Below, piece after piece: positions 1-64,000 of a DNA stretch of 64,000 nt (position 1 is the first letter of the stretch; each line of letters begins with the position of its first letter). The notes under the pieces are model-generated. The model saw only the letters and a list, made by a program, of their open reading frames with translations, did no database searches and was not told the DNA's origin. The stretch is taken from positions 20,478,030 to 20,542,029 of the forward strand of contig JAKZAP010000016.1 in NCBI GenBank assembly GCA_023053575.1, given 5' to 3'. The stretch is from Branchinecta lynchi. Its lineage: Eukaryota > Arthropoda > Branchiopoda > Anostraca > Branchinectidae. The position numbers were made by a program, and so were the translations under genes.

Positions 1-219
1 GTAATAGAAAGCTATCCATAACTTTTCAGGATTAAAATACTATAGATGACCCTATTAATTATTATGAAACTACCTCATTGCTTTACATTTTCGTTTGTAT
101 CCGTTGTGTAAACAGTTAATCCTCGGTTACATTGATAGACCATCGACACAAACTTTCTTACCGTCAGATTTATAGAAATCGAATACAATGTGCACCCATT
201 TGCAAAAATTCCTAGCCCC

Positions 220-560
220 TCGTGAACCGATTCCTACTTACAAGTCCCTCTCCCGTGATATACATTAAGTTAACCGGAAACAAATAATGGGTACACCAGG
301 TAGCAAAAGCTGCAAACCCATCATCGCAGAAGATGATTGTAGCATAACAGCCGATTATTACTTAGAAGTCCCTTGCATATCTTACCATTGGGAACCAAAT
401 CGTTCTTACCATCGAATACACCGGAAACAAATAACAGGTATACCAACTAGCAAAAGCTGCAAACCCCTCATTACCGAAGATGATTATGGGCTAACAGTCG
501 ACTGTTGCTTAAAAGTCCCCTATATGTATCATAACTGGTATCGCCTATTTTTGGTTTCAA
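220..560. repeat. Diverged direct repeat, period about 148 bp
   Basis: Two similar blocks, beginning at 272 and 420 with the shared start ACCGGAAACAAATAA, share most bases over about 110 bp; a partial earlier unit seems to lie near 220-270. The repeat keeps a frame open (287-619) only because both units are alike. I see no sign of a protein-coding gene here. The rest of 1-1396 holds no recognisable gene. Confidence 0.6.
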
Positions 561-1401
561 TGTACCTTACTATGAAGTTGTCAACCCCTTTGAAATTTTC
601 AAACTGGTGTATCTCATGAAGGAATTTTTGTACAAAAAAATGGATGGCATATACTTTGATCGGCTCATCAATGGCTATCGATTGCCGTCGAAAAAAAAAT
701 TCTACCTGTCTTAGTTCAAAAGTTGACTTTTTTGCCGTAGGCCAACTTTCTAACGTCACGACTTAGAAAGGAGCAAAGGATCATCTCTAGTTTCTTTAGC
801 AATGAGAGAACTTTTAAAGTTTAAGAGGCACATCTGATACCGTAACTCTACCACAAACCAAAGTGCAAAAAAAAAAATTATAAACTCAGCTGAAATCGTC
901 GCAGACATGGACAGAAACAATAGATGGCAGCACTTTCGGACCCGTGGGAAAAAACCACTTTTTTGTCTCTGTAGATTTTTCTATTTATCACTCAAAGAAG
1001 ATATGTTGGCTGTGGGGCCGGGTAACTGCCGCATATATTTAACACTTATAGATTTTAGTCCATCTTCAATTTGAAACTGGTCCCTGCCTGCTTGCGTGCT
1101 AGAACGGAGCTTTCCACTCGAAAGCAGAAACATCTTTTGATGAAACGAAAGGTTCGCTACACAACTTCAGATAGTCCTCTCTGACATAGGCTATACAACT
1201 CCACTTCACTTCGCAAACCGTAGGCTCTGGCTCGATGACAAGCAAAAACCATCCTTATTGGCCCCAGGCAAGAGTTCTACGGAGCTTTCCAAAATGTAAT
1301 GTCATATTCATCAATCCGGCCTAAGGTCCACACTTTCCGTAAAAACCGCACAGGTTAGACCCTTCTCAGTTACCAGGAATAAAATGAAATCGGAGTCATG
1401 G

Positions 1402-1554
1402 TGTGACAGAGTCAGTCACCCCTCGCGCGCGGCGTAAGCGAACGCTCGGAGCTTTGAATGAAATAAGTGACGAGTCAAATGTAATTAGAATTTTCATGGG
1501 GAATAAACCGTGATCTTGACCCAACAAGACGTATAGTTAGGTGAAGCTATCACA
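1402..1554 (+). repeat. 5' LTR
   Basis: 153 bp, TG...CA ends, matching 4096-4248 without a difference that I can see. It contains a CG-rich segment (CTCGCGCGCGGCG) near its start and an AATAAA at about 1502. It is followed at 1556 by TGGTGGTTCAGCGG, a plausible tRNA primer binding site. Confidence 0.92.
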
Positions 1555-1838
1555 CTGGTGGTTCAGCGGAAGGATTAGCGAATCTGAATATTGGAATATA
1601 CGGAGGTACGGTAAATTCGTTTTTTGCTTGAGTGTGTTAATTCGTATATAGAATAGATCTGGAGGGCTACGAAAGGCCAACGACTAGGTCTAGTTCTGAA
1701 TTAAACAGGACTAAGCATTACGAACTAGTGCCTACACGAGGCTCGACTCAAAAGCTAGTTGCTTCTGAGGTTTCAAGCGAAGTATCGGAATTCCAAAGAG
1801 ATTTTCTTAGCAGCCTTCCGGGCTCAAGCACAGCTACC

Positions 1839-3980
1839 ATGAGCGTAAATAAAGGGAACCAGAAACCTAACGAGGTGGGGGGAAACGAACAGATCGACGG
1901 TGCGTCGACGGTCTCAGCAATCGACCGTCTAATTTCGAAGTTCGATACAGTTGTTGAATCCTTGCGTGACACGCACGCTCAACAAATGTTGCAAATGAAT
2001 CAAGAACGCCAAACATTGTTACAGTCGTTAAGTAAACCTAGGGAGCCGTCACTCCAGAAAATGTCGGAAGGGGACGACATCGATTCGTTCTTAACCGCTT
2101 TCGAAAATACCGCGACTCTGTGTTCTTGGGACGACAATGCAAAAGTTATCCGGCTTATGCCTCTGCTATCCGGAAAAGCGCTAGAGGCGATTTCCAGCTT
2201 GTCAGCGACCCAACTTGCTAGTTTCGACGCAGTAAAAACAAGCATACTCCGGAAATTTAATATCACTTCGGACTCGTACCGGATAAAGCTGCGTGAGCTT
2301 GTGAAGTCGGAACAAATGTCGTTTCAAGAATACGGAGATAAATTAACTCACTTCGCGAAAAAATGGCTAGTAATTAGCGACGCGGAAGTCAGAGCGGATG
2401 TTAAGTTAGCGTCGATATTAGAGAAAGTTGTTCTTGAACAATTCATTGAGAACACGCTTCTTTCAGGCCTGAGGATACACCTGAAACAGCAGAATCCGCA
2501 GTCACTAGAGCAAGCTGTGACAATGGCCGAGAATTTTTCCGAAGCAAGAAAGGAGACGGCCACGTTGACCTCAAAGCCGAGAGGAAACCGAAGAGACGAA
2601 AACCCTTCTGGGTCAAAGGAAGGTAAAGAACCTGTATGTTTCCTCTGTAGGAAAAGCGGTCATTTTAAAAGGAATTGTCCGCTGAGCGAGGCAACGGTTA
2701 GGCGCGAAACGGGCGCGGGACAGAGAACGCGGAAACCTACTAGTGCGGCATATAGGTCGTACACAGCGGATGGCATTGCTATTCCATCAACGAGTGTACT
2801 CGACGAACGGTCGGCTAGGGTAGTAACCGGTTCGGTAGATGGGCGAGAAGCGACATTTCTCGTCGACAGCGGTAGCGACGTGACGCTTGTCAGGTCTAAT
2901 CTAATAGACATTGCGAAATTAGATAGAAGCGTCAACGTTAACATCGGTTGTGTACACGCAGACGTGTGCGTATACCCTACCGCGGAAGTTGAAGTCGGAG
3001 TGCGCACAGCGGAGTCAAGCTGGTTGTCCAAAATGAGAGTAGTGGTCTCGGACAAATTGCGTTACGACGGAATAATAGGCAGGGACTTCAAAAGGTTCTG
3101 GTCTCTTGCAGGAGGCGGAGCAGAGAAAAGAAGGATGTCAGAGAGTTCTTGCGAACTGGACTTCAACGTCGATTTCTCGTTCGACGATGACCTATTTCTG
3201 GCGACTTCGAAGCAGAAGAAGTCAAAGAAAGAGAAACGATCCTCAAAAAGCGAGCACAACAATCGAGTCGAGGCGGAGAGTACCAGGAGGGTAGATAAGA
3301 GCACTCAGACTTTCGAAGATCAGCAGGCGCTGGATCCAACTCTCAAGGCCCTCTGGGAAAAGGCTAAGAGCTTGGAGAACAAAAACGACGTGCTAGTCGG
3401 CTGTCTACAAAAGATAAGCGCACTGGCCGGAGAGAACTTGGATCGGTCCAGAGCACGGATGATCCGGAACGACCCCAGCCCAGGGGTGAAGGCCGATTTT
3501 CAAGAGGGCGACAAGGTCCTAGTCCTACAAGAACAAGGAAAATCGAAACTGGAAAAGGAATGGGTCGGCCCACTAACCGTCGCGAAAAAGATCGAGGAGA
3601 GAGCCGAGGAGGCTATTCAACGTTTTGAAGAGTTATTCGATATCGCAAAACCTCGGAGCGTTGCCCTTGTGGAGTTATCTGCCGAGCAGCGAAACGATAT
3701 GGGGATCGCCAGGCTATTGGAGAGACCACAATCTTCGCCGGCTGTTCGTTTAGTAGAGATAGATGGCATTAACTATAGACAGTATCGGGGGGAACACTTA
3801 CAATTACTTTTACCATGGGGTTGGCGGAACAGAGCAATGGAAAGGGCACACCGAGTGGGGGCAAAACACCTTGGGGGCGATACAACCCTAGCGAGGGTCC
3901 GAGCCATGTTTTTCTGGCCAGGAGTCGAACGCGACGTTACTAGCCACGTTGGCTCCTGCATATGCAACCGTTTAGGTTAG
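1839..3980 (+). CDS. Gag-protease polyprotein with rearranged integrase-like tail
   Basis: Open frame of 713 codons from the first ATG (context TACCATGA); the frame is open further upstream, to at least 1683, without another ATG. Numbering from 1839: a capsid-like helical region (about 70-235), a CX2CX4HX4C zinc knuckle (CFLCRKSGHFKRNC, about 267-280), and a retropepsin domain with the catalytic LVDSGSDVTLV (about 341) and a distal GIIGRDF. A charged coiled-coil-like stretch follows, then a segment like the integrase C-terminal GPY/F module (EWVGPLTVAKKI), and last an HHCC zinc-binding segment (HRVGAKH...CICN). RT, RNase H and the integrase DDE core are absent, and the two integrase-like pieces are in the reverse of the usual order. 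The frame has no stop, so the protein could be made. It ends at TAG before an AATAAA near 4053. Confidence 0.82.
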   Translation: MSVNKGNQKPNEVGGNEQIDGASTVSAIDRLISKFDTVVESLRDTHAQQMLQMNQERQTLLQSLSKPREPSLQKMSEGDDIDSFLTAFENTATLCSWDDNAKVIRLMPLLSGKALEAISSLSATQLASFDAVKTSILRKFNITSDSYRIKLRELVKSEQMSFQEYGDKLTHFAKKWLVISDAEVRADVKLASILEKVVLEQFIENTLLSGLRIHLKQQNPQSLEQAVTMAENFSEARKETATLTSKPRGNRRDENPSGSKEGKEPVCFLCRKSGHFKRNCPLSEATVRRETGAGQRTRKPTSAAYRSYTADGIAIPSTSVLDERSARVVTGSVDGREATFLVDSGSDVTLVRSNLIDIAKLDRSVNVNIGCVHADVCVYPTAEVEVGVRTAESSWLSKMRVVVSDKLRYDGIIGRDFKRFWSLAGGGAEKRRMSESSCELDFNVDFSFDDDLFLATSKQKKSKKEKRSSKSEHNNRVEAESTRRVDKSTQTFEDQQALDPTLKALWEKAKSLENKNDVLVGCLQKISALAGENLDRSRARMIRNDPSPGVKADFQEGDKVLVLQEQGKSKLEKEWVGPLTVAKKIEERAEEAIQRFEELFDIAKPRSVALVELSAEQRNDMGIARLLERPQSSPAVRLVEIDGINYRQYRGEHLQLLLPWGWRNRAMERAHRVGAKHLGGDTTLARVRAMFFWPGVERDVTSHVGSCICNRLG

Positions 3981-4082
3981 GTTCTCCAGTGCATTATATT
4001 ACTTTCAGTGTTATTTATTTTTTTCACTCAGTGCTTTACAGTTATTGTTAAAATAAATATTTTTTTGGGGTAAGTGTATTGT

Positions 4083-4095
4083 AAGGGGGAGGGAG
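4083..4095 (+). other. Polypurine tract of the LTR element
   Basis: AAGGGGGAGGGAG lies immediately before the 3' LTR, where plus-strand DNA synthesis is primed in LTR retrotransposons. Confidence 0.8.
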
Positions 4096-4248
4096 TGTGA
4101 CAGAGTCAGTCACCCCTCGCGCGCGGCGTAAGCGAACGCTCGGAGCTTTGAATGAAATAAGTGACGAGTCAAATGTAATTAGAATTTTCATGGGGAATAA
4201 ACCGTGATCTTGACCCAACAAGACGTATAGTTAGGTGAAGCTATCACA
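4096..4248 (+). repeat. 3' LTR
   Basis: Second copy of the 153-bp LTR, directly downstream of the polypurine tract and followed by the CATGG target duplication. Confidence 0.92.
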
Positions 4249-4253
4249 CATGG

Positions 4254-4640
4254 GAAAAAAAAAAAAAAAAAAAAAAAAAACGAGGACAAAACCAAAGTGT
4301 TGCTCTCGCAACACAATGAGTCAAGACGCGAGAGTCTAGTTATGGGCCTGAAAACTCGATACAATGCGTTACTCCGTCTGTCCACTGTCCAGAGATGACC
4401 GATTTGTCGAATGAATTCAATTCAATCTATGCTTGAAATCTTTACCGACTAAAAACTGATCCAGTAATCCATTTATTCACTAATGATCATCCTTTATAGG
4501 AACAGAAAACTCGACTCAAACTTGACTCGGGGAGCTAGCTGATATATCAAGAATGTACCCTGAGTCGATATTGAGAGTAAGAAAAATTCTCAGTTTCTGG
4601 GCAGTTTCCGAGAATTCGACTTTTGAGTTAGTAGAAAAAA
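4254..4640. other. Gene-free spacer with A tract
   Basis: An uninterrupted A run of about 25 bases (about 4256-4280) lies just outside the LTR element. Beyond it I see no gene or recognisable repeat. Confidence 0.5.
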
Positions 4641-4735
4641 AAAGCAAAAGGTTTGGTTGCCGGGAGTAGGAATCGAACACTCGACCCGTAAAATGATTTT
4701 ACGGGAGTTAGACCAATTACTATGACTTCAATTTT
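4640..4735 (-). other. tRNA-like relic (not an intact tRNA)
   Basis: Read on the minus strand the block has an A-box-like TAGTAATTGGTC, a long anticodon-arm-like palindrome around TAAAATCATTTTA and a B-box-like GTTCGATTCC, ending CCCGGCAACCA. No 5' strand matches the CCCGGCA acceptor end, and the anticodon loop lacks the usual T33, so it is a tRNA-derived relic, perhaps SINE-related. The plus-strand LINE begins inside it, which suggests the LINE inserted here. Confidence 0.45.
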
Positions 4736-5924
4736 CAGCAAGATTTATGAATCGTTTGTTGCAATATGGTTGAAAAAACACCTCCTTTCAATGATTGATA
4801 AAAAACAATTTGGGAATTTACCAAAAACTTCGACAACACATTACCTTGTTAGCTTGATTGATTTTATTTTGAAAAATTTGGATTGCCCAGGGAAATGGTT
4901 AAATTTGATTGCAATAGATTTTAAAAAAGCTTTTGATTTAGTTGATCATAATATTTTATTGGAAAAACTGAGACAGAAAAATATTCCGGATTTCATTTTA
5001 AAAATTGTGCGTGGTTTTCTAACGGAAAGGCAGCAAGTTGTAAAATATAAAGGCCTTCATTCATCTACTAGTGCTATATACTGTGGTGTCCCACAAGGAA
5101 CCGTGTTGGGACCTCTTTGTTTTTTGATTATGATAAATGATATTGCTATTGATGCTGATGAGAGATGGAAGTACGTGGACGATTTGTCACTTGTGGAAGT
5201 ATTGCATCGATCTTTTAAAAGCCAAGCAATGACAATAGTCCAGGATGTAGCAACGGAAGCAAAAAATTCAAATATGGTTGTAAATGCGGAAAAAACAATG
5301 GTTTTGACCTTTTCTTTTTTATCGGATGAGCCAAGTTTCCACCCTGAGTTAGATGATGGCCTCCTCTCGGAGGAAATTACTCTCCTTGGAGTCGTCGTTT
5401 CGTCTGATCTCTCGTGGAAAAAAAACACTGATAGCATGATTAGAAAAGCTAATGCGTCTATTGTTATGTTAAAGACACTAACTAAATTTAAGGTCCCTGA
5501 AAAAAAGATGTTGCGTCTGTATTGTACGTTTGTTCGTCCTCTTGTGGAGTATGCTTGTCCGGTTTGGCACTATGGTATTGCGAAGGATGAATCTGATCGT
5601 ATAGAGAATATTCAGAAACGTGCCCTAAGAATTGTGAATAGGGGCCCTAAAATACCGTACTCTGGCCTTCTTTCTTTATTTGGACTGGATGCGCTGTCTA
5701 ATAGGAGGCAGAAGTTGTGTCAAAATTTTGGACTAAAACTCCTTGAACACCCAACTCTCCTATCCCTTTTACCCCCGGATTTTGAGGTTGAACGCCCAAG
5801 GCCACCAAGGCAAGTATCCACCAAAGTCCCGAAGCTCATGCCGATCGCATGTAACCGGGAAAGATATTGTAATAGCTTCATTCCGAAATTTGTTGATTTT
5901 TACAATAATGTTATTTTGTCTTAG
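4722..5924 (+). CDS. Reverse transcriptase fragment of a LINE
   Basis: 400 residues without a stop. RT blocks are clear: AIDFKKAFDLVDH (block A, first catalytic Asp), GVPQGTVLGPLCFLIMIND (block B), KYVDDLSL (the catalytic YVDD, about residue 148), and LLGVVVSSDLSW (thumb side). The C-terminus has the VEYACPVWH...QKRALRI motif typical of CR1/jockey-type RTs. The catalytic Asp residues are present, but the protein lacks the start of the RT domain, the endonuclease and ORF1. ATG 4722 is simply the first Met after the truncation point. Confidence 0.85.
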   Translation: MTSIFSKIYESFVAIWLKKHLLSMIDKKQFGNLPKTSTTHYLVSLIDFILKNLDCPGKWLNLIAIDFKKAFDLVDHNILLEKLRQKNIPDFILKIVRGFLTERQQVVKYKGLHSSTSAIYCGVPQGTVLGPLCFLIMINDIAIDADERWKYVDDLSLVEVLHRSFKSQAMTIVQDVATEAKNSNMVVNAEKTMVLTFSFLSDEPSFHPELDDGLLSEEITLLGVVVSSDLSWKKNTDSMIRKANASIVMLKTLTKFKVPEKKMLRLYCTFVRPLVEYACPVWHYGIAKDESDRIENIQKRALRIVNRGPKIPYSGLLSLFGLDALSNRRQKLCQNFGLKLLEHPTLLSLLPPDFEVERPRPPRQVSTKVPKLMPIACNRERYCNSFIPKFVDFYNNVILS

Positions 5925-6095
5925 TTATTTTGTTATGAGTTTTATTTCGGTTGTTGACTTCAATGGTTTACCTTTTATTTTGATTACGAATTTGATTTTA
6001 ACAATTGTTGTATATATTACTTGACAAAGGTCAAACAATTTGGTTGGACAACTACGAAATTTTGTACCTGAATTATACAATAAATCTAAAAATCT
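4722..6095 (+). mobile_element. 5'-truncated non-LTR retrotransposon (LINE, CR1/jockey-like)
   Basis: The element starts abruptly at the SKIYESF motif that opens the RT domain, so endonuclease and ORF1 are lost, as expected from incomplete target-primed reverse transcription. After the RT stop comes an AT-rich 3' untranslated part ending near CAATAAATCTAAAAATCTAAA, a short A-rich tail. I could not define a target site duplication. Confidence 0.8.
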
Positions 6096-6471
6096 AAACC
6101 TCTTGACTACTATCCCGATTCTATGGCCGAAACACGGCCTTATGCGAACTTTTACAGTGCATAATTACAGTGCTTAAGGGGCAAGGGCCTGACAGCTAGC
6201 TTCGGGAATACTAAGTAGGGGGTTCGAGATAACAAAGATAATCCTGTCGACAATAAGTCCATGTATCTTTATCCAAGCCCCCCAAGTCGGTTTGATGGCC
6301 GAAAGTTACGTAGTCAAGTTATCTGTGAGCCCCGGGTGAAAAAAAAAAAAAAATCCTCTGCTGAGTCGAAATAATGTAACGTACTTGTGTATCAGTTGTA
6401 ACAACAAGCTGCCTTTTCAATTAAACTTTAAGGACCACCGGAGGCGCCACTAGCCCTCGAAGAAACGGATC
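6096..6471. other. Spacer downstream of gene 2
   Basis: No gene seen. It holds an A run at about 6339-6353 and presumably the 3' untranslated region of gene 2 near its right end. Confidence 0.4.
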
Positions 6472-6762
6472 CTACTCACGGATTTTATCAGCACCTTTAT
6501 CCCTCACTTGGTTGAGCTTTTCGGTGGCTTTATCTTTTGACTGACTGGCAGCATCCTTTGTGTTATCCCATTTGTCTTTCATGGTTTCCTTCATGTCCTG
6601 CGCCTTATCCATCGTCTGGTCCTTCATTTCTTTCGCGGAGTCCTTGGCAGAGTCCCAGCTATCCTTCATGCCTTCTTTCATGTCATGAGCGACATCTTTG
6701 ACTTTTTCTTTCATGTCGTGCATCTTGTCTATTGTGGTGTCTTTGTCGTCTTTCATGGATCC
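6472..6762 (-). CDS. Gene 2 last exon: LEA group 3-like domain
   Basis: The acceptor TTATCCCTGCAG precedes GGATCCATGAAAG, giving G-S-M-K in phase 0; the frame ends at TAG (6472). The 97 codons encode a helix of repeats such as MKEKVKDVAHDMKEGMKD and SAKEMKDQTMDKAQDMKE, with Met, Lys and Asp at regular spacing, as in 11-mer group 3 LEA motifs. LEA proteins are disordered in water and fold as amphipathic helices on drying, protecting proteins and membranes. The base string ATCCGTGAGTAGG at the stop also matches a donor site, so read-through into a further exon cannot be excluded. I see no AATAAA close downstream. Confidence 0.75.
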   Translation of the reverse strand, partial: GSMKDDKDTTIDKMHDMKEKVKDVAHDMKEGMKDSWDSAKDSAKEMKDQTMDKAQDMKETMKDKWDNTKDAASQSKDKATEKLNQVRDKGADKIRE

Positions 6763-7149
6763 CTGCAGGGATAACAGAATGATATTCTTGGAACTCTAAG
6801 GTTTATAAGTAGTCTTCGCTACCCCTCTGATCTGCCGTAGAAATAACTACTGGAACCTGAAGCGTACTAAGGACAGGCAACGGCGAATAAAATTCGTTAT
6901 CTGCAGGTGTAAGTCTTACATGGACAAATCGAAAGTGAACAGTTATATTTATTAGTTTCATTTCTGCAAATACCAAGCGTTTTGGCATCTTCTGCTGAGA
7001 AAGCTACGAAGTCGGTTTACCGATACACGATTTGACTGATCGATTGAGAATACAGGTGGACTAACGAAGTTTGCTGAAAGATATACATGGTTCCGCTTCT
7101 GTCAGATTGAATGAATAAGCACAGACCCTCCTGTACATTAACTCTGCAA

Positions 7150-7740
7150 TTCCGGGATCCCAAAACGCAAGTGGATCACATAAGAAAAGTTGTCCCTGTG
7201 CCGGTCCGTCTGTCAGCACGATAACTCTCGGAAGAGAATAAGATACTTTCATGAAACTTGGGTGTGAGAATTCTTTGGGCCAAGGGACAGGTGAACTTCG
7301 CAGATGGGCTATGTAGCCCTGCATGTATAGGGATGGGGGCGGGGGTTTACATTAAGGGGCGAACAAAATATTTTTAAACAGCTAATAAGATAGTCGATTT
7401 AAGGAGAAGAAGATATGCTTAACACGTACATGACAATCTTTCTACTCGCACAAGTTGTTCGCCCGGAATCCGGCAAAAACCGGAATATTTAAGAAGATGC
7501 TGAATACGTATACCGTAAGCCGGAAGATTTGCTCGATGTAGTAGTAAGGAGGCATGCTGGATCCCGATGTGAAAATTATTTTCTTGCCGGACAAACAGTT
7601 TGCCTGGTATCTGGCCAAATCCTGAAAATGTGTTAAATGTTAAAGTTTACATGAAGTTGATTAGAGGTTCGATATAGGGTTATGGAGATGCGTTGAATCC
7701 GTTTAAAGTTTTAGTTTTTACAGAATTCGTTCGGAGATTT
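7150..7740 (+). repeat. GGGATCCC-type interspersed repeat, 3'-truncated copy
   Basis: Begins near CGGGATCCCAAAACGCAAG (7153) and continues with the family hallmarks: a GTCCGTCTGTCAGCACG block, GATAACTCTCG, a G-rich segment near 7330, then sub-repeats holding CCCGGAATCCGGC and ACCGGAA. It lies in the last-but-one stretch of gene 2 intron sequence. Confidence 0.7.
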
Positions 7741-7834
7741 AGTCTTGTTACACAAGAAATGGGACTACCTGATTTGGACACTTTCGCAACTTTAATTGCA
7801 GAATTCTGTGTGAAATTCTGCTGGGCGTCTGGAT

Positions 7835-7982
7835 TTGGTCACGCGCCATAAGTAAACTGTAGCGATCGTAAACAGTCATGGAACGAAAATAATAAGTGGG
7901 AGGAACTAATTTCTGGAACGGAAAAAATAACAAGAATAGAAACGAATCAAGAATCATAACTAATAATAGGTCGCTGGAACGC
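7835..7982 (+). mobile_element. Partial MITE of the TAGCGTTCCA family
   Basis: About 150 bp closely related to the right half of the element at 59035-59348, ending with the same terminus GTCGCTGGAACGC followed by TA. The left terminus is missing. Confidence 0.55.
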
Positions 7983-8384
7983 TACATGTACCCCCGTACA
8001 TTCAGCGTTTCAACCCATGGCAAAGCAGAAAAGGATCTTACTGAAATCGATATTATCTATTACCGAAGAAAGGGATTAGTATTCACCTGGGCGAATTCGG
8101 CAAATTCAACTCCCAAGTTGGATTCTTTTTGCCTCATGTCTTAACTCGCCTGGTGGAAATCACAATGACAAAGTAGAGTAGAATCTTATTGACAGTGATA
8201 TTATTTATTGGTATTTATTTTAATGAGACCATTTGTATTTTTTGGTGAGCTGAATTTTTAAAAAACCCGTAGCAGCAATTTAACTTAATTTTATATTACC
8301 TACAAAAAAAATTTCGTACTTTTTGTGGCTACTCCTAATTTCCCTCAGTGACGTTAATCTTAATCTATTTTTACCCACTTGCTG

Positions 8385-8565
8385 TTAGCATGGATTTGAA
8401 CCAGTGACCTTTGGCTTTCTTGGCCACTGCTCTACCACTGAGCTACTGAGGGGCATGTGAACATAGTTCGACCACCACTTCAACCGCCAGATTGAGCCGG
8501 AACCCAGGAGCAGTGACCCCGCCGAAGGCAAATTCATCTCACCAGTTCACATGCCTGTAGGAGTA
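8385..8565 (-). repeat. tRNA-like module with conserved leader (SINE-like)
   Basis: Minus strand: TAGCTCAGTGGTAGAGC (A box) and GGTTCAAATCC (B box) with a tRNA-like middle, preceded by a leader of about 120 bp containing GATGAATTTGCCTTC. The same leader-plus-module order recurs on the plus strand at 63640-63815. There is no acceptor stem complement, so it is not a functional tRNA; an internal RNA polymerase III promoter is likely. Confidence 0.6.
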
Positions 8566-9109
8566 TTCTCGCCGTTCATGGGGGACTTCACTAAGGAGAA
8601 CGTCGAGAACTGAGCGAGGAACTGAGGGAGTCAGTCCACGCGGACTCCGCGTACGGAATACAACGCGAACACGGGGAATACTTCCAAAATGTATTTTTGT
8701 TCGAAATAAAATATACTGTTGACGAAATTAGTCTGGGTCCACTTTGCTTTTGGTGTTCTTCATTCTGATTGTTTATAGTTAGTTTGAGATCGTCAATACT
8801 AACAAAAATTGTAACTAAAATGAAACAGATGCCTTTTTCTCAAAATCAGATTTACACCGTAACCAAACTCAATATTAATCTCAGAAATTCTTATTAACTA
8901 TCTCGAATATCTGGGTTTTTTTCTAGAAGACCAGCAACTCCTCAAATTGATTCCCCTCCGTATCTGAAAGGGAGTCCTTTTGATGACGGCGATGATAACT
9001 GGAGCATGAGATGAGTGTGAGATGACGGGGAGTGAGTCCCTGGGACAAACAAAAGCGCGGGGACTCCTCTAGGATTTTTTTACTCAGAAGTTTTCGACTT
9101 CGGAGCCTC

Positions 9110-9200
9110 GCAAACCAGGGCCCGCATGGCCAGGACCGTAAAACCAGGGCCCACATGGCCAGGGCCGTAAAACCAGGGCCCAAATGGCAGGGCCTCGTGG
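9110..9200 (+). repeat. 29-bp minisatellite, three units
   Basis: CCAGGGCCC starts at 9115, 9144 and 9173, each followed by a similar CATGGC-containing segment and CGTAAAA or a variant. Confidence 0.8.
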
Positions 9201-9385
9201 TGAAATCCAAATAAAACAACATCCCCAGTTTCCGTTGACTTTGGAAGAGACGGTTTGTGGTTAAATACATCAAGGATGTTTTAATTTGATGGTGTAGACA
9301 CCATGAAAAATTCGCATACTGGTTTATTTGGCACGGTCCAAGACCCCGCACCTAGTTCAGGACAAGCGCTGCTTTAACTGCTTAC

Positions 9386-9571
9386 CTTTAACCCCTCGCC
9401 CATGCTTTTACTCGTCCTCTTCATGTCTTCCTTCATAGATGTCGCCCATTGTTTGTCGTATCGGTCGGAATCCTCGGCTGGGTCATAATCTGCGCTACCT
9501 GGTGCAGCATACGTGCTGTCCTTTGAAGGACTCGTTTGGCTGCTAGTGGTATCAGTAGTCATTTCTTTGAC
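9386..9571 (-). CDS. Gene 2 exon: serine/threonine-rich linker
   Basis: The acceptor CTCTGTTCTAG precedes GTCAAAGAAATG, and the donor is TTAAAG then GTAAGC, both phase 0; 62 codons (V-K-E-M then TTDTTSSQTSPSKDSTY). The segment is rich in S, T, D and P up to a DPAEDSDRYDKQW stretch, then becomes helical (MKEDMKRTSKSMGEGLK) towards the next exon. It reads as a flexible linker between two helical blocks. Its internal ATG could in principle be a start codon of a shorter transcript. Confidence 0.65.
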
Positions 9572-9724
9572 CTAGAACAGAGTTAGAAGTTAGCATTTCA
9601 CCTTAGCTTGACCCTCTTGCTCGATAACAATGAGCCGAGGCTAAGGGCTGTCGGTTTACTCCAGCTACAGGGCTCTCCCTTCCCGACGATGGACTCTGGA
9701 AAAAAAAATGTTATAACTTCTGAC

Positions 9725-9795
9725 CACCATCAGACTATTCTCCCAGACTTTGTGACTCCAGACTATCCTCCCAGACTTTGTGACTCCAGACTACA
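9725..9795 (+). repeat. 28-bp direct repeat
   Basis: CTCCCAGACTTTGTGACTCC occurs twice in succession with short flanks, just upstream of a LINE 3' stub. Confidence 0.65.
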
Positions 9796-9856
9796 CCAGA
9801 CCGAACACAAGGGGAAGACTAGCTAACATTGACAAGCCACGACTTCTTCAGCCCCC

Positions 9857-10025
9857 ATAAACTCAACCGAAAGGTATTTATCTTCGTTTGTGCCTTATTT
9901 TATTCGTAATTTTAAATGTCAGAATATCAATCAGCCGTGATTCGTAATTTGTTATGTTGACTATCTGCAGCCAGCAGTTGTATATGCTATTAAGGAAATA
10001 AATGAGTTATTATTGTTATTATTCT
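9857..10025 (+). pseudogene. LINE 3' stub (RT C-terminus plus tail)
   Basis: Encodes the terminal RT motif STERYLSSFVPYFIRNF, matching the end of the element at 12071 (STDRYLSSFVPYFVRNF), then GCTATTAAGGAAATAAATGA and an AT-rich tail. This is a copy truncated to its last 170 bp. Confidence 0.7.
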
Positions 10026-10460
10026 TTCAGTAGAAGACCCACAGAGTTCACAAAACCACTAGGGGTACAGGCAAGTAAAAGGATTACACCGGATGTCTGG
10101 GTTTTCAGACGAATCTACGGTCGTGTGGGTTTTCCCTACTCTAGAATGACTAAACCGCGGCTAGCGGTTTCCTCCTCAAGAAACCAACAGCACGGCCTCC
10201 CCCCTTTTGTCACTACAGCTTACAGTCCTCTCCCTCTCCTCTAATTTGTGTTTTCCGATTGGAAAATTACCTGTCCACGATCCGATCAACGTGATTCTAA
10301 ATTAGTGACCTTTATGGAAAATATTTGTTGAGTTTTTTCCGATTACTTTATATTTCTTTATCTTTTTTTACTGCACTTACGCCCTTGGGCAGTGCGTCAT
10401 AAATTCATTCATTCAGTCTGCAACTCAACAACCTTATCCCATATCCGAAGTGCATCTCAC

Positions 10461-10738
10461 CTTCTGCGCCCCCGACTTCACGGACTCGGACGCCGAATGC
10501 ATCGCACTCCCCATCTTGTCCTTGGCCGTTCCGGCTGCTCCACCGGCCATGTCCTTGACCGACTCGAAGGCCGACTTCACCGTTTCCTTGGCCTCTTGCG
10601 CCACATCTTTAACTGTGTGTGTGGCAGCTTTGACTGTTGAGGTGATTGGGTGGGTCGGGTCGTATTCATCCCTTGCTTTGTGGGTCATGTTGGACATCTT
10701 GTCCATTGCCCTTTTCAGCATACCCTCGCTGTGCTCCT
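10461..10738 (-). CDS. Gene 2 exon: LEA-like amphipathic helix block
   Basis: The donor is GCGCAGAAG then GTGAG, phase 0. The acceptor region TTTATAGAGAG offers three AGs: the second (exon start 10738) fits phase 1 from the 19756 donor, the first (10740) fits phase 2 from the candidate exon at 15344, and the third (10736) fits phase 0 from gene 1. The 92 codons encode a helix with motifs such as AATHTVKDVAQEAKETVKSA and FESVKDMAGGAAGTAKDKMG, classic Ala/Lys-rich group 3 LEA periodicity. A branch-point-like CTAAC lies about 20 nt upstream. Confidence 0.72.
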
Positions 10739-10762
10739 CTCTATAAAGCAAGTTTTAGTTAG

Positions 10763-11456
10763 TTTTTTGGGATCCCAAAACGTAAGGAGGGATACCTCTG
10801 ACATCGCAAAAGTTGTCCGTCTGTCCGTCCGCCTGTGAGCATGACAACTCTCGAAGGGAATGAGATATTTTGACGAAACTTGGCGCGAGGATTCTTTGAG
10901 TCAAAGAAAAGGTCGACTTCGTAGATGGGCTCTGTAGCGCCACATTTAGGGGTGGGGAGGGGACTAAATTATCGGGCAAACAAAATATTTTAAACAGCTA
11001 ATGAGATAGCCGATTAAGGGGTAAGAAAACATGCTGAACACGTATGTGAAAATCATTTTCTACCCAGACAAGTAGTTCGCCCGGAATCCGTCCAAAACCG
11101 GAAAATTCGTTCGAAGCAAAAGTTCTGTTTGTAGTTGGTTAGATGTCCGGTATAGGGGTAAGAAGAGGTGCTGAATCCGCATTTTTTTTTTCCCGGACAT
11201 ATAGTTCGCCCGGAAGTTGATTAGGTAAGGAAATGCGCTGAGTTTGTTAGCTTTATCTTTGTTCTCGGCCGAAACAGGAAAATTGGCTTAAACACACATT
11301 GGTTAAACACACGTACTTCATCCATATCTGAACTAGGTTTTCTCAGACGATTAGTAAGGAGTCTGGCGAAGATTGGATCTGGCGAAGACAAGACCCAACT
11401 GTCTGGATCAAATATTACATTTTTGGGATCCCATCCGAACGTTTGGCCTTGTTTTT
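10763..11456 (+). repeat. GGGATCCC-type interspersed repeat, both ends present
   Basis: Left end TTTTTTGGGATCCCAAAACG, right end TTTTTGGGATCCCATCCGAA then TGGCCTTGTTTTT. It contains the GTCCGTCTGTCCGTC block and internal sub-repeats. It starts about 25 bp upstream (in gene 2 sense) of the exon 10738 acceptor. Confidence 0.75.
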
Positions 11457-11936
11457 CTAGTTGTAGTTTAATACTCTTTGTGATATTATCCCCTATTGCA
11501 AATGAATTAAATGAACAAACCTTTTAAAAACACTCTTACTATTCTTGATACATTTAGTCGGTTGCCTAACTCTGTTTTTTCTAGTTGTAGTTTAATACTC
11601 CTTATGATATAATGACCTATTGCAAATGCGTTACATGAACAAACCTTTTAAAACACTCTCACTATTCTAGACACATTTAACTTTGACGCAGGAAAGCCCG
11701 AATTGGCCTGTGGGGCAGTAAAAAAGATTTTCACTTTAAATTAATTCGCACATACATTTTTCAAAAGAAGAAAAGAAAACTAGAGTAGGAAGAACAAAAA
11801 GAAAAGAGGGAGAAAAGGTAAAACAACAATAAATGGGAAACCATGCCGTCGTACCAAAACCATCCAACCAACGAAACAAAGGAAAAACGCATCGAAACTA
11901 GCAAAACACGGCAAGTGAGAAAATCAGCTAGGTTTT

Positions 11937-12033
11937 TTAATTAATTAATAATTCCTTTATTCTCCATAATAGCATAAGAAACACGCTAGCTTCGGATAGT
12001 CAATTACATGTTAATATACTTGTTTTCAACACA

Positions 12034-12065
<32 letters not shown>

Positions 12066-13435
12066 CAGCCTCAGGAATTAAAGTTACGTACAAAATAAGG
12101 TACAAATGAAGACAAGTACCGGTCAGTCGAATTTACAGGTGGCAGGCTTAGCTTTTGAAGACCGATTGACCGTGTAAACTGCCTAGTACAGGACTTCGGT
12201 CGTAAATCTGACACATATTCAGGCAAAATATCTCTGTGAGTTTCAGACGACAGACATTTGAACCCAAATTTCATCGTCAGGGCATGTCTTCTTTCTTTAA
12301 GGGTCGGTAGACATAATACACTAAGACTATCTTCATATGAAACATACTGGGCCCCTAAAATGATTTTGCACGCTCGCTTTTGGATACCCTCGAGCTTATC
12401 ACTCAGAGTCGAGGTGAGGCCAGGGTGCCACACCGGACAAGCGTATTCCGCATTTGGCCTAATGTAAGTGCAGAAAATAGACCTCAGTTGCTTGGAAGGA
12501 ATCGCGAATCGACGTAACGCGGCAAACGACCGTAATAACAGAGCGCATTTCTGAACTATGGCCATGACGTGGGATTGCCATTTCAGGTCGCTCTCAACTG
12601 TAACGCCAAGGATTTTAACCTTGTCCTGAACAGTGAGGCCGATATCTTCAACAGGTGGCAATTCACGCTTTAAAAACGACACTCTCATTACAACACTTTT
12701 AGGTAGGCTTACTGTTAACTTAACATCATCAAGGTCACGCGTCAGTGTAGAAAATATCTGTGAGAGTGGAGGCTGGGTCGACTGTGACGATAAAATTCGT
12801 AGCGCGAGACTGGACAGGTCGTCAGCGAACTTATAACGATTCAACAGACTTTTTAAAACTCGATTAAAAACTATAAGAAAAAGAATTGGTCCAAGCTTCG
12901 TCCCCTGAGGCGCGCCGCAAAAAATTTGGAGAAAGGACGAAACCCGATCTTTATCCAACATAACGCACTGTTGCCGACCCGTTAAGAAGCTAGCTATCAT
13001 CCGGATTAAAAATTGTCGAGCGCCCATAGTTCTAGCTTCTTGTAAGGTGATTTCGTGGTCAAGACTGTCAAAGGCCTTGACTATGTCGCTTAGTATAATT
13101 TCGGCATAAGCATCATCGACTTCGAGATGCTTATGCACTTCGTCAAGTAATCGGATCAGATAGTGTGTAGTACTATGGTCTGGACGAAAACCGAATTGGC
13201 GAGGGTCAATGTTAGGCTCAATATCCTCCCACAATAACTCAAAAATAAAACTTTCTAAAACCTTCGACAAAATAGGCGTTTTAGAAATCGGTCGAAGGTC
13301 ATTTACAGATTGCGGTTTTTTCCCTTTAGGTATGGGCGTGACATTCGTGGGTTTAGAAACGGATGGAGCGATTACGGAAGTAGGTTGCGTTAGTATTGTA
13401 GGTAAGACAGGTCCTTTCGGGTCCTTTAAAAAAGC
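11937..13435 (-). mobile_element. 5'-truncated LINE with open RT frame
   Basis: Minus-strand element running from the in-frame stop at 13436-13438 to an AT-rich end. Its 3' part (TGCTATTATGGAGAATAAAG, then a TTAA-rich tail near 11937) matches the 3' ends of the stubs at 9857 and 18612, which defines one LINE family. A run of about 27 A on the plus strand (about 12039-12065; T in the LINE sense) sits just after the stop. Confidence 0.8.
12071..13435 (-). CDS. Reverse transcriptase of a LINE, N-terminally truncated
   Basis: 454 codons without a stop; no ATG opens the frame and the first residues (AFLKDPKGP...) are cut from a longer protein. Motifs in order: VTPIPKGKKPQSVNDLRPIS (block 0), DIVKAFDSLDH (block A), CGAPQGTKLGPILFLIVFNR (block B), YKFADDLSSL (FADD catalytic core), VKILGVTVESDLKW, and a C-terminal YACPVWHPGL...QKRACKII. 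This is another CR1/jockey-like RT, distinct from 4722-5924 (FADD rather than YVDD). A PHE-type endonuclease and ORF1 are missing, so this copy is dead despite its intact frame. Confidence 0.85.
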   Translation of the reverse strand, partial: AFLKDPKGPVLPTILTQPTSVIAPSVSKPTNVTPIPKGKKPQSVNDLRPISKTPILSKVLESFIFELLWEDIEPNIDPRQFGFRPDHSTTHYLIRLLDEVHKHLEVDDAYAEIILSDIVKAFDSLDHEITLQEARTMGARQFLIRMIASFLTGRQQCVMLDKDRVSSFLQIFCGAPQGTKLGPILFLIVFNRVLKSLLNRYKFADDLSSLALRILSSQSTQPPLSQIFSTLTRDLDDVKLTVSLPKSVVMRVSFLKRELPPVEDIGLTVQDKVKILGVTVESDLKWQSHVMAIVQKCALLLRSFAALRRFAIPSKQLRSIFCTYIRPNAEYACPVWHPGLTSTLSDKLEGIQKRACKIILGAQYVSYEDSLSVLCLPTLKERRHALTMKFGFKCLSSETHRDILPEYVSDLRPKSCTRQFTRSIGLQKLSLPPVNSTDRYLSSFVPYFVRNFNS

Positions 13436-13439
13436 CTAC

Positions 13440-15343
13440 CAGACTGGCTAATGGCTCTTTTTTCGTCTAAACAGAGTAACGGCATATCACGTTGGAAGAG
13501 TTCGGGTCTAGGCGAAACCCACTTGGCGAACATTCTTATTATTGGTACACCCACTGCCCACTCCGTAAATAGTTGTTAGTATCCAGTTACTTAAAAAGAA
13601 AGCAACTTGGGGACAAGCGACGGTTTTTGCACCAGTTGAATCGGAAGCACTTGTAGCACTTTGTTTAGCACGCATACACAACCCCCATCTAATTCTGTAG
13701 TCGGTACAGAAGTAGCATCATTTTATTTTATTAAAACTAGGATGCGACCAACTATAGCGTCAAACAAAATGACAAAATAGTTAGCAACACTCGATAAATG
13801 TAAACTAAAAATAAAATAAAACAAGATTTCAGCACATCAACCCAATTTTAACAAGAAGACGAAAACATAATCGATGTATACAAATAAAAAAAAAAAATTA
13901 TTTGACTATTTCTGCTCAACATTCACCGAATTTCGGAGAAGTCTATGAAGTATTTGATTCGTGTGGGCCGGGAAGGTGGGAGACAACCCAAGTTTTCGAT
14001 GGGTCGGATTTTTACGAACACAACGTTATCCACAAATTACTTGATAACAATTCAAAACTATTCATTGATCTCCCGGCGGAGGGGTCTAAGAGGCGAGTGG
14101 GGTCTAAGAGGAATTATAACAACTAATTTTATCACCATGTGGACGTTGAAAGAATTAAGAAAGGAAGTGATTGGTCGGGAGGCTTGGGAGGAAAGGGAAA
14201 TAGTATAATACAAGAAATAGTATAATCTACGGCGTTTTTATTGCGATCTTTACAACCTTCCTCCTCCGGACCTACGGTAATTATCAAGAAACAACACAAA
14301 ATAAAATACTGAAAGAAGTCGATAATGCAAATAATTAGTTGGATTTTGTTAAGATCCATAGTCACACTATGATCCCAGCCTCTCCATGGCGGGCGCTTCC
14401 GACCGCGTCACTATGATGACCCAGCGGTCGGATTGAGTCGCGGCTTCATCTTAGGGTGGGGGGGGGGTCTAGGCGTTGCAAGTGCTAGAATGCTAATGAT
14501 GCAATTCCTTTAACGATTAGCTATTTTACGTTCTCCGATCCTCTGCTCTGAATAAATTACGGCGACAAGGCGGCTTCACATTGCCACTTAGTAAGCCTTC
14601 ACACTGTACTTGGGCCTTTCACACCAAAGTGCAGAAGCCAAGTTAAATTTCTTCCTAGATTTTCACCCTTTTCATCATCAGCGAATAATTCAACATGAGA
14701 AAAAATCATTTACGGTAGCTCAGACGATGATTTAGCACTTTCCGCGAGTAATTCCCAAGCATTGGTTTCGACCTGCCGATTTTTATGACCTGGCAGTCTT
14801 GTGTTGTAGAGGGAAGTTCTTTCACGTACAAAATGCATCATTGTTTACGCAAAATCCATCTTGATTTTTGTTTTTTGACAACTTTTCTCTTCTCTTCCGC
14901 AAGTGCATTTAACGTAACGTGCACTTAATGTAAAAAGTTGAAAAATTTTCAACTTTGAAAAATACTGAAGTTCAGTAAGATTTCTTATGTTAAGTGCGAC
15001 TTTAGATGCATAAAGTACATTTTAAGAGGCATAAGTACTCAAGTGTGAAAGGAGTCTTAAGTCAGTGTGAAGCCACCTTTACAGTACAAGAACAATCGAG
15101 CTAAAAATAGCAGAAGTTCTCTCTGGCAGCTCTCTGGTTTCGATAATCTAAAGTATATAATTATTTCTTAGCAGGTCACGGTGATGACGTATTTCGTCCA
15201 AACACTGGGTACATCCCATGTTTCTCATAACCTATCGGTAAATCAGGCATTTACGGTGAAATATATTAGCCTGACGAATTCTGTGTCATAAAATATAATG
15301 TATTTAAATTCCATGCTCTCAACCAAAAATGAACTTTACTTAC
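13440..15343. other. Intron sequence of gene 2 without a recognised element
   Basis: AT-rich unique-looking sequence apart from a G run near 14459. I see no gene, no clear repeat and no splice-bounded LEA-like frame until the candidate exon at 15344. Confidence 0.4.
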
Positions 15344-15404
15344 TGTTGTTTAGCCTGCATTCCATCCTTCCCTAGCTTCTCGAAGGCCTTATCTTGGGTA
15401 ACGT
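15344..15404 (-). CDS. Candidate short exon of gene 2
   Basis: Hydrophilic 61-nt frame (VTQDKAFEKLGKDGMQAKQ) ending in a perfect donor, CAACA then GTAAGT. If it starts after AAAAAG (phase 1 in, phase 2 out) it joins the 19756 donor upstream and the most 5' acceptor AG at 10741 downstream, keeping frame and giving Q-E-E-H at the junction. The acceptor is poor: there is no pyrimidine tract, and a small palindrome (GTAACGCACAG...GCGTTAC) lies just upstream. LEA-like composition plus double phase match make it worth recording, but chance remains a fair explanation. Confidence 0.33.
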
Positions 15405-15821
15405 CTTTTTGTTGTAACGCACAGCATGGCGTTACCGTTAGCGACCTACTCCTCGCCACTTGGATAAGACTACCTATAACGCGTTTTGATAACATTTTTC
15501 GTCAAATTCTAGTATCACTCTGACTAGTTATTAAGTTTATCTGTCTCACAGATGTCACCTGAAGCGCTATAAACGTTGATCATGTGTTTTCGATCGAGTT
15601 TCTCGAGAACGAGGTGGGAGTCTGAGGGTGTTGTAAACAGCCTGCAATTCGGTTGAGTAATAAGATGTTGTGTAATATAGATTTCATGGTATTCTACGCA
15701 TGATCCAAGATCATCCTGGATGATAGTGAAACAGGAAGGGTGAAAAGAAAGGGCTAACGTCAGTGAAAGTAAAGTAAAAATTCGTGCGTTATATAACCAC
15801 TATATATTTGTCGCTTACCAA

Positions 15822-15895
15822 AGAAACGTCCGCATGGCAAAACGTCCCCGTGGCGCGTACCCATGAAAAAACGTCCCCGTAACGAAAGGTCCCCA
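15822..15895 (-). repeat. GGGGACGTTT minisatellite, short array
   Basis: Degenerate units of about 20 bp with the core AACGTCCCCGTGGC on the plus strand; the same core recurs at six or more other sites in the window. Confidence 0.65.
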
Positions 15896-16536
15896 AGATT
15901 TTTAAGTTTGCCAAGGTCTTCAGTCGTATGTCGAGGTAAAACAAATTCAGGTTTTGCATTAGAGACGTAGGAACGTTCTTTATAGGCAGCAATAAGCGGT
16001 CATGGGACCAGTTGCTTTAGATTTGCACTGTTTCCCTTCAAAATATATAGTGTAATAACTGACAAGTAGTAGGCTAGTTCTATTTCCTTTACAGCAAAAG
16101 GCATGACCGTTTTTTTTTACCAATAAGTTCATGGGAGGAAACAAGCGGAAGCCTGATCCGTCAAACAAGGAGAATGCAAAAATCAGCGTAGTTCCGTTAC
16201 GGTGGACAAAAAAGGGATGGGAAGTTCAAGATCTTAGAAGTGGTAAGTAGAATCAAAGGTAGAACTGAAAAACAGAATTGGTGCTCGTCTATTTTTATCT
16301 CTGCTCGTCTATTTTCTAAAGCTGAAATACGTTGAATAAACTGGATCTACGTTGCCTGTGCAACGTGAAGTGTTGTAGCTACCTTTGTACGGCTTCGTCG
16401 ACAAAAGTCAAATTTTTGTTTTGCTAAGATACCCCAAAAGGGGTCCGGTGACCGTCTAGAGGTCCTGAATCTCCGTGTCCGGGCCTTGTGGCAGTCACCC
16501 CTTGCATTTTAAAGTGTATCTAAGCATGGTTCTAAC

Positions 16537-16689
16537 CAGGCCCACATCCAGGAATTCATTTCGGGGGGGGGGAGGAAGTAGAAAAAAGACATAGATCAGA
16601 GGGAAAATCCTATAAAAATGATTATGTTTGCATGTTTGGGGGGGGGGGTCAACCCTCTACCCCCCCCCCCCTCCATGGATACGACCCTG
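16537..16689 (+). mobile_element. hAT-like MITE (CAGGCCC...GACCCTG), 153 bp
   Basis: The termini CAGGCCCACATCC and GGATACGACCCTG are inverted and imperfect. An exact 8-bp duplication, GTTCTAAC, flanks them (16529-16536 and 16690-16697). The interior has poly-G/poly-C tracts and AAAAATGATTATGTTTG, shared with the copies at 43890 and 52035. Confidence 0.85.
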
Positions 16690-17414
16690 GTTCTAACCCT
16701 CAGCTTTTGTATCGTACGAATCCACCCTCTGCTGTCGGTTACAGTTAAGGCGAGACCAGATTTAGGCAAGACAGAAAACAAAAAATGAATGAAGTCATCC
16801 AAAGCGTTCGCAAGGATTAACTGTCAACAAGATGTTGACTAAAACTCTCAAATGTGGCATTACTAATTATTCACAGATGACTCATTGTCATTGGAGGAAT
16901 TTAGGAATCCTGGCACCGTCGATTCGGGCGAAAAGAGGGGCAGGTGATGAGCAAGGGAGTTGGGACAACAAATGAAGGAAGTGAACGCACTTTGGTGAAA
17001 GAAAGGATACCGGTGTCAGGAAATAGAGTCGGTTTTAAAGCAGAAACAGCATGTGTTGAAACATCTTTGAAGTCCGTAACAAAACCTGAATATCCTATTC
17101 CTAATCAAATCAACAAATTCATTTTTATCATGTGCAGCAACCAGTTTCGAGGAAAACAGATAGAAAAATCAAAGTAGACAATAAAACAATTCGCAAGGAT
17201 GTAGGCTACCAAAGAAGATCTTCTTTTCGTATAATTGTGCAGTTTCTGTTAAAGGACATCTCGCACTATTTTCTACTCAACTTACAGTATTTTAAAGTAT
17301 TTGAATACTTTAGAGCTAGGCTGTGCTTTCAATAAATAACCCAGCTTTTGGCTGTTTTAAGCCTTTTCCAGGACCCATTGACTTACAGCGGAAAGAGGGA
17401 AAAAATTTACATAA

Positions 17415-18362
17415 GTTTTGGGATCCAGTGGAGGGATAGCTATGACATCGCAAAAGTTGCCCGTCCGTTTATCCGTCTGTGAGCACGATAACTCTCGAAG
17501 GGAATGAGATATTTTGATGAAACTTGGTGGGAGGACCTCTGGGTCAAGGGAAAGGTCGAGTTCGTAGATGGGCTCTGTTGCCCTACATTTACGTGTGGAG
17601 CCCAGATTAAGGGACAACAAAGTATTTTTAAACAGCTAATGAGATAGTCGATCTAGGGGTAAGAAGACATTCTGAACACGAATATGAAAACCATGTTCTC
17701 GCCGGACAAGTAGTTTGCCCGGAATCCGGCCAAAACCGGAAAGCCTGTTAAAAGCAAAAGCTTTATTTGAAGTTGATTAGATGTTCGATTTAGTGGCAAG
17801 AAGACATGCTGAAGACGTATGTTAAAACCATTTTCTACCCGACAAGTAGTTCGCCTGGAATCTGGAAAAACCGGAAAATGTTAAACGTTAAAGTCTTATT
17901 TGTAGTTGATTAGATATCCGGTTTAGGGGTAAGAGAGGTGCTTAATCCGTGTATGAGTCATTTTTTACCTGGACATAAAGCTCTCCCGGAATCAGGCTGG
18001 AACCGGAAAATTTGTTATAAGTTAAAATTCTACTTGAAGTTCATTCGATATAGGGGAAAGAACATACGATGAGTTCGTTTTTAGCTTTCTTTTCTCCCGG
18101 ACAAGTAGTTCCGGACTTCGGCCGAAACCGGGAAATGGGCAGAAGTAAGGCAGGAAGTTCTTGTCAGAACAGATATGACTTATAGGGTTAAACACAGATA
18201 CTTCATCCGCATCTGAACTAGGTTTTCTTAGATGATTACTATTTGGCCTTAATCTGTTTCTGAATTTTAATGGTAAAAATGTCCAAGGAGTCTGGCGAAG
18301 ACCCAATTGCCTGGATCAAATATTGAATTTTTGGGATCCCATCGAAACTTTTGGTCTTGTTC
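17415..18362 (+). repeat. GGGATCCC-type interspersed repeat, near full length
   Basis: About 950 bp from TTTTGGGATCCAGTGG to TTTTTGGGATCCCATCG then GGTCTTGTT. It shows four or five internal sub-repeats of roughly 120-140 bp, each with a GACAAGTAGTTCGCC-like core and CCGGAA boxes. Confidence 0.8.
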
Positions 18363-18611
18363 TGATAGAAAAACATCTCGCAGACAACAGTCGATAGGGT
18401 GATACATATCGAAGGTAGCAAAACACGGCAAGTGAGAAAATCAGCGCGGTTTTATTAGAGGGGTTAGAATGTACCGTACGAAATTGCGGTCTTAAGAAGT
18501 ACATGGAGTGGTTATGGAACTAGGTTTGAGTTAGCAATATAGGTAAGACAGGTCCTTTAAGAAACCTATCGTTTTCGTCGTCTAAAATTGGAGTTCCGAC
18601 ATATCAGCCTG

Positions 18612-19385
18612 TAACAAGTTTGAATAAATAAATAATATACTTTATTTCCTTAATAGCTCGTTCGCGTAAAGAACATGGACACAGTTATATAAATATACAT
18701 GTCATCTACATGTACAACCTATGAATATCATTGAGCATAATTATAATTAAAATATTGGGTGAAATAGGGTACAAAAGATTTAAGGTTACGATCAGTCGAG
18801 TTTGTGGTGGCCATACTAGTATGTGGGAAGTACCGTCCCTCTGTCTTTGTCGCGTATTGGGCCTTGCTAGCAGAGGCGTCACGACTGGGGGGAAGGGGGG
18901 GAGGCCCCCCCCAAAGCCGTCGGCCAGTCGGTAAAAAATACCGAGTCGGCGCGAAGCGCCGCGACTTTTCGTCAAAACAGTTTTTTTTTTCATGAAAACA
19001 GTCGGTTTTTCTGAAAATTGGTCGATTTTTCTTCAAAATAGTCGGTTTTTCTGAAAATCAGTGGATTTTTCGGAAAATCGGTCAATTTTTAAAAAAAATG
19101 TAATTTTTATTGTTGAAAACAGTCGATTTTCTGCACAAAATGTTGGTATAAATTACCAGCCAGTCGGTAAATGCCTCGTCCCCCCCAAACATTTTGGCTA
19201 GTAACGCCTCTGCTTGCTAGGGTCTCAAAATCAGGTAAAATAGCACGATGCGCTTGCGATGCCGAACATTTGCTCCCAGACTAATGTTTCGCAATAATAT
19301 TTTCAGTTTCTTCTTCAATTTTATGGCACTTGCATCTTTCTTCTCAGACACTTGGAATCTCTTCTGCAGTCTTTGTAGAGAGTGA
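18612..19385 (-). pseudogene. LINE 3' part split by a hAT-like MITE
   Basis: Read on the minus strand, the RT C-terminal motif ILPDFETLA lies upstream of the insertion and STDRNLKSFVPYFTQYF downstream, followed by GCTATTAAGGAAATAAAG and an AT-rich tail. The frame is broken by the MITE at 18871-19212. It belongs to the same 3'-end family as 11937-13435. Confidence 0.65.
18871..19212 (+). mobile_element. hAT-like MITE (CAGAGGCGT...ACGCCTCTG), 342 bp
   Basis: Terminal inverted repeats CAGAGGCGTCAC and GTAACGCCTCTG differ at one of 12 positions. The exact 8-bp duplication CTTGCTAG lies at 18863-18870 and 19213-19220. Inside are G/C tracts and a string of diverged AAAACAGTCGGTTTTTCTG-like units of about 20 bp. 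A truncated relative is at 49500-49670. Confidence 0.88.
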
Positions 19386-19755
19386 TCAATATCGTCTATA
19401 ATCCACTATGTCCGTCTGTCTCACTCCTGCTAGTTCGGCTAGGCCCTTTCACAGGAGCTAGGATGATGAAAATCAGCACTATCCAAATGCTGAACGGAAT
19501 CCGAGCGGGAATCCGACCGGAAATCCGGAATCTGAATTTCTATGAGCCGGGTAGGTTGAAAACAGGTGACTGAACTCGCGTGAAACTTGATTGGCGCTAG
19601 GAGCTGATGCTCGGGATGTTCCGCGCATGCGTCCGAACAAGATCCGACCGGATGGGGGGAGGCCCGTAAATTTGAACTTCCGTAGGGACTAAACGAATAG
19701 AAAACTTTGGATAAAATTTGGATTTGACACAGGTCATGGGTGCTAGATACCTTAC

Positions 19756-19807
19756 CTTGGGATCCGGATCTGGCCTCTGTGAGGGGAGTTTCAGGGGTAC
19801 TGTACAT
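19756..19807 (-). CDS. Candidate first coding exon of gene 2
   Basis: ATG in context AGAAAATGT, followed by 17 codons (MYSTPETPLTEARSGSQ) and a donor CCCAAG then GTAAGG, phase 1. The peptide is polar with no hydrophobic leader. The phase fits exon 10738 (G plus AG gives Glu) and also the candidate exon at 15404. Intron 1 would be about 9 kb and filled with LINEs and other repeats. I saw no TATA box or convincing initiator upstream. Confidence 0.45.
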
Positions 19808-20965
19808 TTTCTGGAACTGCTACGATTCTAGTGAGACCTGGAGGTTGGTGTGATCAAATGCCCTGTAGCGACATTTGTGTCCGAACCGGATCCGTAACTG
19901 TCGAGGAGTGTGATAATCCGCTTTCACATTAACCCCTGGTTCACACTGCTGCGATTTCGCACAAAATTCTGCGTCATGCGACATACGACACAAATCATGC
20001 GACAAGCAAAGCACAACTTTGCGTTTTGTCACAGTGTCGGATGCGTTGAAATATTTCAACTGATCCGACATAATGCATGCGATCTTTTAGGGAAAGAAAA
20101 GAAAAAACAAACACTAGTTCATTTTCAAGACTAAAAATTGCTCTACCTTGTCTGACTAATCCTAGGGTGGCTGAATGCAAAACATCTTCTGAATAGACTT
20201 CTGTGAACCTGTTTTGAGCAAGATGACATATAGGGTTTGATTGAAAATTTCCTAATGAGTGGGTGTGTATTCAGATGGTTAATCTCCCAGCATCTTCAGA
20301 GGTCGTTTCCTCAAGGGCTTTTTTGTCCTTTTGCAGAATAATATCGACGAAAAATTCGTTTTCCTTTTGCGTCTGCGTGGTAGTGGGAACGTTCATCCGA
20401 TTTGTCGCATGTCGGAACATCAAAGAAAAAATCGTGCCGCATACGAAGCAGCAGTGTGAACCTAGGGTTACGCGTCGCATATGCATTTATCTTGCGTATG
20501 TCTAGCTTATCTTTCACACCTGCAAGAACCATTTTTCACCGAAAAATCTGATACGTAACTCCTTGACGCACCGCAAGAATAGAGCTCGGGTTATATTCCT
20601 GCGTTGCTTTTTATTTGTCTCCGTAAGCTTTCCGTTGCGTCGCAACCGTGAATGGTTGCGCAGCTTAAGTGTGAGAGGCTCTGCGCGTCAATCTGAAAGC
20701 GGCTATATTTTTGATACTGGTAGGCAGAGGGATAGTGATGGCAGGGTTGCCACATGTCGCACCATAGTTGTCACTCCATTTTGTTTTTGTCACTCTTGTC
20801 CTACGTAGAACATACAGTCACTCTATTTCATAAAATGACCAGTGTCATTCTTGCAGCAGGCATTCCGACCAGAAGTGACTATTTCAAGTTTTTTTTTATC
20901 AAATTAAAATGTGTCATTTTTACAGAGGCAGTTTTTCATCATCAAGTCCAAAAAAAAATTCTACT

Positions 20966-21156
20966 TTTCCATATGGAAGTGATGATGGTGCAGAAAATCC
21001 GGGCAGGAATTCTAGACCGGGGGCACCCGACCCTGATCGTGTGTTCAAGGCATGATCGTATGTTCGCACTATTCCATATGGAAGTGTTGATGGTGCTGAA
21101 ATCCGGGCAAGAATTCCAGACCGGGAGCTCCCCATCCACTTCCATATGGAAAAGTT
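20966..21156 (+). repeat. Direct repeat, period about 104 bp
   Basis: TTCCATATGGAAGTG begins at about 20967 and 21071, each followed by a matching TGATGGTGC...CCGGGCA segment. A further CCATATGGAA lies near 21142. This sits in the spacer between genes 1 and 2, where I see no other gene. Confidence 0.7.
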
Positions 21157-21183
21157 GAAATTTGTTCAACTTGTTTTGGGAAT

Positions 21184-21325
21184 GTGTCCGTAACGACTCA
21201 AACTCAACGACTCAAATCCCGAGCCAGCGCAGCTTTGATACCGTTTCTTCCGAAGGTATCCGGACATTCTGCATCGTCAGGGAGAGATAGTCATCAAGAG
21301 TATACAAAGTTCATAGGCCCCAGAG
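21184..21325 (+). repeat. Interspersed repeat shared with 33948-34075
   Basis: Both copies carry ACGACTCAAACTCAA, GAGCCAGCGCAGC, ACCGTTTCTTCCG and GAGATAGTCATCAAG in the same order and orientation. Confidence 0.65.
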
Positions 21326-21810
21326 GATACGATACTTTGCAAGCGAGTGGTAGGTCCGGAAAATTTGTTCCAGAGTTCTCGGACCCGACTTCCCGAGTCA
21401 AAGTTGATAGGTGATATGAGAAGCAGAAGAAAAGCTCGTTGTATTTTCTGCGAAGCTCGATCGTTTACTTTTTACGCAAAGTTCACATTGGCCTGACGGA
21501 AAGAATCCTGTATTGACCTGGAACTCCCAAAGTTTGATATAATTCTGCTAATTATAGCATGTTTGCTCTCCCAAGGGTAGTCCAGGTCACATTCCATTAT
21601 CAATTCGATGCGTTGAGATTTTTCAATTGGTGATGCAAGTGCAGAAAGTCTTGCCTGAAAATTCTGATGCTCATCTGATGTGTTCGTAGCAGAGGTGGCG
21701 CGAACGCAGAGATCTATGATCAGCCATAGAAATTTCGCGAGCAGAGAACGCTGCGACTTTAAAATTTGGTCACATGATCCTACTGTCCAAAGAGATCGGC
21801 TCGAAATTCA

Positions 21811-21816
21811 TTTATT
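21811..21816 (-). terminator. Candidate polyadenylation signal of gene 1
   Basis: AATAAA on the minus strand, 180 nt after the TAG at 21996; it is the first such hexamer I see downstream of the last exon. Confidence 0.45.
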
Positions 21817-21995
21817 TATAAACAACGTTATCACGATGAAGACCTTTTTCTCGCACGACTAGGTCACTAAAATTCCGATATTTACACAAGAAAGCTTTAA
21901 ATACGCGAACGGGCTAAAATATCACGGCGTCACTCTTGACTTGGGGGCGAAACTCAGGAAAGGGTAAATCACATTCATAAGGTTATAATCACAAC

Positions 21996-22082
21996 CTAAT
22001 CGTATCTTGTCGCTTCCTTCCACACGTCAGCTCCCTGCTTGACTTTTTCTCCGGCGTATTGTGCAGCGTCTGAAGCCTTGCG
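21996..22082 (-). CDS. Gene 1 last exon (C-terminus)
   Basis: A strong pyrimidine tract and CACAG precede CGCAAGGCTTCAG, phase 0. Twenty-eight codons (RKASDAAQYAGEKVKQGADV, then W, K, E, A, T, R, Y, D) end in TAG. The start continues the LEA-like helix of the previous exon (ASDAAQYAGEKVKQG). The C-terminus is not an ER-retention signal, so export is expected. Confidence 0.72.
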   Translation of the reverse strand, partial: RKASDAAQYAGEKVKQGADVWKEATRYD

Positions 22083-22299
22083 CTGTGAAAAAAAAAGAAA
22101 ATAAACAAACTTCAAGATCTTCCGGCTAATGGGCAAGGGCAAAGGCCGTGCTATTAATGGGCAAGGGCTGTGACCTTCCCCTTTCCGAAGTTGACTCATA
22201 GTTCGTAAAGACGAGAATTCCACATCTCAGAAATCAAGGATAGACCCAGACAGACGACCGACTAACGGGACGAAATTGGAAAATCGAGCGTTTTCAATA

Positions 22300-22520
22300 G
22301 ATGTGTTTTTGATCGAAGTTTGAAGTTCCCTTCAACCTCACAGGTCTTTGTTTAATTACCGTTTGTGTTCGCCGGTCACAGTTTCTTCGTCCTTCTATCT
22401 CTGACGATTGACCGTCGAACTTCGTGAACTGGCAAGCTCGAAGTTTGCTTGTACCGTCGAAGAAACGTCGAGGAAACGTCAACCGGGCAAGGATCGCCGG
22501 AGTCGTAAAAACACTAATTA
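22300..22520 (-). mobile_element. TAGTTGCG-family MITE, one half of a split copy
   Basis: GTTTTTGATCGAAGTTTG near 22304 and the following 200 bp match the right half of the element at 31991-32284 in reverse orientation. The other half lies at 24706-24790, after a 2.2-kb insertion. Confidence 0.7.
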
Positions 22521-24705
22521 ATAAATAATAGTAACAAGAGCTACGAGCTCATATGGCACTTGTACGAGTAGGCTGTACAAGAAAATAGATGAGAACGTCA
22601 CAAAATACACCCGCCATCCAAAAATGCGGTTCGGAAATAGAAATAGGATATTTAGTTTCACTCATTTCTGAGCAGTTCTGGCATCGTCTCGATTGTCTGT
22701 AGAAAATGCACATGACTGTTGAAACTTTCATCCCAATAAATCCATTTGTTTGATCCCTAGACGTGCTACACGATTTCCGGTACTCACTCTATCTCCACCT
22801 ACCGTGGCCGAATCTGGTTCGGAATAAAAGAAATCGACCACCCAAAGCATCTTCGTTTACACCATCTATCAAGTTTCACTCGAATCTGAGCATTTTTGGA
22901 AAGTTCCGGTACCCCCCCCCCCCCCCTCCCACCAACGTTGTCGGAGCCAGTTCGGGCCCAATCTCTTAATTCCCTGTTCCTGAACATCCAGTTTTACTGA
23001 AATTGGAGCATAGCCTATCTGCAAGTTTCCAGTACCCCCCCCTACCTTGGCCGAATCCGGCCCGGACGCCAAATAACAAATTTAGGCCGCATAAGCTCGG
23101 CACTGTCGAATTTGGATCTCATTCGGTCCATCCGTTTGGTTTTTGTGCATGTCAAAAGTCCCCCCACCCCCAATTCCCCTAATCGTGGTCGCATATGGTT
23201 CAAACGCATGTTTCACATGTCGAGGCCATCGATTCGTATCACCCATGAAGTTTCACTCGAATCAGACCACTCGTTCGCAATTTATAGAAGTCAATTTCCA
23301 CATTTCTCTTCTCTCGCTCCCCAAAAAATGCTCGGATCTAGGAACGGAAGTTTCCGGGGGTATGTTATGTCAGGTTCTTAAGTCAAGATAATTCGGGTCG
23401 CTAATATGCCTGCAAAGTTTCGTTGTCATTTTACATCTGGAACTATTCTAACTCACGACTACCGGAATTCCAGGAAACCCCCTCCAACTCCCCCCAGAGA
23501 GCCCGAAACCATCTGGCTCCGTCAATTTCATTTGTTCCATCCATTAAGTTCCGTCCCACTCCCTCTGCTTTTACAGTTTCTTGAGTTCCCCCCCCCCATC
23601 CCCACAGGTATCGGACCCGACCCAGACGTGACACTGAACGCCCGAGGCGATAGATCACCAGGCAAATTTCATTCAAATCCGATCACCCGTTCAAAAGTTA
23701 TGCACGCCACTAAATTCCGGACTCCCCATCCACCCACTCCCCCCTCGATGGTCGAGTCGGGGAAACGGCTGTACTCAAGTCAATCTGTTCGGATCTCTGA
23801 CATACCTGCCAAGTTTCATCGCCCTAGGACATCAGGAAGTATGCCGAACTCGCGGGATCCCTAGAAATCCGGACCCCACCCCAACTCCCCCAAAGTGCCC
23901 TGATCCGGTCCGGTTATGTCGATGACATGTCTAGGACTTGTGCTTGTTTTTCCCACCAAGTTTCATCCCGATCCCTCCACTCTAAGCGTTTCTGAAAATT
24001 TACGGTTCCCTCCTCCAACTCCCCCCAGTGTCATCGGATCCGGCCCAGATTTAAAGTGAGATGTCTGAGACACGAAGTCATCCTAAATATCAACTTTCAT
24101 CAAGATCCGATCACTCGTTTGCAAGCTAAAAATACCTCAAATTTTGGCTTCACCCTCCCTCCACCCCCCCCCCCCCCAGATGGTCGAATCGGGGAATTGA
24201 CGATTTCTTATTTAATCTGGTCGGGTCCCAGACATGCCTGTCAATTTCCATCGTCCCAGCACATCAGGAAGCACGGAACTCGCGGGATCACTACAAATTC
24301 GGACTTCTCCCCCCCCCCCCCAACTCCCCCGAAGTGAGCGGATCCGTTCCGGTTATATCCGTCACGTATCTACGACTTTTGCTTGTACTTTCCACCAAGT
24401 TCCATCCGAATCCCTCCACCCTAAGTGTTTTCCAAGCTTTCCGGTTTCCCCCTCCAAATCCCCCCAATGTCACCGGATCCGGTCTGGATTTAAAATGGAG
24501 GGTCTGAGACTCCCCTCCAGATGGTCGGATCGGGGAAGCGACCATTTCTAATTTAATCTGGTCCATTTCCTGATATGCCTGCCAAGTTTCATCGCCCTAG
24601 CTTATCTGGAAGTGCCCCAACTAGCAAAACCGGGACCGACAGACCGACTGACGGACAGAAATTACAATCGCTATGTGGCACTTGAGTAAGCTCAAGTGCA
24701 TAAAA
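22521..24705 (-). repeat. GGCACTTG-hairpin interspersed repeat, inserted in a MITE
   Basis: Minus-strand copy (C-rich on plus), bounded by AACAAGAGCTACGAGCTCAT then GGCACTTG on the left and GTGGCACTTGAGTAAGCTCA on the right. Internally it repeats a block of roughly 200-300 bp with AAGTTTCATC, GATCCGATCAC and CCCCCTCC boxes about eight times. Many open frames inside are by-products of this periodicity. Confidence 0.75.
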
Positions 24706-24790
24706 ACAGTGAACTTCGACGACGTTCGAAAACGGGGATTAAGCAACCGGCTACACTAACGGCGAACAAAATTTCGATCAAAAACGCTAA
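24706..24790 (-). mobile_element. TAGTTGCG-family MITE, other half of the split copy
   Basis: AGTGAACTTCGACGACGTTC through TTTCGATCAAAAACGC matches the left part of the family in reverse, completing the copy that begins at 22300. Confidence 0.65.
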
Positions 24791-25327
24791 TGCCTAGAGT
24801 TCTCCCTGTCGCGAGTCTAAACCAAGGCTCGGTACGACCATCGCGATTTGGAGTCATCCGTCGAAAGTTTCTCCGAGGCATGATTAAAGCTAACTACGGT
24901 ATTTGCAACGAGAATTAACCTTATCTCTACTGCGATAAGATTAATCCGATTAAGAAAAGATTTTTTTACTGTGTAGACAAACTCGAGGCTGATCATGACA
25001 AGAAAGTCAAATTTCAACACCTTCTTGTAGAGAAAATAAAACGGCACAACATGTCGAAGTAGAGAAACCTACCGGGTGCAAAATTCATATTTTTCAGCGC
25101 TTTTTGTCTCTGTTTCTCTTGTCGATCAGCTGTTTTCTTAATTTCTTTTAATAATTTGCTAACGATTCTCTGTCGTTTCTCCTTGAGAAGATGTGTGTTC
25201 CATCAGCTGTTCGATGTAATCTTTTGGAACTGCTCGTTACCTAAGCCCCCCCCCCCCCCCCTCCTATGCACCTATGCTATAGGTATACAATTTTGGGGAT
25301 CGGTCCAAGGAAAAATGCGCCACTTAC

Positions 25328-25573
25328 CGCTACTGTGTCGTAGGCCGATCCTACTGTATCCTTCACGGCGGCAGCCCCTTGCGCCGTCTTGTCATACGCG
25401 GCCACCGGCACCTCCCTTGCAGTGTCGTAAGCAGATCCGGCTGCATGCTTCACGCTATCGTAGGCGCTACCAGCTACTCCAGCTGCCGCACCTGCCGCTT
25501 GCTTCGTCGTGTCCAAGGTGGCCTGCGGTGCCTGCACAACGGCGTCGTACATGTTCCCAGCGGCATTTTTCAC
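25328..25573 (-). CDS. Gene 1 exon 7: Ala-rich LEA-like helices
   Basis: The acceptor AATTATAG precedes GTGAAAAATGCC and the donor is GTAGCG then GTAAGT, both phase 0; 82 codons. The motif SAYDSVKHAAGSAYDTARE is repeated in form as VGSAYDTVA, spaced by Ala/Gly-rich stretches (TTKQAAGAAAGVAG). Its Y-D-x-V/A-K-x-A-A pattern is the same as in the central part of exon 6, so this exon extends that helical array. It is followed about 3.2 kb later by the stop exon. Confidence 0.8.
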
Positions 25574-25955
25574 CTATAATTTTCCAAATATTAAAATGAA
25601 TAAGGCCGTAAAGAGGATTCACGGCTCACCGTGCCAAACCATACGGACTGTAGTCTGGTGACGAGACCAGTCGGACAGCAACAGAAAACTACCGGTATGC
25701 ACCAAGGGATCACTGGCACCAGCGATCCCACCTAGAGGCCACCCTTCAATCGAGCTTCGAGGGGAGGGGGGGGGACAATGATGAATGAGAAAAGACGGAG
25801 CTGACAGAGCGTGGGAAGTCGGTCGAAACACAACTTTAGCTGATCTTGTCACTTCTAGTAGATTGATCTGCAATTAACCTGACCGATATGACACTGGAGT
25901 CCTAAAAAGCAACAGTGAAGTCCTAAAAAGCAGCAGTTTAGTCGTAGCAGCTTAC

Positions 25956-28900
25956 CTTTTGGAAGACGTTTGTGTTTCCTTCTGGTTCCTGCCGCAGAGC
26001 GTCTTGTGCCTGCTGGTACACTCGTTGTCCCGCCTGCTGACCAGAAGTATAGGCATCCCCAGCCGCCCGTCTCGCTCTTTCTGCCACGTCTGATGCCTGA
26101 TCGGACGCGCCCTGGAAAGGGTGCATCACCGTGTCAGCAACCCTGTGCATGAAACCCTGGCCTTGCTGCGCAGCCTCTTCTGCCTGCCTACGAACTCGCT
26201 CAGCTGCGTCTTGTGCTTGACCTGCTCCTTGGCTGAATGGATGCAGTGCGGTATCTGCTGCTCTGTGCAAAAAGCCTTGGCCTTGCTCTGCAGCTTCTTC
26301 TGCTTGCCGTCGAACACGTTCTGCTGCATCCTGGGCCTGGTCAGCTCCTTGGCGGAATGGATGCATTACGGTATCGGCTGCTCTGTGCAAAAAGCCTTGG
26401 CCTTGCTCTGCTGCTTCTTCTGCTTGCCGTCGAACACGTTCTGCTGCATCCTGAGCTTGCTCAGCTCCTTGGCGGAATGGATGCATTACAGTATCGGCTG
26501 CTCTGTGCAAAAAGCCTTGGCCTTGCTCTGCAGCTTCTTCTGCTTGTCTCCGAACACGTTCTGCTGCATCCTGGGCTTGGTCAGATCCTTGGCGGAATGG
26601 ATGCATTACAGTATCGGCTGCTCTGTGCAAAAAGCCCTGGCCTTGCTCTACCGCCTCTTCTGCCTGTCGTCGAACACGTTCTGCCGAGTCTTGCGCTTGA
26701 TCTGCTCCCTGGCTAAAGGGGTGCATCACGGTGTCAGCTACTCTGTGTACGAAACCTTGTCCTTGTTGTGCAGCCTCTTCTGCCTGTCGTCGCACACGTT
26801 CTGCTGCATCCTGTGCTTGGTCGGCTCCTTGGCTAAATGGATGCATCACTGTGTCTGCTACCTTGTGCATGAAACCTTGACCTTGTTGGGAAGCTTCTTC
26901 CGCCTGTCGTCGGACTCGTTCTGCTGCGTCCTGAGCTTGGTGTGCTCCCTGGCTAAACGGATGCATCACAGTGTCAGCGACTCTGTGCACGAAACCTTGG
27001 CCTTGCTGGGCGACCTCTTCTGCCTGTCGTCGAACACGTTCTGCAGCATCCTGAGCTTGATCTGCTCCCTGACTGAACGGATGCATCACGGTGTCAGCTG
27101 CTCGTTGTAGAAAGCCTTGGCCTTGCTGCGAAGCCTCTTCTGCCTGCCTGCGAACTCGTTCAGCTGCGTCTTGCGCTTGGTCTGCTCCTTGGCTGAAAGG
27201 ATGCATTACGGTGTCGGCTACTCTGCGCACAAAACCCTGGCCTTGCTGGGAAGCCTCTTCAGCTTGTCGGCGAACCCGTTCGGCCGCGTCCTGTGCTTGG
27301 TCAGCTCCTTGGCTGAACGGGTGCAAGACGGTATCTGCGACTTTGTGGAGAAACCCCTGACCTTGTTCAACAGCTTGCTGCCCCTGGTCTTCTGCTGCTC
27401 GCCTTGCCCGCTCGTAAGCCTGCTGAGCTTGGTCTGACCCTGCGCTGAATGGTGCAGTTATCGTATCCTTAACCTTGTGCAGAAGTCCCTGACCTTGGTC
27501 TTGAGCTTCATGGGCCATGCCTTGCGCCTGACCATAGGCATCTCCTGCCATCTGTCGTGTTGCGTCATATGCTTGCGAAGCCTGGTCGGAAGCAGATCTG
27601 AAGGGGGCGGCTACGGTTTCCTTTACTTTATCATAAAGTCCTCTGCTCTGATCCTGCGCTTGTTGATAGGTATCCTGAGCCTGTTGGTATGTATCTCGTG
27701 CAGTTCTCTGCAGATACTCAGGCACCACAGCGTCCTTCACATTTCGAGCAGTCCGAGCTGCTTGGCCGAACACATCTCGGGCTGCACTGTAAGCTTCGTC
27801 ATAGGCTCTTTGAGTCCTGTCTGGAGCACTCACGAAAACATTCTTCACCTTGTCAAAAATACCCTGAGGTGGCTCAGGTTCGCCAACCACATTTTCGTAC
27901 GATCGGCGAGCAGCCTCGTATGCCTGGTTGTACAGGTGCTTGGTCTGATCCGTGCCAAGGTTTAATGCATGCTTGATCTTGTCCATGACTCCTTCACCAC
28001 CCTGTTTTACGAACTCTCCAGTGTTCTCTGCAGTCTGCACAGTCTGCTCATACGCAGAGCGTGCAGCGTCAAAGGCTTGATCGTACGCAGTCCTCGCCGT
28101 TTCCCCAACCGAGCCCGCTGTTTCTCTCACATTTCTTGCGCCTTGCTGTGCGTAATCTGCTGCACGATAAGCCGTGTCCTTCACCTGGTCTGCCCCATAC
28201 TGTGCAGTACTCTTTGCCTGGTCGTACGCTCCCTGTGCAGTATCACGAACCTGTTCTGCACCGTGTTGTGCGTAGCTTGCAGCCTGATCATACGCCCCAT
28301 GCGCAGTATCACGGACTTTCTGTGCACCTTGCTGTGCGACGTCTGCAGCCTGGTGCATGGTATTTGCGGCGGTGTCCTTGGTGCCTTGGTAAGCTGATTG
28401 CATCGTGTCTGCGGCTCTGCCGTAGGTCGACTGCGCCTGCTGTTGAGTGTCACGAGCGGCACGAGACAGCTCCTCTGAAGAAGTGAATGGGTGCAATATT
28501 CTGTCAACTACACCAGGGCCTTGGAATACTTCTTCTGCCTGTTGTGCAGTCTGCTTCAGCTGCTGCTGTGCATCTCTAGCCTTTCGTAATAATTCTTCTG
28601 ATGATGTGAATGGGTGCAGAATCTGGTCAACAACTCCAGCTGGCAAGGGGGCGGACTCACCAGGATACCTTGCTTCTCTCTTCTGCCTCTCCAACTCTTC
28701 GCTGGAAGTAAACGGATGCAGAATGTGCTCAGCAATGGATGGGCGATCCTCCGCAATGTGGCGCTGTTCGCGATTTTGCCTTTCCAGTTCTTCAGCAGGG
28801 GTCAGTGGGTGCAGTGCTTTTTGAATCAAGCCTGGCTGGTCAGACTCCCTAGCTTTCGCCTCACGCACATTCCGATTAAGCTCGGCTTCGGGAGTGAGGG

Positions 28901-29326
28901 GGTGAGCTAGGCGGTCTAAGATGCCAGGGGCTTGCTCTGGGGTTCCTAGTGCTTCGGCACGAGCTCTTCGCTCAAGCTCTTCTGGACTCGTGAAGGGGTG
29001 CTTGATCTTGTCGATAACCGACGGCCCGAAGTTCTCCCCAGTTTCCCTCGTCTGTATGATATGCGGCTCATTTCCATATCCAGAATCACTGACGAAGACG
29101 CTCTTCACCTTGTCAAAGGCACCTTGAGCAGTACCTGTTGCAGCATCGTAAGCTCCTCGTGCGGTATCTGCAGCTTGGCCTGCAGTTTGCGAGACGGTGT
29201 CTTTGACGCGTTCGTATACTCCGGGAGCGGTCTCACGAGCGTGGCGTTCGGCTTCTTCTCGAAGACGTTGGGTTTCATCCCCAGAACTGCTGAAGACGTT
29301 CTTTACTTTGTCGAACATGCTTTGGC
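25956..29326 (-). CDS. Gene 1 exon 6: giant repeat exon of the secreted LEA-like protein
   Basis: The acceptor TTTCTTTTTCAG precedes GCCAAAGCATG and the donor is CAAAAG then GTAAGC; phase 1 in, phase 0 out, 1123 codons without a stop (protein residues 214-1336). In order: MFDKVKNVF helices; six modules of about 38-40 residues with a core like ILHPFTSSEELERQKRE (about 315-540); an 11-mer-like region rich in TAQGAYDQA, QQGAQKVRDTA and similar (about 540-730); DKVKNVF/DKVKET linkers; then about eleven 40-residue units of the type VMHPFSQGADQAQD plus AAERVRRQAEE (about 868-1300). I see no Cys. The exon's GC content and codon regularity differ sharply from the AT-rich introns. Repeat number probably varies between alleles. 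Confidence 0.9.
26105..27365 (-). repeat. In-frame 120-bp tandem array encoding 40-residue HPF modules
   Basis: The units step by exactly 120 bp (for example the CCTTG starts at 26761, 26881, 27001, 27121 and 27241). Ten near-identical units plus a diverged last one encode G-Q-G-F, then H/R-K/R-V/A-A-D-T-V-M-H-P-F, then Q-A-Q-D-A-A-E-R-V-R-R-Q-A-E-E. The unit length keeps frame and about eleven helical turns. Neighbouring units are most alike, as unequal crossing-over would produce. Confidence 0.92.
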
Positions 29327-29689
29327 CTGAAAAAGAAAGAAATCATCACCAACTGAGGTTAAGGATTACGTTCCTAGATGATGGCTTACAAACGAACTGT
29401 AAAGAGTTTGATAGTCGCTTAGAATCGCAAAAAACAAAAAAAAAAAAACAGTGGGAACATTAAGTTAGCACGGCTAGAAGCACGAACTTTACTGTAAGAA
29501 TGTTTCTATTGGAACTCAACCCCCCCCCCCCCCCTTGGGACTAACAAGAGCTGGCTGCTCATAAGCCGCATGGGTCAGAACGATACGAGGAAAGGAAGCT
29601 ACCAGCAAGTTACTAATGTAATGGCAATCCTGTTAGCGCGCAGCTACTCCAATACAAAAGTGACAATACTCTGCAAGGAACTTGAGTTT

Positions 29690-31010
29690 TTCTGGCACTT
29701 GCCTTCCGGCCAAGTGTCATATACCGATCACTTTTCCGTCGGTCTGTCGGTCGTTCGGTTACTCCGGTGTTCACGAGTTAGGGTATTTTCAGATAAGCTA
29801 GGACGATGAAACCTGGCAGGCATATGAGGGACCCGACCAAACTAAGTTGGAAATAGTCACTTGCCCGATCCGACCATCGTGGGGGGAGGGAGGGGAGCCG
29901 GAATTTAGTGGCATGCATGACTTTCGAACGGGTTATCGGATTTTAATGAAATTCGATATATGGAAAGACGTCATGTCTCGGATGTCTCATTTCAAGTCCG
30001 GACCGAATCTGATGAATGTGGGAGGGGGAGGCGGAGTGGGGACCGGAAATCATGTGACACGGTGAGTGGGAGGATCGGGATGAAACTTGGCGAGAGGAAC
30101 AAGTACTAGCCCAGGTACATCATTGACAGAACCAGACGGGATTCGTGCACTGTAGGGGGAGTTGGAGGGGGATCCGGAATTCCGGTGATTATGGAGTTAA
30201 GCTACTTCCAGGTGGGTTAGGACAGTGAAACTTGGCAAGCATACCAGGGACCAAACCAAAATAACTCGGAAATAGTCGCTTCCCCGATCTGACCACCGTG
30301 GGGGACAGGAGGGAAGGGTTATCCGAAATCTAGAGGTACGTATATCTTTGGAACGGGTGATCGGATCTTAATGAAACTTGATATTTGGAAAGACCTCGTG
30401 TTTCGGATATCCCATGTGAAATCCGAACCGGATCCGATTATTTTTTGAGGGGGAGTCAGAGGAGGGAGCCGTAAATCTTGTGACGCGCTTAGAGTGGAGC
30501 GATTGGGATGAAACTTGGTAGGAAGATCAAGCACAGGCCCTAGATTTATCAGTGACAGAACTGGATCGGAATCGAGCACTGCGGGGGAGTTAGATAGGGG
30601 GGGGGGGGGGCGGTACTCCGGTGATCACGAGTTAAGATACTTCCATGTGCTAGGGCCATGAAACCTGGCTTGAACATTAGAGGCCTGACATGATTAGATT
30701 CATTCTAGCCTCAAAGGTTTTGACTGAATTTCTTAAAGTACAAATGATACTTTTGAGCAAAATATACATTTCATTCTCCCGATTTTTGCTTCAAGAGTTT
30801 TTATTACAGACGAATTTTTAGCGCCCCTAAAGTGAGCATCATCACAGCCAAATCCATTACCAAATGACACGTTCTTGTGAAATCCAAGGACCCATTATCT
30901 TAAACTTTTGCTTACAAATAACCACAACAAACCCACGAACTGAAGAATTCCTACTTTCATCCTCTGGCCCAGCCTTGCAAGTGCCATATGAGCTTCCAGC
31001 TCTTGTTTTT
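29690..31010 (+). repeat. GGCACTTG-hairpin interspersed repeat
   Basis: Plus-oriented copy from TGGCACTTGCCTTCCGGCCA to CAAGTGCCATATGAGCTTCC followed by AGCTCTTG. It contains about five G-rich internal units with GGACGATGAAACCTGGCA-like and GTGGGGGAG-like boxes. It lies in the intron upstream of the giant exon. Confidence 0.75.
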
Positions 31011-31988
31011 GAAGAGGTTAATAGGAAGTATGAGGTTGATGAAGCATCGTAGCTGACGTATTCGTTGTATATTCTTCGAGGTGATTTAATCGAAACTTTT
31101 AAAATTTGCCATAGTTATTATGATAACATTAGGCCTGATGATGTCAACCATAACGGTCTCAGAGGACACAACTTGAAACTGGGTGGTAAGAAGTTCCGAA
31201 AAGACATCGGAAAATGGAGCTTTAGTAGAATGTTGGAATAATCTCCCAGAAAGTGTTGTAAATGCCGAAAATATCAACCAATTCAAAGCAGGTGTCGACT
31301 ACCACCTGGCTGAAATTCAATTTAGTGTGTAAAGTGTCCCGAGAAATTTATAGAGGCGAAAGCCTTATTACTGCAATTATATTATTATTATTATACTATT
31401 ATACATTATTTGAATACATGGAAATATTTAAGTATTACAATTATTAGTTGGAGTGTCTGGATTACCAATACTCAGCCCATCAATCCACCAGTTGAAACTT
31501 GTGGGTACATCCAGAAGCACATACTGACTACGGATAAACGAAATAGATCTTGACAACAAATCAGAGAAAAAGAAAAAAAATATAGCTGGTGCGCGGACAA
31601 ACAGTAAAAAAAACGCAGCTAAATATTTGGCAATATCCGTTTCTTTCAATATTTTGTTTAGGTTTTCTGTCATTCCTAGTTAAAATCAACAGTTTCAAGG
31701 GAAAATCCACCTGAAATATTCAACACAATTTCACCCACCCAATTTTGTTGACTAACTGAATATCCTTCAGCCTACGCCGCCGAATATAATTCAATGTTAG
31801 AATACCTGTGTTCGGCAGGAAATCATGGAAGATCTTCCATCACTCCAGTCTTTCTTACCCCCAATCGTCCAATCCGGCCCAGACCCCAAGATAGTATTCC
31901 TTCTTATAATTCCCTCAACAGAGCGTTCCCGCTATAATATGTCGATGTTTTGTATCCGTCTGACCGACGAAGTAAAAAGCACTGAAAC
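31011..31988. other. Intron sequence without a recognised element
   Basis: AT-rich intron sequence of gene 1. I see no exon-like frame with splice borders and no copy of the named repeats. Confidence 0.4.
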
Positions 31989-31990
31989 TA

Positions 31991-32284
31991 GTTGCGTTTT
32001 TGATCGAAGTTTTGTTCGCCGTTCGCTTAGCCGGTTGCTTAATTTCCGTTTTTGAACGCCGTCGAAGTTCACCGTTTGCTTAATTAGTGTTTTAACGGCT
32101 CCGGTGATCCTTGCCAGGTCGACGTTTCTTCGACGATTCAAGCAAACTTCGAACTTGCTAGGGCACGAAGTTCTGACGGTCAGAGTTTGAAGGACGAAGG
32201 AACAGTGACCGGCGACCAAAAACGGTATTTAAGCAGAGACCTTTGAGGTTGAAGGTAACTTCAAACTTCGATCAAAAACGCAAC
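31991..32284 (+). mobile_element. TAGTTGCG-family MITE, intact copy, 294 bp
   Basis: The termini GTTGCGTTTTTGATCGAAGT and ACTTCGATCAAAAACGCAAC are perfect inverted repeats of 20 bp or more, flanked by TA on both sides (31989-31990, 32285-32286). It has no coding capacity. Its right end is 16 bp from the donor site of exon 5 (32300). Confidence 0.85.
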
Positions 32285-32300
32285 TACTGACTTATTTTAC

Positions 32301-32447
32301 CTTCGTCTTGAGATTGCTTTCTACCAGCTTCTTCGTACACTCGATCGACCGCTTCAGCGCTAATGTCGTACATGGACTCGGCCTTGTCTTTGACGGGATT
32401 AAAGCTCTTGTCAAGAGCCCGAAGTATCCGTTTGTACCACGATTTGG
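32301..32447 (-). CDS. Gene 1 exon 5: LEA-like segment, hidden by a longer frame
   Basis: The acceptor CTCCACTTCAG precedes CCAAATCGTGG and the donor is GACGAAG then GTAAAA; 147 bp, phase 1 in and out. The spliced frame reads KSWYKRILRALDKSFNPVKD, then KAESMYDISAEAVDRVYEEA and RKQSQDE. The VKDKAESMYD and AVDRVYEEA runs match the style of the other exons. A longer open frame on the same strand is shifted by one register here. Both junction codons work: A plus CC (Thr) and G plus GC (Gly). Without this exon the 34410 donor still joins 29326 in frame, so it could be a cassette exon. Confidence 0.72.
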
Positions 32448-32599
32448 CTGAAGTGGAGAAAGAGGTACTTCAAAAACACGTCGCAGTACCAGGGCCCAGC
32501 CAGGATATTCGAAAGTCGCTTGCGATTCGAAATGGCATCCTACTTCAACCGCTTTTGTCCCAGTCGCCCAATGAGCTTCCTGGCTAAGGCAGAGAATCG

Positions 32600-32760
32600 G
32601 AGATCCGGATTCCGGGGGAAAAACTTTTCCGGCAAAAACTTTTATCATAATATCCGGTTTCGTCCAGATTCCGGGTGAAATACTTGTCCGACGAGAAAAT
32701 GTTTTTCATTTAGATGTTCAGGATGTTTTCTTATCCCTAAATCAAACATCTACAAACTGT
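32600..32760 (-). repeat. GGGATCCC-type repeat fragment
   Basis: TCCGGATTCCGGG, ATTCCGGGTGAAATACTTGT and CTTATCCCTAAATC are minus-strand versions of the internal sub-repeat. Only about one unit is left. Confidence 0.5.
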
Positions 32761-33947
32761 CGAACTACGAAACTATCCACGAACTCGACCTCTCCCCGGA
32801 CCGTTTGCTGGAAGTCCAACCGAAAAATCCGAATTTATATTTATCCCTCGCACATCACTCTAGAGGGATAATTAGCTGATCAAGAAAAAAAACCGAAAAT
32901 CAGTGTTTTCTATTTCTTTCGTAAGGAATGGTCAGCTTGGCTTGAAACCTTATATTCCTCACACCATATTCCATCAAAACATCTCATTCCCTTTACAGAT
33001 ATCCCTTTGCGTCTTGCACATACCACGGTATCTGATAACACAGTCAAAAGTCGTTTTCGCAATTTCATGGCATCTAATACCACGGTCAAAAGTCACTTTT
33101 GGAGTTATCGTGGTATCCGATATTCAGATTCAGGTTGTGGTATCTGAAATGGTCATAAAAATTTCACCAGCTTTTGTCAGACTGGAGGGAAAGAAGTTGT
33201 AACTCTATCTGCGAAAACGCAACTATGGCGTCCCCCCATTTACGTTTTGGGATCCAAAATAATAGCTTCAGTGGATGGAGGAATTATAGTACTATATAGT
33301 TATAGTATAGTATATAATGGTAAGTATTATAATATCCCGACAAAAAATTTATCTCAAAATAGTACTATGAAGTAGTACGAAAAAATGACATGCAGTACTA
33401 ACGATGCTACTACATGCTCGGTGCCATGGTAGAGCTGGTCGCTTTGCTTTCTTCAATAGAACAGAAAAAAAGTAAACTGAAATAATTTTCTGAAACCAAC
33501 CGCTCAAAAGCTGCGTCTGAGACTGTCGCCTAACTAGCAGGTACACCTTGATTCCCAACCGAGGTGTAAACACATACGCCATCTAGGCAGGCAATAAGTT
33601 AAGGTTATTGCTGATAGATGACGTATTTCTCTAATTGCCATTGTGACAGGTGATGCTGATCTACATCAAGTAGATGATCAAGTGATGATGCTGATTTGAC
33701 CACGTCCGGTAGCGAGTGGCTCAACTTAACATCTTGTTGAGAGAGGAGACCTTTTGTAAATACTACTACCATGATCAGTTACCACGGTCCTGAATATCAG
33801 ATACGATGGTGGTAACTGGACAAAAATTGATGAAAGTGAGTTAACTTTTTCAGATACTACGATCAGTCACCACGGTCCTGAACATCAGATACGATGGTGA
33901 CTGGCCAGCAAAACACGCCAGGGATTCTCAGGAAGAAGGAGTAAACG

Positions 33948-34075
33948 TGTCCGTGACGACTCAAACTCAATAACTCAAACCCTGAGCCAGCGCAGCCGTG
34001 ACACCGTTTCTTCCGTTCTTCGCAGTTACCCGGAGATTCTGCATCGGAAGGTAGAGATAGTCATCAAGTATATTG
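33948..34075 (+). repeat. Second copy of the 21184-21325 repeat
   Basis: GACGACTCAAACTCAA through GAGATAGTCATCAAG parallels the copy at 21184 in the same orientation. The surrounding 32.8-34.4 kb is otherwise intron sequence, with GGTATCTGATA-like short repeats near 33030-33130 and 33780-33900. Confidence 0.6.
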
Positions 34076-34409
34076 AGAGAGAAAGAAAAGAGTGCGTTGA
34101 GCCCTAGGCTACCTAGGGCATCCCTACCCCTCGTTTGTTGATTGGTTTCGAGAGTGGAAAATAAGGTCAGGCCCGCCGGTCCTAAGACAGTACTGTCACG
34201 CTCTTGACCAGGCTGGTTGCCATTAGGAATAGACACGAATCCAAGTGAAGAAAATGATTTAAACCAGGAAGACTGAAACAGGAATGGAAACGACAAAAGA
34301 AACGCGGCTTTAGAAACATACAGGACGATCGAAAGCGTTGAAACTATTAACGTCGCGTATGCTTTTAAGCATTTCGCTTAGCGCTGTAAGGTTACTTTAC
34401 CAAACTTAC

Positions 34410-34535
34410 TTCCTTCTGCTGCTTGTTGAGCCGTATCTCTGGTTGCCCTGTAGGCATCCGAACCAGCTTGTTTAGCCTGATCATAGTAGCTTTCTGCAGG
34501 AGGGGGTGGGGCTTCACGCGCGCCTGGTAGCGTAT
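34410..34535 (-). CDS. Gene 1 exon 4: proline run followed by LEA-like helix
   Basis: The acceptor CTTTCTTTCAG precedes ATACGCTACC and the donor is GAAGGAA then GTAAGT; phase 1 in and out, 126 bp. The peptide begins TLPGAREAPPPPAESYYDQ and continues as AKQAGSDAYRATRDTAQQAA. The proline run makes a break between helices. The DAYRATRDTAQQAA part is a typical Ala-rich amphipathic segment. Confidence 0.78.
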
Positions 34536-34679
34536 CTGAAAGAAAGAAGGTCTTCAGCCACACGCACGTCAGGTCCCTCCAGATCAACATGTACAAACTT
34601 CCCTTACGCTTTGCAATCCTTACGTAGCGCCGGGCTTCTTTACACCTGCAGCGGACTCATTCAGACTGGTGGAGAAGTC

Positions 34680-34750
34680 GAGACTGGTTTGGCAAAAATG
34701 GGACGACCTGCAGCGGACTCATTCAGACTGGTGGAGAAGTCGAGACTGGT
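34680..34750 (+). repeat. Short direct duplication of about 65 bp
   Basis: The segment TGCAGCGGACTCATTCAGAC and what follows it to TTTGGCAAA occurs twice in succession (about 34648 and 34710). Confidence 0.6.
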
Positions 34751-34956
34751 TTGGCAAACGGTGGGACGATCCTATTTCTCGTCCCCCCTTTTGCCAAAAC
34801 ATCAGAATCCTTCTTTGGGCTCTAAGTCGAGCTTAACGCAAGCAAGTTCCACCAGCCTGAATGAGTCCGCCAGTCTCGACTCTGAACTCGGTCGACTCCC
34901 ACAACTCACTTTTACCTGTGACGTTTTCTTTCTTTCCATTTTCTGCCTAATTTTTT

Positions 34957-35270
34957 CTATCTCGGAAACCAAGTATCGGAAAAACTCTTGCATAACTTTC
35001 CTCGAAGCCGGTGTCCTGATTCAACTACAAGTAAGACGTAAGCAAAATAGCGGAATTTCTTTTTCTTTTCTATTTTCATCGCTTTCAGGGAATGCAGAAA
35101 ATGAAGCAAGTGCGCAAGCGACCAAACATTGAGTGTGAAAGCCAGATGTTTATCACATCTTATATACAAACAGCGTTAGAACCAAAACATCTCTCTTCCC
35201 CAGTAACCAAACAAGTATTGAAATAACCTAATTTGAAATACTCCCCCTTTAAAAGCTAATAATATAAATA
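34957..35270 (-). repeat. Interspersed repeat shared with 63110-63300
   Basis: TGCGCAAGCGACC, ACATCTTATATACAAAC and AACCAAACAAGTATTG on the plus strand are the reverse complement of matching strings in 63110-63300. Confidence 0.65.
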
Positions 35271-35369
35271 AGCCGCATGTATAGATCCAAAGGGATACTT
35301 GCGAGATCTTGCAAGGCCAGTCTCAACAGAATGTGTGTTTACCCCTACATCTTACGCCATATCTACTTT

Positions 35370-36110
35370 GTTAAAACTGGGCAAAACTTCCTTCCTTGCC
35401 CGGCAAACTACTTGTCTGGCAAAAATACAGCTAAAAAATGGCAAACTACTTGTTTGGCAAAATACAGCTTAAAAATGAATTCAGCATGTCTCCTTACCCT
35501 TACACGAACATCTAATCAACTTTAGATAAAAAATTAAATTTTCCGGTTTCTCCCCGATTCCTAGCAAACTGCACGTCCGGGGAAGAAATTGTTGACATAT
35601 GCAGATTCAGCATTTCTTCTCACTCATAAACGGAATATCTGATCAAATTCAAACGAAATGAAACGAAATGGCCAGTGAGAAAATAAATTTCATATTTGGA
35701 TTCACCATATATTTTTACCCCTGGATTGAACCTCCAATCAACTTTCGCCGGATTCCGGGTGAACTGCTTTTCCGACGAGGACATAATTTTCCTATTCGGA
35801 TTCAGCAAAAATCTTACTAACTTAAACAAACCTCTAATCAACTTCAGATTAAACTGGTGGGCTACCCGGCGACCTACTTGTCCGGTGAGAAAATAATTGG
35901 CATATTCAGATTCAGCATGTCTCCTTTGCTTTTAAAATATTGTGTAGGCGACAGTGCCCGTCTTCGAACTTGACCTGTACTTTGACCCAAAGAGTTCTCA
36001 TGCCAAGTTTGAATAAAATATCTCAACCTCTTCCGAGATTTATCGATGGACAGAGGGACAAATTTTACGAAATCATAAATATCCCGTCACTTTCGGTTTG
36101 GGATCCCAAA
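35370..36110 (-). repeat. GGGATCCC-type interspersed repeat, minus orientation
   Basis: The end TTTGGGATCCCAAAA lies near 36097-36111, and sub-repeats with TTCCGGGTGAACTGC and CCGGTGAGAAAATAA run leftwards. Confidence 0.7.
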
Positions 36111-36119
36111 AGAAACCCC

Positions 36120-36545
36120 AATGCTCACATGCCTTCCAAGTTTCAAACTGATACCCGTTGTTTCCTGTCACTGGTTACGAACTTTACTCTTGGACAATCT
36201 GGGCTCAATTGGTGGGTGGTGTGGTGGGTGGGGAAGTCGCAACATCAAAAGTAATTTCCCAGGGTCTACAAGTACAGGGCATATCATCGTCCGATATCCA
36301 GCTCTGGCTTAGTTATGAACATTGTTGACTGGGCAATCTGGGCCCATTGTCCCTGAACCGAGTGGGTTTGGGGGGGGGGACCCTCAAAAGGCAGAACTAG
36401 TCCCAAATACCCAAAAGTGTACCAAGTTTGAACTTGGTACCAGCACTGGTTCACGAGTTATCAGCTCCAGAAAAAAACGTGAAAACCAAAAACCGAAAGC
36501 TGCTACAGCACTTGCAAGAGTGGAATGTTCCGAGGAACACCCCAC
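36120..36545 (-). repeat. Interspersed repeat shared with 62020-62480
   Basis: GTGTACCAAGTTTGAACTTG, ACGAGTTATCAGCTCCA, the poly-G tract and GGCAATCTGGGCCCA have reverse-complement counterparts in order in 62020-62480. Confidence 0.65.
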
Positions 36546-37363
36546 TAAAAACGAGCCTCGTACAGAAGAGATCCGAGACTTCAAAAGAATGAACTAAACA
36601 ATTCTGGTACAGAGCTAACTCCTGGTTTAAACATGCACTCTCGCCTCTCAGAACGATTACACATAAAAGCTTGCGTCGAATGCGAATCAGGGATTCTCTC
36701 AAGGACCGTTCAAGCTTTTGTTTAAGGCGTTGAATTTCTGAACAATACGTGCTATCCGCGAGTAAACTTCCATTCCCGCCGAGGCTTGCTGTGGTAAAAA
36801 TCAACAGGAACGGTTTCTATTATGTGTGTTAAAAATTATACATGACAAATCACGGCAATGCCTTTCCATCACGTGACTCTTGAAGAAGAAATAGAGAAAC
36901 GTTTAAGGAGAGATATCTGTAATATAAATGTAGCTGAACGAGGTCGTTGAATGAAATTCAGTCGTATTAAACTATATTACTATTTCTTTTTACACGCTTT
37001 TACCTTATCCGGATTAATAAGAGCAATCCTGGTAGGCTCGTAACTATATGGAGAAACATGCACTAGTCCGTCCAACAACACGTAGCAACATATATTATAC
37101 TGGATTGTCATGAAACCGGTAGAGGCTGATCGAAAATTTCGCATGAAAGTCATGAAAGGTCATGTTCCCTTCGGCAAACTCTTGGGATTCATTGTCAGGC
37201 TTAAGGCTCTATTTTGAAAATCTGCACATACGTGTTTCAAACGTTGGCGGGCGGCGGACAACTTGATTTCAAGTTAAACGGCCGCTGAGGATAATGCTTT
37301 GTATTTTTTTTCGTGTTACAACGTAAGTGTGAACGGTCCTTAACGAGCCAGAAACTTTCTTAC

Positions 37364-37455
37364 CCTTTACTGTCTCGTATACTCCAGCTACCTTCTCCTG
37401 GACGTAGTCAGCAGCTTTCTCAGTCAGTGTTTTACTTCGATCGATTCCCTCTTTC
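37364..37455 (-). CDS. Gene 1 exon 3: LEA-like segment
   Basis: The acceptor TTGGTTTTCAG precedes GAAAGAGGGAATC and the donor is GTAAAGG then GTAAGA; phase 2 in, phase 1 out, 92 bp. It encodes KEGIDRSKTLTEKAADYVQE, then KVAGVYETVK. The periodic K-A-A-D-Y-V-Q-E-K-V pattern is a short group 3 LEA-type helix. Junction codons: AC plus G (Thr) with exon 2, and G plus AT (Asp) with exon 4. Confidence 0.78.
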
Positions 37456-37749
37456 CTGAAAACCAAATTTGGGAACTTTCAGTACGTTATCACTGTAAAC
37501 AACTTACCTACTGTGCAATCTGTTATGAAATTTCTGACAGTGTAGTTTCTGTCAATCCCCCTGTGCCTCACCGCCAGCACTTGGATTAGACATGGTAAAA
37601 TAGATCCACAGGTTAGTGCGTGGAAAACCTGTCATCTGTGTTCCAGGTAATGGAGGTTTTGCATGTGTCTCAGCAGCAGAAAGTGACCCACTACCCTATC
37701 TATCCTACTTTTTACTATGTCTACACAATTGTTGTTTATGAGGCAATAG

Positions 37750-37874
37750 TTGTTTTTGATCGAAGTTTTGTTCGCCGTTCGCTTAGTCGGTTGCTTAACT
37801 TCCGTTTTCGAACGCCGTCGAAGTTCACCGTCTGCTTACGGCTCCGGCAATCCTTGCCCGGTCAAGAATCAGTA
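37750..37874 (+). mobile_element. TAGTTGCG-family MITE, left part only
   Basis: AGTTGTTTTTGATCGAAGTT and the following 100 bp match the left part of the copy at 31991. The match stops where a MITE of the second family begins at 37875. Confidence 0.65.
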
Positions 37875-38175
37875 GCTGCGTTCGTTGCACTCCGGGCTGT
37901 CTCTGGTGTTTAGTCACCAGTGTCCGGTTCTTCCGTTAAAACGCATTTTTTTGTTCACCTGCGAGTTGGTGGAAACCGGCTAAACCGGCTAACTCCTCGC
38001 TGCAGCAGGCCTCACGAGCAGGTTCTGGTTAGTCCGCACCGGTGAGATAAAACCGGACACTGGTTAGTTCAAGAACGGGTTATAAGACTGGTGAGAAGTC
38101 ATCGGTGGATGCAAAAACGGCTTATAAGAAAAACCGGAGACCACCGGTGAGAAATCCCGTGACAAAGAACGCAGC
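37875..38175 (-). mobile_element. TAGCTGCG-family MITE, 301 bp
   Basis: The termini GCTGCGTTC and GAACGCAGC have TA on both sides (37873-37874, 38176-38177). The whole element is the reverse complement relative of 41893-42186; both share ACCAGTGTCCGGTT-, TGCTGCAGC- and ACCGGTGAG-type boxes. Confidence 0.82.
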
Positions 38176-38591
38176 TAGTGCAAAACTCCGACCGTCAGGG
38201 ATGTTTGCAACTATGTTTCTCACAGTTCCTTATTATTTTCAAAAAGTATTTATATAAAAAAAAAAAAAAAATTCAACTCGTGCTTGAATTTCAGATTCTG
38301 GAAATATCGTTGAGGATTTCCTTCTGATCCGGACAGTATTAAAACATTTATACTGAAATCTGTTTTAGGTCAAACTCTCTGCTACCAGATTTGTTCGTTC
38401 AGCCAGTCACAGGAATGCCTCCAGCTACTCAGTACGAAGCATTCTCTAGTCCAGTGGTCCAATCAATAAATCAATGTAATTTCCCAGAATATTGTACAAA
38501 ATGGCAGTGGCATTGTCAAAAAGTTAGTTAAAAAAAAAAACAGTTAAAATGAGCACACACACAAAAACAAGACTCATATTATCTGGCGTTA

Positions 38592-38878
38592 GTTGCGTTT
38601 TTGATCGAAGTTTTGTTCGCCGTTCGGTTGCTTAATTTCCGTTTCTGAATGACGTCGAAGTTCACCGTTTGCTTAATTCTTTTTTTTTACGACACCAGCG
38701 ATCCTTGCCAGGTCGACGTTTCTTCGACGATTCTAGCAAACTTCGAACTTGCTAGCGCACGAAGTTCGACGGTCAAGAGTTTGAAGGACGAAGGAACTGT
38801 GACCGGCGACCAAAAACGGTATTTAAGCAGAGACCTTTGAGGTTGAAGGTAACTTCAAACTTCGATCAAAAACGCAAC
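38592..38878 (+). mobile_element. TAGTTGCG-family MITE, 287 bp, nested in a hAT element
   Basis: Same 20-bp inverted termini as 31991-32284 and TA on both sides (38590-38591, 38879-38880). Identity with that copy is high over the full length, with a T run replacing a few bases near 38680. Confidence 0.85.
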
Positions 38879-38882
38879 TACT

Positions 38883-38955
38883 GTAGTGCTGAACAAAGTA
38901 GGGGACAAAGGATGAATTGTTTCGCTCGCTGGAGTTTGCAGGTGGTTGCTTTAAG
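38883..38955 (-). pseudogene. LINE C-terminal stub
   Basis: Minus strand encodes PPANSSERNNSSFVPYFVQ, the same C-terminal RT motif as the LINE at 12071. Nothing more of the element is left. Confidence 0.5.
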
Positions 38956-39729
38956 GTGACTTTTGAGGCTGTTTTGGTTGGTTCCCAACCGCTGGTACGC
39001 GTACCCCAAGGGGTACGCGAAAGAACCAAAATCGATTTAGTCTGTAGCTTCAAAATCTCGTCTCACTCATTTATGACTGCCGAAAGCCTAATATTACCAG
39101 CAGAGTATCACCAGCCAAAATGTATCTTAAGGGGCAATGTATTTTCACTGACCGAACTATTTTTTTTTTTTTTAAATAACTGCTTTAACGAAAAACCACG
39201 TCGCTTCGCACTGAGTCCTTTCTTTTTAATCGTCTGGCCGACCTTTTGGGGGGGAGGGGTGTTGTCGACCTATGACGCCTATGACTACAAACTCTAGTAA
39301 AGTCAGTGAAGTAATGTTGATTCCAAAACAGCTAACCTACTGCCTTCCAAGTGATATATTCAGGTTGCAAACTGAGCCAACGAAAAAGTTTGCGATGCAG
39401 CTTGATGGAAGCACGGAGAACATCAAAACCAAACACAGAAACAGGCTGACTATACAAAATATTCCCGTTAACGACGTCGAGCCGAGATTCGACAAAATTT
39501 TAGCTACAAAGCAGCCTCTAGTGATTGCCTCGTTGATTTTGTATATATGCCTACACATGTATGCCTTATCTTTTATGATGATACATATCGTCTTTTTCAC
39601 GTTCTTCAAAAGGGGGTACGCAACCTTTTCGAACCTTGATTAGGGGTACGCGGTACGGAAAAGGTTGTGAACCACTGCTCTAGTCTACGGTGGTTAGCAC
39701 GAGGGTCGTCGTTAACGAAATGAACTTAC

Positions 39730-39900
39730 GTATATCCATGTGCTGCATCTGCTGCCTTGTTTGCTTGGTCCGCACTGTATTCCGCTGCTCGTTTCACCGG
39801 CTCACTGGATTCTCCTGTTACTGTGTCAGCAATACCTTTGCCCATCCGGCTGAAGAACTCGGTGGTTTTTGAAATGATACCTTCTCCTTCTTTTTGTTCC
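39730..39900 (-). CDS. Gene 1 exon 2: LEA-like helix
   Basis: The acceptor TTTGTTTTCCAG precedes GGAACAAAAAG and the donor is GGATATAC then GTAAGT; phase 2 in and out, 171 bp. It encodes EQKEGEGIISKTTEFFSRMG, then KGIADTVTG and VKRAAEYSADQANKAADAAH. The second half is a clear Ala/Lys amphipathic helix. The phase fits the signal-peptide exon (CC plus G, Pro) and equally the alternative exon at 41227 (TC plus G, Ser). Confidence 0.8.
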
Positions 39901-40060
39901 CTGGAAAACAAATTGCGTTTATTTGTGTTCATCTATCGAACGGCAAAACGCTAGCTTCCACAAGCTACCGACTCCCCATATTCCTTGGTCTGATAGCTAC
40001 TCTAGCAACTAGATTGTATTCTTAAAGCACACGTCATAATAGATACGGTTCTTAACGATC

Positions 40061-40282
40061 GCAACTTAACGATCGTTAACAAATTGTTAAAAGTTGCTAG
40101 TTTTTTGCGTTCCACGTTTCTGATTTCGAAATTTAAGCTCCACCCACCTTCAATTTCCGTTCCGACGCTCCGCAACTTAACGATCGTTAACAAATTGTTA
40201 ACAGTTGCTAGCTTTTTGCGTTCCACGTTTCTGATTTCGAAATTTAAGCTCCACCCACCTTCAATTTCCGTTCCGGAGCTTA
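40061..40282 (+). repeat. 111-bp tandem duplication within a palindromic element
   Basis: Two units starting GCAACTTAACGATCGTTAAC (40061 and 40172) are nearly identical. The block up to about 40430 is rich in TTAACGATCGTTAA palindromes, with GGTTCTTAAC on the left and GGAACGCAACC on the right, perhaps a foldback or MITE structure. Confidence 0.75.
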
Positions 40283-41085
40283 ACGACTGTTTACCAGTGA
40301 GCAAAATAGTCAACAATTGTAGAACTGGGAAAAGTTAATGATCGTTAAAGCTGTAGTTAGCTCCGCCCCGACGTAAAGTTAACGATCGTTAACAATTGTT
40401 AAGTTTGGGGAACGCAACCTGAAACGGTACAAACCCGATACGACGGTTTTCAGCCTGTTTCGGCCCCATTCTCTTCGAGGAGAACCACGGAAAATATTTC
40501 ACAACCAACGAGCTCATAAAAGAAATCTGAGTTCCATCATAATTACAACAGATAGATCTTTGCTTGTTAACATTATTTGTTCTTACTGTAGTTCTTACGG
40601 ATCGTACACTGGTTTAGTGCACAGTTACTGATGCATCCAGGCTGAACCGCACATGAAGATGGCATAGTTGTCGTGGGGGGAGGGGGGGCCTGTTTTCCAA
40701 TTTTAACCCGGTTTGAGTAAGGATTACGGGAGGGGTATCCAACCTCGAATTTATATTGCCTCCACTTGGCCTGAAAACCTTACAAGGTAATTTCTGTGTA
40801 GACCAAAACAGGTCCTAGGTTACTCGGGGTTTCCTTCTTGACAGTTAGGACCTCTTTATGACTGGATTAAAATTTCCTTCCAACCACTTTATGACAGGTT
40901 CGAAGTTGTGTGAATTCGAATTTGGATACCCCTCCTATGCTAGTGTGTTATTGCTTATTTTCTTCTTTTTTTTTCAAAATGTATGTCGCCCTTGCAGGCC
41001 GTTGATGATTAAAATATAGCAATTAACATTGCAATACTACAACAACAAAAAAGCTAACACTAAAATCATAAATTAGAAAACTTAC

Positions 41086-41186
41086 GGTTCCGTTTCTACC
41101 AATGGCGGCTCAACAAAGGCAAAGGTGTTAACTAGCAGGCAGGACAAACACACCCATGTCAACAGTCGACTCCTTCGTATCCTCAT
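41086..41186 (-). CDS. Gene 1 exon 1: start codon and signal peptide
   Basis: ATG (context AAAAGATGA) followed by MRIRRSRLLTWVCLSCLLVN, then TFAFVEPPLVETE; donor GAACC then GTAAGT, phase 2. The basic n-region (RIRRSR), hydrophobic core (LLTWVCLSCLLV) and NTFA-F make a classical signal peptide, likely cut after Ala-23. The mature protein would start FVEPPLVETEP and run into exon 2. An acceptor-like TTTTTCAG lies at 41201-41208, 15 nt upstream of the ATG, so 5' untranslated sequence may be spliced or continuous with 41227-41453. Confidence 0.75.
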
Positions 41187-41226
41187 CTTTTCGTTTCAAT
41201 CTGAAAAATTCAAAAGTTCAACTTAC

Positions 41227-41453
41227 GAACTGACAAGCCCGCTGACTTCAATTTGGCGTTCGAGCCGGGCGGGTAGGGAAACGTCCCCCCGAGGCTCAAC
41301 CTCTGAAATGAGTATCGCTTGAACCGTTCGCGTTTCCACTTCAGTCAGGACGGAAGATGTGGGCTTTATCACCCCCGCGACGACCTTGGTGCCAACTTCA
41401 GCAACTTCGATCATTTCCAACGAGGTTCTGACAGCGTTTGCTGCACAAAGCAA
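41227..41453 (-). CDS. Possible alternative first exon of gene 1
   Basis: Open frame of 75 codons, bordered by an acceptor-like ATTTTAG (upstream) and a donor GTCAGTTC then GTAAGT, phase 2, the same phase as the signal-peptide exon. Using its ATG (residue 14, MIEVAEVGTKVVAG) and joining exon 2 would give an isoform without a signal peptide. Only 26 bp separate this donor from the acceptor-like site of the next exon, too short for an ordinary intron, so the two are probably alternatives or one continuous 5' untranslated region. The peptide is not LEA-like. Confidence 0.4.
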
Positions 41454-41483
41454 CTAAAATAACAATTACATAACCACGAGCTC

Positions 41484-41492
41484 ATTATTTAA
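41484..41492 (-). promoter_or_regulatory. TATA-like element upstream of gene 1
   Basis: TTAAATAAT on the minus strand lies about 30 nt upstream of 41453, where the possible first exon begins. Position and sequence suit a core promoter, but AT-rich strings are common here. Confidence 0.25.
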
Positions 41493-41892
41493 GGCACGTG
41501 CACAGTCCTCCGACGCACCGAAATGTTTCTCCATGGTGACATGAATGCGTTAAATACTGGGGAAGAAAAAAATCAGTGTGAGAAATTTTATTTGATTTAT
41601 TTATTTGATCATCTTTCACAAAAAATTAAATTTAACAAAAATAAAAAGAAAACATACAAGGAGAAGACAGCCAGCACGTTTGTATACCCAAACAATATAC
41701 TGAACTCGTTTTAGTTTGCTCTAATCATCCAGCGACCAGGTACAATAGTTGTGTTTAAGCTAAATTAGACCGACAAGTTTCGATGATCCGAGCGAAGTTC
41801 TGAAATCAACCAATCAGAATTCTGGGTTAGATCATGGGTGTTCAGCGCTTGGCGCAGGGAAACCAGCGTCTGATCTCGGTGTCGACTTAATA

Positions 41893-42186
41893 GCTGCGTT
41901 CTTTGTCACGGGAGTTCTCACCAGTGTGTCTCCGGTTTTTCTTATAAGCCGTTCTTGCATCCACCGGTGACTTCTCACCAGTCTTATAACCCGTTTTTGC
42001 ACTAACCAGTGTCCGGTTTTATCTCACCGGTGCGGACTAACCAGAACCTGCTCGTGAGCCCTGCTGCAGCGAGAAGTTAACCGGTTTTCATCAACTCACA
42101 GGTGTACCAAAAGAACGCGTTTTAAGGGAAGAACCGGACACTGGTGACTAAACACCAGAGACAGCCCGGAGTGCAACGAACGCAGC
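41893..42186 (+). mobile_element. TAGCTGCG-family MITE, 294 bp
   Basis: The termini GCTGCGTTCTTTGTCACGGG and AACGAACGCAGC have TA on both sides (41891-41892, 42187-42188). It is an inverted relative of 37875-38175. It lies about 440 bp upstream of gene 1, in a position to affect its promoter. Confidence 0.82.
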
Positions 42187-42268
42187 TAATGTTTTCGGTT
42201 CCAAACGGTCGTGACGTACTTAATGATGTCACGTGATTTGAGATCCAATATAGGATTGGATTGTCCCT

Positions 42269-43328
42269 ATGTCGCTTTTGGGCTCCCAAAACGTAAGTGG
42301 AGGGGTACCTATGACTTGGCAAAAGTTGTCCATCCGTCCGTCTGTCAGCACGATAACTCTCGAAGAGAACGAGATATTTTGATGAAACTAGGTGCGAGGA
42401 CTAGATGGGATTAGATGGGCACCATAGCTGTACATGGCAAAAGCTGTCCGTCTGTCAGCACGATAACTCTCTAAGGGAACGAGATACTTTGATGAAGCTT
42501 GAGGATTCTGTGGGTCTAGGGAAAGGTCGAGTTACAATAGCTGTACATTTAGGGGACGGGGGACGGGTTCCAAATTAAGGGCCAAAAAAATGTTTTTCAA
42601 AAGCCAATGAGATAGTCAATTAAGGGGTAAGAAGATATGCTGAACACGAACATGAAATTCATTTTCTCGTCGGACAAGTAGTTCGGCCGAAATCGGAAGT
42701 TGATCAGAAGTCCGATATGGGGGTAAGGAGACATGCTGAACACGAATATGTAAATTATTTTGTCACCGGACAGGTAGTTCACCCGGAATCTGGCAAAAAA
42801 CTGAAAATTTGTCAAAATAAAACTTTAATCTGAAGTTAGAGGTTCAATGTAAGGATATAGAAACATGCTGAATACGAATATGAAAATTGTGTTCCCGCCG
42901 GACAAGTAGATCGCCAGAAAGCCGACCAAAACTTGAAATGTGTTAAAAGTAAAAGTTTTATATGAATTTCATAAGGTGTTCGGTTTACACCTTACACCCA
43001 CAAATCCGGATGAAATAGGTAAATATGGTTAAAGTAAGTTTCATCTGAAGTTCACAAGTAGTGCGCCCGAAATCCTACCGAAACCGATATTTGGCAGAAG
43101 GAAAGCAGGAACTTACGTCAATGACGCAGGCTATAGGCGTAAACACACGTGTTGAATCCATATTTTAACTAGGATCTTCTCAGAGGATTACTGTTTGCCT
43201 TAATCTGTTTCTATATTTCATTACTGAAGTGCTCAACGAGTCTGGCGAAGACTTTATTTCTACAAGACCGAATTGTCTGGATCAAATATTAAATTTTCGG
43301 GATCCCATCGAAACCTTGGGTCTTGTTA
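42269..43328 (+). repeat. GGGATCCC-type interspersed repeat, near full length
   Basis: The left end TTTTGGGCTCCCAAAACG is mutated at one base; the right end is TTTTCGGGATCCCATCG, then GGGTCTTGTT. A partial duplication of the GTCTGTCAGCACGATAACTC block occurs at 42340 and 42450. Confidence 0.78.
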
Positions 43329-43889
43329 TAAACGTGAACGCGACAGACACCTCGCTCGCCTCTCGGCTCTATGCATATATATTAACATATATTCACGATA
43401 GGAATAAACTACAAATTTTTGTTTTCTGAGGTGAAATAGATCAAATGGGTGTGACACCACGCTTGTATGGAATTACGACGCAACTTAGTCTAGACCCTGA
43501 TCCCGGGTATTCCAAACAGTGGTTACCAAGCGCTTGCTATAGACTACCCAATATTCAAGGACTCGTGGTAGACTGCTCGACACAGTACAACCATGCCAAA
43601 ACTCCGTCTGGGGTATGCCAAACTGTGAGCAACCTGCACAATATCCGTGCCCTTTGGAACGCCCTCTCCGAGAAAACAGTAAACCGTTGATGAGGAGTGG
43701 GCTGACATCCAGTGGAATTGGAACTGGGATGCTGCTGATGCAATTAATGTTTGAAGTTAACCACAAGTCAAATCGTTACACGGACCTGCCAACCGGAGTC
43801 AACTACGGAGCAAATCTACAGGAGAAATCCTTATTTTGCTGCAATTTAATGTAATGTAAAATAATAATAATCTGAAACGTCTACATTGG

Positions 43890-43937
43890 CAGGCCTGAAT
43901 CCAGGAATTTATTTCGAGGGAGGGGGGAGGGTGCCTT

Positions 43938-43971
<34 letters not shown>

Positions 43972-44086
43972 CCTGCTGGTCGGACAAGAAAGTACAAAAA
44001 AACATACAGGGGGAAAAGCCTATAAAAATGATGATTTTTGTATGTTTCGGGGGGGGGGGGTCAACCCCCTACTAGATACGGCCTTG
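43890..44086 (+). mobile_element. hAT-like MITE (CAGGCC...GGCCTTG), 197 bp
   Basis: The ends CAGGCCTGAATCCAGG and AGATACGGCCTTG are flanked by the exact 8-bp duplication TACATTGG (43882-43889, 44087-44094). The interior has a G tract of about 30 bases at 43941-43970. Confidence 0.88.
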
Positions 44087-44589
44087 TACATTGGATTGGG
44101 GTAGGTTCTCCAGACTCGCACTAGCGTACACACGACGTTTGGAATAGCCTACCCCAGAATCAAGGATTAGCCTACATTGTCATCAACAAAACAAAAACGA
44201 AACTTACTGGTCTATTTTCACTATGAACTTCTACTTCACTGGCTTAGCTCTTGAATTATACTAGCTCTATTATATATATTCGACGAGTATCACACTAATT
44301 GCTCCTCTCTTCCAAGCCTTTAGTTTACTCGGACACAAATTCCAAATGTTCTATGTTACTCCTTCCTTGTATATGTCTTGTTTATGAAATGGTGGGAGCA
44401 GTAGGGCTGGTCTCTTCCGACGCATCAACGTTTCTCAGAAGGGTGATGTTGCTGATTTCGTGAAGGGTGATTCATAATGGGGTTGAGTTATACGAGGTGT
44501 GTAAGAAGCCCATTGGTTTGGTAATAAGTCTCACCAGCACACTGGAAAATATTATGTGGGCTAATTGTGTTCAGAGACCAGGTTTCCCC

Positions 44590-44740
44590 GGGTTGTCTGC
44601 GAAACGTCGCGAATCGAAACATCCACTGGCGAAACATCCCCAAAGGCAAATTCTCCCATGTCGAAACGTCTCCAAGACAAAATTTCCCCAACCAAGACGT
44701 CTCCACATAAAATGCACCATGACAAAACGTCCCCGGCTGA
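44590..44740 (-). repeat. GGGGACGTTT minisatellite, degenerate array
   Basis: Plus-strand GAAACGTC, GAAACATCC, AAAACGTCCCC at 15-25-bp spacing; about eight diverged units. Confidence 0.55.
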
Positions 44741-45139
44741 AAATAATAAACCAATTATGACAATTGATTGCTGTAGGACTTCAAGTTTTCCATCAGACCA
44801 AGCCTTTTTTAAAAGCGGATTAATTTAAGACTACGCCATGGGAATATGAGAGTTCTTTTCTTGGTGTAATCACAAATCTGTTGAGCATTCAATTTTTTCG
44901 ATTTTCTGTTATTTTTAACTGGTCAATTTTGTGCTCCGTCTAACTTCATTTTTGTTTGATTCAAAGCTGTGATGGAACTCGCTGAACTCTTTTTTGTCCT
45001 ATATTAATTACAAATTTGTTGTCATTGATTATAAAAGGACCGGTCTTGCCTATACCCCTGCCTCTCACTAAGTTCCTAATAGTTCCGACGTAGGACATTG
45101 AGATTTTTTATTTCGAATTTTTTTTATTTTATGTGAAAG

Positions 45140-45435
45140 GATAAGGAAAATATGGATGGAGATGAGTTAATCATGAAGAAAATTGATGTTGTATGGAATA
45201 GAATGAGAGGAATGAATAGGAAAGTGTTAAAGGAGAGATTGAATGTGGATATAAATATAGATGAATTTTTGTGAGATAATATTAATTTATTTAATTTTTT
45301 AGTTAATTTTTGTAATTTAATTTAATGTTTATAGATCTCTTGCGGATCATTTTAATTTTTGTATGGGAATAAGTTGTAAGAGTAGAGTGTGTTAAGTTTG
45401 GAAATAAATTTTCTCTTCTAAAAAAAAAAAAAAAA
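45140..45435 (+). pseudogene. 3' end of a retroposed transcript, with poly(A) tail
   Basis: A short frame at 45152-45274 (40 codons: MDGDELIMKKIDVVWNRMRG and onward to EFL) is followed by an AT-rich untranslated part, AATAAA at 45403 and an A tail at 45420-45435, 12 nt later. This is the layout of a reverse-transcribed 3' end, either a LINE with a terminal ORF or a processed pseudogene. I do not recognise the protein. Confidence 0.5.
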
Positions 45436-45489
45436 TAGTTCCAACCTTAGTCATTTCTGAAATCTCCAACTTGCGGCACTGCACTTATT

Positions 45490-46957
45490 ATGGCACTTGC
45501 CTTCCGGCCAAGTACCACTTTTCCGTTGGTCTGTCGGTCAGTTCGATGATCGCGAATTAGGGTACTTCCAGATGTGCTAGGACGATAAAGCTCGGTAGGC
45601 ATATCAGAGACCTGACCAAACTAACTTGCAAATAGGTATTTGCCAGAGCCGACCATCGTGGGGGGAGGTGGAGACAGCGGAATCCGGAATTTAGGGGCAT
45701 GCATCGCTTTCGAACAGGTAATCAGATCGTAGTGAAAATTTATATCTGGAAAGACGTCATGTCTCAGATTTCCCAAGCCCTAGGTCCATCATTGACAGAA
45801 CTGGACCGGATTCGTGCACTGTGGTAAGAGTTGGAGGGGGGTTCCGGAATTCTGGTGATCCGGAGTTAAGTTACTTCCAGGTGGGCTAAGACAGTGAAAC
45901 TTGGCAGGCAGATCAGGGACTCGACCAGATTAGCCTGCAAATAGTCAACTTCCCGATCCGACCATCGTGGGGGAGTGGAGGGAGGGAGAATCCGGAATCT
46001 CTAGGTATGTATAACTTTCGAGCGGGTGATCAGATCATAATGAAACTTGATATTTAGAAAGACCACTTGTCACGAATGCCCCTTTTCAAGTCCAGACCGG
46101 ATCCGATGAATTTGGGGGGGGGGGGCAGAGGGGGGCACCGAAAATATTGTTACCCGCTTGGAGTAGAGCGATCGGAATAAAATTTGGTTGGAAGAAAAAG
46201 CACAAGCCCTATGTCCATCAGTTACTGAACTGGACCAGATTCGGGAACTGTGTGTTCGACCATCGGGGGTGGGGGTAGGGAGAGGGATTTCTGAATCCTG
46301 AGGTATGTATAACTTATGAACGGTTGATCGGATCTTAATGAAGCTTGGTAATTGGAAAGATCTCGTGTCTCAAATGTCCCAGTTAAAGTCCGGATCTAAT
46401 CCGAGAATGTTGGGGGGAGGGGAGAACCGGAAACCTTGGCTTGGAAATTAGACCCTTGACAAGATTGGCTTTGAAATTGTCAGTTCCCAGATCCAACCAT
46501 CCCTTAAAGTACTGATCCTAACTGCAAATTACAAAACATGATTATTTTCGCCTCAAGGGTTTTTCAAACAACTGAATTCCTTAAACTACAAACAATACTT
46601 TTGAGTAAAATATACATTTTCGTGCTCCCGATGGGGGCACCATCATTTCTGCTTGAAGAGTTATGATTACAGATGACCAGCGCCCTTAAAGTGCGCATCA
46701 TCACAGCCAAATGCATTACCAAACGATACATGCTCGTACTTTGCGGATAAATATTCCTTCAGCCCAAGCTGACTGCGAATCCGTTTTGCACTGTCAAATA
46801 TGATAAATTCTCATGATTCCCAAGAACCCATGATCATTCTTATCTCAAACGTTTTGCTTACGACCGATCACAACGAACCCACGAATTGACGAATGCCTAC
46901 TTTCATCCTCCGACCCAGGCTTGCAAGTGCCACATGAACTTCCAGCTCTTGTTTTTG
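45490..46957 (+). repeat. GGCACTTG-hairpin interspersed repeat
   Basis: Plus copy from TGGCACTTGCCTTCCGGCCA to CAAGTGCCACATGAACTTCC followed by AGCTCTTG, with about five internal G-rich units, like 29690-31010. Confidence 0.75.
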
Positions 46958-46995
46958 TTTATTTGTTAAGACCAAGGCGAACTACTGAATCTATG

Positions 46996-47540
46996 CTTTC
47001 GGACGTTTCGCTATTGGTATGTTTTATCATGGGGACGTTTCGCGATGGGGACATTTTGCCAAGGCTTTCCGGGGTGGAACTCGATTGTTAAGCCTATATA
47101 TGACGAATCTCGTGCTTATTTTCTTCGTTGGGTTCATCTAGGCAGACCCCTGCTTGGGCTACTAAGTGATCTAATGAAAGCCTCGAGAGCTTAATTTAAA
47201 ATAACTTTGAAGTGGTGTAGAGTAAATGAATGTGTTATCCGGGCTGAATGCCTGGCGTCTTATTTTTCGGTTGGGAAACACCATTTCTGGTCGCTTGTTA
47301 AGGTATGCGTGGTTCACAGTCTGCTTCATTGCCTCTTTCGTTGGACGGTGTGTCCGGTGGAGATAGCATTGCGAACCTGTGGAGTGCTTTGTTTAAAACT
47401 CTGTTTAGTTCGGTGCCTTCCTCGTTGACCGGTGTCAATGACCTTTGCCTCGGCTTGCCGTTTTAATTTTGCCAAGGAGACGTTTTGCCATGGGGAAGTT
47501 TCGCTGGGGACGTTTTTTCGTCAGGACGTTGCACAACATC
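46996..47540 (+). repeat. Two GGGGACGTTT minisatellite patches
   Basis: GGACGTTTCGC, TGGGGACGTTTCGCGATGGG and GGGGACATTTTGCC at 46996-47075, then GGAGACGTTTTGCC, GGGGAAGTTTCGC and GGGGACGTTTT at 47468-47520. The sequence between has no recognisable gene. Confidence 0.55.
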
Positions 47541-48019
47541 GGGACGGAAAATCCGGTCCGTAACCGCCCGACCCTGATCGTCTGTCCGAAGCCTAACTAG
47601 GGGGGCTGGCAGTGACCAAATATGAAGAACGTCAAAATATGGTCTTCGCCGTCCGCGCGAGTCCAAGCAAACTATGTGTGTTATCGTCAGCTTAGTTTTT
47701 GATCAGTTCCGTTAGATTCCCCGTTTCCTTTTCTGAAGAGTCTAATCGGAAACATTCTAGCATTTACAATATCTAGGTATGGCAATGGAAGGCGCTAGTT
47801 CATATCAGTATCTCTCTGTCGGCCGTTGATCGTCCAGTGGTGCGATCCCCCAGACCCCCATCCCTTGCTTCGCGTCGGCACGATCTCACAATTAAATTCG
47901 GACCAAAATGCCTTACCTCGCAAATGCACCGTGATCCTGCCACCCGGAAATGAAAGAAGAATGGATACTCGCCCAACAAGGAGTATTTCAAGGGCAGCTA
48001 AGAAAGCTCAGATAATGAA

Positions 48020-48175
48020 TCCGCCCGCTCATAGCACTGAACGCTATTTAACTCATTTGTGCCTTTTTTGTATCCGTAATTTTAATGTGAATTAACCCAA
48101 TTGTAATTTGACAATCCCGTGCATTTTGTTTTGTCAGAATTTTGGAAATAAATGAACTGAATAAAAAAAAAAAAT
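48020..48175 (+). pseudogene. LINE 3' stub with A tail
   Basis: Encodes STERYLTHLCLFCIRNFNVN and a stop, the diverged C-terminus of the 12071-type RT, then GGAAATAAATGAACTG and an A run ending at about 48173. Confidence 0.65.
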
Positions 48176-48279
48176 TGTCACACATCTAAGACCTTTACTT
48201 TCATTGATTCTTGCTTTAACCCGCAGGATCCCACGTTTGAACAAAATATCTAAATCCCTGCGAGCTATCGAGACCGGGC

Positions 48280-48410
48280 GGGATTGCCGACGAAACATCC
48301 CCGTGACAAAACGTCCCCGGTGAAACTTCCCTGTGACGAAACGTCCCCGTGGCAAAACGTCCCCATGCCAAAACTTCTCCACGGCAAAGCATCCCCGCGG
48401 CGAAACGTCC
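48280..48410 (-). repeat. GGGGACGTTT minisatellite, about seven units
   Basis: Plus strand repeats of GAAACGTCCCCGTGGCAAAA at 17-22-bp spacing. It is the best-preserved array of this family in the window. Confidence 0.7.
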
Positions 48411-49102
48411 CAAAGCATAGATTTTCCAGTTCGCCTCGATCATCAAGTGCATGATCGATGTAAAACAACTTCAAAGTGTCATCACAGATGTGGGAACATT
48501 CCTTATAAGCAGGAAAGATCGGACATGGGACCGGTTGGTTCATAAATGTATTTTTTCTAAATAAAATATTTTGTGTAATATGCCTTGCAATGGACTATAG
48601 CTGATCAGTTCTAGGTCTTTTAAAGCAACGTGCACAATCTGACGAGCACCAGTGAGTATGCTCCTCAGAGGAAAGGGGAAGCCTGCTGTGGTTCAAAGAG
48701 AGTCAAACACGGAGAATGCAAAAATTTGCGTACTGCCATTATATACAAATGACATGGGAAGCGAGGAAACGAAAGCGGATAGAAAGATTACTTCGGTAGA
48801 GAGACACAGTAAATCTAGGTAGACGGGTTTGATCCTTCAGTAAAATCCTTTAATGATAAATATCACCAAATTAAATATCAAATAAAAGCGAGATCAGTGA
48901 GTTATATTGGAGCGTAAACTAACACACCAAGAAGCGAATTAAAAATCGAAAACTGACAAATTACTAAATCTTTGCGCTTTCTTTAAGAAATAGCTATAGC
49001 TATAGCCACTTTGGTTTGTTTGTGCGCTATCGGTTAAACGCTGAAGAACTGATCTGTAATCTGTAATCAGTAATCTCATAGCGATGAAAAAAAGAATCTG
49101 TA

Positions 49103-49240
49103 GCCGGGGACATTTTGTCATGGGTACGTTTCTGCAGGGGACGTTTCGCCACAGGGACATTTTGTCGTGGGTACGTTTCGTGGGACCGTGTTGTAATGGG
49201 GACGTTCTAACAGGGGACGTTTCGGATGGGGACGTTTCGC
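49103..49240 (+). repeat. GGGGACGTTT minisatellite
   Basis: About seven diverged units such as GGGGACATTTTGTCATGGG and GGGGACGTTTCGCCAC. Confidence 0.65.
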
Positions 49241-49499
49241 TTATAACCGTTAAACATTTTTTTTTTAACCCAAATTTTATATGTTACATTCTGAATCCGC
49301 TAAAGCGACATCTCAATAATCTTTGCACTTGCCAGTATACACTAGTTTCCATGCGGAATATGCTCCCATCGAGCGGTCGCATATCGTGCTGTTGATGTGT
49401 AAAACGGGTTTTCTCAATCTTGCTCAGGTTTTGCTAGAAGTCAATGGGTCTGTGAAAAGACATAAAACAGCCAAAGCTATGGATAGTTTCTTAATTATG

Positions 49500-49670
49500 G
49501 GGGAACCTCCCCCCCCCCCCCTAAATGTTGTCGGCCAGTTGGTGAAAAAAAAATACCACGAGTCTGCGCAAAGCACGATTTTTCGTAAAAACAGTCGATA
49601 TTTTAGTCGATTTTTCTTAAAAACAGTCGGTTTTTCTGAGTATCAGTCGATTTTTCGTCAACAGTAGTTC
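49500..49670 (+). mobile_element. Truncated relative of the 18871-19212 hAT-like MITE
   Basis: C tract, GTTGTCGGCCAGTTGGT, then AAAACAGTCGATTTTTC-type units as in 18900-19150; no terminal repeats are left. It abuts the next repeat at 49671. Confidence 0.55.
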
Positions 49671-50640
49671 TTGGGATCCCAAAATGTAAGTGGAGGGATA
49701 CCTATGACATCGCAAAAGTAGTCGGTCTGTCGTCCGTCCGTCTGTTAGCACGATAACTCTCGAAGGGGTTGAGATATTTTGATCAAACTTGGCAAGAGGA
49801 CTTTTTAGGTCAAAGTACAGGTCAAGTTCGAAGATGGGCTATGGAACCCTATATTTAGGGGTTGGGGAGGGGTTTGAAATTAAGGGGAACAAAAGATATT
49901 TTTTTTTTGAATGAAGGGTAAGGAGACATGCTGAATTCGAATTTTTGTGCCCGGAATCCGGCGAAAACCGGAAAATTTGTGAAAAGTAAAAGTTTAATCT
50001 GAAGTTTATTAGATGTTCAGTTCAAGGTCAAGGAGACGTGCTGAGTACAAATATGAAAATTATTTTCTCGACGGACAATTAGTTCGGCCGGAATCCGGCC
50101 AAAATCGGAGAATTCGTTTGAAGTAAAAGTCTTATTTAAATTCGATAAAATGTTCCATATGCGGGTAAGAAGACATGCTGAATCTGTACATGACATTCAT
50201 ATTCTCACCGGAAGTATAGATCGCTCGGAATCCGGCTGAAACCGGAAAATTTGTTAAAAGTAAAAGTTTAATCTGAAGTTAATTAAGGTTCGATGTAGGG
50301 GCAAGAAGACATGCTGAATTAATTTGTTAGCTTTAATTTTTGCCAGAAAAGTAGTTTGTCCGGAATCCGGCCGAAACCGGAAGTTGGGCAGAAGTAAGGA
50401 AGGAAAGAGATACGACGTAGGGTATAGGGTAAACCATCTGTTGAATCCATACCTGAATATTTGACAGCGCAAAATGGATAACTGAATATATCTGAACTTG
50501 GTGAAATTCAGGCGTATCCGATTTGCACTGTCAAATGCGAACTTGGTCTTCTCCGAGTATTACCATTGGCCTTAATCAATTTCTAAATTTTAAAAGTAAA
50601 AATGTTTAAGAAGTCTCTTGAAGACCGAATTTATACAAGA
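49671..50640 (+). repeat. GGGATCCC-type interspersed repeat, right end lost
   Basis: Starts TTCTTGGGATCCCAAAATG; the internal units are present. The right end stops near 50640, where a GGCACTTG-type repeat takes over. Confidence 0.72.
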
Positions 50641-50649
50641 CCAAATTGT

Positions 50650-51645
50650 CGAGTCCCTAATCATTGAGCCCCCCCCCCCCCCCAATCATTGTGGCTCGGT
50701 CCCTAACACACTTGCCGAATTTCATTGTCCAAGTGCATCCTTAACTCGCGATCACCGGAATTCCGGGAAACCCCCTCTAACTCCAACCCAACCATCCACA
50801 GTGCGCCAATCCAGCCCAAATGACCATTCTCAAGCCAATCCGTTTGGTTCCCTGATAAGCCTGCCAAGTTTCATCGTCCCAGCAAATCTGGAAGTACTTT
50901 AAACCTTAGACACCTGAACAATGAAACCATACTTGTACAATGCATTTACAGACATGGCCACGGAGAGCAGTCTTCTCCTGAGCGTGACGTTTTCAAAATA
51001 GGGATGTTCGTTTCCGGAGGTTTGCACATGCAGACTCCGGGACAAAAGGCGCAATTCGTTCAAATCTTGTACAGCGCTGGCCGGATCGTCTTGGAATTTC
51101 TTCTAGATCTACATTTGAGCTTAACTGGTTAAAAATATTTCCAGAAGAAGGGTTGATTTGGGGACATTTGTTCATTTCTAAAATTGTTCGGTGTTGAAAT
51201 AATGACAGAAACAAAATGGAGCAAAAATCATAGCTTGGAAACACTATTTCATATTTGGATTGGTTTTTCTGCAGGCAATGTTAACGGAAGTCATACAGAT
51301 AGGGATGATACTTGGTACTCTTCATTGAGGTTTCCTTTAACCCCAACTCCATCCACAGTCGTCGAATCCAGTCCGGACATGCGAGGCATGTGTTCTTTCC
51401 AAATATCAAGTTTCGTTCAGATCCGATCACCCGTTCGAAAGTTACGCATGCCTCAATACTCCAGATTCCCCTCCCTCCACTCCCCCCACAATGGTCGAAT
51501 CGTGAAAGTGACTACTTGCAAGTCAGTTTGGTCGGATCCTTGATAAGCCTGCCAAGCTTCATCGTCCTAGCACATCTGGAAGTACCCTAACTCGCAATCA
51601 CCGGACCGACCGACCGACCGATGGAAAAGTGATCGGTATGTGACG
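50650..51645 (-). repeat. GGCACTTG-type interspersed repeat, truncated
   Basis: C-rich on plus, with CAAGTTTCATCGTCC, GATCCGATCACCCG and CCCCTCCCTCCAC boxes, and ending in GACCGACCGACCGACCGATG near 51600. Neither hairpin terminus is present. Confidence 0.65.
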
Positions 51646-51654
51646 ACCTATGAC

Positions 51655-51715
51655 CTTTTGTGATGGGGCATTTCGCCACGGATACGTTTTGTCATGGGGA
51701 CGTTTCGCCGACAAC
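51655..51715 (+). repeat. GGGGACGTTT minisatellite, short patch
   Basis: TGTGATGGGGCATTTCGCC, then TACGTTTTGTC and ATGGGGACGTTTCGCCG, directly after the truncated end of the preceding repeat. Confidence 0.55.
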
Positions 51716-52034
51716 CCATTATTCATTGGGACAGGCAGTGCACGATACATTATCCTCTCTTTAAGAAATTTGGCTTCGGCCTATCCTATTGTTAAAGAAG
51801 AATTTCGGAGCAATGAATTAAAAGAAATAAATAATAACAAATATTCAGCTGCATCTTCTATATTTATTATTAGTGTGCAACTACTACATTACTATATTTG
51901 TATATCTATTTGTATTGCTCTTGTCTAATTTTCTTGTTATGGTCTATTTTTTATCTATTGAGTTCATGGTAACTTGCTGATTTTTGTCTGACTATTTTTA
52001 ATGTCAAGTCATGTTTTATGACCTTTGTCGTGTA

Positions 52035-52222
52035 CAGGCACGTATCCAGGAATTTATTTCGGGGGGGGGGGGGGGGGGGGGTTGCCTTTCGGCGGGGTTT
52101 TGCCTGCTAGTCGGACAAAAAAGTACAAAAAAACACATAGATCAGAGGGAAAAGCCTATAAAAATGATTATTTTTCGATGTTTCGGGGCGGGGGGGGGGG
52201 GTCCCCCCTCGATACGGCCTTG
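52035..52222 (+). mobile_element. hAT-like MITE (CAGGCACG...GGCCTTG), 188 bp
   Basis: The ends CAGGCACGTATCCAGG and GATACGGCCTTG have flanks GTCGTGTA (52027-52034) and GTCGTGTC (52223-52230), an 8-bp duplication with one mismatch. It shares AAAAGCCTATAAAAATGAT with the copy at 43890. Contains G tracts. Confidence 0.82.
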
Positions 52223-52528
52223 GTCGTGTCCATTTTCCTGCTCCGCTGTCGCCTTCTGCACATTGGAACTCTGAGAAAAAAATCATTTTATTCTTGGTAT
52301 TTAAAATTGTAAAAGACAACATATTCGTTTATTCCGGGATTCGTTCCAGGATGATTTGGCTTTCCCGCTCAACTGTGGGCATTTTGAACCGTGGGCATTT
52401 TGGTCGTGAGTATTCTGAGCATAGGCATGGTGGGCGTGGTCAGAAAATCTTGGCATTGTGGGCGTGGTCAGAAAATCTTGGTCATTGTAGGAACCATCCG
52501 GCCTAAAATACAACGAATCTAAATGTAA

Positions 52529-53412
52529 CAGCCAATGTGATAGTCGATTATGGGGTAAGAAGACATGCTAAACACCATGGTGAAAACCATTTCTCACCGG
52601 ACAAGTAGTTCGCCCGGAATCCGGCCAAAACCAGAAAGTTTGTTAAAAGTAATAGTTTTATTTGAACTTGATCGGATGTTCGATTTAGGGGTAGAAAGAC
52701 ATGCTGAACACGATTATTAAAACCATTTACTCGCCGGTCAAGTAGTTACCCCGGAATTCGGCCAAATCCAGAAAATTTGTCAAAAGCATAAGTCTTATTT
52801 GTAGTTGATTAGATTCCGATTTAGGGGTAAGAAGAGATGCTGAATCCACACATGACACTCGTTTTCTTTTACCCCGACGCATGGTTCGCCTGGAATCCGG
52901 CCGAAACCGAACAATTTGTCATGAGTTAAAGCTTTATTTGAAGTAGATTAGATGTTCGATATAGGGGTAAAGAGATACGATGAATTCGTTTTTGAGCTTT
53001 GTTATTTGTTCGGAAAAGTAGTTCCCGAATTCGGCAGAAACCGGAAATTTGGCAGAAGTAAGCTAAGGCAGGAAGTTTCGATCAGTTTCGTCAAAACAAA
53101 TATGACTTATAGGGGTAAACACACATGCTGAATCAATGTCTGAACTTGGTTTTCTCAGATGATTAGCTATTTGGCCTTAATCTGTTTCTGAATTTTTGTA
53201 GTAAAAATGCTGAAGGAGTCTGGAGAAGACAGGACTTTCGGAGGGGGGGTTGCCTGTGGGTCGGACAAAAAAGTACTAAAGAGACATAGATTCGAGGGAA
53301 AAGCCTGTAAAAATGATGATTTTTGCATGTTTCGGGGGGGGGGGGTCAACCCCCTAACCCCCTCCCCCCTGGATACGGCCTTGGATCCCATCGAAACCTT
53401 TGGTCTTGTTTC
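52529..53412 (+). repeat. GGGATCCC-type repeat, left end missing, with MITE remnant
   Basis: Internal units run to GATCCCATCGAAACC and GGTCTTGTTTC. A fourth, left-truncated copy of the CAGGCC hAT-like MITE (about 53225-53383) sits before the right terminus and has replaced part of it. Confidence 0.7.
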
Positions 53413-53469
53413 ATTTTCGGGTACGTTTCACAGAGAAGCCAGATATGAATGAAGTCCAATTGTGTCGAG

Positions 53470-54650
53470 AGTTTTTAAAACCCAATATAAATATTTGCCG
53501 CGTTTAATCCATAGCTGACAAATTTTGATATGAACTGGGTGACCCCCTGCACGATTAAAACAAAACCTTTTTGTGCGAAGAAATTGGTTTCTTTAAAATT
53601 ACTATTTGGTGCGCACTGGTTCACGCGCAAATCTCAAACGGGGGTTGAACTAGGTGACTACCCGCAGGGTTAACCTTTTTGTCCTGGCATCTGAACCAAT
53701 TTGGCATACACAATGAGTCAGTGGGGCTTGGAGTTTTTAAACCCATTATAAATATTTGCCACGTTAATCCACAAATTTTGATATGAACTGTGTGACTCCC
53801 GGCACGATTAAAACAAAACTTATTTGTGCTAAGAAATTAGTTTCTTCAAAATTACGATTTGGTTCGCACTGGTTCAGGCCCAAATCTTAAATTGGGGTTG
53901 AACTAGGTGATTACCCGCAGGGTTACCCTTTTTGTCCTGGCATCTGAACCAATTTGGCATACACAATGATTCAGTGGTCTTGGAGTTTTTAAAACCCAAT
54001 ATAAATATTTGCCACGTTAATACACAAATTTTGATATGAACTGGGTGACTCCCGGCACAATTAAAACAAAACTTATTTGTGCTAAAAAATTAGTTTCTTC
54101 AAAATTACGATTTGGTTCGCACTGGTTCACGCGCAAATCTCAAATGGGGGTTGAACTAGGAGACTACCCGCAGGGTCAGTGTTGCCACTCGACCGGCATC
54201 GCTTCGCGGTGCCGGCCTCGTCAAAAAGCGGCATTTCCGCGGTATCCTTCAACCAAAATGCGGTAAAATTCGGGTCATGCGCAAAATTCTCGAAAGTGTC
54301 CATAGTCAATGGTCTCCCACGGAACAAGCTGCCGACTAGGGTCAATAATTAAGGTCCGTAGTTGACTTCCGTGAATCAACGTAGCTTTGAAATTCCTGCT
54401 TTTCTTGCCAGACTAAAGACAAACAACTTCAGTTGGACAAATTAAGTACGGGAACAAAAGCGGTATAAAAAGCCATTTCGCGGCGTAAATGCGGTATGCG
54501 GCACACTAAAAATTTTATGCGGCATTTTCCTCGGAATCGCGGCATTATGCCGCGAAATGCGGCATAAGTGGCAACACTGCGCAGGGTTGACCTTTTTGTC
54601 TTGGCATCTGAACCAATTTGGCATACACAATGAGTCAGTGGGGCTTGGAG
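53470..54650 (+). repeat. Tandem satellite, period about 250-260 bp, about four units
   Basis: Landmarks recur: ATAAATATTTGCC near 53487, 53749 and 54001; GGTTGAACTAGG; and GGCATCTGAACCAATTTGGC near 53678, 53940 and 54603. The third unit is split by the hAT-like MITE at 54177-54579. Confidence 0.85.
54177..54579 (+). mobile_element. hAT-like MITE (CAGTGTTGCCACT...), 403 bp
   Basis: Perfect 13-bp inverted termini CAGTGTTGCCACT and AGTGGCAACACTG are flanked by the exact 8-bp duplication CGCAGGGT (54169-54176, 54580-54587). Because the host is a tandem repeat, the undisturbed target can be read from the neighbouring units (ACCCGCAGGGTT), which confirms the insertion. The interior has GCGGCAT-type short repeats and no frame for transposase. 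Confidence 0.93.
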
Positions 54651-54988
54651 TCTCTGGCCTCCGCTCCCATTTCTGACATCCTGAGTGATTAAGAAGTGAC
54701 TCTCGAGAGCGGGGTTTAAACCAGATTGAAAGCCTAACCTTCATGTTATGAATTCATTTCGCAAATTACGCGAAATGGAGTCAGTGTTGGCCAATCCTGT
54801 CAAAATTCCCCTCAGTTAACCTGTTGTCGAGTCAGCGCACAAATTTGCTTATCGAACATTTCCCCAGAATCAACGTTTGTCGAACGAATATCAAGGGACG
54901 AAACGGGTACAGCTCCATTCAGAGTTGAATCAACAGATTACAGAGTAAGAAGTGTATTCTTGGTTATTTGTGAAATTGAACGAGAGCG

Positions 54989-55191
54989 ATGGAGAAGAAA
55001 GAAGTAAAGTACCAGCAACAACCAACGGAGAAGAAAGAGGTGAAGTACGAAAAGAAGATTACAACTGAGGATCAGCCAAATGTTGAAATTAGTGGAGAAA
55101 CTCAGCCGAAGGTCCAAATTAGCAAAGAAACGCAGCCGATTATCCAGCAGAGGACTGAATCGAAATTGGGAGATACAGCGGAAGGACCAAA
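54989..55191 (+). CDS. Gene 3 exon 1: small hydrophilic K/E/Q-rich protein
   Basis: ATG in context GAGCGATGG, 67 codons and a donor CCAAA then GTAAGT (phase 2). The peptide contains a repeated EKKEVKY (residues 2-8 and 14-20) and a repeated QPxVxISxETQP (about 29-50), no Cys or Trp, and scarcely any hydrophobic runs. Composition is that of a hydrophilin or other disordered stress-type protein, but I do not recognise a family. The unread alternative that the frame ends at its own TAA (68 codons) cannot be excluded. It is divergent from gene 1 and on the other strand. Confidence 0.6.
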
Positions 55192-55583
55192 GTAAGTGAT
55201 TATTTTTTGGTATATTTGTAGTTTGAGCAAAACGGTTCATGTCAGTACGTGATAATAATAGCCAAATAATTTGTTTGAAACTTTCTAAACATGAACAGTG
55301 TGAGATATGAAATATTGAATAGACAGAAATCAACAGAATAAACAGTAACAGTAGATGGCTTATCAATTTTGTAAAGGCACCAAAACTTCATCCAAATCAA
55401 AGTGTAAAATTATACAGTCCAGGCCACGTTGTTTATAGGAGACGGCGAAGTTGTTTATAGGAGGGGGGGGGGGGGAGGGAGGTTGGCTGAATTTCTATTT
55501 TTCTGAAATATACCGTGTCGAATCTCAGACGGTTAAACAAGGCTCGTGACGTCGCACGATCGTTTAATATTTTCCATTTACAG

Positions 55584-55593
55584 ACCGAATTGA
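55584..55593 (+). CDS. Candidate tiny last exon of gene 3
   Basis: The acceptor TTTCCATTTACAG precedes ACCGAATTGA; with AA from exon 1 it reads Lys-Pro-Asn-stop, so the protein would end EGPKPN (70 residues). The pyrimidine tract is good and the intron would be 392 bp. Such a short coding end is easy to obtain by chance, and no AATAAA follows closely. Confidence 0.35.
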
Positions 55594-55734
55594 TTGTGTT
55601 CACTAGAATAGAAACACAGAATGGTTCGTCGGGCGACTCTGCTGCAAATTCTTTCAGACGTCACATTACAGGCTAATATTAGAGACCAGAAAAGACGGTA
55701 TAGCATTATAGTTATTATAGTATAACATTGGCGT

Positions 55735-57063
55735 ATTTGATCGCCGTTCGCCTTTCACTTTCGCCGTTGGTCTTATTGTGTTTTTTGATCGCCTGCGCTT
55801 CGGCCTGGAGTCTTATAAGGTGTTTTTGGACGAACGCCGACCGGCGTCTCCTCCCTTTTTCATCGAAAGCGCAGGCGAACGTGCAACGTCGAAGGGTAGG
55901 AAGTTGGCTGTGCGCTGTCGCCGTTCGATTGAAAATGGCGGTGATTCAAAAATCTCCGAGCAACGAAAGTGGAATTTCACTCTAAAATGTAATTGGATTT
56001 CGAGAAAACAGTAGAGAATAAGTACTAATTGACAGGACTGACTCTTAATACGAGTACATTCAAAACTTGGTTTTGCTGAGATTGGATTTACTTTTCAGCA
56101 ACTTACTTTAGTGATAGGTTATAAACTCGGTCTGGTAGGTTACTTTTCAGCTTTTGGCAAACCCAAAATAGCCAAGACCATATCAACCAGAAATGCTAAT
56201 TCCTGACAACATTTAAAACCCGCCTGTCCTTTGACTTTTCTGTTGGAAGTAAACCTCCAGGGAAAACATTAAAGCCAAAAGGAGATGTAGGCAAATTAAA
56301 ATATTCTGATTCTGTGTGCAAAATTAACCAAGCTTATTTATTACTAAATTAATTAGCTTTTGTGTCAATTGTCAACTGTAAAATCAATTAATTAGCTTTT
56401 GTGTCAGAAATTCAATTAAAATTCAATTAAATTGAATTTATTAGCGTTTGTGTCAAATATGAACATTGGCCAACCTTATTGTGTTCCTTACCTTACAGAA
56501 CGAGTTATAACAAATTCTTGCCCTTTGAATGTTTTCTAGCGTAGCTGTCAAGTTACAGCAGTAATGGCCAACCTTGAATTATGCAATGTCAACCTGGTTT
56601 CAGCCTGTTCTTGTGCTTCTGAAAAAAAGTTCATTTTCGACTTTGAGCACCTTGAAACCGAAGGACATCCTTGCCAAGAAGGGCCGAAATTTAGCTCTAA
56701 TAAAATTCAGCTGACGTATCTGTTTTGCACCGTCAAATATGGTTCGGAGTCAGCTAGGTCTGATGGAATATTTAGGTGTGTGTTGGCGCACTAGGCTGTC
56801 CATCAGAAAAATTCACGGGGAACGATGTTCTTTTTGTCATGTCAAAGCCAGGTTTTGTTAACAGGTTCTGCGAATCCATGTTTCTCTTTTTCGAATTTCC
56901 CGCTAAAGTTCAAAGCCGAGTGAGTCGGCGTCCCTTATAAAGCGTTTTTACTACCGAAACCCCACGGCGAACTTGCAACAGCAAAAACGGTTTACAAGCA
57001 ACGAACGGCCAACGTCGAAAGTGCAACGTTGAAACGCGAACGGCGATAAAAAACGCCACTAAT
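55735..57063. other. Spacer with two CGCCGTTCG-type repeat fragments
   Basis: Blocks at about 55735-55930 and 56929-57063 share GATCGCCGTTCG/GAACGGCGAT motifs and a GGCGTTTTTT/AAAAAACGCC end, resembling the TA-bounded MITEs. Between them are AT-rich sequence and AATTAGCTTTTGTGTCA repeated near 56350-56450. I see no gene. Confidence 0.4.
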
Positions 57064-57296
57064 AGCACATATAACAGTATAGTAGACAGTATAATATTCG
57101 AATCCGTCACTCCTCTCAAGTTCCAACTGAACAGTACTGCCCAAATTTTCCTATATGAAATCGGATAAACCTGCAAAATCCTAACGCCAGCTATGCCAGC
57201 TATTTTTACCTTTATCGGAACTAGTCCGTCAAACCTAACCGCTCATTAATTATTGAGAGGCCGAGCTTAGTCTGTATAGAAGACCTGCTAATAATG

Positions 57297-57375
57297 CCAA
57301 AAATGGATACTGCTAAAAATGGATACTGCCAAAAATGGATACTGCCAAAAATGAATACTGCCAAAAATGGATACT
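57297..57375 (+). repeat. 16-bp minisatellite, five units
   Basis: AAAAATGGATACTGCC repeated about five times with one or two changes per unit. Confidence 0.85.
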
Positions 57376-57827
57376 TACAAATATCTTTCTTTACCTTTGG
57401 ATACCTATGACATCGCAAAAGTTGTCCGTCTGTCCGTCTGTGCGCGCTATAACTCGCGAAGGGAATGAGATATTTTGATGAAACTTGTTGTGAGGATTCA
57501 TTGGGTCAAGGGTAAGGTCAAGTTCGTAGATGGGCTATGTAGCCCTACATTTTGGGGTGGGGAGGTGGTCCAGAGTAACGGACAAACAAAATATTTTTAA
57601 ACAGCTAATGTGATAGTCGATTATGGTGTACGACGGCATGCTAAGCACGATAGTGAAAACCAGTTGATTAAATGGTCGATCTTGGGGTAAGAAAACATGC
57701 TGAACACGATGGTAAAAATCATTTTCTCGCCGAACAAGTAGTTCGTCTGGAATCCGGCAAAAACCGGAAAGTTGGTTAAAAGTAAAAGTTTGATTTGAAG
57801 TTGATTAAATGTTAGATTTAGGGGTAA

Positions 57828-58895
57828 TAACAAGAGCTACGAGCTCATATGGCACTTGTTACGAGTAGGCACGGCTCGGTTATGTCAATGATATATCTAG
57901 TGTCTGCTAGGTGCCTTCCCACCAAGTTTCATCTCGATCCGTCCACTCATAGCGTTTTCCAGTATTTCCGGTCTCCCCTCCAGCTCCCCCCAAAAGTCAC
58001 CGGATCCGGTCCGGATTTTAAGTGGGTCGTCTGAGGCATGAGGTCTTTCCAAATATCAAGTTTCATCGAGATCCGGTCACCCGTTCAAAAGTTATAAATA
58101 CATCAAGATTCCGGATTCCCCCTCCCTCCACTCCCCCGACAGTGCCCGAATCGGCTCGGACATGTCAATGATGTATCTAGTGTTTGCTAGGTGTCTTCCC
58201 ACCAAGTTTCATCTCGATCCCTCCACTCATAGCGTTTCCCAGGATTTCTGGTTGCCACCTCCAGCTCCCCCCAAAAGTCACCGGATCCGGTCCGGATTTT
58301 AATTAGGTCGTCTGAGGCATGAGGTCTTTCCAAATATCAAGTTCCATCGAGATCCGATCACCCGTTCAAAAGTTATAAATACATCAAGATTCCGGATTCC
58401 CCCTCCCTCCACTCCCCCCCACAGTGCCCGAATCGGCTCGGTTATGTCAATGATGTATCTGGTGTTTGCTAGGTGTCTTCCCACCAAGTTTCATCTCGAT
58501 CCCTCCACTCATAGCGTTTCCCAAGATTTCCGGTTGCCCCCTCCGGCTCCCCCCAAAAGTCACCGGATCCGGTCCGGATTTTAAGTGGGTCGTTTGAGGT
58601 ATGAGGTCGTTCCAAATATCAAGTTTCATCGAGATCCGATCACCCGTTCTAAAGTTAAAAATACCTCATGATTCCGGATTCCCCCTCCCTCCACTCCCCC
58701 CACGGTGCTCGGATCGGGGAAGTGACTATTTCCAACTTAATCATTTGGGGTCCCTGATACGCCTGCCAAGTTTTATCGTCCTAGCCTATGTGGAAGTGCC
58801 CGAACTAGCAAAACCTGGACAGACCGACAGACCGACGGACGGACAGAAATTGCGATCGCTATATGGCACTTGGCCGAAGGGCAAGTGCCATAAAA
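57828..58895 (-). repeat. GGCACTTG-hairpin repeat nested in a GGGATCCC-type repeat
   Basis: Starts AACAAGAGCTACGAGCTCAT and ends with the hairpin GGCACTTGGCC...GGGCAAGTGCC, then ATAAAA. Three near-identical internal units of about 240-270 bp (CAATGATGTATCT and ACCAAGTTTCATCTCGATCC boxes) lie between. Confidence 0.8.
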
Positions 58896-59034
58896 ACATG
58901 CTGAACACGATAGTGAAAACCATTTTCTCGCTGGACAACTAGTTCTCCCAGAATCCGGCCAGAACCGGAAAATTTGTTAAAAGTGAAAGTTTGATTAGAT
59001 GACAAATTAATGGGTAAGGAGAGAGGCTGATGTA

Positions 59035-59348
59035 GCGTTCCAATGAAGTTGTTACACCTTACGATGATAAGAGGAGGGGCGAGTGCCGTATTGTTGTAGT
59101 TTATCACGCTTTCTGGAACGAAAATAGTAATGCGAACATACGTCATCAGTCCTACGGAGTTCCTGCAGAACTGATAGTTATCATCACTTGTGACGCTCGC
59201 GACCATCATAAGTAAATTGTAACGATCGTAACAGTCGTGGAACGAAATAGTAAGTGAAGGAGCCAATTTACTTATTACTGCGGACTCAGGAACGGCAATA
59301 ATAACAAGAATAGTAACGATCGTAACTAATAATTAGTCGCTGGAACGC
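59035..59348 (+). mobile_element. TAGCGTTCCA-family MITE, 314 bp
   Basis: The termini GCGTTCCA and TGGAACGC have TA on both sides (59033-59034, 59349-59350). The interior has CGTAAC/GTTACG-like strings. Host sequence of the GGGATCCC repeat (GCTGA...TCCG) is interrupted precisely. Confidence 0.75.
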
Positions 59349-60135
59349 TATCCGAGTCTGTATATGACAATCATTTTTTACCCGGACATGTAATAAGTCG
59401 GAATCCGGTTGTAACCGGGTTTTGTTTTTTAGTCAAACTTTTATTCGAATTTGATTATATGTTCTTTATTGCGATTTGACGCTGGATTTGTTTCTGAAAT
59501 TTTTGCTGGACTAGTAGTTTGCTCGGGAATTTAGGCGAAACATGAAACTTGGCAGAAGTAAAGCAGGAATCGGGTCAGTATCGTCAAAATAGATATGGCT
59601 TATAGAAGTATATCTGAACTTGGTTTTCTCTGATGATTAGCCTGGCGAAGGCTGGATCTGGCGAAGAAAAGACCCTACTGTCTGAATCAGATATTAGATT
59701 TTTGGGATCCCATCGACACCTTTGGTCTTGTTTCCTTTGGATGTTTTTCTGGAGACGACTTTGCTACTGCCCAGCAGTAAACCTGATCGCTCCTCTAAAC
59801 GGTAGCACGTTCGTACCGAGATCTGGTCTGAACTAATAGGGGTTCTCGCGAGATTCTGGGATCACTTTCCGGCGAGCGAAACGCATCGTGAAAACTGTGC
59901 GAAACACTGGACTGATTGCGAAAATGCATGGATAGACGATGTCGCCGGGAAAGTGCGAGGGACTGCTCTCTCCCAAAAACCATGTACACCCAAGTGGCAC
60001 GGTGCCGTGCCGATGCCGCGCCGAGGTGTACACCGGTTGCGTAGAGTGGGCAACCCCTCGGGAAAGTTTTGGATTACAAACTTTTTAGAATAAATATGGC
60101 TCACTTAACATTTCTTTGATTCTAATGTATTCCAG

Positions 60136-60419
60136 TGAATTCTTCTTTAAGAACGCTTGCAATTTTTATGTTATTAGTGATACTTTGCCCTGTTTTGCTC
60201 TGCACTTATAAAATTCCCGCCGAAGCATTGCAGCTTTCTGCAAAGCTTTCCAATAACCTTGTAGAATCACTTTCCAGGAAAGCTGCTTCTAGGCCCCAAT
60301 TCACACCCCAACCAACCTGGGCTGTTGATGTTGATGCACCTGATTTAGTCAGAATTCTCGAATCTCTTTGTCAACATGTCTTTCTGATAAGTGGTTGCCA
60401 TGAGTCGACCGTAGTCTGA
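60136..60419 (+). CDS. Doubtful exon or short secreted-type ORF
   Basis: A good acceptor (TTCTTTGATTCTAATGTATTCCAG) opens a 94-codon frame ending in TGA. From the ATG at 60168 the peptide starts MLLVILCPVLLCTYKIPAEA, signal-peptide-like, and continues LQLSAKLSNNLVESLSRKAA with later polar sequence. I recognise no family, and no partner exon was found. It could be a real internal or last exon of an unseen plus-strand gene, or chance. Confidence 0.25.
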
Positions 60420-60487
60420 TCCTGTTTTTGCCAAGGAGGCAAACCATGAGGGGGTGGGGGCTCGTCGGGGAGTATATAGCATATTCG

Positions 60488-60808
60488 CAGTGTTGGGCAA
60501 TATTTGGATTTTTAGATATATCGATATTTTTACTTTCGATACATCGGTATCGATATTTCTTTGCCATGATTGGCTATAGGATACGTCTAATTTCGCCAAA
60601 ATTGAAGAACAAAATTGTCGTTAAATAGCATCTTGCATCTTCTCAAACTCCGGCTAAATTTGAAATGAGTTACGGAAAACAAATACAATTTTGGATATCT
60701 AAATGTATGTTTATGTTGGACTATTTACAATAATTTAACAAATATCGTTTTCGATACCGATATCTGGTCCGATATATGGACATCGATATCGAATGTGGCC
60801 CAACACTG
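60488..60808 (+). mobile_element. hAT-like MITE (CAGTGTTGGGC...), 321 bp
   Basis: The inverted termini CAGTGTTGGGC and GCCCAACACTG have flanks CATATTCG (60480-60487) and CATAATCG (60809-60816), an 8-bp duplication with one mismatch. Both subterminal regions are rich in ATCGATAT/CGATACCGATATC strings that would fold together. Confidence 0.87.
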
Positions 60809-61496
60809 CATAATCGAATAAAGCGAGTAATAGGGAGCAGACGCAGGCATAGCTGATTTTTATTGTTTGACCCGACTTTGCCGTGCACGAGGCAATTTAT
60901 CCCGCTGTGGAAAGGTCGCACAGTGAAGGTTGAGATGGCAAAAAATAGTGAACTATAACTATAGGAACCATTATTACAATTGTACCTTTTCTTTCTGTAC
61001 GGTCCATCCAACACCACACACCGTAGTTCATGAAAGCACTTCTATTCCATTCTAGTTTTTAGCTATTTGGTTTAAGCTTGATTGATTGATTGAAAAAAAG
61101 CAAGTCAATTTCCTATTTAACAACTACAGTGTCAGAAGTTTCATAAGAGACAACATAAGGATGGGCGATTTCAACAGACAATACGTAACATTTGGGATGT
61201 TTTCTGTTGTGTTTGAAAATGTTATGCAGAACAAACATTTCTAGGAATAGCCAAAAAAGTATTTACTTTTTTTGGTTTGTCGTCATGATCTTGGATAATT
61301 CAGCAGCCGCATTTTTTGCGATTTTTCCTCTTCCTAATGGCAACGCTGCATAACATTTTCAAAAACAACATACAACATCCGAATGCTGCCTCTTACACTT
61401 TGTCCGTTGAAACCGCGCATCCTTCTGTTGTCTGCTGTGAAACTTCTACCAAGTCTGTAAGTCTCCTCCGCTCGTTAGTTACTAAGGAGTTTCGTT

Positions 61497-61900
61497 GAGT
61501 AACTCGAGCGATATTATCGTCTTGAAAATTTTAATATTTGAAACAGAAAATGAAGGAAAAACGGCGAAACAACTCGCAGGAAGAATTAACTCCCAAATAT
61601 TACTAGGTTTTTTTATTTTTATTCGTGTACCAGCTAAATGTTGTTCTTTGTTGATTTTCCTGTCAAGGGCTTCACCAACTACCAAGTTACTCAGTAGTTT
61701 TGTCGAGTAACTCGAGCGATACAATCTTCTTGAAAATTTAATATTTGAAACAGAAAATGAAGGGAAAACGACGAAACAACTCGCAGGAAGAATTAACTCC
61801 CAAATTTCACTAGGTTTTTTTTTAATTTTTAGTCGTGTACCAGCTAAATGTTGTTCTTTGCTGATTTTCCTGTCAATGGCTTAACCAAATTACTTCATTG
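61497..61900 (+). repeat. 208-bp tandem duplication
   Basis: GAGTAACTCGAGCGATA starts at 61497 and 61705; each is followed by a matching AAACAGAAAATGAAGG...ACTCGCAGGAAGAATTAAC block. Confidence 0.85.
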
Positions 61901-62019
61901 TGTTGATTCGTATTTGCAAAGACCAAGTATGTCAGTCTCTTACGCTCGCGGGACACCTTGAAAATGGGTGACTTTCAAGCAGAAAATGACAACCTCCAAG
62001 CAAATTATTGCGAATTGAT

Positions 62020-62480
62020 GCGTTTTAGTGGAGTGTTCCTTGAAACAATCCACTATTGCGAGCGATGCAGCAGCTTTCAGCTTTCGGTTTTGGTTTTCAG
62101 TTTTCACCATATTTTGTGGAGCTCATAACTCGTGAATCAGTGCAAGTATCAAGTTCAGACTTGGTACACTTGTGGGTATTGGGGTCTAGATGTGCCTTTT
62201 GGGGGTCCCACCCCACACACCCAACCGGTTCAGGGGCAAATGGGCCCAGATTGTCTAGTGAATAATGTTCATAACTTGACCAGTCTTGGACATCGGACGA
62301 TGAAATTTCTTGGACGTGTAGCTCCTATGACTGGGAAATTGCTTTTAAAGTTGCACCTCCCCCACCCACACCGTTCATGGGCAACTGGGCACGGATTGCC
62401 CAGGAGTAAAGTTCGCTACTCTTGCCAGGAATCAACAGGTATCAAGTTGACACTTGTTAGGATTGTGATGGGGTCTCTTA
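62020..62480 (+). repeat. Interspersed repeat shared with 36120-36545
   Basis: Carries GGAGTGTTCC, GAGCTCATAACTCGTGA, ACTTGGTACACTTGTGGGTA and GGGCCCAGATTG in the order of the minus-strand copy at 36545-36120. Similar GGGCCCAGATTGCCCA units recur to about 62810, so it is internally repetitive. G/C runs lie near 62625 and 62755. Confidence 0.65.
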
Positions 62481-63109
62481 TTACTTGTTGCGGGTCCCAG
62501 ACCCCACCCCCACTTGGTTCAGGGTCAATTGGGCCCAGATTGCCCATTTTTTAATGTTTTTAATTTGACAATAAGCAGAGATAAGGCGATGAAATTCCTT
62601 TGTGCTTTAGGATATAGGGACCGGGGGGGGGGGGGGGGGATTTGAACCACCTCCGCAAGTGGGCCCAAAAAAATTTTGACCCGTGACTGGAGTCAAACTC
62701 TAAGCTCGTATATTTGACGAAAAAAGGTGTAAATACACATTTTGATGGGTCCACCCCCCCCCCCCCCCCCGGGTTAATGGGCAGGCCCAGATTTCCCATG
62801 AGTTAAGTTCGTCTATGACTCTTGTATATTTGGGGAGATATATCTACGGATGAGGATTTGGTGTAACGTCAACAAATAAGACGACGCGACGTACTTTAAT
62901 CCTTAATGAACAGATGGAAACTGCACTGTTTTGTCATATGATTGATGATATGCCTTACTTAATGAAGGGGCATTAGTCTGCTACGAATTGGTTTATTGCG
63001 CTTGTTATTACATCGCTCAATTACAGCTTTAAAGGGTGGGATTGGCGGGCAGACCATTCAGTGTTCGAACAAATGCTATTCGTGCAAGATCTTCAACATT
63101 TCTTTGGAT

Positions 63110-63300
63110 TTGTACTGGCGGTTTGTGTATATTTAAAGCTTTTAAAGGGGGGTGATTATAAGGTTATTTCAATACTTGTTTGGTTATTGGGGAAGAGAAA
63201 TGTCTTGGTTCTAAAGCCGTTTGTATATAAATGTGATAAGCATTTTACTTTTACATTCCACGTCTGAGCGCTTGCGCACTTGTTTTGTCCGTTTTCTTTC
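63110..63300 (+). repeat. Second copy of the 34957-35270 repeat
   Basis: AATACTTGTTTGGTTATTGG, GTTTGTATATAAATGTGATA and GCGCTTGCGCACTTG match that copy in reverse complement. Confidence 0.65.
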
Positions 63301-63530
63301 AGGGGATGTAGCCTGTAAGGTTAGTTATTAGCGCCTGCTACTGCTATCCAACTACCCCCTTTTTTGCACCATCATCACTTCCATACGGAAAAGTTATTTT
63401 ATTTATATCTTTATTACCTTGATTAATTACCTTAATTGGCACTATAGAGCGAAAGGTCTATGATGGATCACTTATGCTCCGCTTATGGTTGGTTTTCTGG
63501 TTTGATTGTCCTCTACCCTATTTCTCTCTG

Positions 63531-63626
63531 TTAATAATAATACATAGATGGCACTTTAGACAAGGGACTTATTGGGTCACGGTACAAATCCCTGTGTAAA
63601 AAGTGCCATCTATGTATTATTATTAA
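63531..63626. repeat. Perfect 27-bp inverted repeat (foldback)
   Basis: Arms 63531-63557 and 63600-63626 are perfect reverse complements (TTAATAATAATACATAGATG...), separated by 42 bases. A stable cruciform or RNA hairpin is possible. Confidence 0.9.
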
Positions 63627-63639
63627 TTTCCGTGACATG

Positions 63640-63815
63640 GGGATGTGAACTGATTAGATGAATTTGCCTTCAGGCAGGATCACTGTTCCTATGGCCGACT
63701 TCTACCAGAATATTGTAGTGGTTTGGGAACTCTGTTCATAAGTCCCTTGGTAGCTCAAATGGCAAGAGTGCCTGCTTTGTAAGGTCTTGGGTTCAAAATC
63801 CCCGGCTGAGGAACA
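63640..63815 (+). repeat. tRNA-like module with conserved leader (SINE-like)
   Basis: Leader with GATGAATTTGCCTTCAGGC, then TAGCTCAAATGGCAAGAG (A box) and GGGTTCAAAATCCCC (B box with one extra base). The layout equals the minus-strand copy at 8385-8565. The acceptor stem is absent. Confidence 0.6.
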
Positions 63816-64000
63816 TTTTTGTCTCTCAGTTCACTACTTATAAAATGTCTCTGTTAATGTTGGATCAGTTGGCTTACTCGGCATTGGTATTTTTTTCTAC
63901 CATTCCTTGTAGACGATTGCGGACTTGAGGTTTCCTCCATTAGTAAATTGCATATTTATTATGTTTCGGGCCTTCTTGGCGAGGGTCCTCTTCAGGCTCG

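Follow-up and report, generated by a model that had tools for sequence, protein, structure and literature searches.

A predicted 1446-residue LEA-like protein with a signal-peptide-like start, encoded within a cluster of LEA-like genes in Branchinecta lynchi

Group 3 LEA proteins share an 11-residue consensus with hydrophobic residues at positions 1, 2, 5 and 9. Group 1 LEA, among animals, is known only from Artemia, and a group 1 LEA gene is also present in the genome considered here, elsewhere than at the locus described below. Its presence points to a cyst-forming, fairy-shrimp-like branchiopod, which agrees with the cyst setting suggested when the sequence alone was read. In C. elegans, lea-1 is described as producing many isoforms, and its removal took a 15.8-kb deletion. 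Protection outside the cells of dried animals has, in our judgement, been less studied than cytosolic or mitochondrial protection. The bdelloid proteins ArLEA1A/1B reportedly enter the secretory path, and apolipophorin III is a secreted protein built of amphipathic helices. In tardigrades, secreted SAHS proteins are described as protecting extracellular spaces; we know of no sequence relationship between them and the protein presented here.

We analyzed a stretch of 64,000 nucleotides of Branchinecta lynchi DNA (the window), in which eight minus-strand exons (Table 1) join over 21996..41186 into a single frame of 4341 nt, corresponding to 1446 residues and a stop codon. All introns are GT..AG and the phases across the seven junctions are 2,2,1,1,1,0,0. 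The eight-exon gene is confirmed as real: the splice-bounded frames with matching phases proposed by a sequence-only reading do join exactly to 1446 residues, and the unusual size claimed for this single gene stands. The same reading extended the locus to 41453; the coding start is located at 41186. A 26-nt intron ahead of E1 (41201..41226) was judged too short. We also considered a trans-splice acceptor before E1; at the equivalent place gene 2 has an AG only, without pyrimidine tract, and gene 3 has no candidate trans-splice AG.

Table 1. Features of the 1446-residue gene and of the neighboring LEA-like genes (positions in the window)
Feature	Position	Strand	Remarks
E1	41086..41186	-	start codon; signal-peptide-like N-terminus MRIRRSRLLTWVCLSCLLVNTFA/FVEPPLVETEP
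E2	39730..39900	-	phase 2/2; base-exact in exon scan trained on paralogue
E3	37364..37455	-	phase 2/1; base-exact in exon scan; E3/E4 joint re-forms family motif
E4	34410..34535	-	phase 1/1; different acceptor in exon scan
E5	32301..32447	-	phase 1/1; missed by exon scan
E6	25956..29326	-	3371 nt; HPFTS-type modules, 11-residue-periodic region, 40-residue array; in pieces in exon scan
E7	25328..25573	-	phase 0/0; weak acceptor; E6/E7 joint re-forms family motif
E8	21996..22082	-	carries stop codon
Array of eleven 40-residue units	26004..27323	-	aa 881-1320; every unit begins HPF
AATAAA, candidate poly(A) signal	21811..21816	-	sole copy in 296 bases searched past stop
Gene 2 exon 1	15344..15495	-	basic, mitochondrial-type leader MLSKRVIGSLIQVARSRSLTV..., targeting judged by eye
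Gene 2 exon 2	10461..10740	-	LEA-like
Gene 2 exon 3	9386..9571	-	found by exon scan
Gene 2 exon 4	6472..6762	-	LEA-like; has stop; exon scan put donor inside
Gene 3 probable first exon	54989..55191	+	MEKKEVKYQQQ..., no targeting leader seen; LEA-like; continues right of window

Evidence beyond phase supports these joins. The motif [FYL][DEHQ][KRT]VK[DNSE], picked after the protein had been seen, occurs 8 times in the joined protein, and 2 of the 8 copies are created only by joining; its frequency at random joints is 3.75e-4, and 500 shuffled proteins contained a mean of 0.002 copies. We also scanned 264 kb on both strands for exons combining an acceptor, a donor, an open frame and a composition modelled on a single paralogue that lies 7.7 Mb from the gene, with thresholds set after splice-site ranking. 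Results showed 15 candidates, 6 in the 1446-residue gene, 2 in the next gene and 7 in the flanks; those within the gene were E2 and E3 exactly, E4 with another acceptor and three pieces of E6, and the scan of the 264 kb missed E1, E5, E7 and E8. When every GT or AG on the minus strand of the window is ranked, the splice sites fall within the best 0.1-3.9%, with the exception of the E7 acceptor, which lies in the top 41% of AG on that strand. The link from E1 to E2 is drawn from phase, splice consensus and uniqueness only.

At the N-terminus, a basic n-region is followed by a hydrophobic core and a permitted cleavage after Ala23, the call being based on composition and on the -3,-1 rule. A signal-peptide-plus-donor pattern, whose criteria were fixed after E1 was seen, has E1 as its single match in 264 kb on both strands, in line with the signal-peptide start claimed before. 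The protein contains 17.3% A, 11.3% Q, 8.0% E, 7.9% R and 3.9% K, so that of the Ala/Lys/Gln composition previously put forward Ala and Gln hold, but Lys is scarce and Glu and Arg are the abundant charged residues. The mature chain has a GRAVY of -0.90 and a FoldIndex of -0.074, with the C-terminal segment by itself at +0.119. The mean helical moment exceeds all 100 shuffles in 6 of 6 segments, and the 11-residue autocorrelation is 0.30-0.38 in five of them (-0.03 for aa 209-520). Between aa 526 and 700, positions 2, 5 and 9 of the 11-mer are the densest in hydrophobic residues (0.94, 0.88 and 0.69), and the off-consensus position 6 (0.62) exceeds position 1 (0.50), where the consensus expects a hydrophobic residue. 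AlphaFold2 on four repeats returned four helices at a mean pLDDT of 43.

The family tests were run against the Pfam curated cut-offs (51.1 bits for LEA_4, PF02987; 36.3 for ApoLp-III, PF07464; 37.5 for YtxH, PF12732; 27 for Ribosomal_L31, PF01197). The profile check suggested by the sequence-only reading did not reach LEA_4: with an E limit of 1 the joined protein gave no such match, and with a limit of 10 neither exon 6 nor the 11-mer region (aa 526-700) gave one. LEA_4 scored below its cut-off on gene 2 (16.7 bits) and on the paralogue (15.9 bits), and was not listed for the right-flank gene. A LEA_4 profile search of the animal's own genome returned 0 matches and is uninformative, because 14 controls also returned 0; an SMP search (group 6, PF04927) gave 0, its controls likewise. 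YtxH scored 41.2 and 39.1 bits on exon 6 and 28.7 on the joined protein, and Ribosomal_L31 scored 31.0 and 31.1 on exon 6 and 27.4 joined, over a 21-residue stretch of the array. Although YtxH passes its cut-off on exon 6 only and Ribosomal_L31 narrowly does so on the joined protein, both were read, like FtsA_C, as low-complexity matches. Local matches are inflated by low-complexity sequence. Searching PDB sequences with exon 6 and an E limit of 1 gave five matches, the best (0.03) being a 'Three helix bundle'. In a set of 5.8 billion proteins, no homologue was found for the joined protein (7992 candidates scored) or for aa 33-590 (7998 candidates scored), and conservation between species was therefore not seen. 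The LEA-like reading depends on the physical properties of the protein and on its relatives rather than on Pfam: the claim is upheld by the neighboring genes and by a genome-wide match, and not by LEA_4.

The genome-wide match involves the LEA-like paralogue 7.7 Mb off, whose best non-self match among 22 scored candidates of the 576-Mb genome is E6 (E 8.5e-12); all 6 of its matches among these 22 lay on C7. In the reverse search, E6 found the paralogue weakly (E 3.4e-4, 34%) as part of 2 matches from 14 candidates, and the right-flank gene was not among these 2. Within the window, the four exons of gene 2 encode 302 aa; a homologue search with 720 candidates gave one weak match, P0002 (E 7e-4, 39% over 31% of the query). 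The first exon of gene 3 would be tied to an exon at +65858, a link that needs a further exon because the phases do not meet directly. A short leader is common to three LEA-like gene starts and occurs nowhere else in the 264 kb, the pattern having been drawn from those three. Along the chromosome, the 1446-residue gene is grouped with a LEA-like gene of mitochondrial type and another that looks untargeted. On the LEA-density list, E3, E5 and E8 are absent from the best 22 (lowest 16.2); four 10-kb control loci, too few to give a genome background, reached 16.4 at best, and shuffles of the 264 kb reached 19.5. Heat-shock-element-like sites in the window are fewer than chance (21 vs 32.3 expected), and the 2 kb upstream of E1 has none on the list; a bacterial-type promoter scan gave nothing useful.

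Our preferred reading, to which we assign a probability of about 0.6, is that the gene product is exported and shields extracellular or cyst spaces in the manner of a group 3 LEA protein, the gene being part of a compartment-spanning LEA-like cluster. Once transcribed and translated, the 1446-residue pre-protein would enter the secretory path and lose its signal peptide, most likely after Ala23; the exported product is predicted to be acidic, Cys-free and mostly disordered, at ~155 kDa. Outside the cytosol it would then behave as group 3 LEA proteins do, staying disordered in the hydrated state and, upon water loss, gaining amphipathic helices of ~35 residues broken near HPF. The dried protein might shield proteins and membrane surfaces and aid glass formation in an extracellular or lumenal space, which in a cyst-former could be the perivitelline space, the embryonic cuticle or the shell. 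As the neighbors look mitochondrial and untargeted, the cluster may provide shields for different compartments.

The signal-peptide-like start, the repeats and the great length would also suit a structural protein of the matrix in shell, cuticle or mucus, assembled through its repeats and without any shielding role, and Artemia cyst shells are described as holding secreted matrix peptides (PMC3108945). Against this, the mature chain has neither Cys nor an N-glycosylation sequon, and both its composition and its relatives suggest a LEA-like gene; we hold this alternative to be unlikely, if worth some weight.

The 40-residue array is under strong purifying selection, with a pN/pS of 0.085 (bootstrap 0.064-0.103) over 10 units and 45 pairs, the degenerate 11th being omitted, and a dN/dS of 0.065 over 55 pairs when it is included. 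Units 1-10 carry RVRR and unit 11 RARR. R-X-[KR]-R is a furin-type cleavage motif, and 12 of the 14 such sites in the protein fall within aa 852-1296, at intervals of 40 from 896 on, the rest being at 2 and 426. A secreted polyprotein could be cut at RVRR/RARR into about ten near-identical 40-residue amphipathic extracellular LEA-type peptides. There is one RxRR per unit, with ten RVRR, one RARR that precedes the array (852) and another in the last unit (1296); dried bacteria are described as surviving better with a single LEA-1 11-mer (PMC8670023), and Artemia SGEG2 as being secreted in precursor form and presumably cleaved at RYKR (PMC3108945). However, the conservation of RVRR is not special, because the whole surrounding stretch is conserved, and RVRR may be the basic stripe of a helix; such cleavage appears doubtful. 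Its fullest form is hardly less of a long shot: export via E1, cleavage to about ten peptides in the extracellular or shell space and neighbors serving mitochondria and cytosol would together make an anhydrobiosis island partitioned by compartment and confined to a single chromosome.

We regard as improbable that the protein is mainly cytosolic, arising through alternative first exons or internal start codons at a lea-1-like locus of many isoforms, the secreted form being minor. The isoforms described for C. elegans lea-1 and the Met codons present in E2 and E6 would allow it, but E1 holds the only such signal-peptide pattern in 264 kb and its phase fits.

Equally improbable, in our opinion, is an exported lipid binder of the exchangeable-apolipoprotein type, coating lipid particles in haemolymph or yolk and taking no part in drying protection. 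It would share the signal-peptide-like start and the amphipathic helices, and ApoLp-III reaches 33.2 bits when the open frame of exon 6 is searched and 33.8 for the exon itself, yet these scores are under the cut-off and drop to 21.4 on the joined protein. The lipid-discrimination factor, for which the thresholds are 0.68 and 1.34, is low (median 0.09), and few of 950 Pro-free helix windows pass (10% at the first value, 1.3% at the second). Apolipoprotein-like matches occur in gene 2 too, and they are also described for HeLEA1 homologues, together with a low lipid-discrimination factor (PMC10808001). Finally, a pseudogene or a chance assembly of open frames, which the weak E7 acceptor and the protein-set searches without homologue might suggest, is barely credible against the purifying selection, the junction motifs and the exon scan.

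Compared by description only, the 1446-residue protein resembles animal group 3 LEA proteins (AfrLEA2, AfrLEA3m, RvLEAM/HeLEA1, AavLEA1, C. elegans LEA-1) in being hydrophilic, disorder-like and 11-residue amphipathic, and differs from them by its length, signal-peptide-like start, 40-residue HPF repeat and failure to reach LEA_4. It also differs from As-G3LEA of Artemia sinica, described as having 364 residues and no signal peptide, whereas the mitochondrial-type leader of gene 2 recalls AfrLEA3m and RvLEAM, described as mitochondrial. Bdelloid ArLEA1A/1B, again compared by description only, reportedly enter the secretory path, as predicted here, and are much shorter. Apolipophorin III shares the amphipathic helices, with a score under the cut-off and a low lipid-discrimination factor here. 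Artemia SGEG1 and SGEG2, set beside our protein by description, are secreted, as is predicted for our protein, SGEG2 presumably being cut at a basic site, and they are reported to show no apparent homology to other known proteins (PMC3108945). Although the sequence-only reading knew of no counterpart with this module set, precedents exist: PvLEA3 of Polypedilum vanderplanki is described as a LEA-type protein of the ER or Golgi, and there are the bdelloid proteins and the large, many-isoform lea-1 of C. elegans. PvLEA3 is described as having LIL-like regions that probably span the membrane, whereas none were noticed past the leader of the 1446-residue protein. If the preferred reading is true, the exported giant and its mitochondrial-type and untargeted relatives would offer a gene set for compartment-by-compartment tests of protection. 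The LEA genes in the ARId islands of the midge are described as clustered, mostly on one chromosome, as is the LEA-like cluster here; 7 of the 9 islands in the midge share one of its four chromosomes, while the LEA-like counts here are few and lower bounds. Branchinecta lynchi would then perhaps provide, after the Polypedilum midge, a second example of a chromosome on which genes related to drying are gathered.

The LEA-like gene of the window has eight minus-strand exons (E1 to E8), each an open frame bordered by GT..AG, and these join into 4341 nt encoding 1446 residues and a stop, with the seven junction phases running 2, 2, 1, 1, 1, 0, 0. The sequence-only reading had proposed a single gene of eight phase-matched exons on this strand, which the borders, the phases and the uninterrupted joined frame bear out, and its length of 1446 residues was exact; the limits of 21811 and 41453 that it gave are not those of the coding region: coding runs from the ATG to the stop listed in the table and 21811 is the end of an AATAAA. 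Scored with a generic splice consensus, the donors ranked in the top 0.1-3.9% among the 3512 GT on the same strand of the window and the acceptors in the top 0.1-3.9% among the 3777 AG, with the exception of the E7 acceptor (41%).

Four results showed that this exon set is beyond chance; in three of them the criteria were fixed after the gene had been seen, which weakens the numbers and not their direction. First, the motif [FYL][DEHQ][KRT]VK[DNSE] occurs 8 times in the protein, 2 of the copies arising solely on joining E3 to E4 and E6 to E7, and random joints of the same protein produced it in 0.0375% of 200000 trials. Second, both strands of 264 kb (the window and its two flanks) were scanned for acceptor, donor, open frame and a LEA-like composition learnt solely from one paralogue 7.7 Mb away. 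Results showed 15 non-overlapping candidates, namely 6 in the main gene, 2 in gene 2, its four-exon neighbour, 4 in the right flank and 3 in the left. E2 and E3 were recovered base-exact, E4 with a different acceptor and E6 as three pieces, because this exon exceeds the permitted length; the scan missed two of the gene 2 exons as well as E1, E5, E7 and E8. Third, the eleven 40-residue units of E6 differ mainly by silent changes (pS 0.66 and pN 0.056 for 45 pairs of 10 units; dN/dS 0.065 for the 55 pairs of all 11), and among the five alternative frames of the repeats one reverse frame had a weaker excess and the other four had none. Finally, E1 was the sole match on either strand of the 264 kb to an ATG with a basic start, a hydrophobic core and a phase-2 GTRAGT donor.

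Residues 1-23 resemble a signal peptide, as the sequence-only reading had noticed, and the -3,-1 rule would permit cleavage after Ala23, one of four sites that pass it. The mature chain, of about 155 kDa, contains neither Cys nor N-glycosylation sequons and has a GRAVY of -0.90 and a net charge of -51 when the cut is taken one residue after Ala23. The Ala/Lys/Gln composition previously ascribed to the protein stood for Ala (17.3% of the 1446 residues) and Gln (11.3%) and did not for Lys, at just 3.9%; Glu and Arg make up 8.0 and 7.9%. An 11-residue autocorrelation of hydrophobic residues (0.30-0.38) was found in 5 of 6 segments and was absent (-0.03) from the HPFTS segment (aa 209-520), and the mean helical moment exceeded that of all 100 shuffles in all six. 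Within aa 526-700, hydrophobic residues peak at 11-mer positions 2, 5 and 9 (0.94, 0.88 and 0.69), with 0.50 at position 1, where they are expected, versus 0.62 at position 6, where they are not. AlphaFold2 built four repeats as four helices with breaks at or near HPF, at a mean pLDDT of 43.2 and a pTM of 0.21, values of low confidence from a shallow alignment whose five rows all came from the main-gene protein, and which prove little; we read the modelled piece as probably having helix propensity without a stable fold.

Pfam did not list LEA_4 for the joined protein, E6 alone or aa 526-700; the check with PF02987 on the joined protein therefore came out negative. For this reason the protein is not classed as a LEA_4 member; the label LEA-like reflects its physical traits and its relatives. 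YtxH reached 41.2 and 39.1 on E6 alone versus a cut-off of 37.5 (28.7 on the joined protein) and Ribosomal_L31 was above its cut-off of 27 in all three cases (31.0 and 31.1 on E6, 27.4 joined); we read both as low-complexity matches and left them aside.

As to kin, the paralogue is a LEA-like open frame of 480 residues and lies at C7:12781787-12783226, on the same contig as the window (C7:20478030-20542029). A search with it of the whole genome (575.7 Mb, 216 contigs) gave 6 matches among 22 scored candidates, every one of them on C7: the query itself, E6 in three stretches (best E 8.5e-12), a right-flank gene (1.8e-7) and C7:12816520, 33 kb from the paralogue (4.9e-7). In the reverse search, E6 found itself and, weakly, the paralogue (E 3.4e-4), and the right-flank gene was not recovered among the 14 candidates. 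As the LEA-like paralogue itself scores just 15.9 bits with LEA_4, the cut-off set by Pfam may lack sensitivity for this lineage.

We also looked at the surroundings of the gene with the paralogue-trained score, whose maximum over 20 shuffles of the 264 kb was 19.5. Scores above this value came from E6, E7, E2 and E4, from gene 2 and from the right-flank gene, among others, and also from two poly-Ala runs (20.7 and 19.9); E3, E5 and E8 were not among the matches listed, and four control loci of 10 kb reached 16.4 at best. Counted from the window start, a 471-residue LEA-like stretch lies at +65866, beyond the window, and we infer that it forms one gene with the first exon of gene 3, on the plus strand. 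Further exons of LEA-like character were found on the right from +86 to +105 kb and on the left at -30, -38 and -55 kb; two similar sets (KNIFQRAGD.. / AKGMMSSG.. and KNIFQKAGD.. / AKGMVSSG..) between the first exon of gene 3 and about +105 kb hint at a tandem pair. A short leader, ATT(T)GA..CGA(A/G)A, precedes the start codons of the main gene, gene 2 and gene 3; the pattern, derived from these three starts, matches them and nothing else on either strand of the 264 kb. Shortly upstream of the E1 ATG, a 26-base GTAAG...TTTTTCAG stretch (41201..41226) is too short for an intron and is possibly a trans-splice acceptor. Retroelement frames, one gag-like and two of reverse transcriptase, lie within and beside gene 2, and open frames at about -79 to -46 kb in the left flank resemble, by eye, a large DNA element of Maverick/adintovirus type that has integrated.

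Positions of the genes, leaders and neighbouring frames (window positions, or contig positions where marked C7)
Feature	Position	Strand	Basis or content
Main-gene ATG	41186	minus	joined frame
Main-gene stop, end	21996	minus	joined frame
AATAAA	21816..21811	minus	sequence
Pre-ATG leader, main gene	41187..41200	minus	ATTGAAACGAAAAG
Gene 2, LEA-like, four exons, 302 aa	15495..6472	minus	joined frame
Pre-ATG leader, gene 2	15496..15507	minus	ATTTGACGAAAA
Gene 3 probable first exon, protein start MEKKEVKYQQQ with no targeting leader seen	54989..55191	plus	open frame
Pre-ATG leader, gene 3	54975..54988	plus	ATTGAACGAGAGCG
Gag-like frame	1641..3980	plus	Pfam: above cut-off for SCAN and integrase zinc-binding; slightly below it for protease and zinc knuckle
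Reverse transcriptase frame	4692..5924	plus	
Reverse transcriptase frame	12071..13435	minus	
LEA_5 (group 1) gene, 137-residue frame	C7:13667085-13667471		over Pfam cut-off; repeated EQLGHEGYVEMGKKGG units

Judged from its sequence, the locus probably encodes a giant exported LEA-like protein within a LEA-like cluster, surprising for its size and predicted targeting; the earlier observation is confirmed, and its interpretation supported in part and extended. Most likely, the protein would be exported through the signal-peptide-like start of E1 and stay disordered in water, and upon drying its 11-mer and 40-mer stretches would turn into amphipathic helices, holding proteins and membrane surfaces apart in a compartment beyond the reach of cytosolic LEA proteins. 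Hypothetically, the chain could be a polyprotein cut into 40-residue peptides, which its ten RVRR sites, flanked by two RARR, would permit, but the stretch surrounding RVRR is conserved as a whole and, because of this, we keep such processing as conjecture. Low lipid-discrimination values (median 0.09 over 950 Pro-free windows) speak for a weak and transient binding to surfaces rather than for an apolipoprotein role. ApoLp-III was under cut-off in every run on E6 and the joined protein.

Within the open-licence literature, a search by narrow phrases, which does not prove absence in print, found no paper that combines such wording on secreted or extracellular LEA, LEA proteins and anhydrobiosis. 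Excerpts of PMC8670023, PMC10808001, PMC7649794, PMC3108945, PMC4326354, PMC4132023, PMC8982440 and PMC8946055 were also drawn on. Profile search of the genome for SMP (group 6), likewise known from Artemia in the excerpt of PMC8946055, gave 0 matches, as did its controls; group 1 LEA proteins, to which the LEA_5 gene belongs, are reported among animals solely from Artemia in the same excerpt. As Artemia genomes have a bigger size and a lower GC content, the source is probably a different anostracan, a fairy shrimp. One Artemia genome study counted nine LEA genes (PMC8406910, in excerpt). Gene 2 starts with a basic leader (no acidic residue in the first 30) followed by LEA-like helices, and this leader resembles a mitochondrial type; it is alike by type, not by alignment, to the mitochondrial AfrLEA3m and RvLEAM as excerpted from PMC10808001 and PMC7649794. 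As for the main gene, As-G1LEA and As-G3LEA are described without a signal peptide in the excerpt of PMC5014412, and PvLEA3 is placed in the ER or Golgi in that of PMC7363813.
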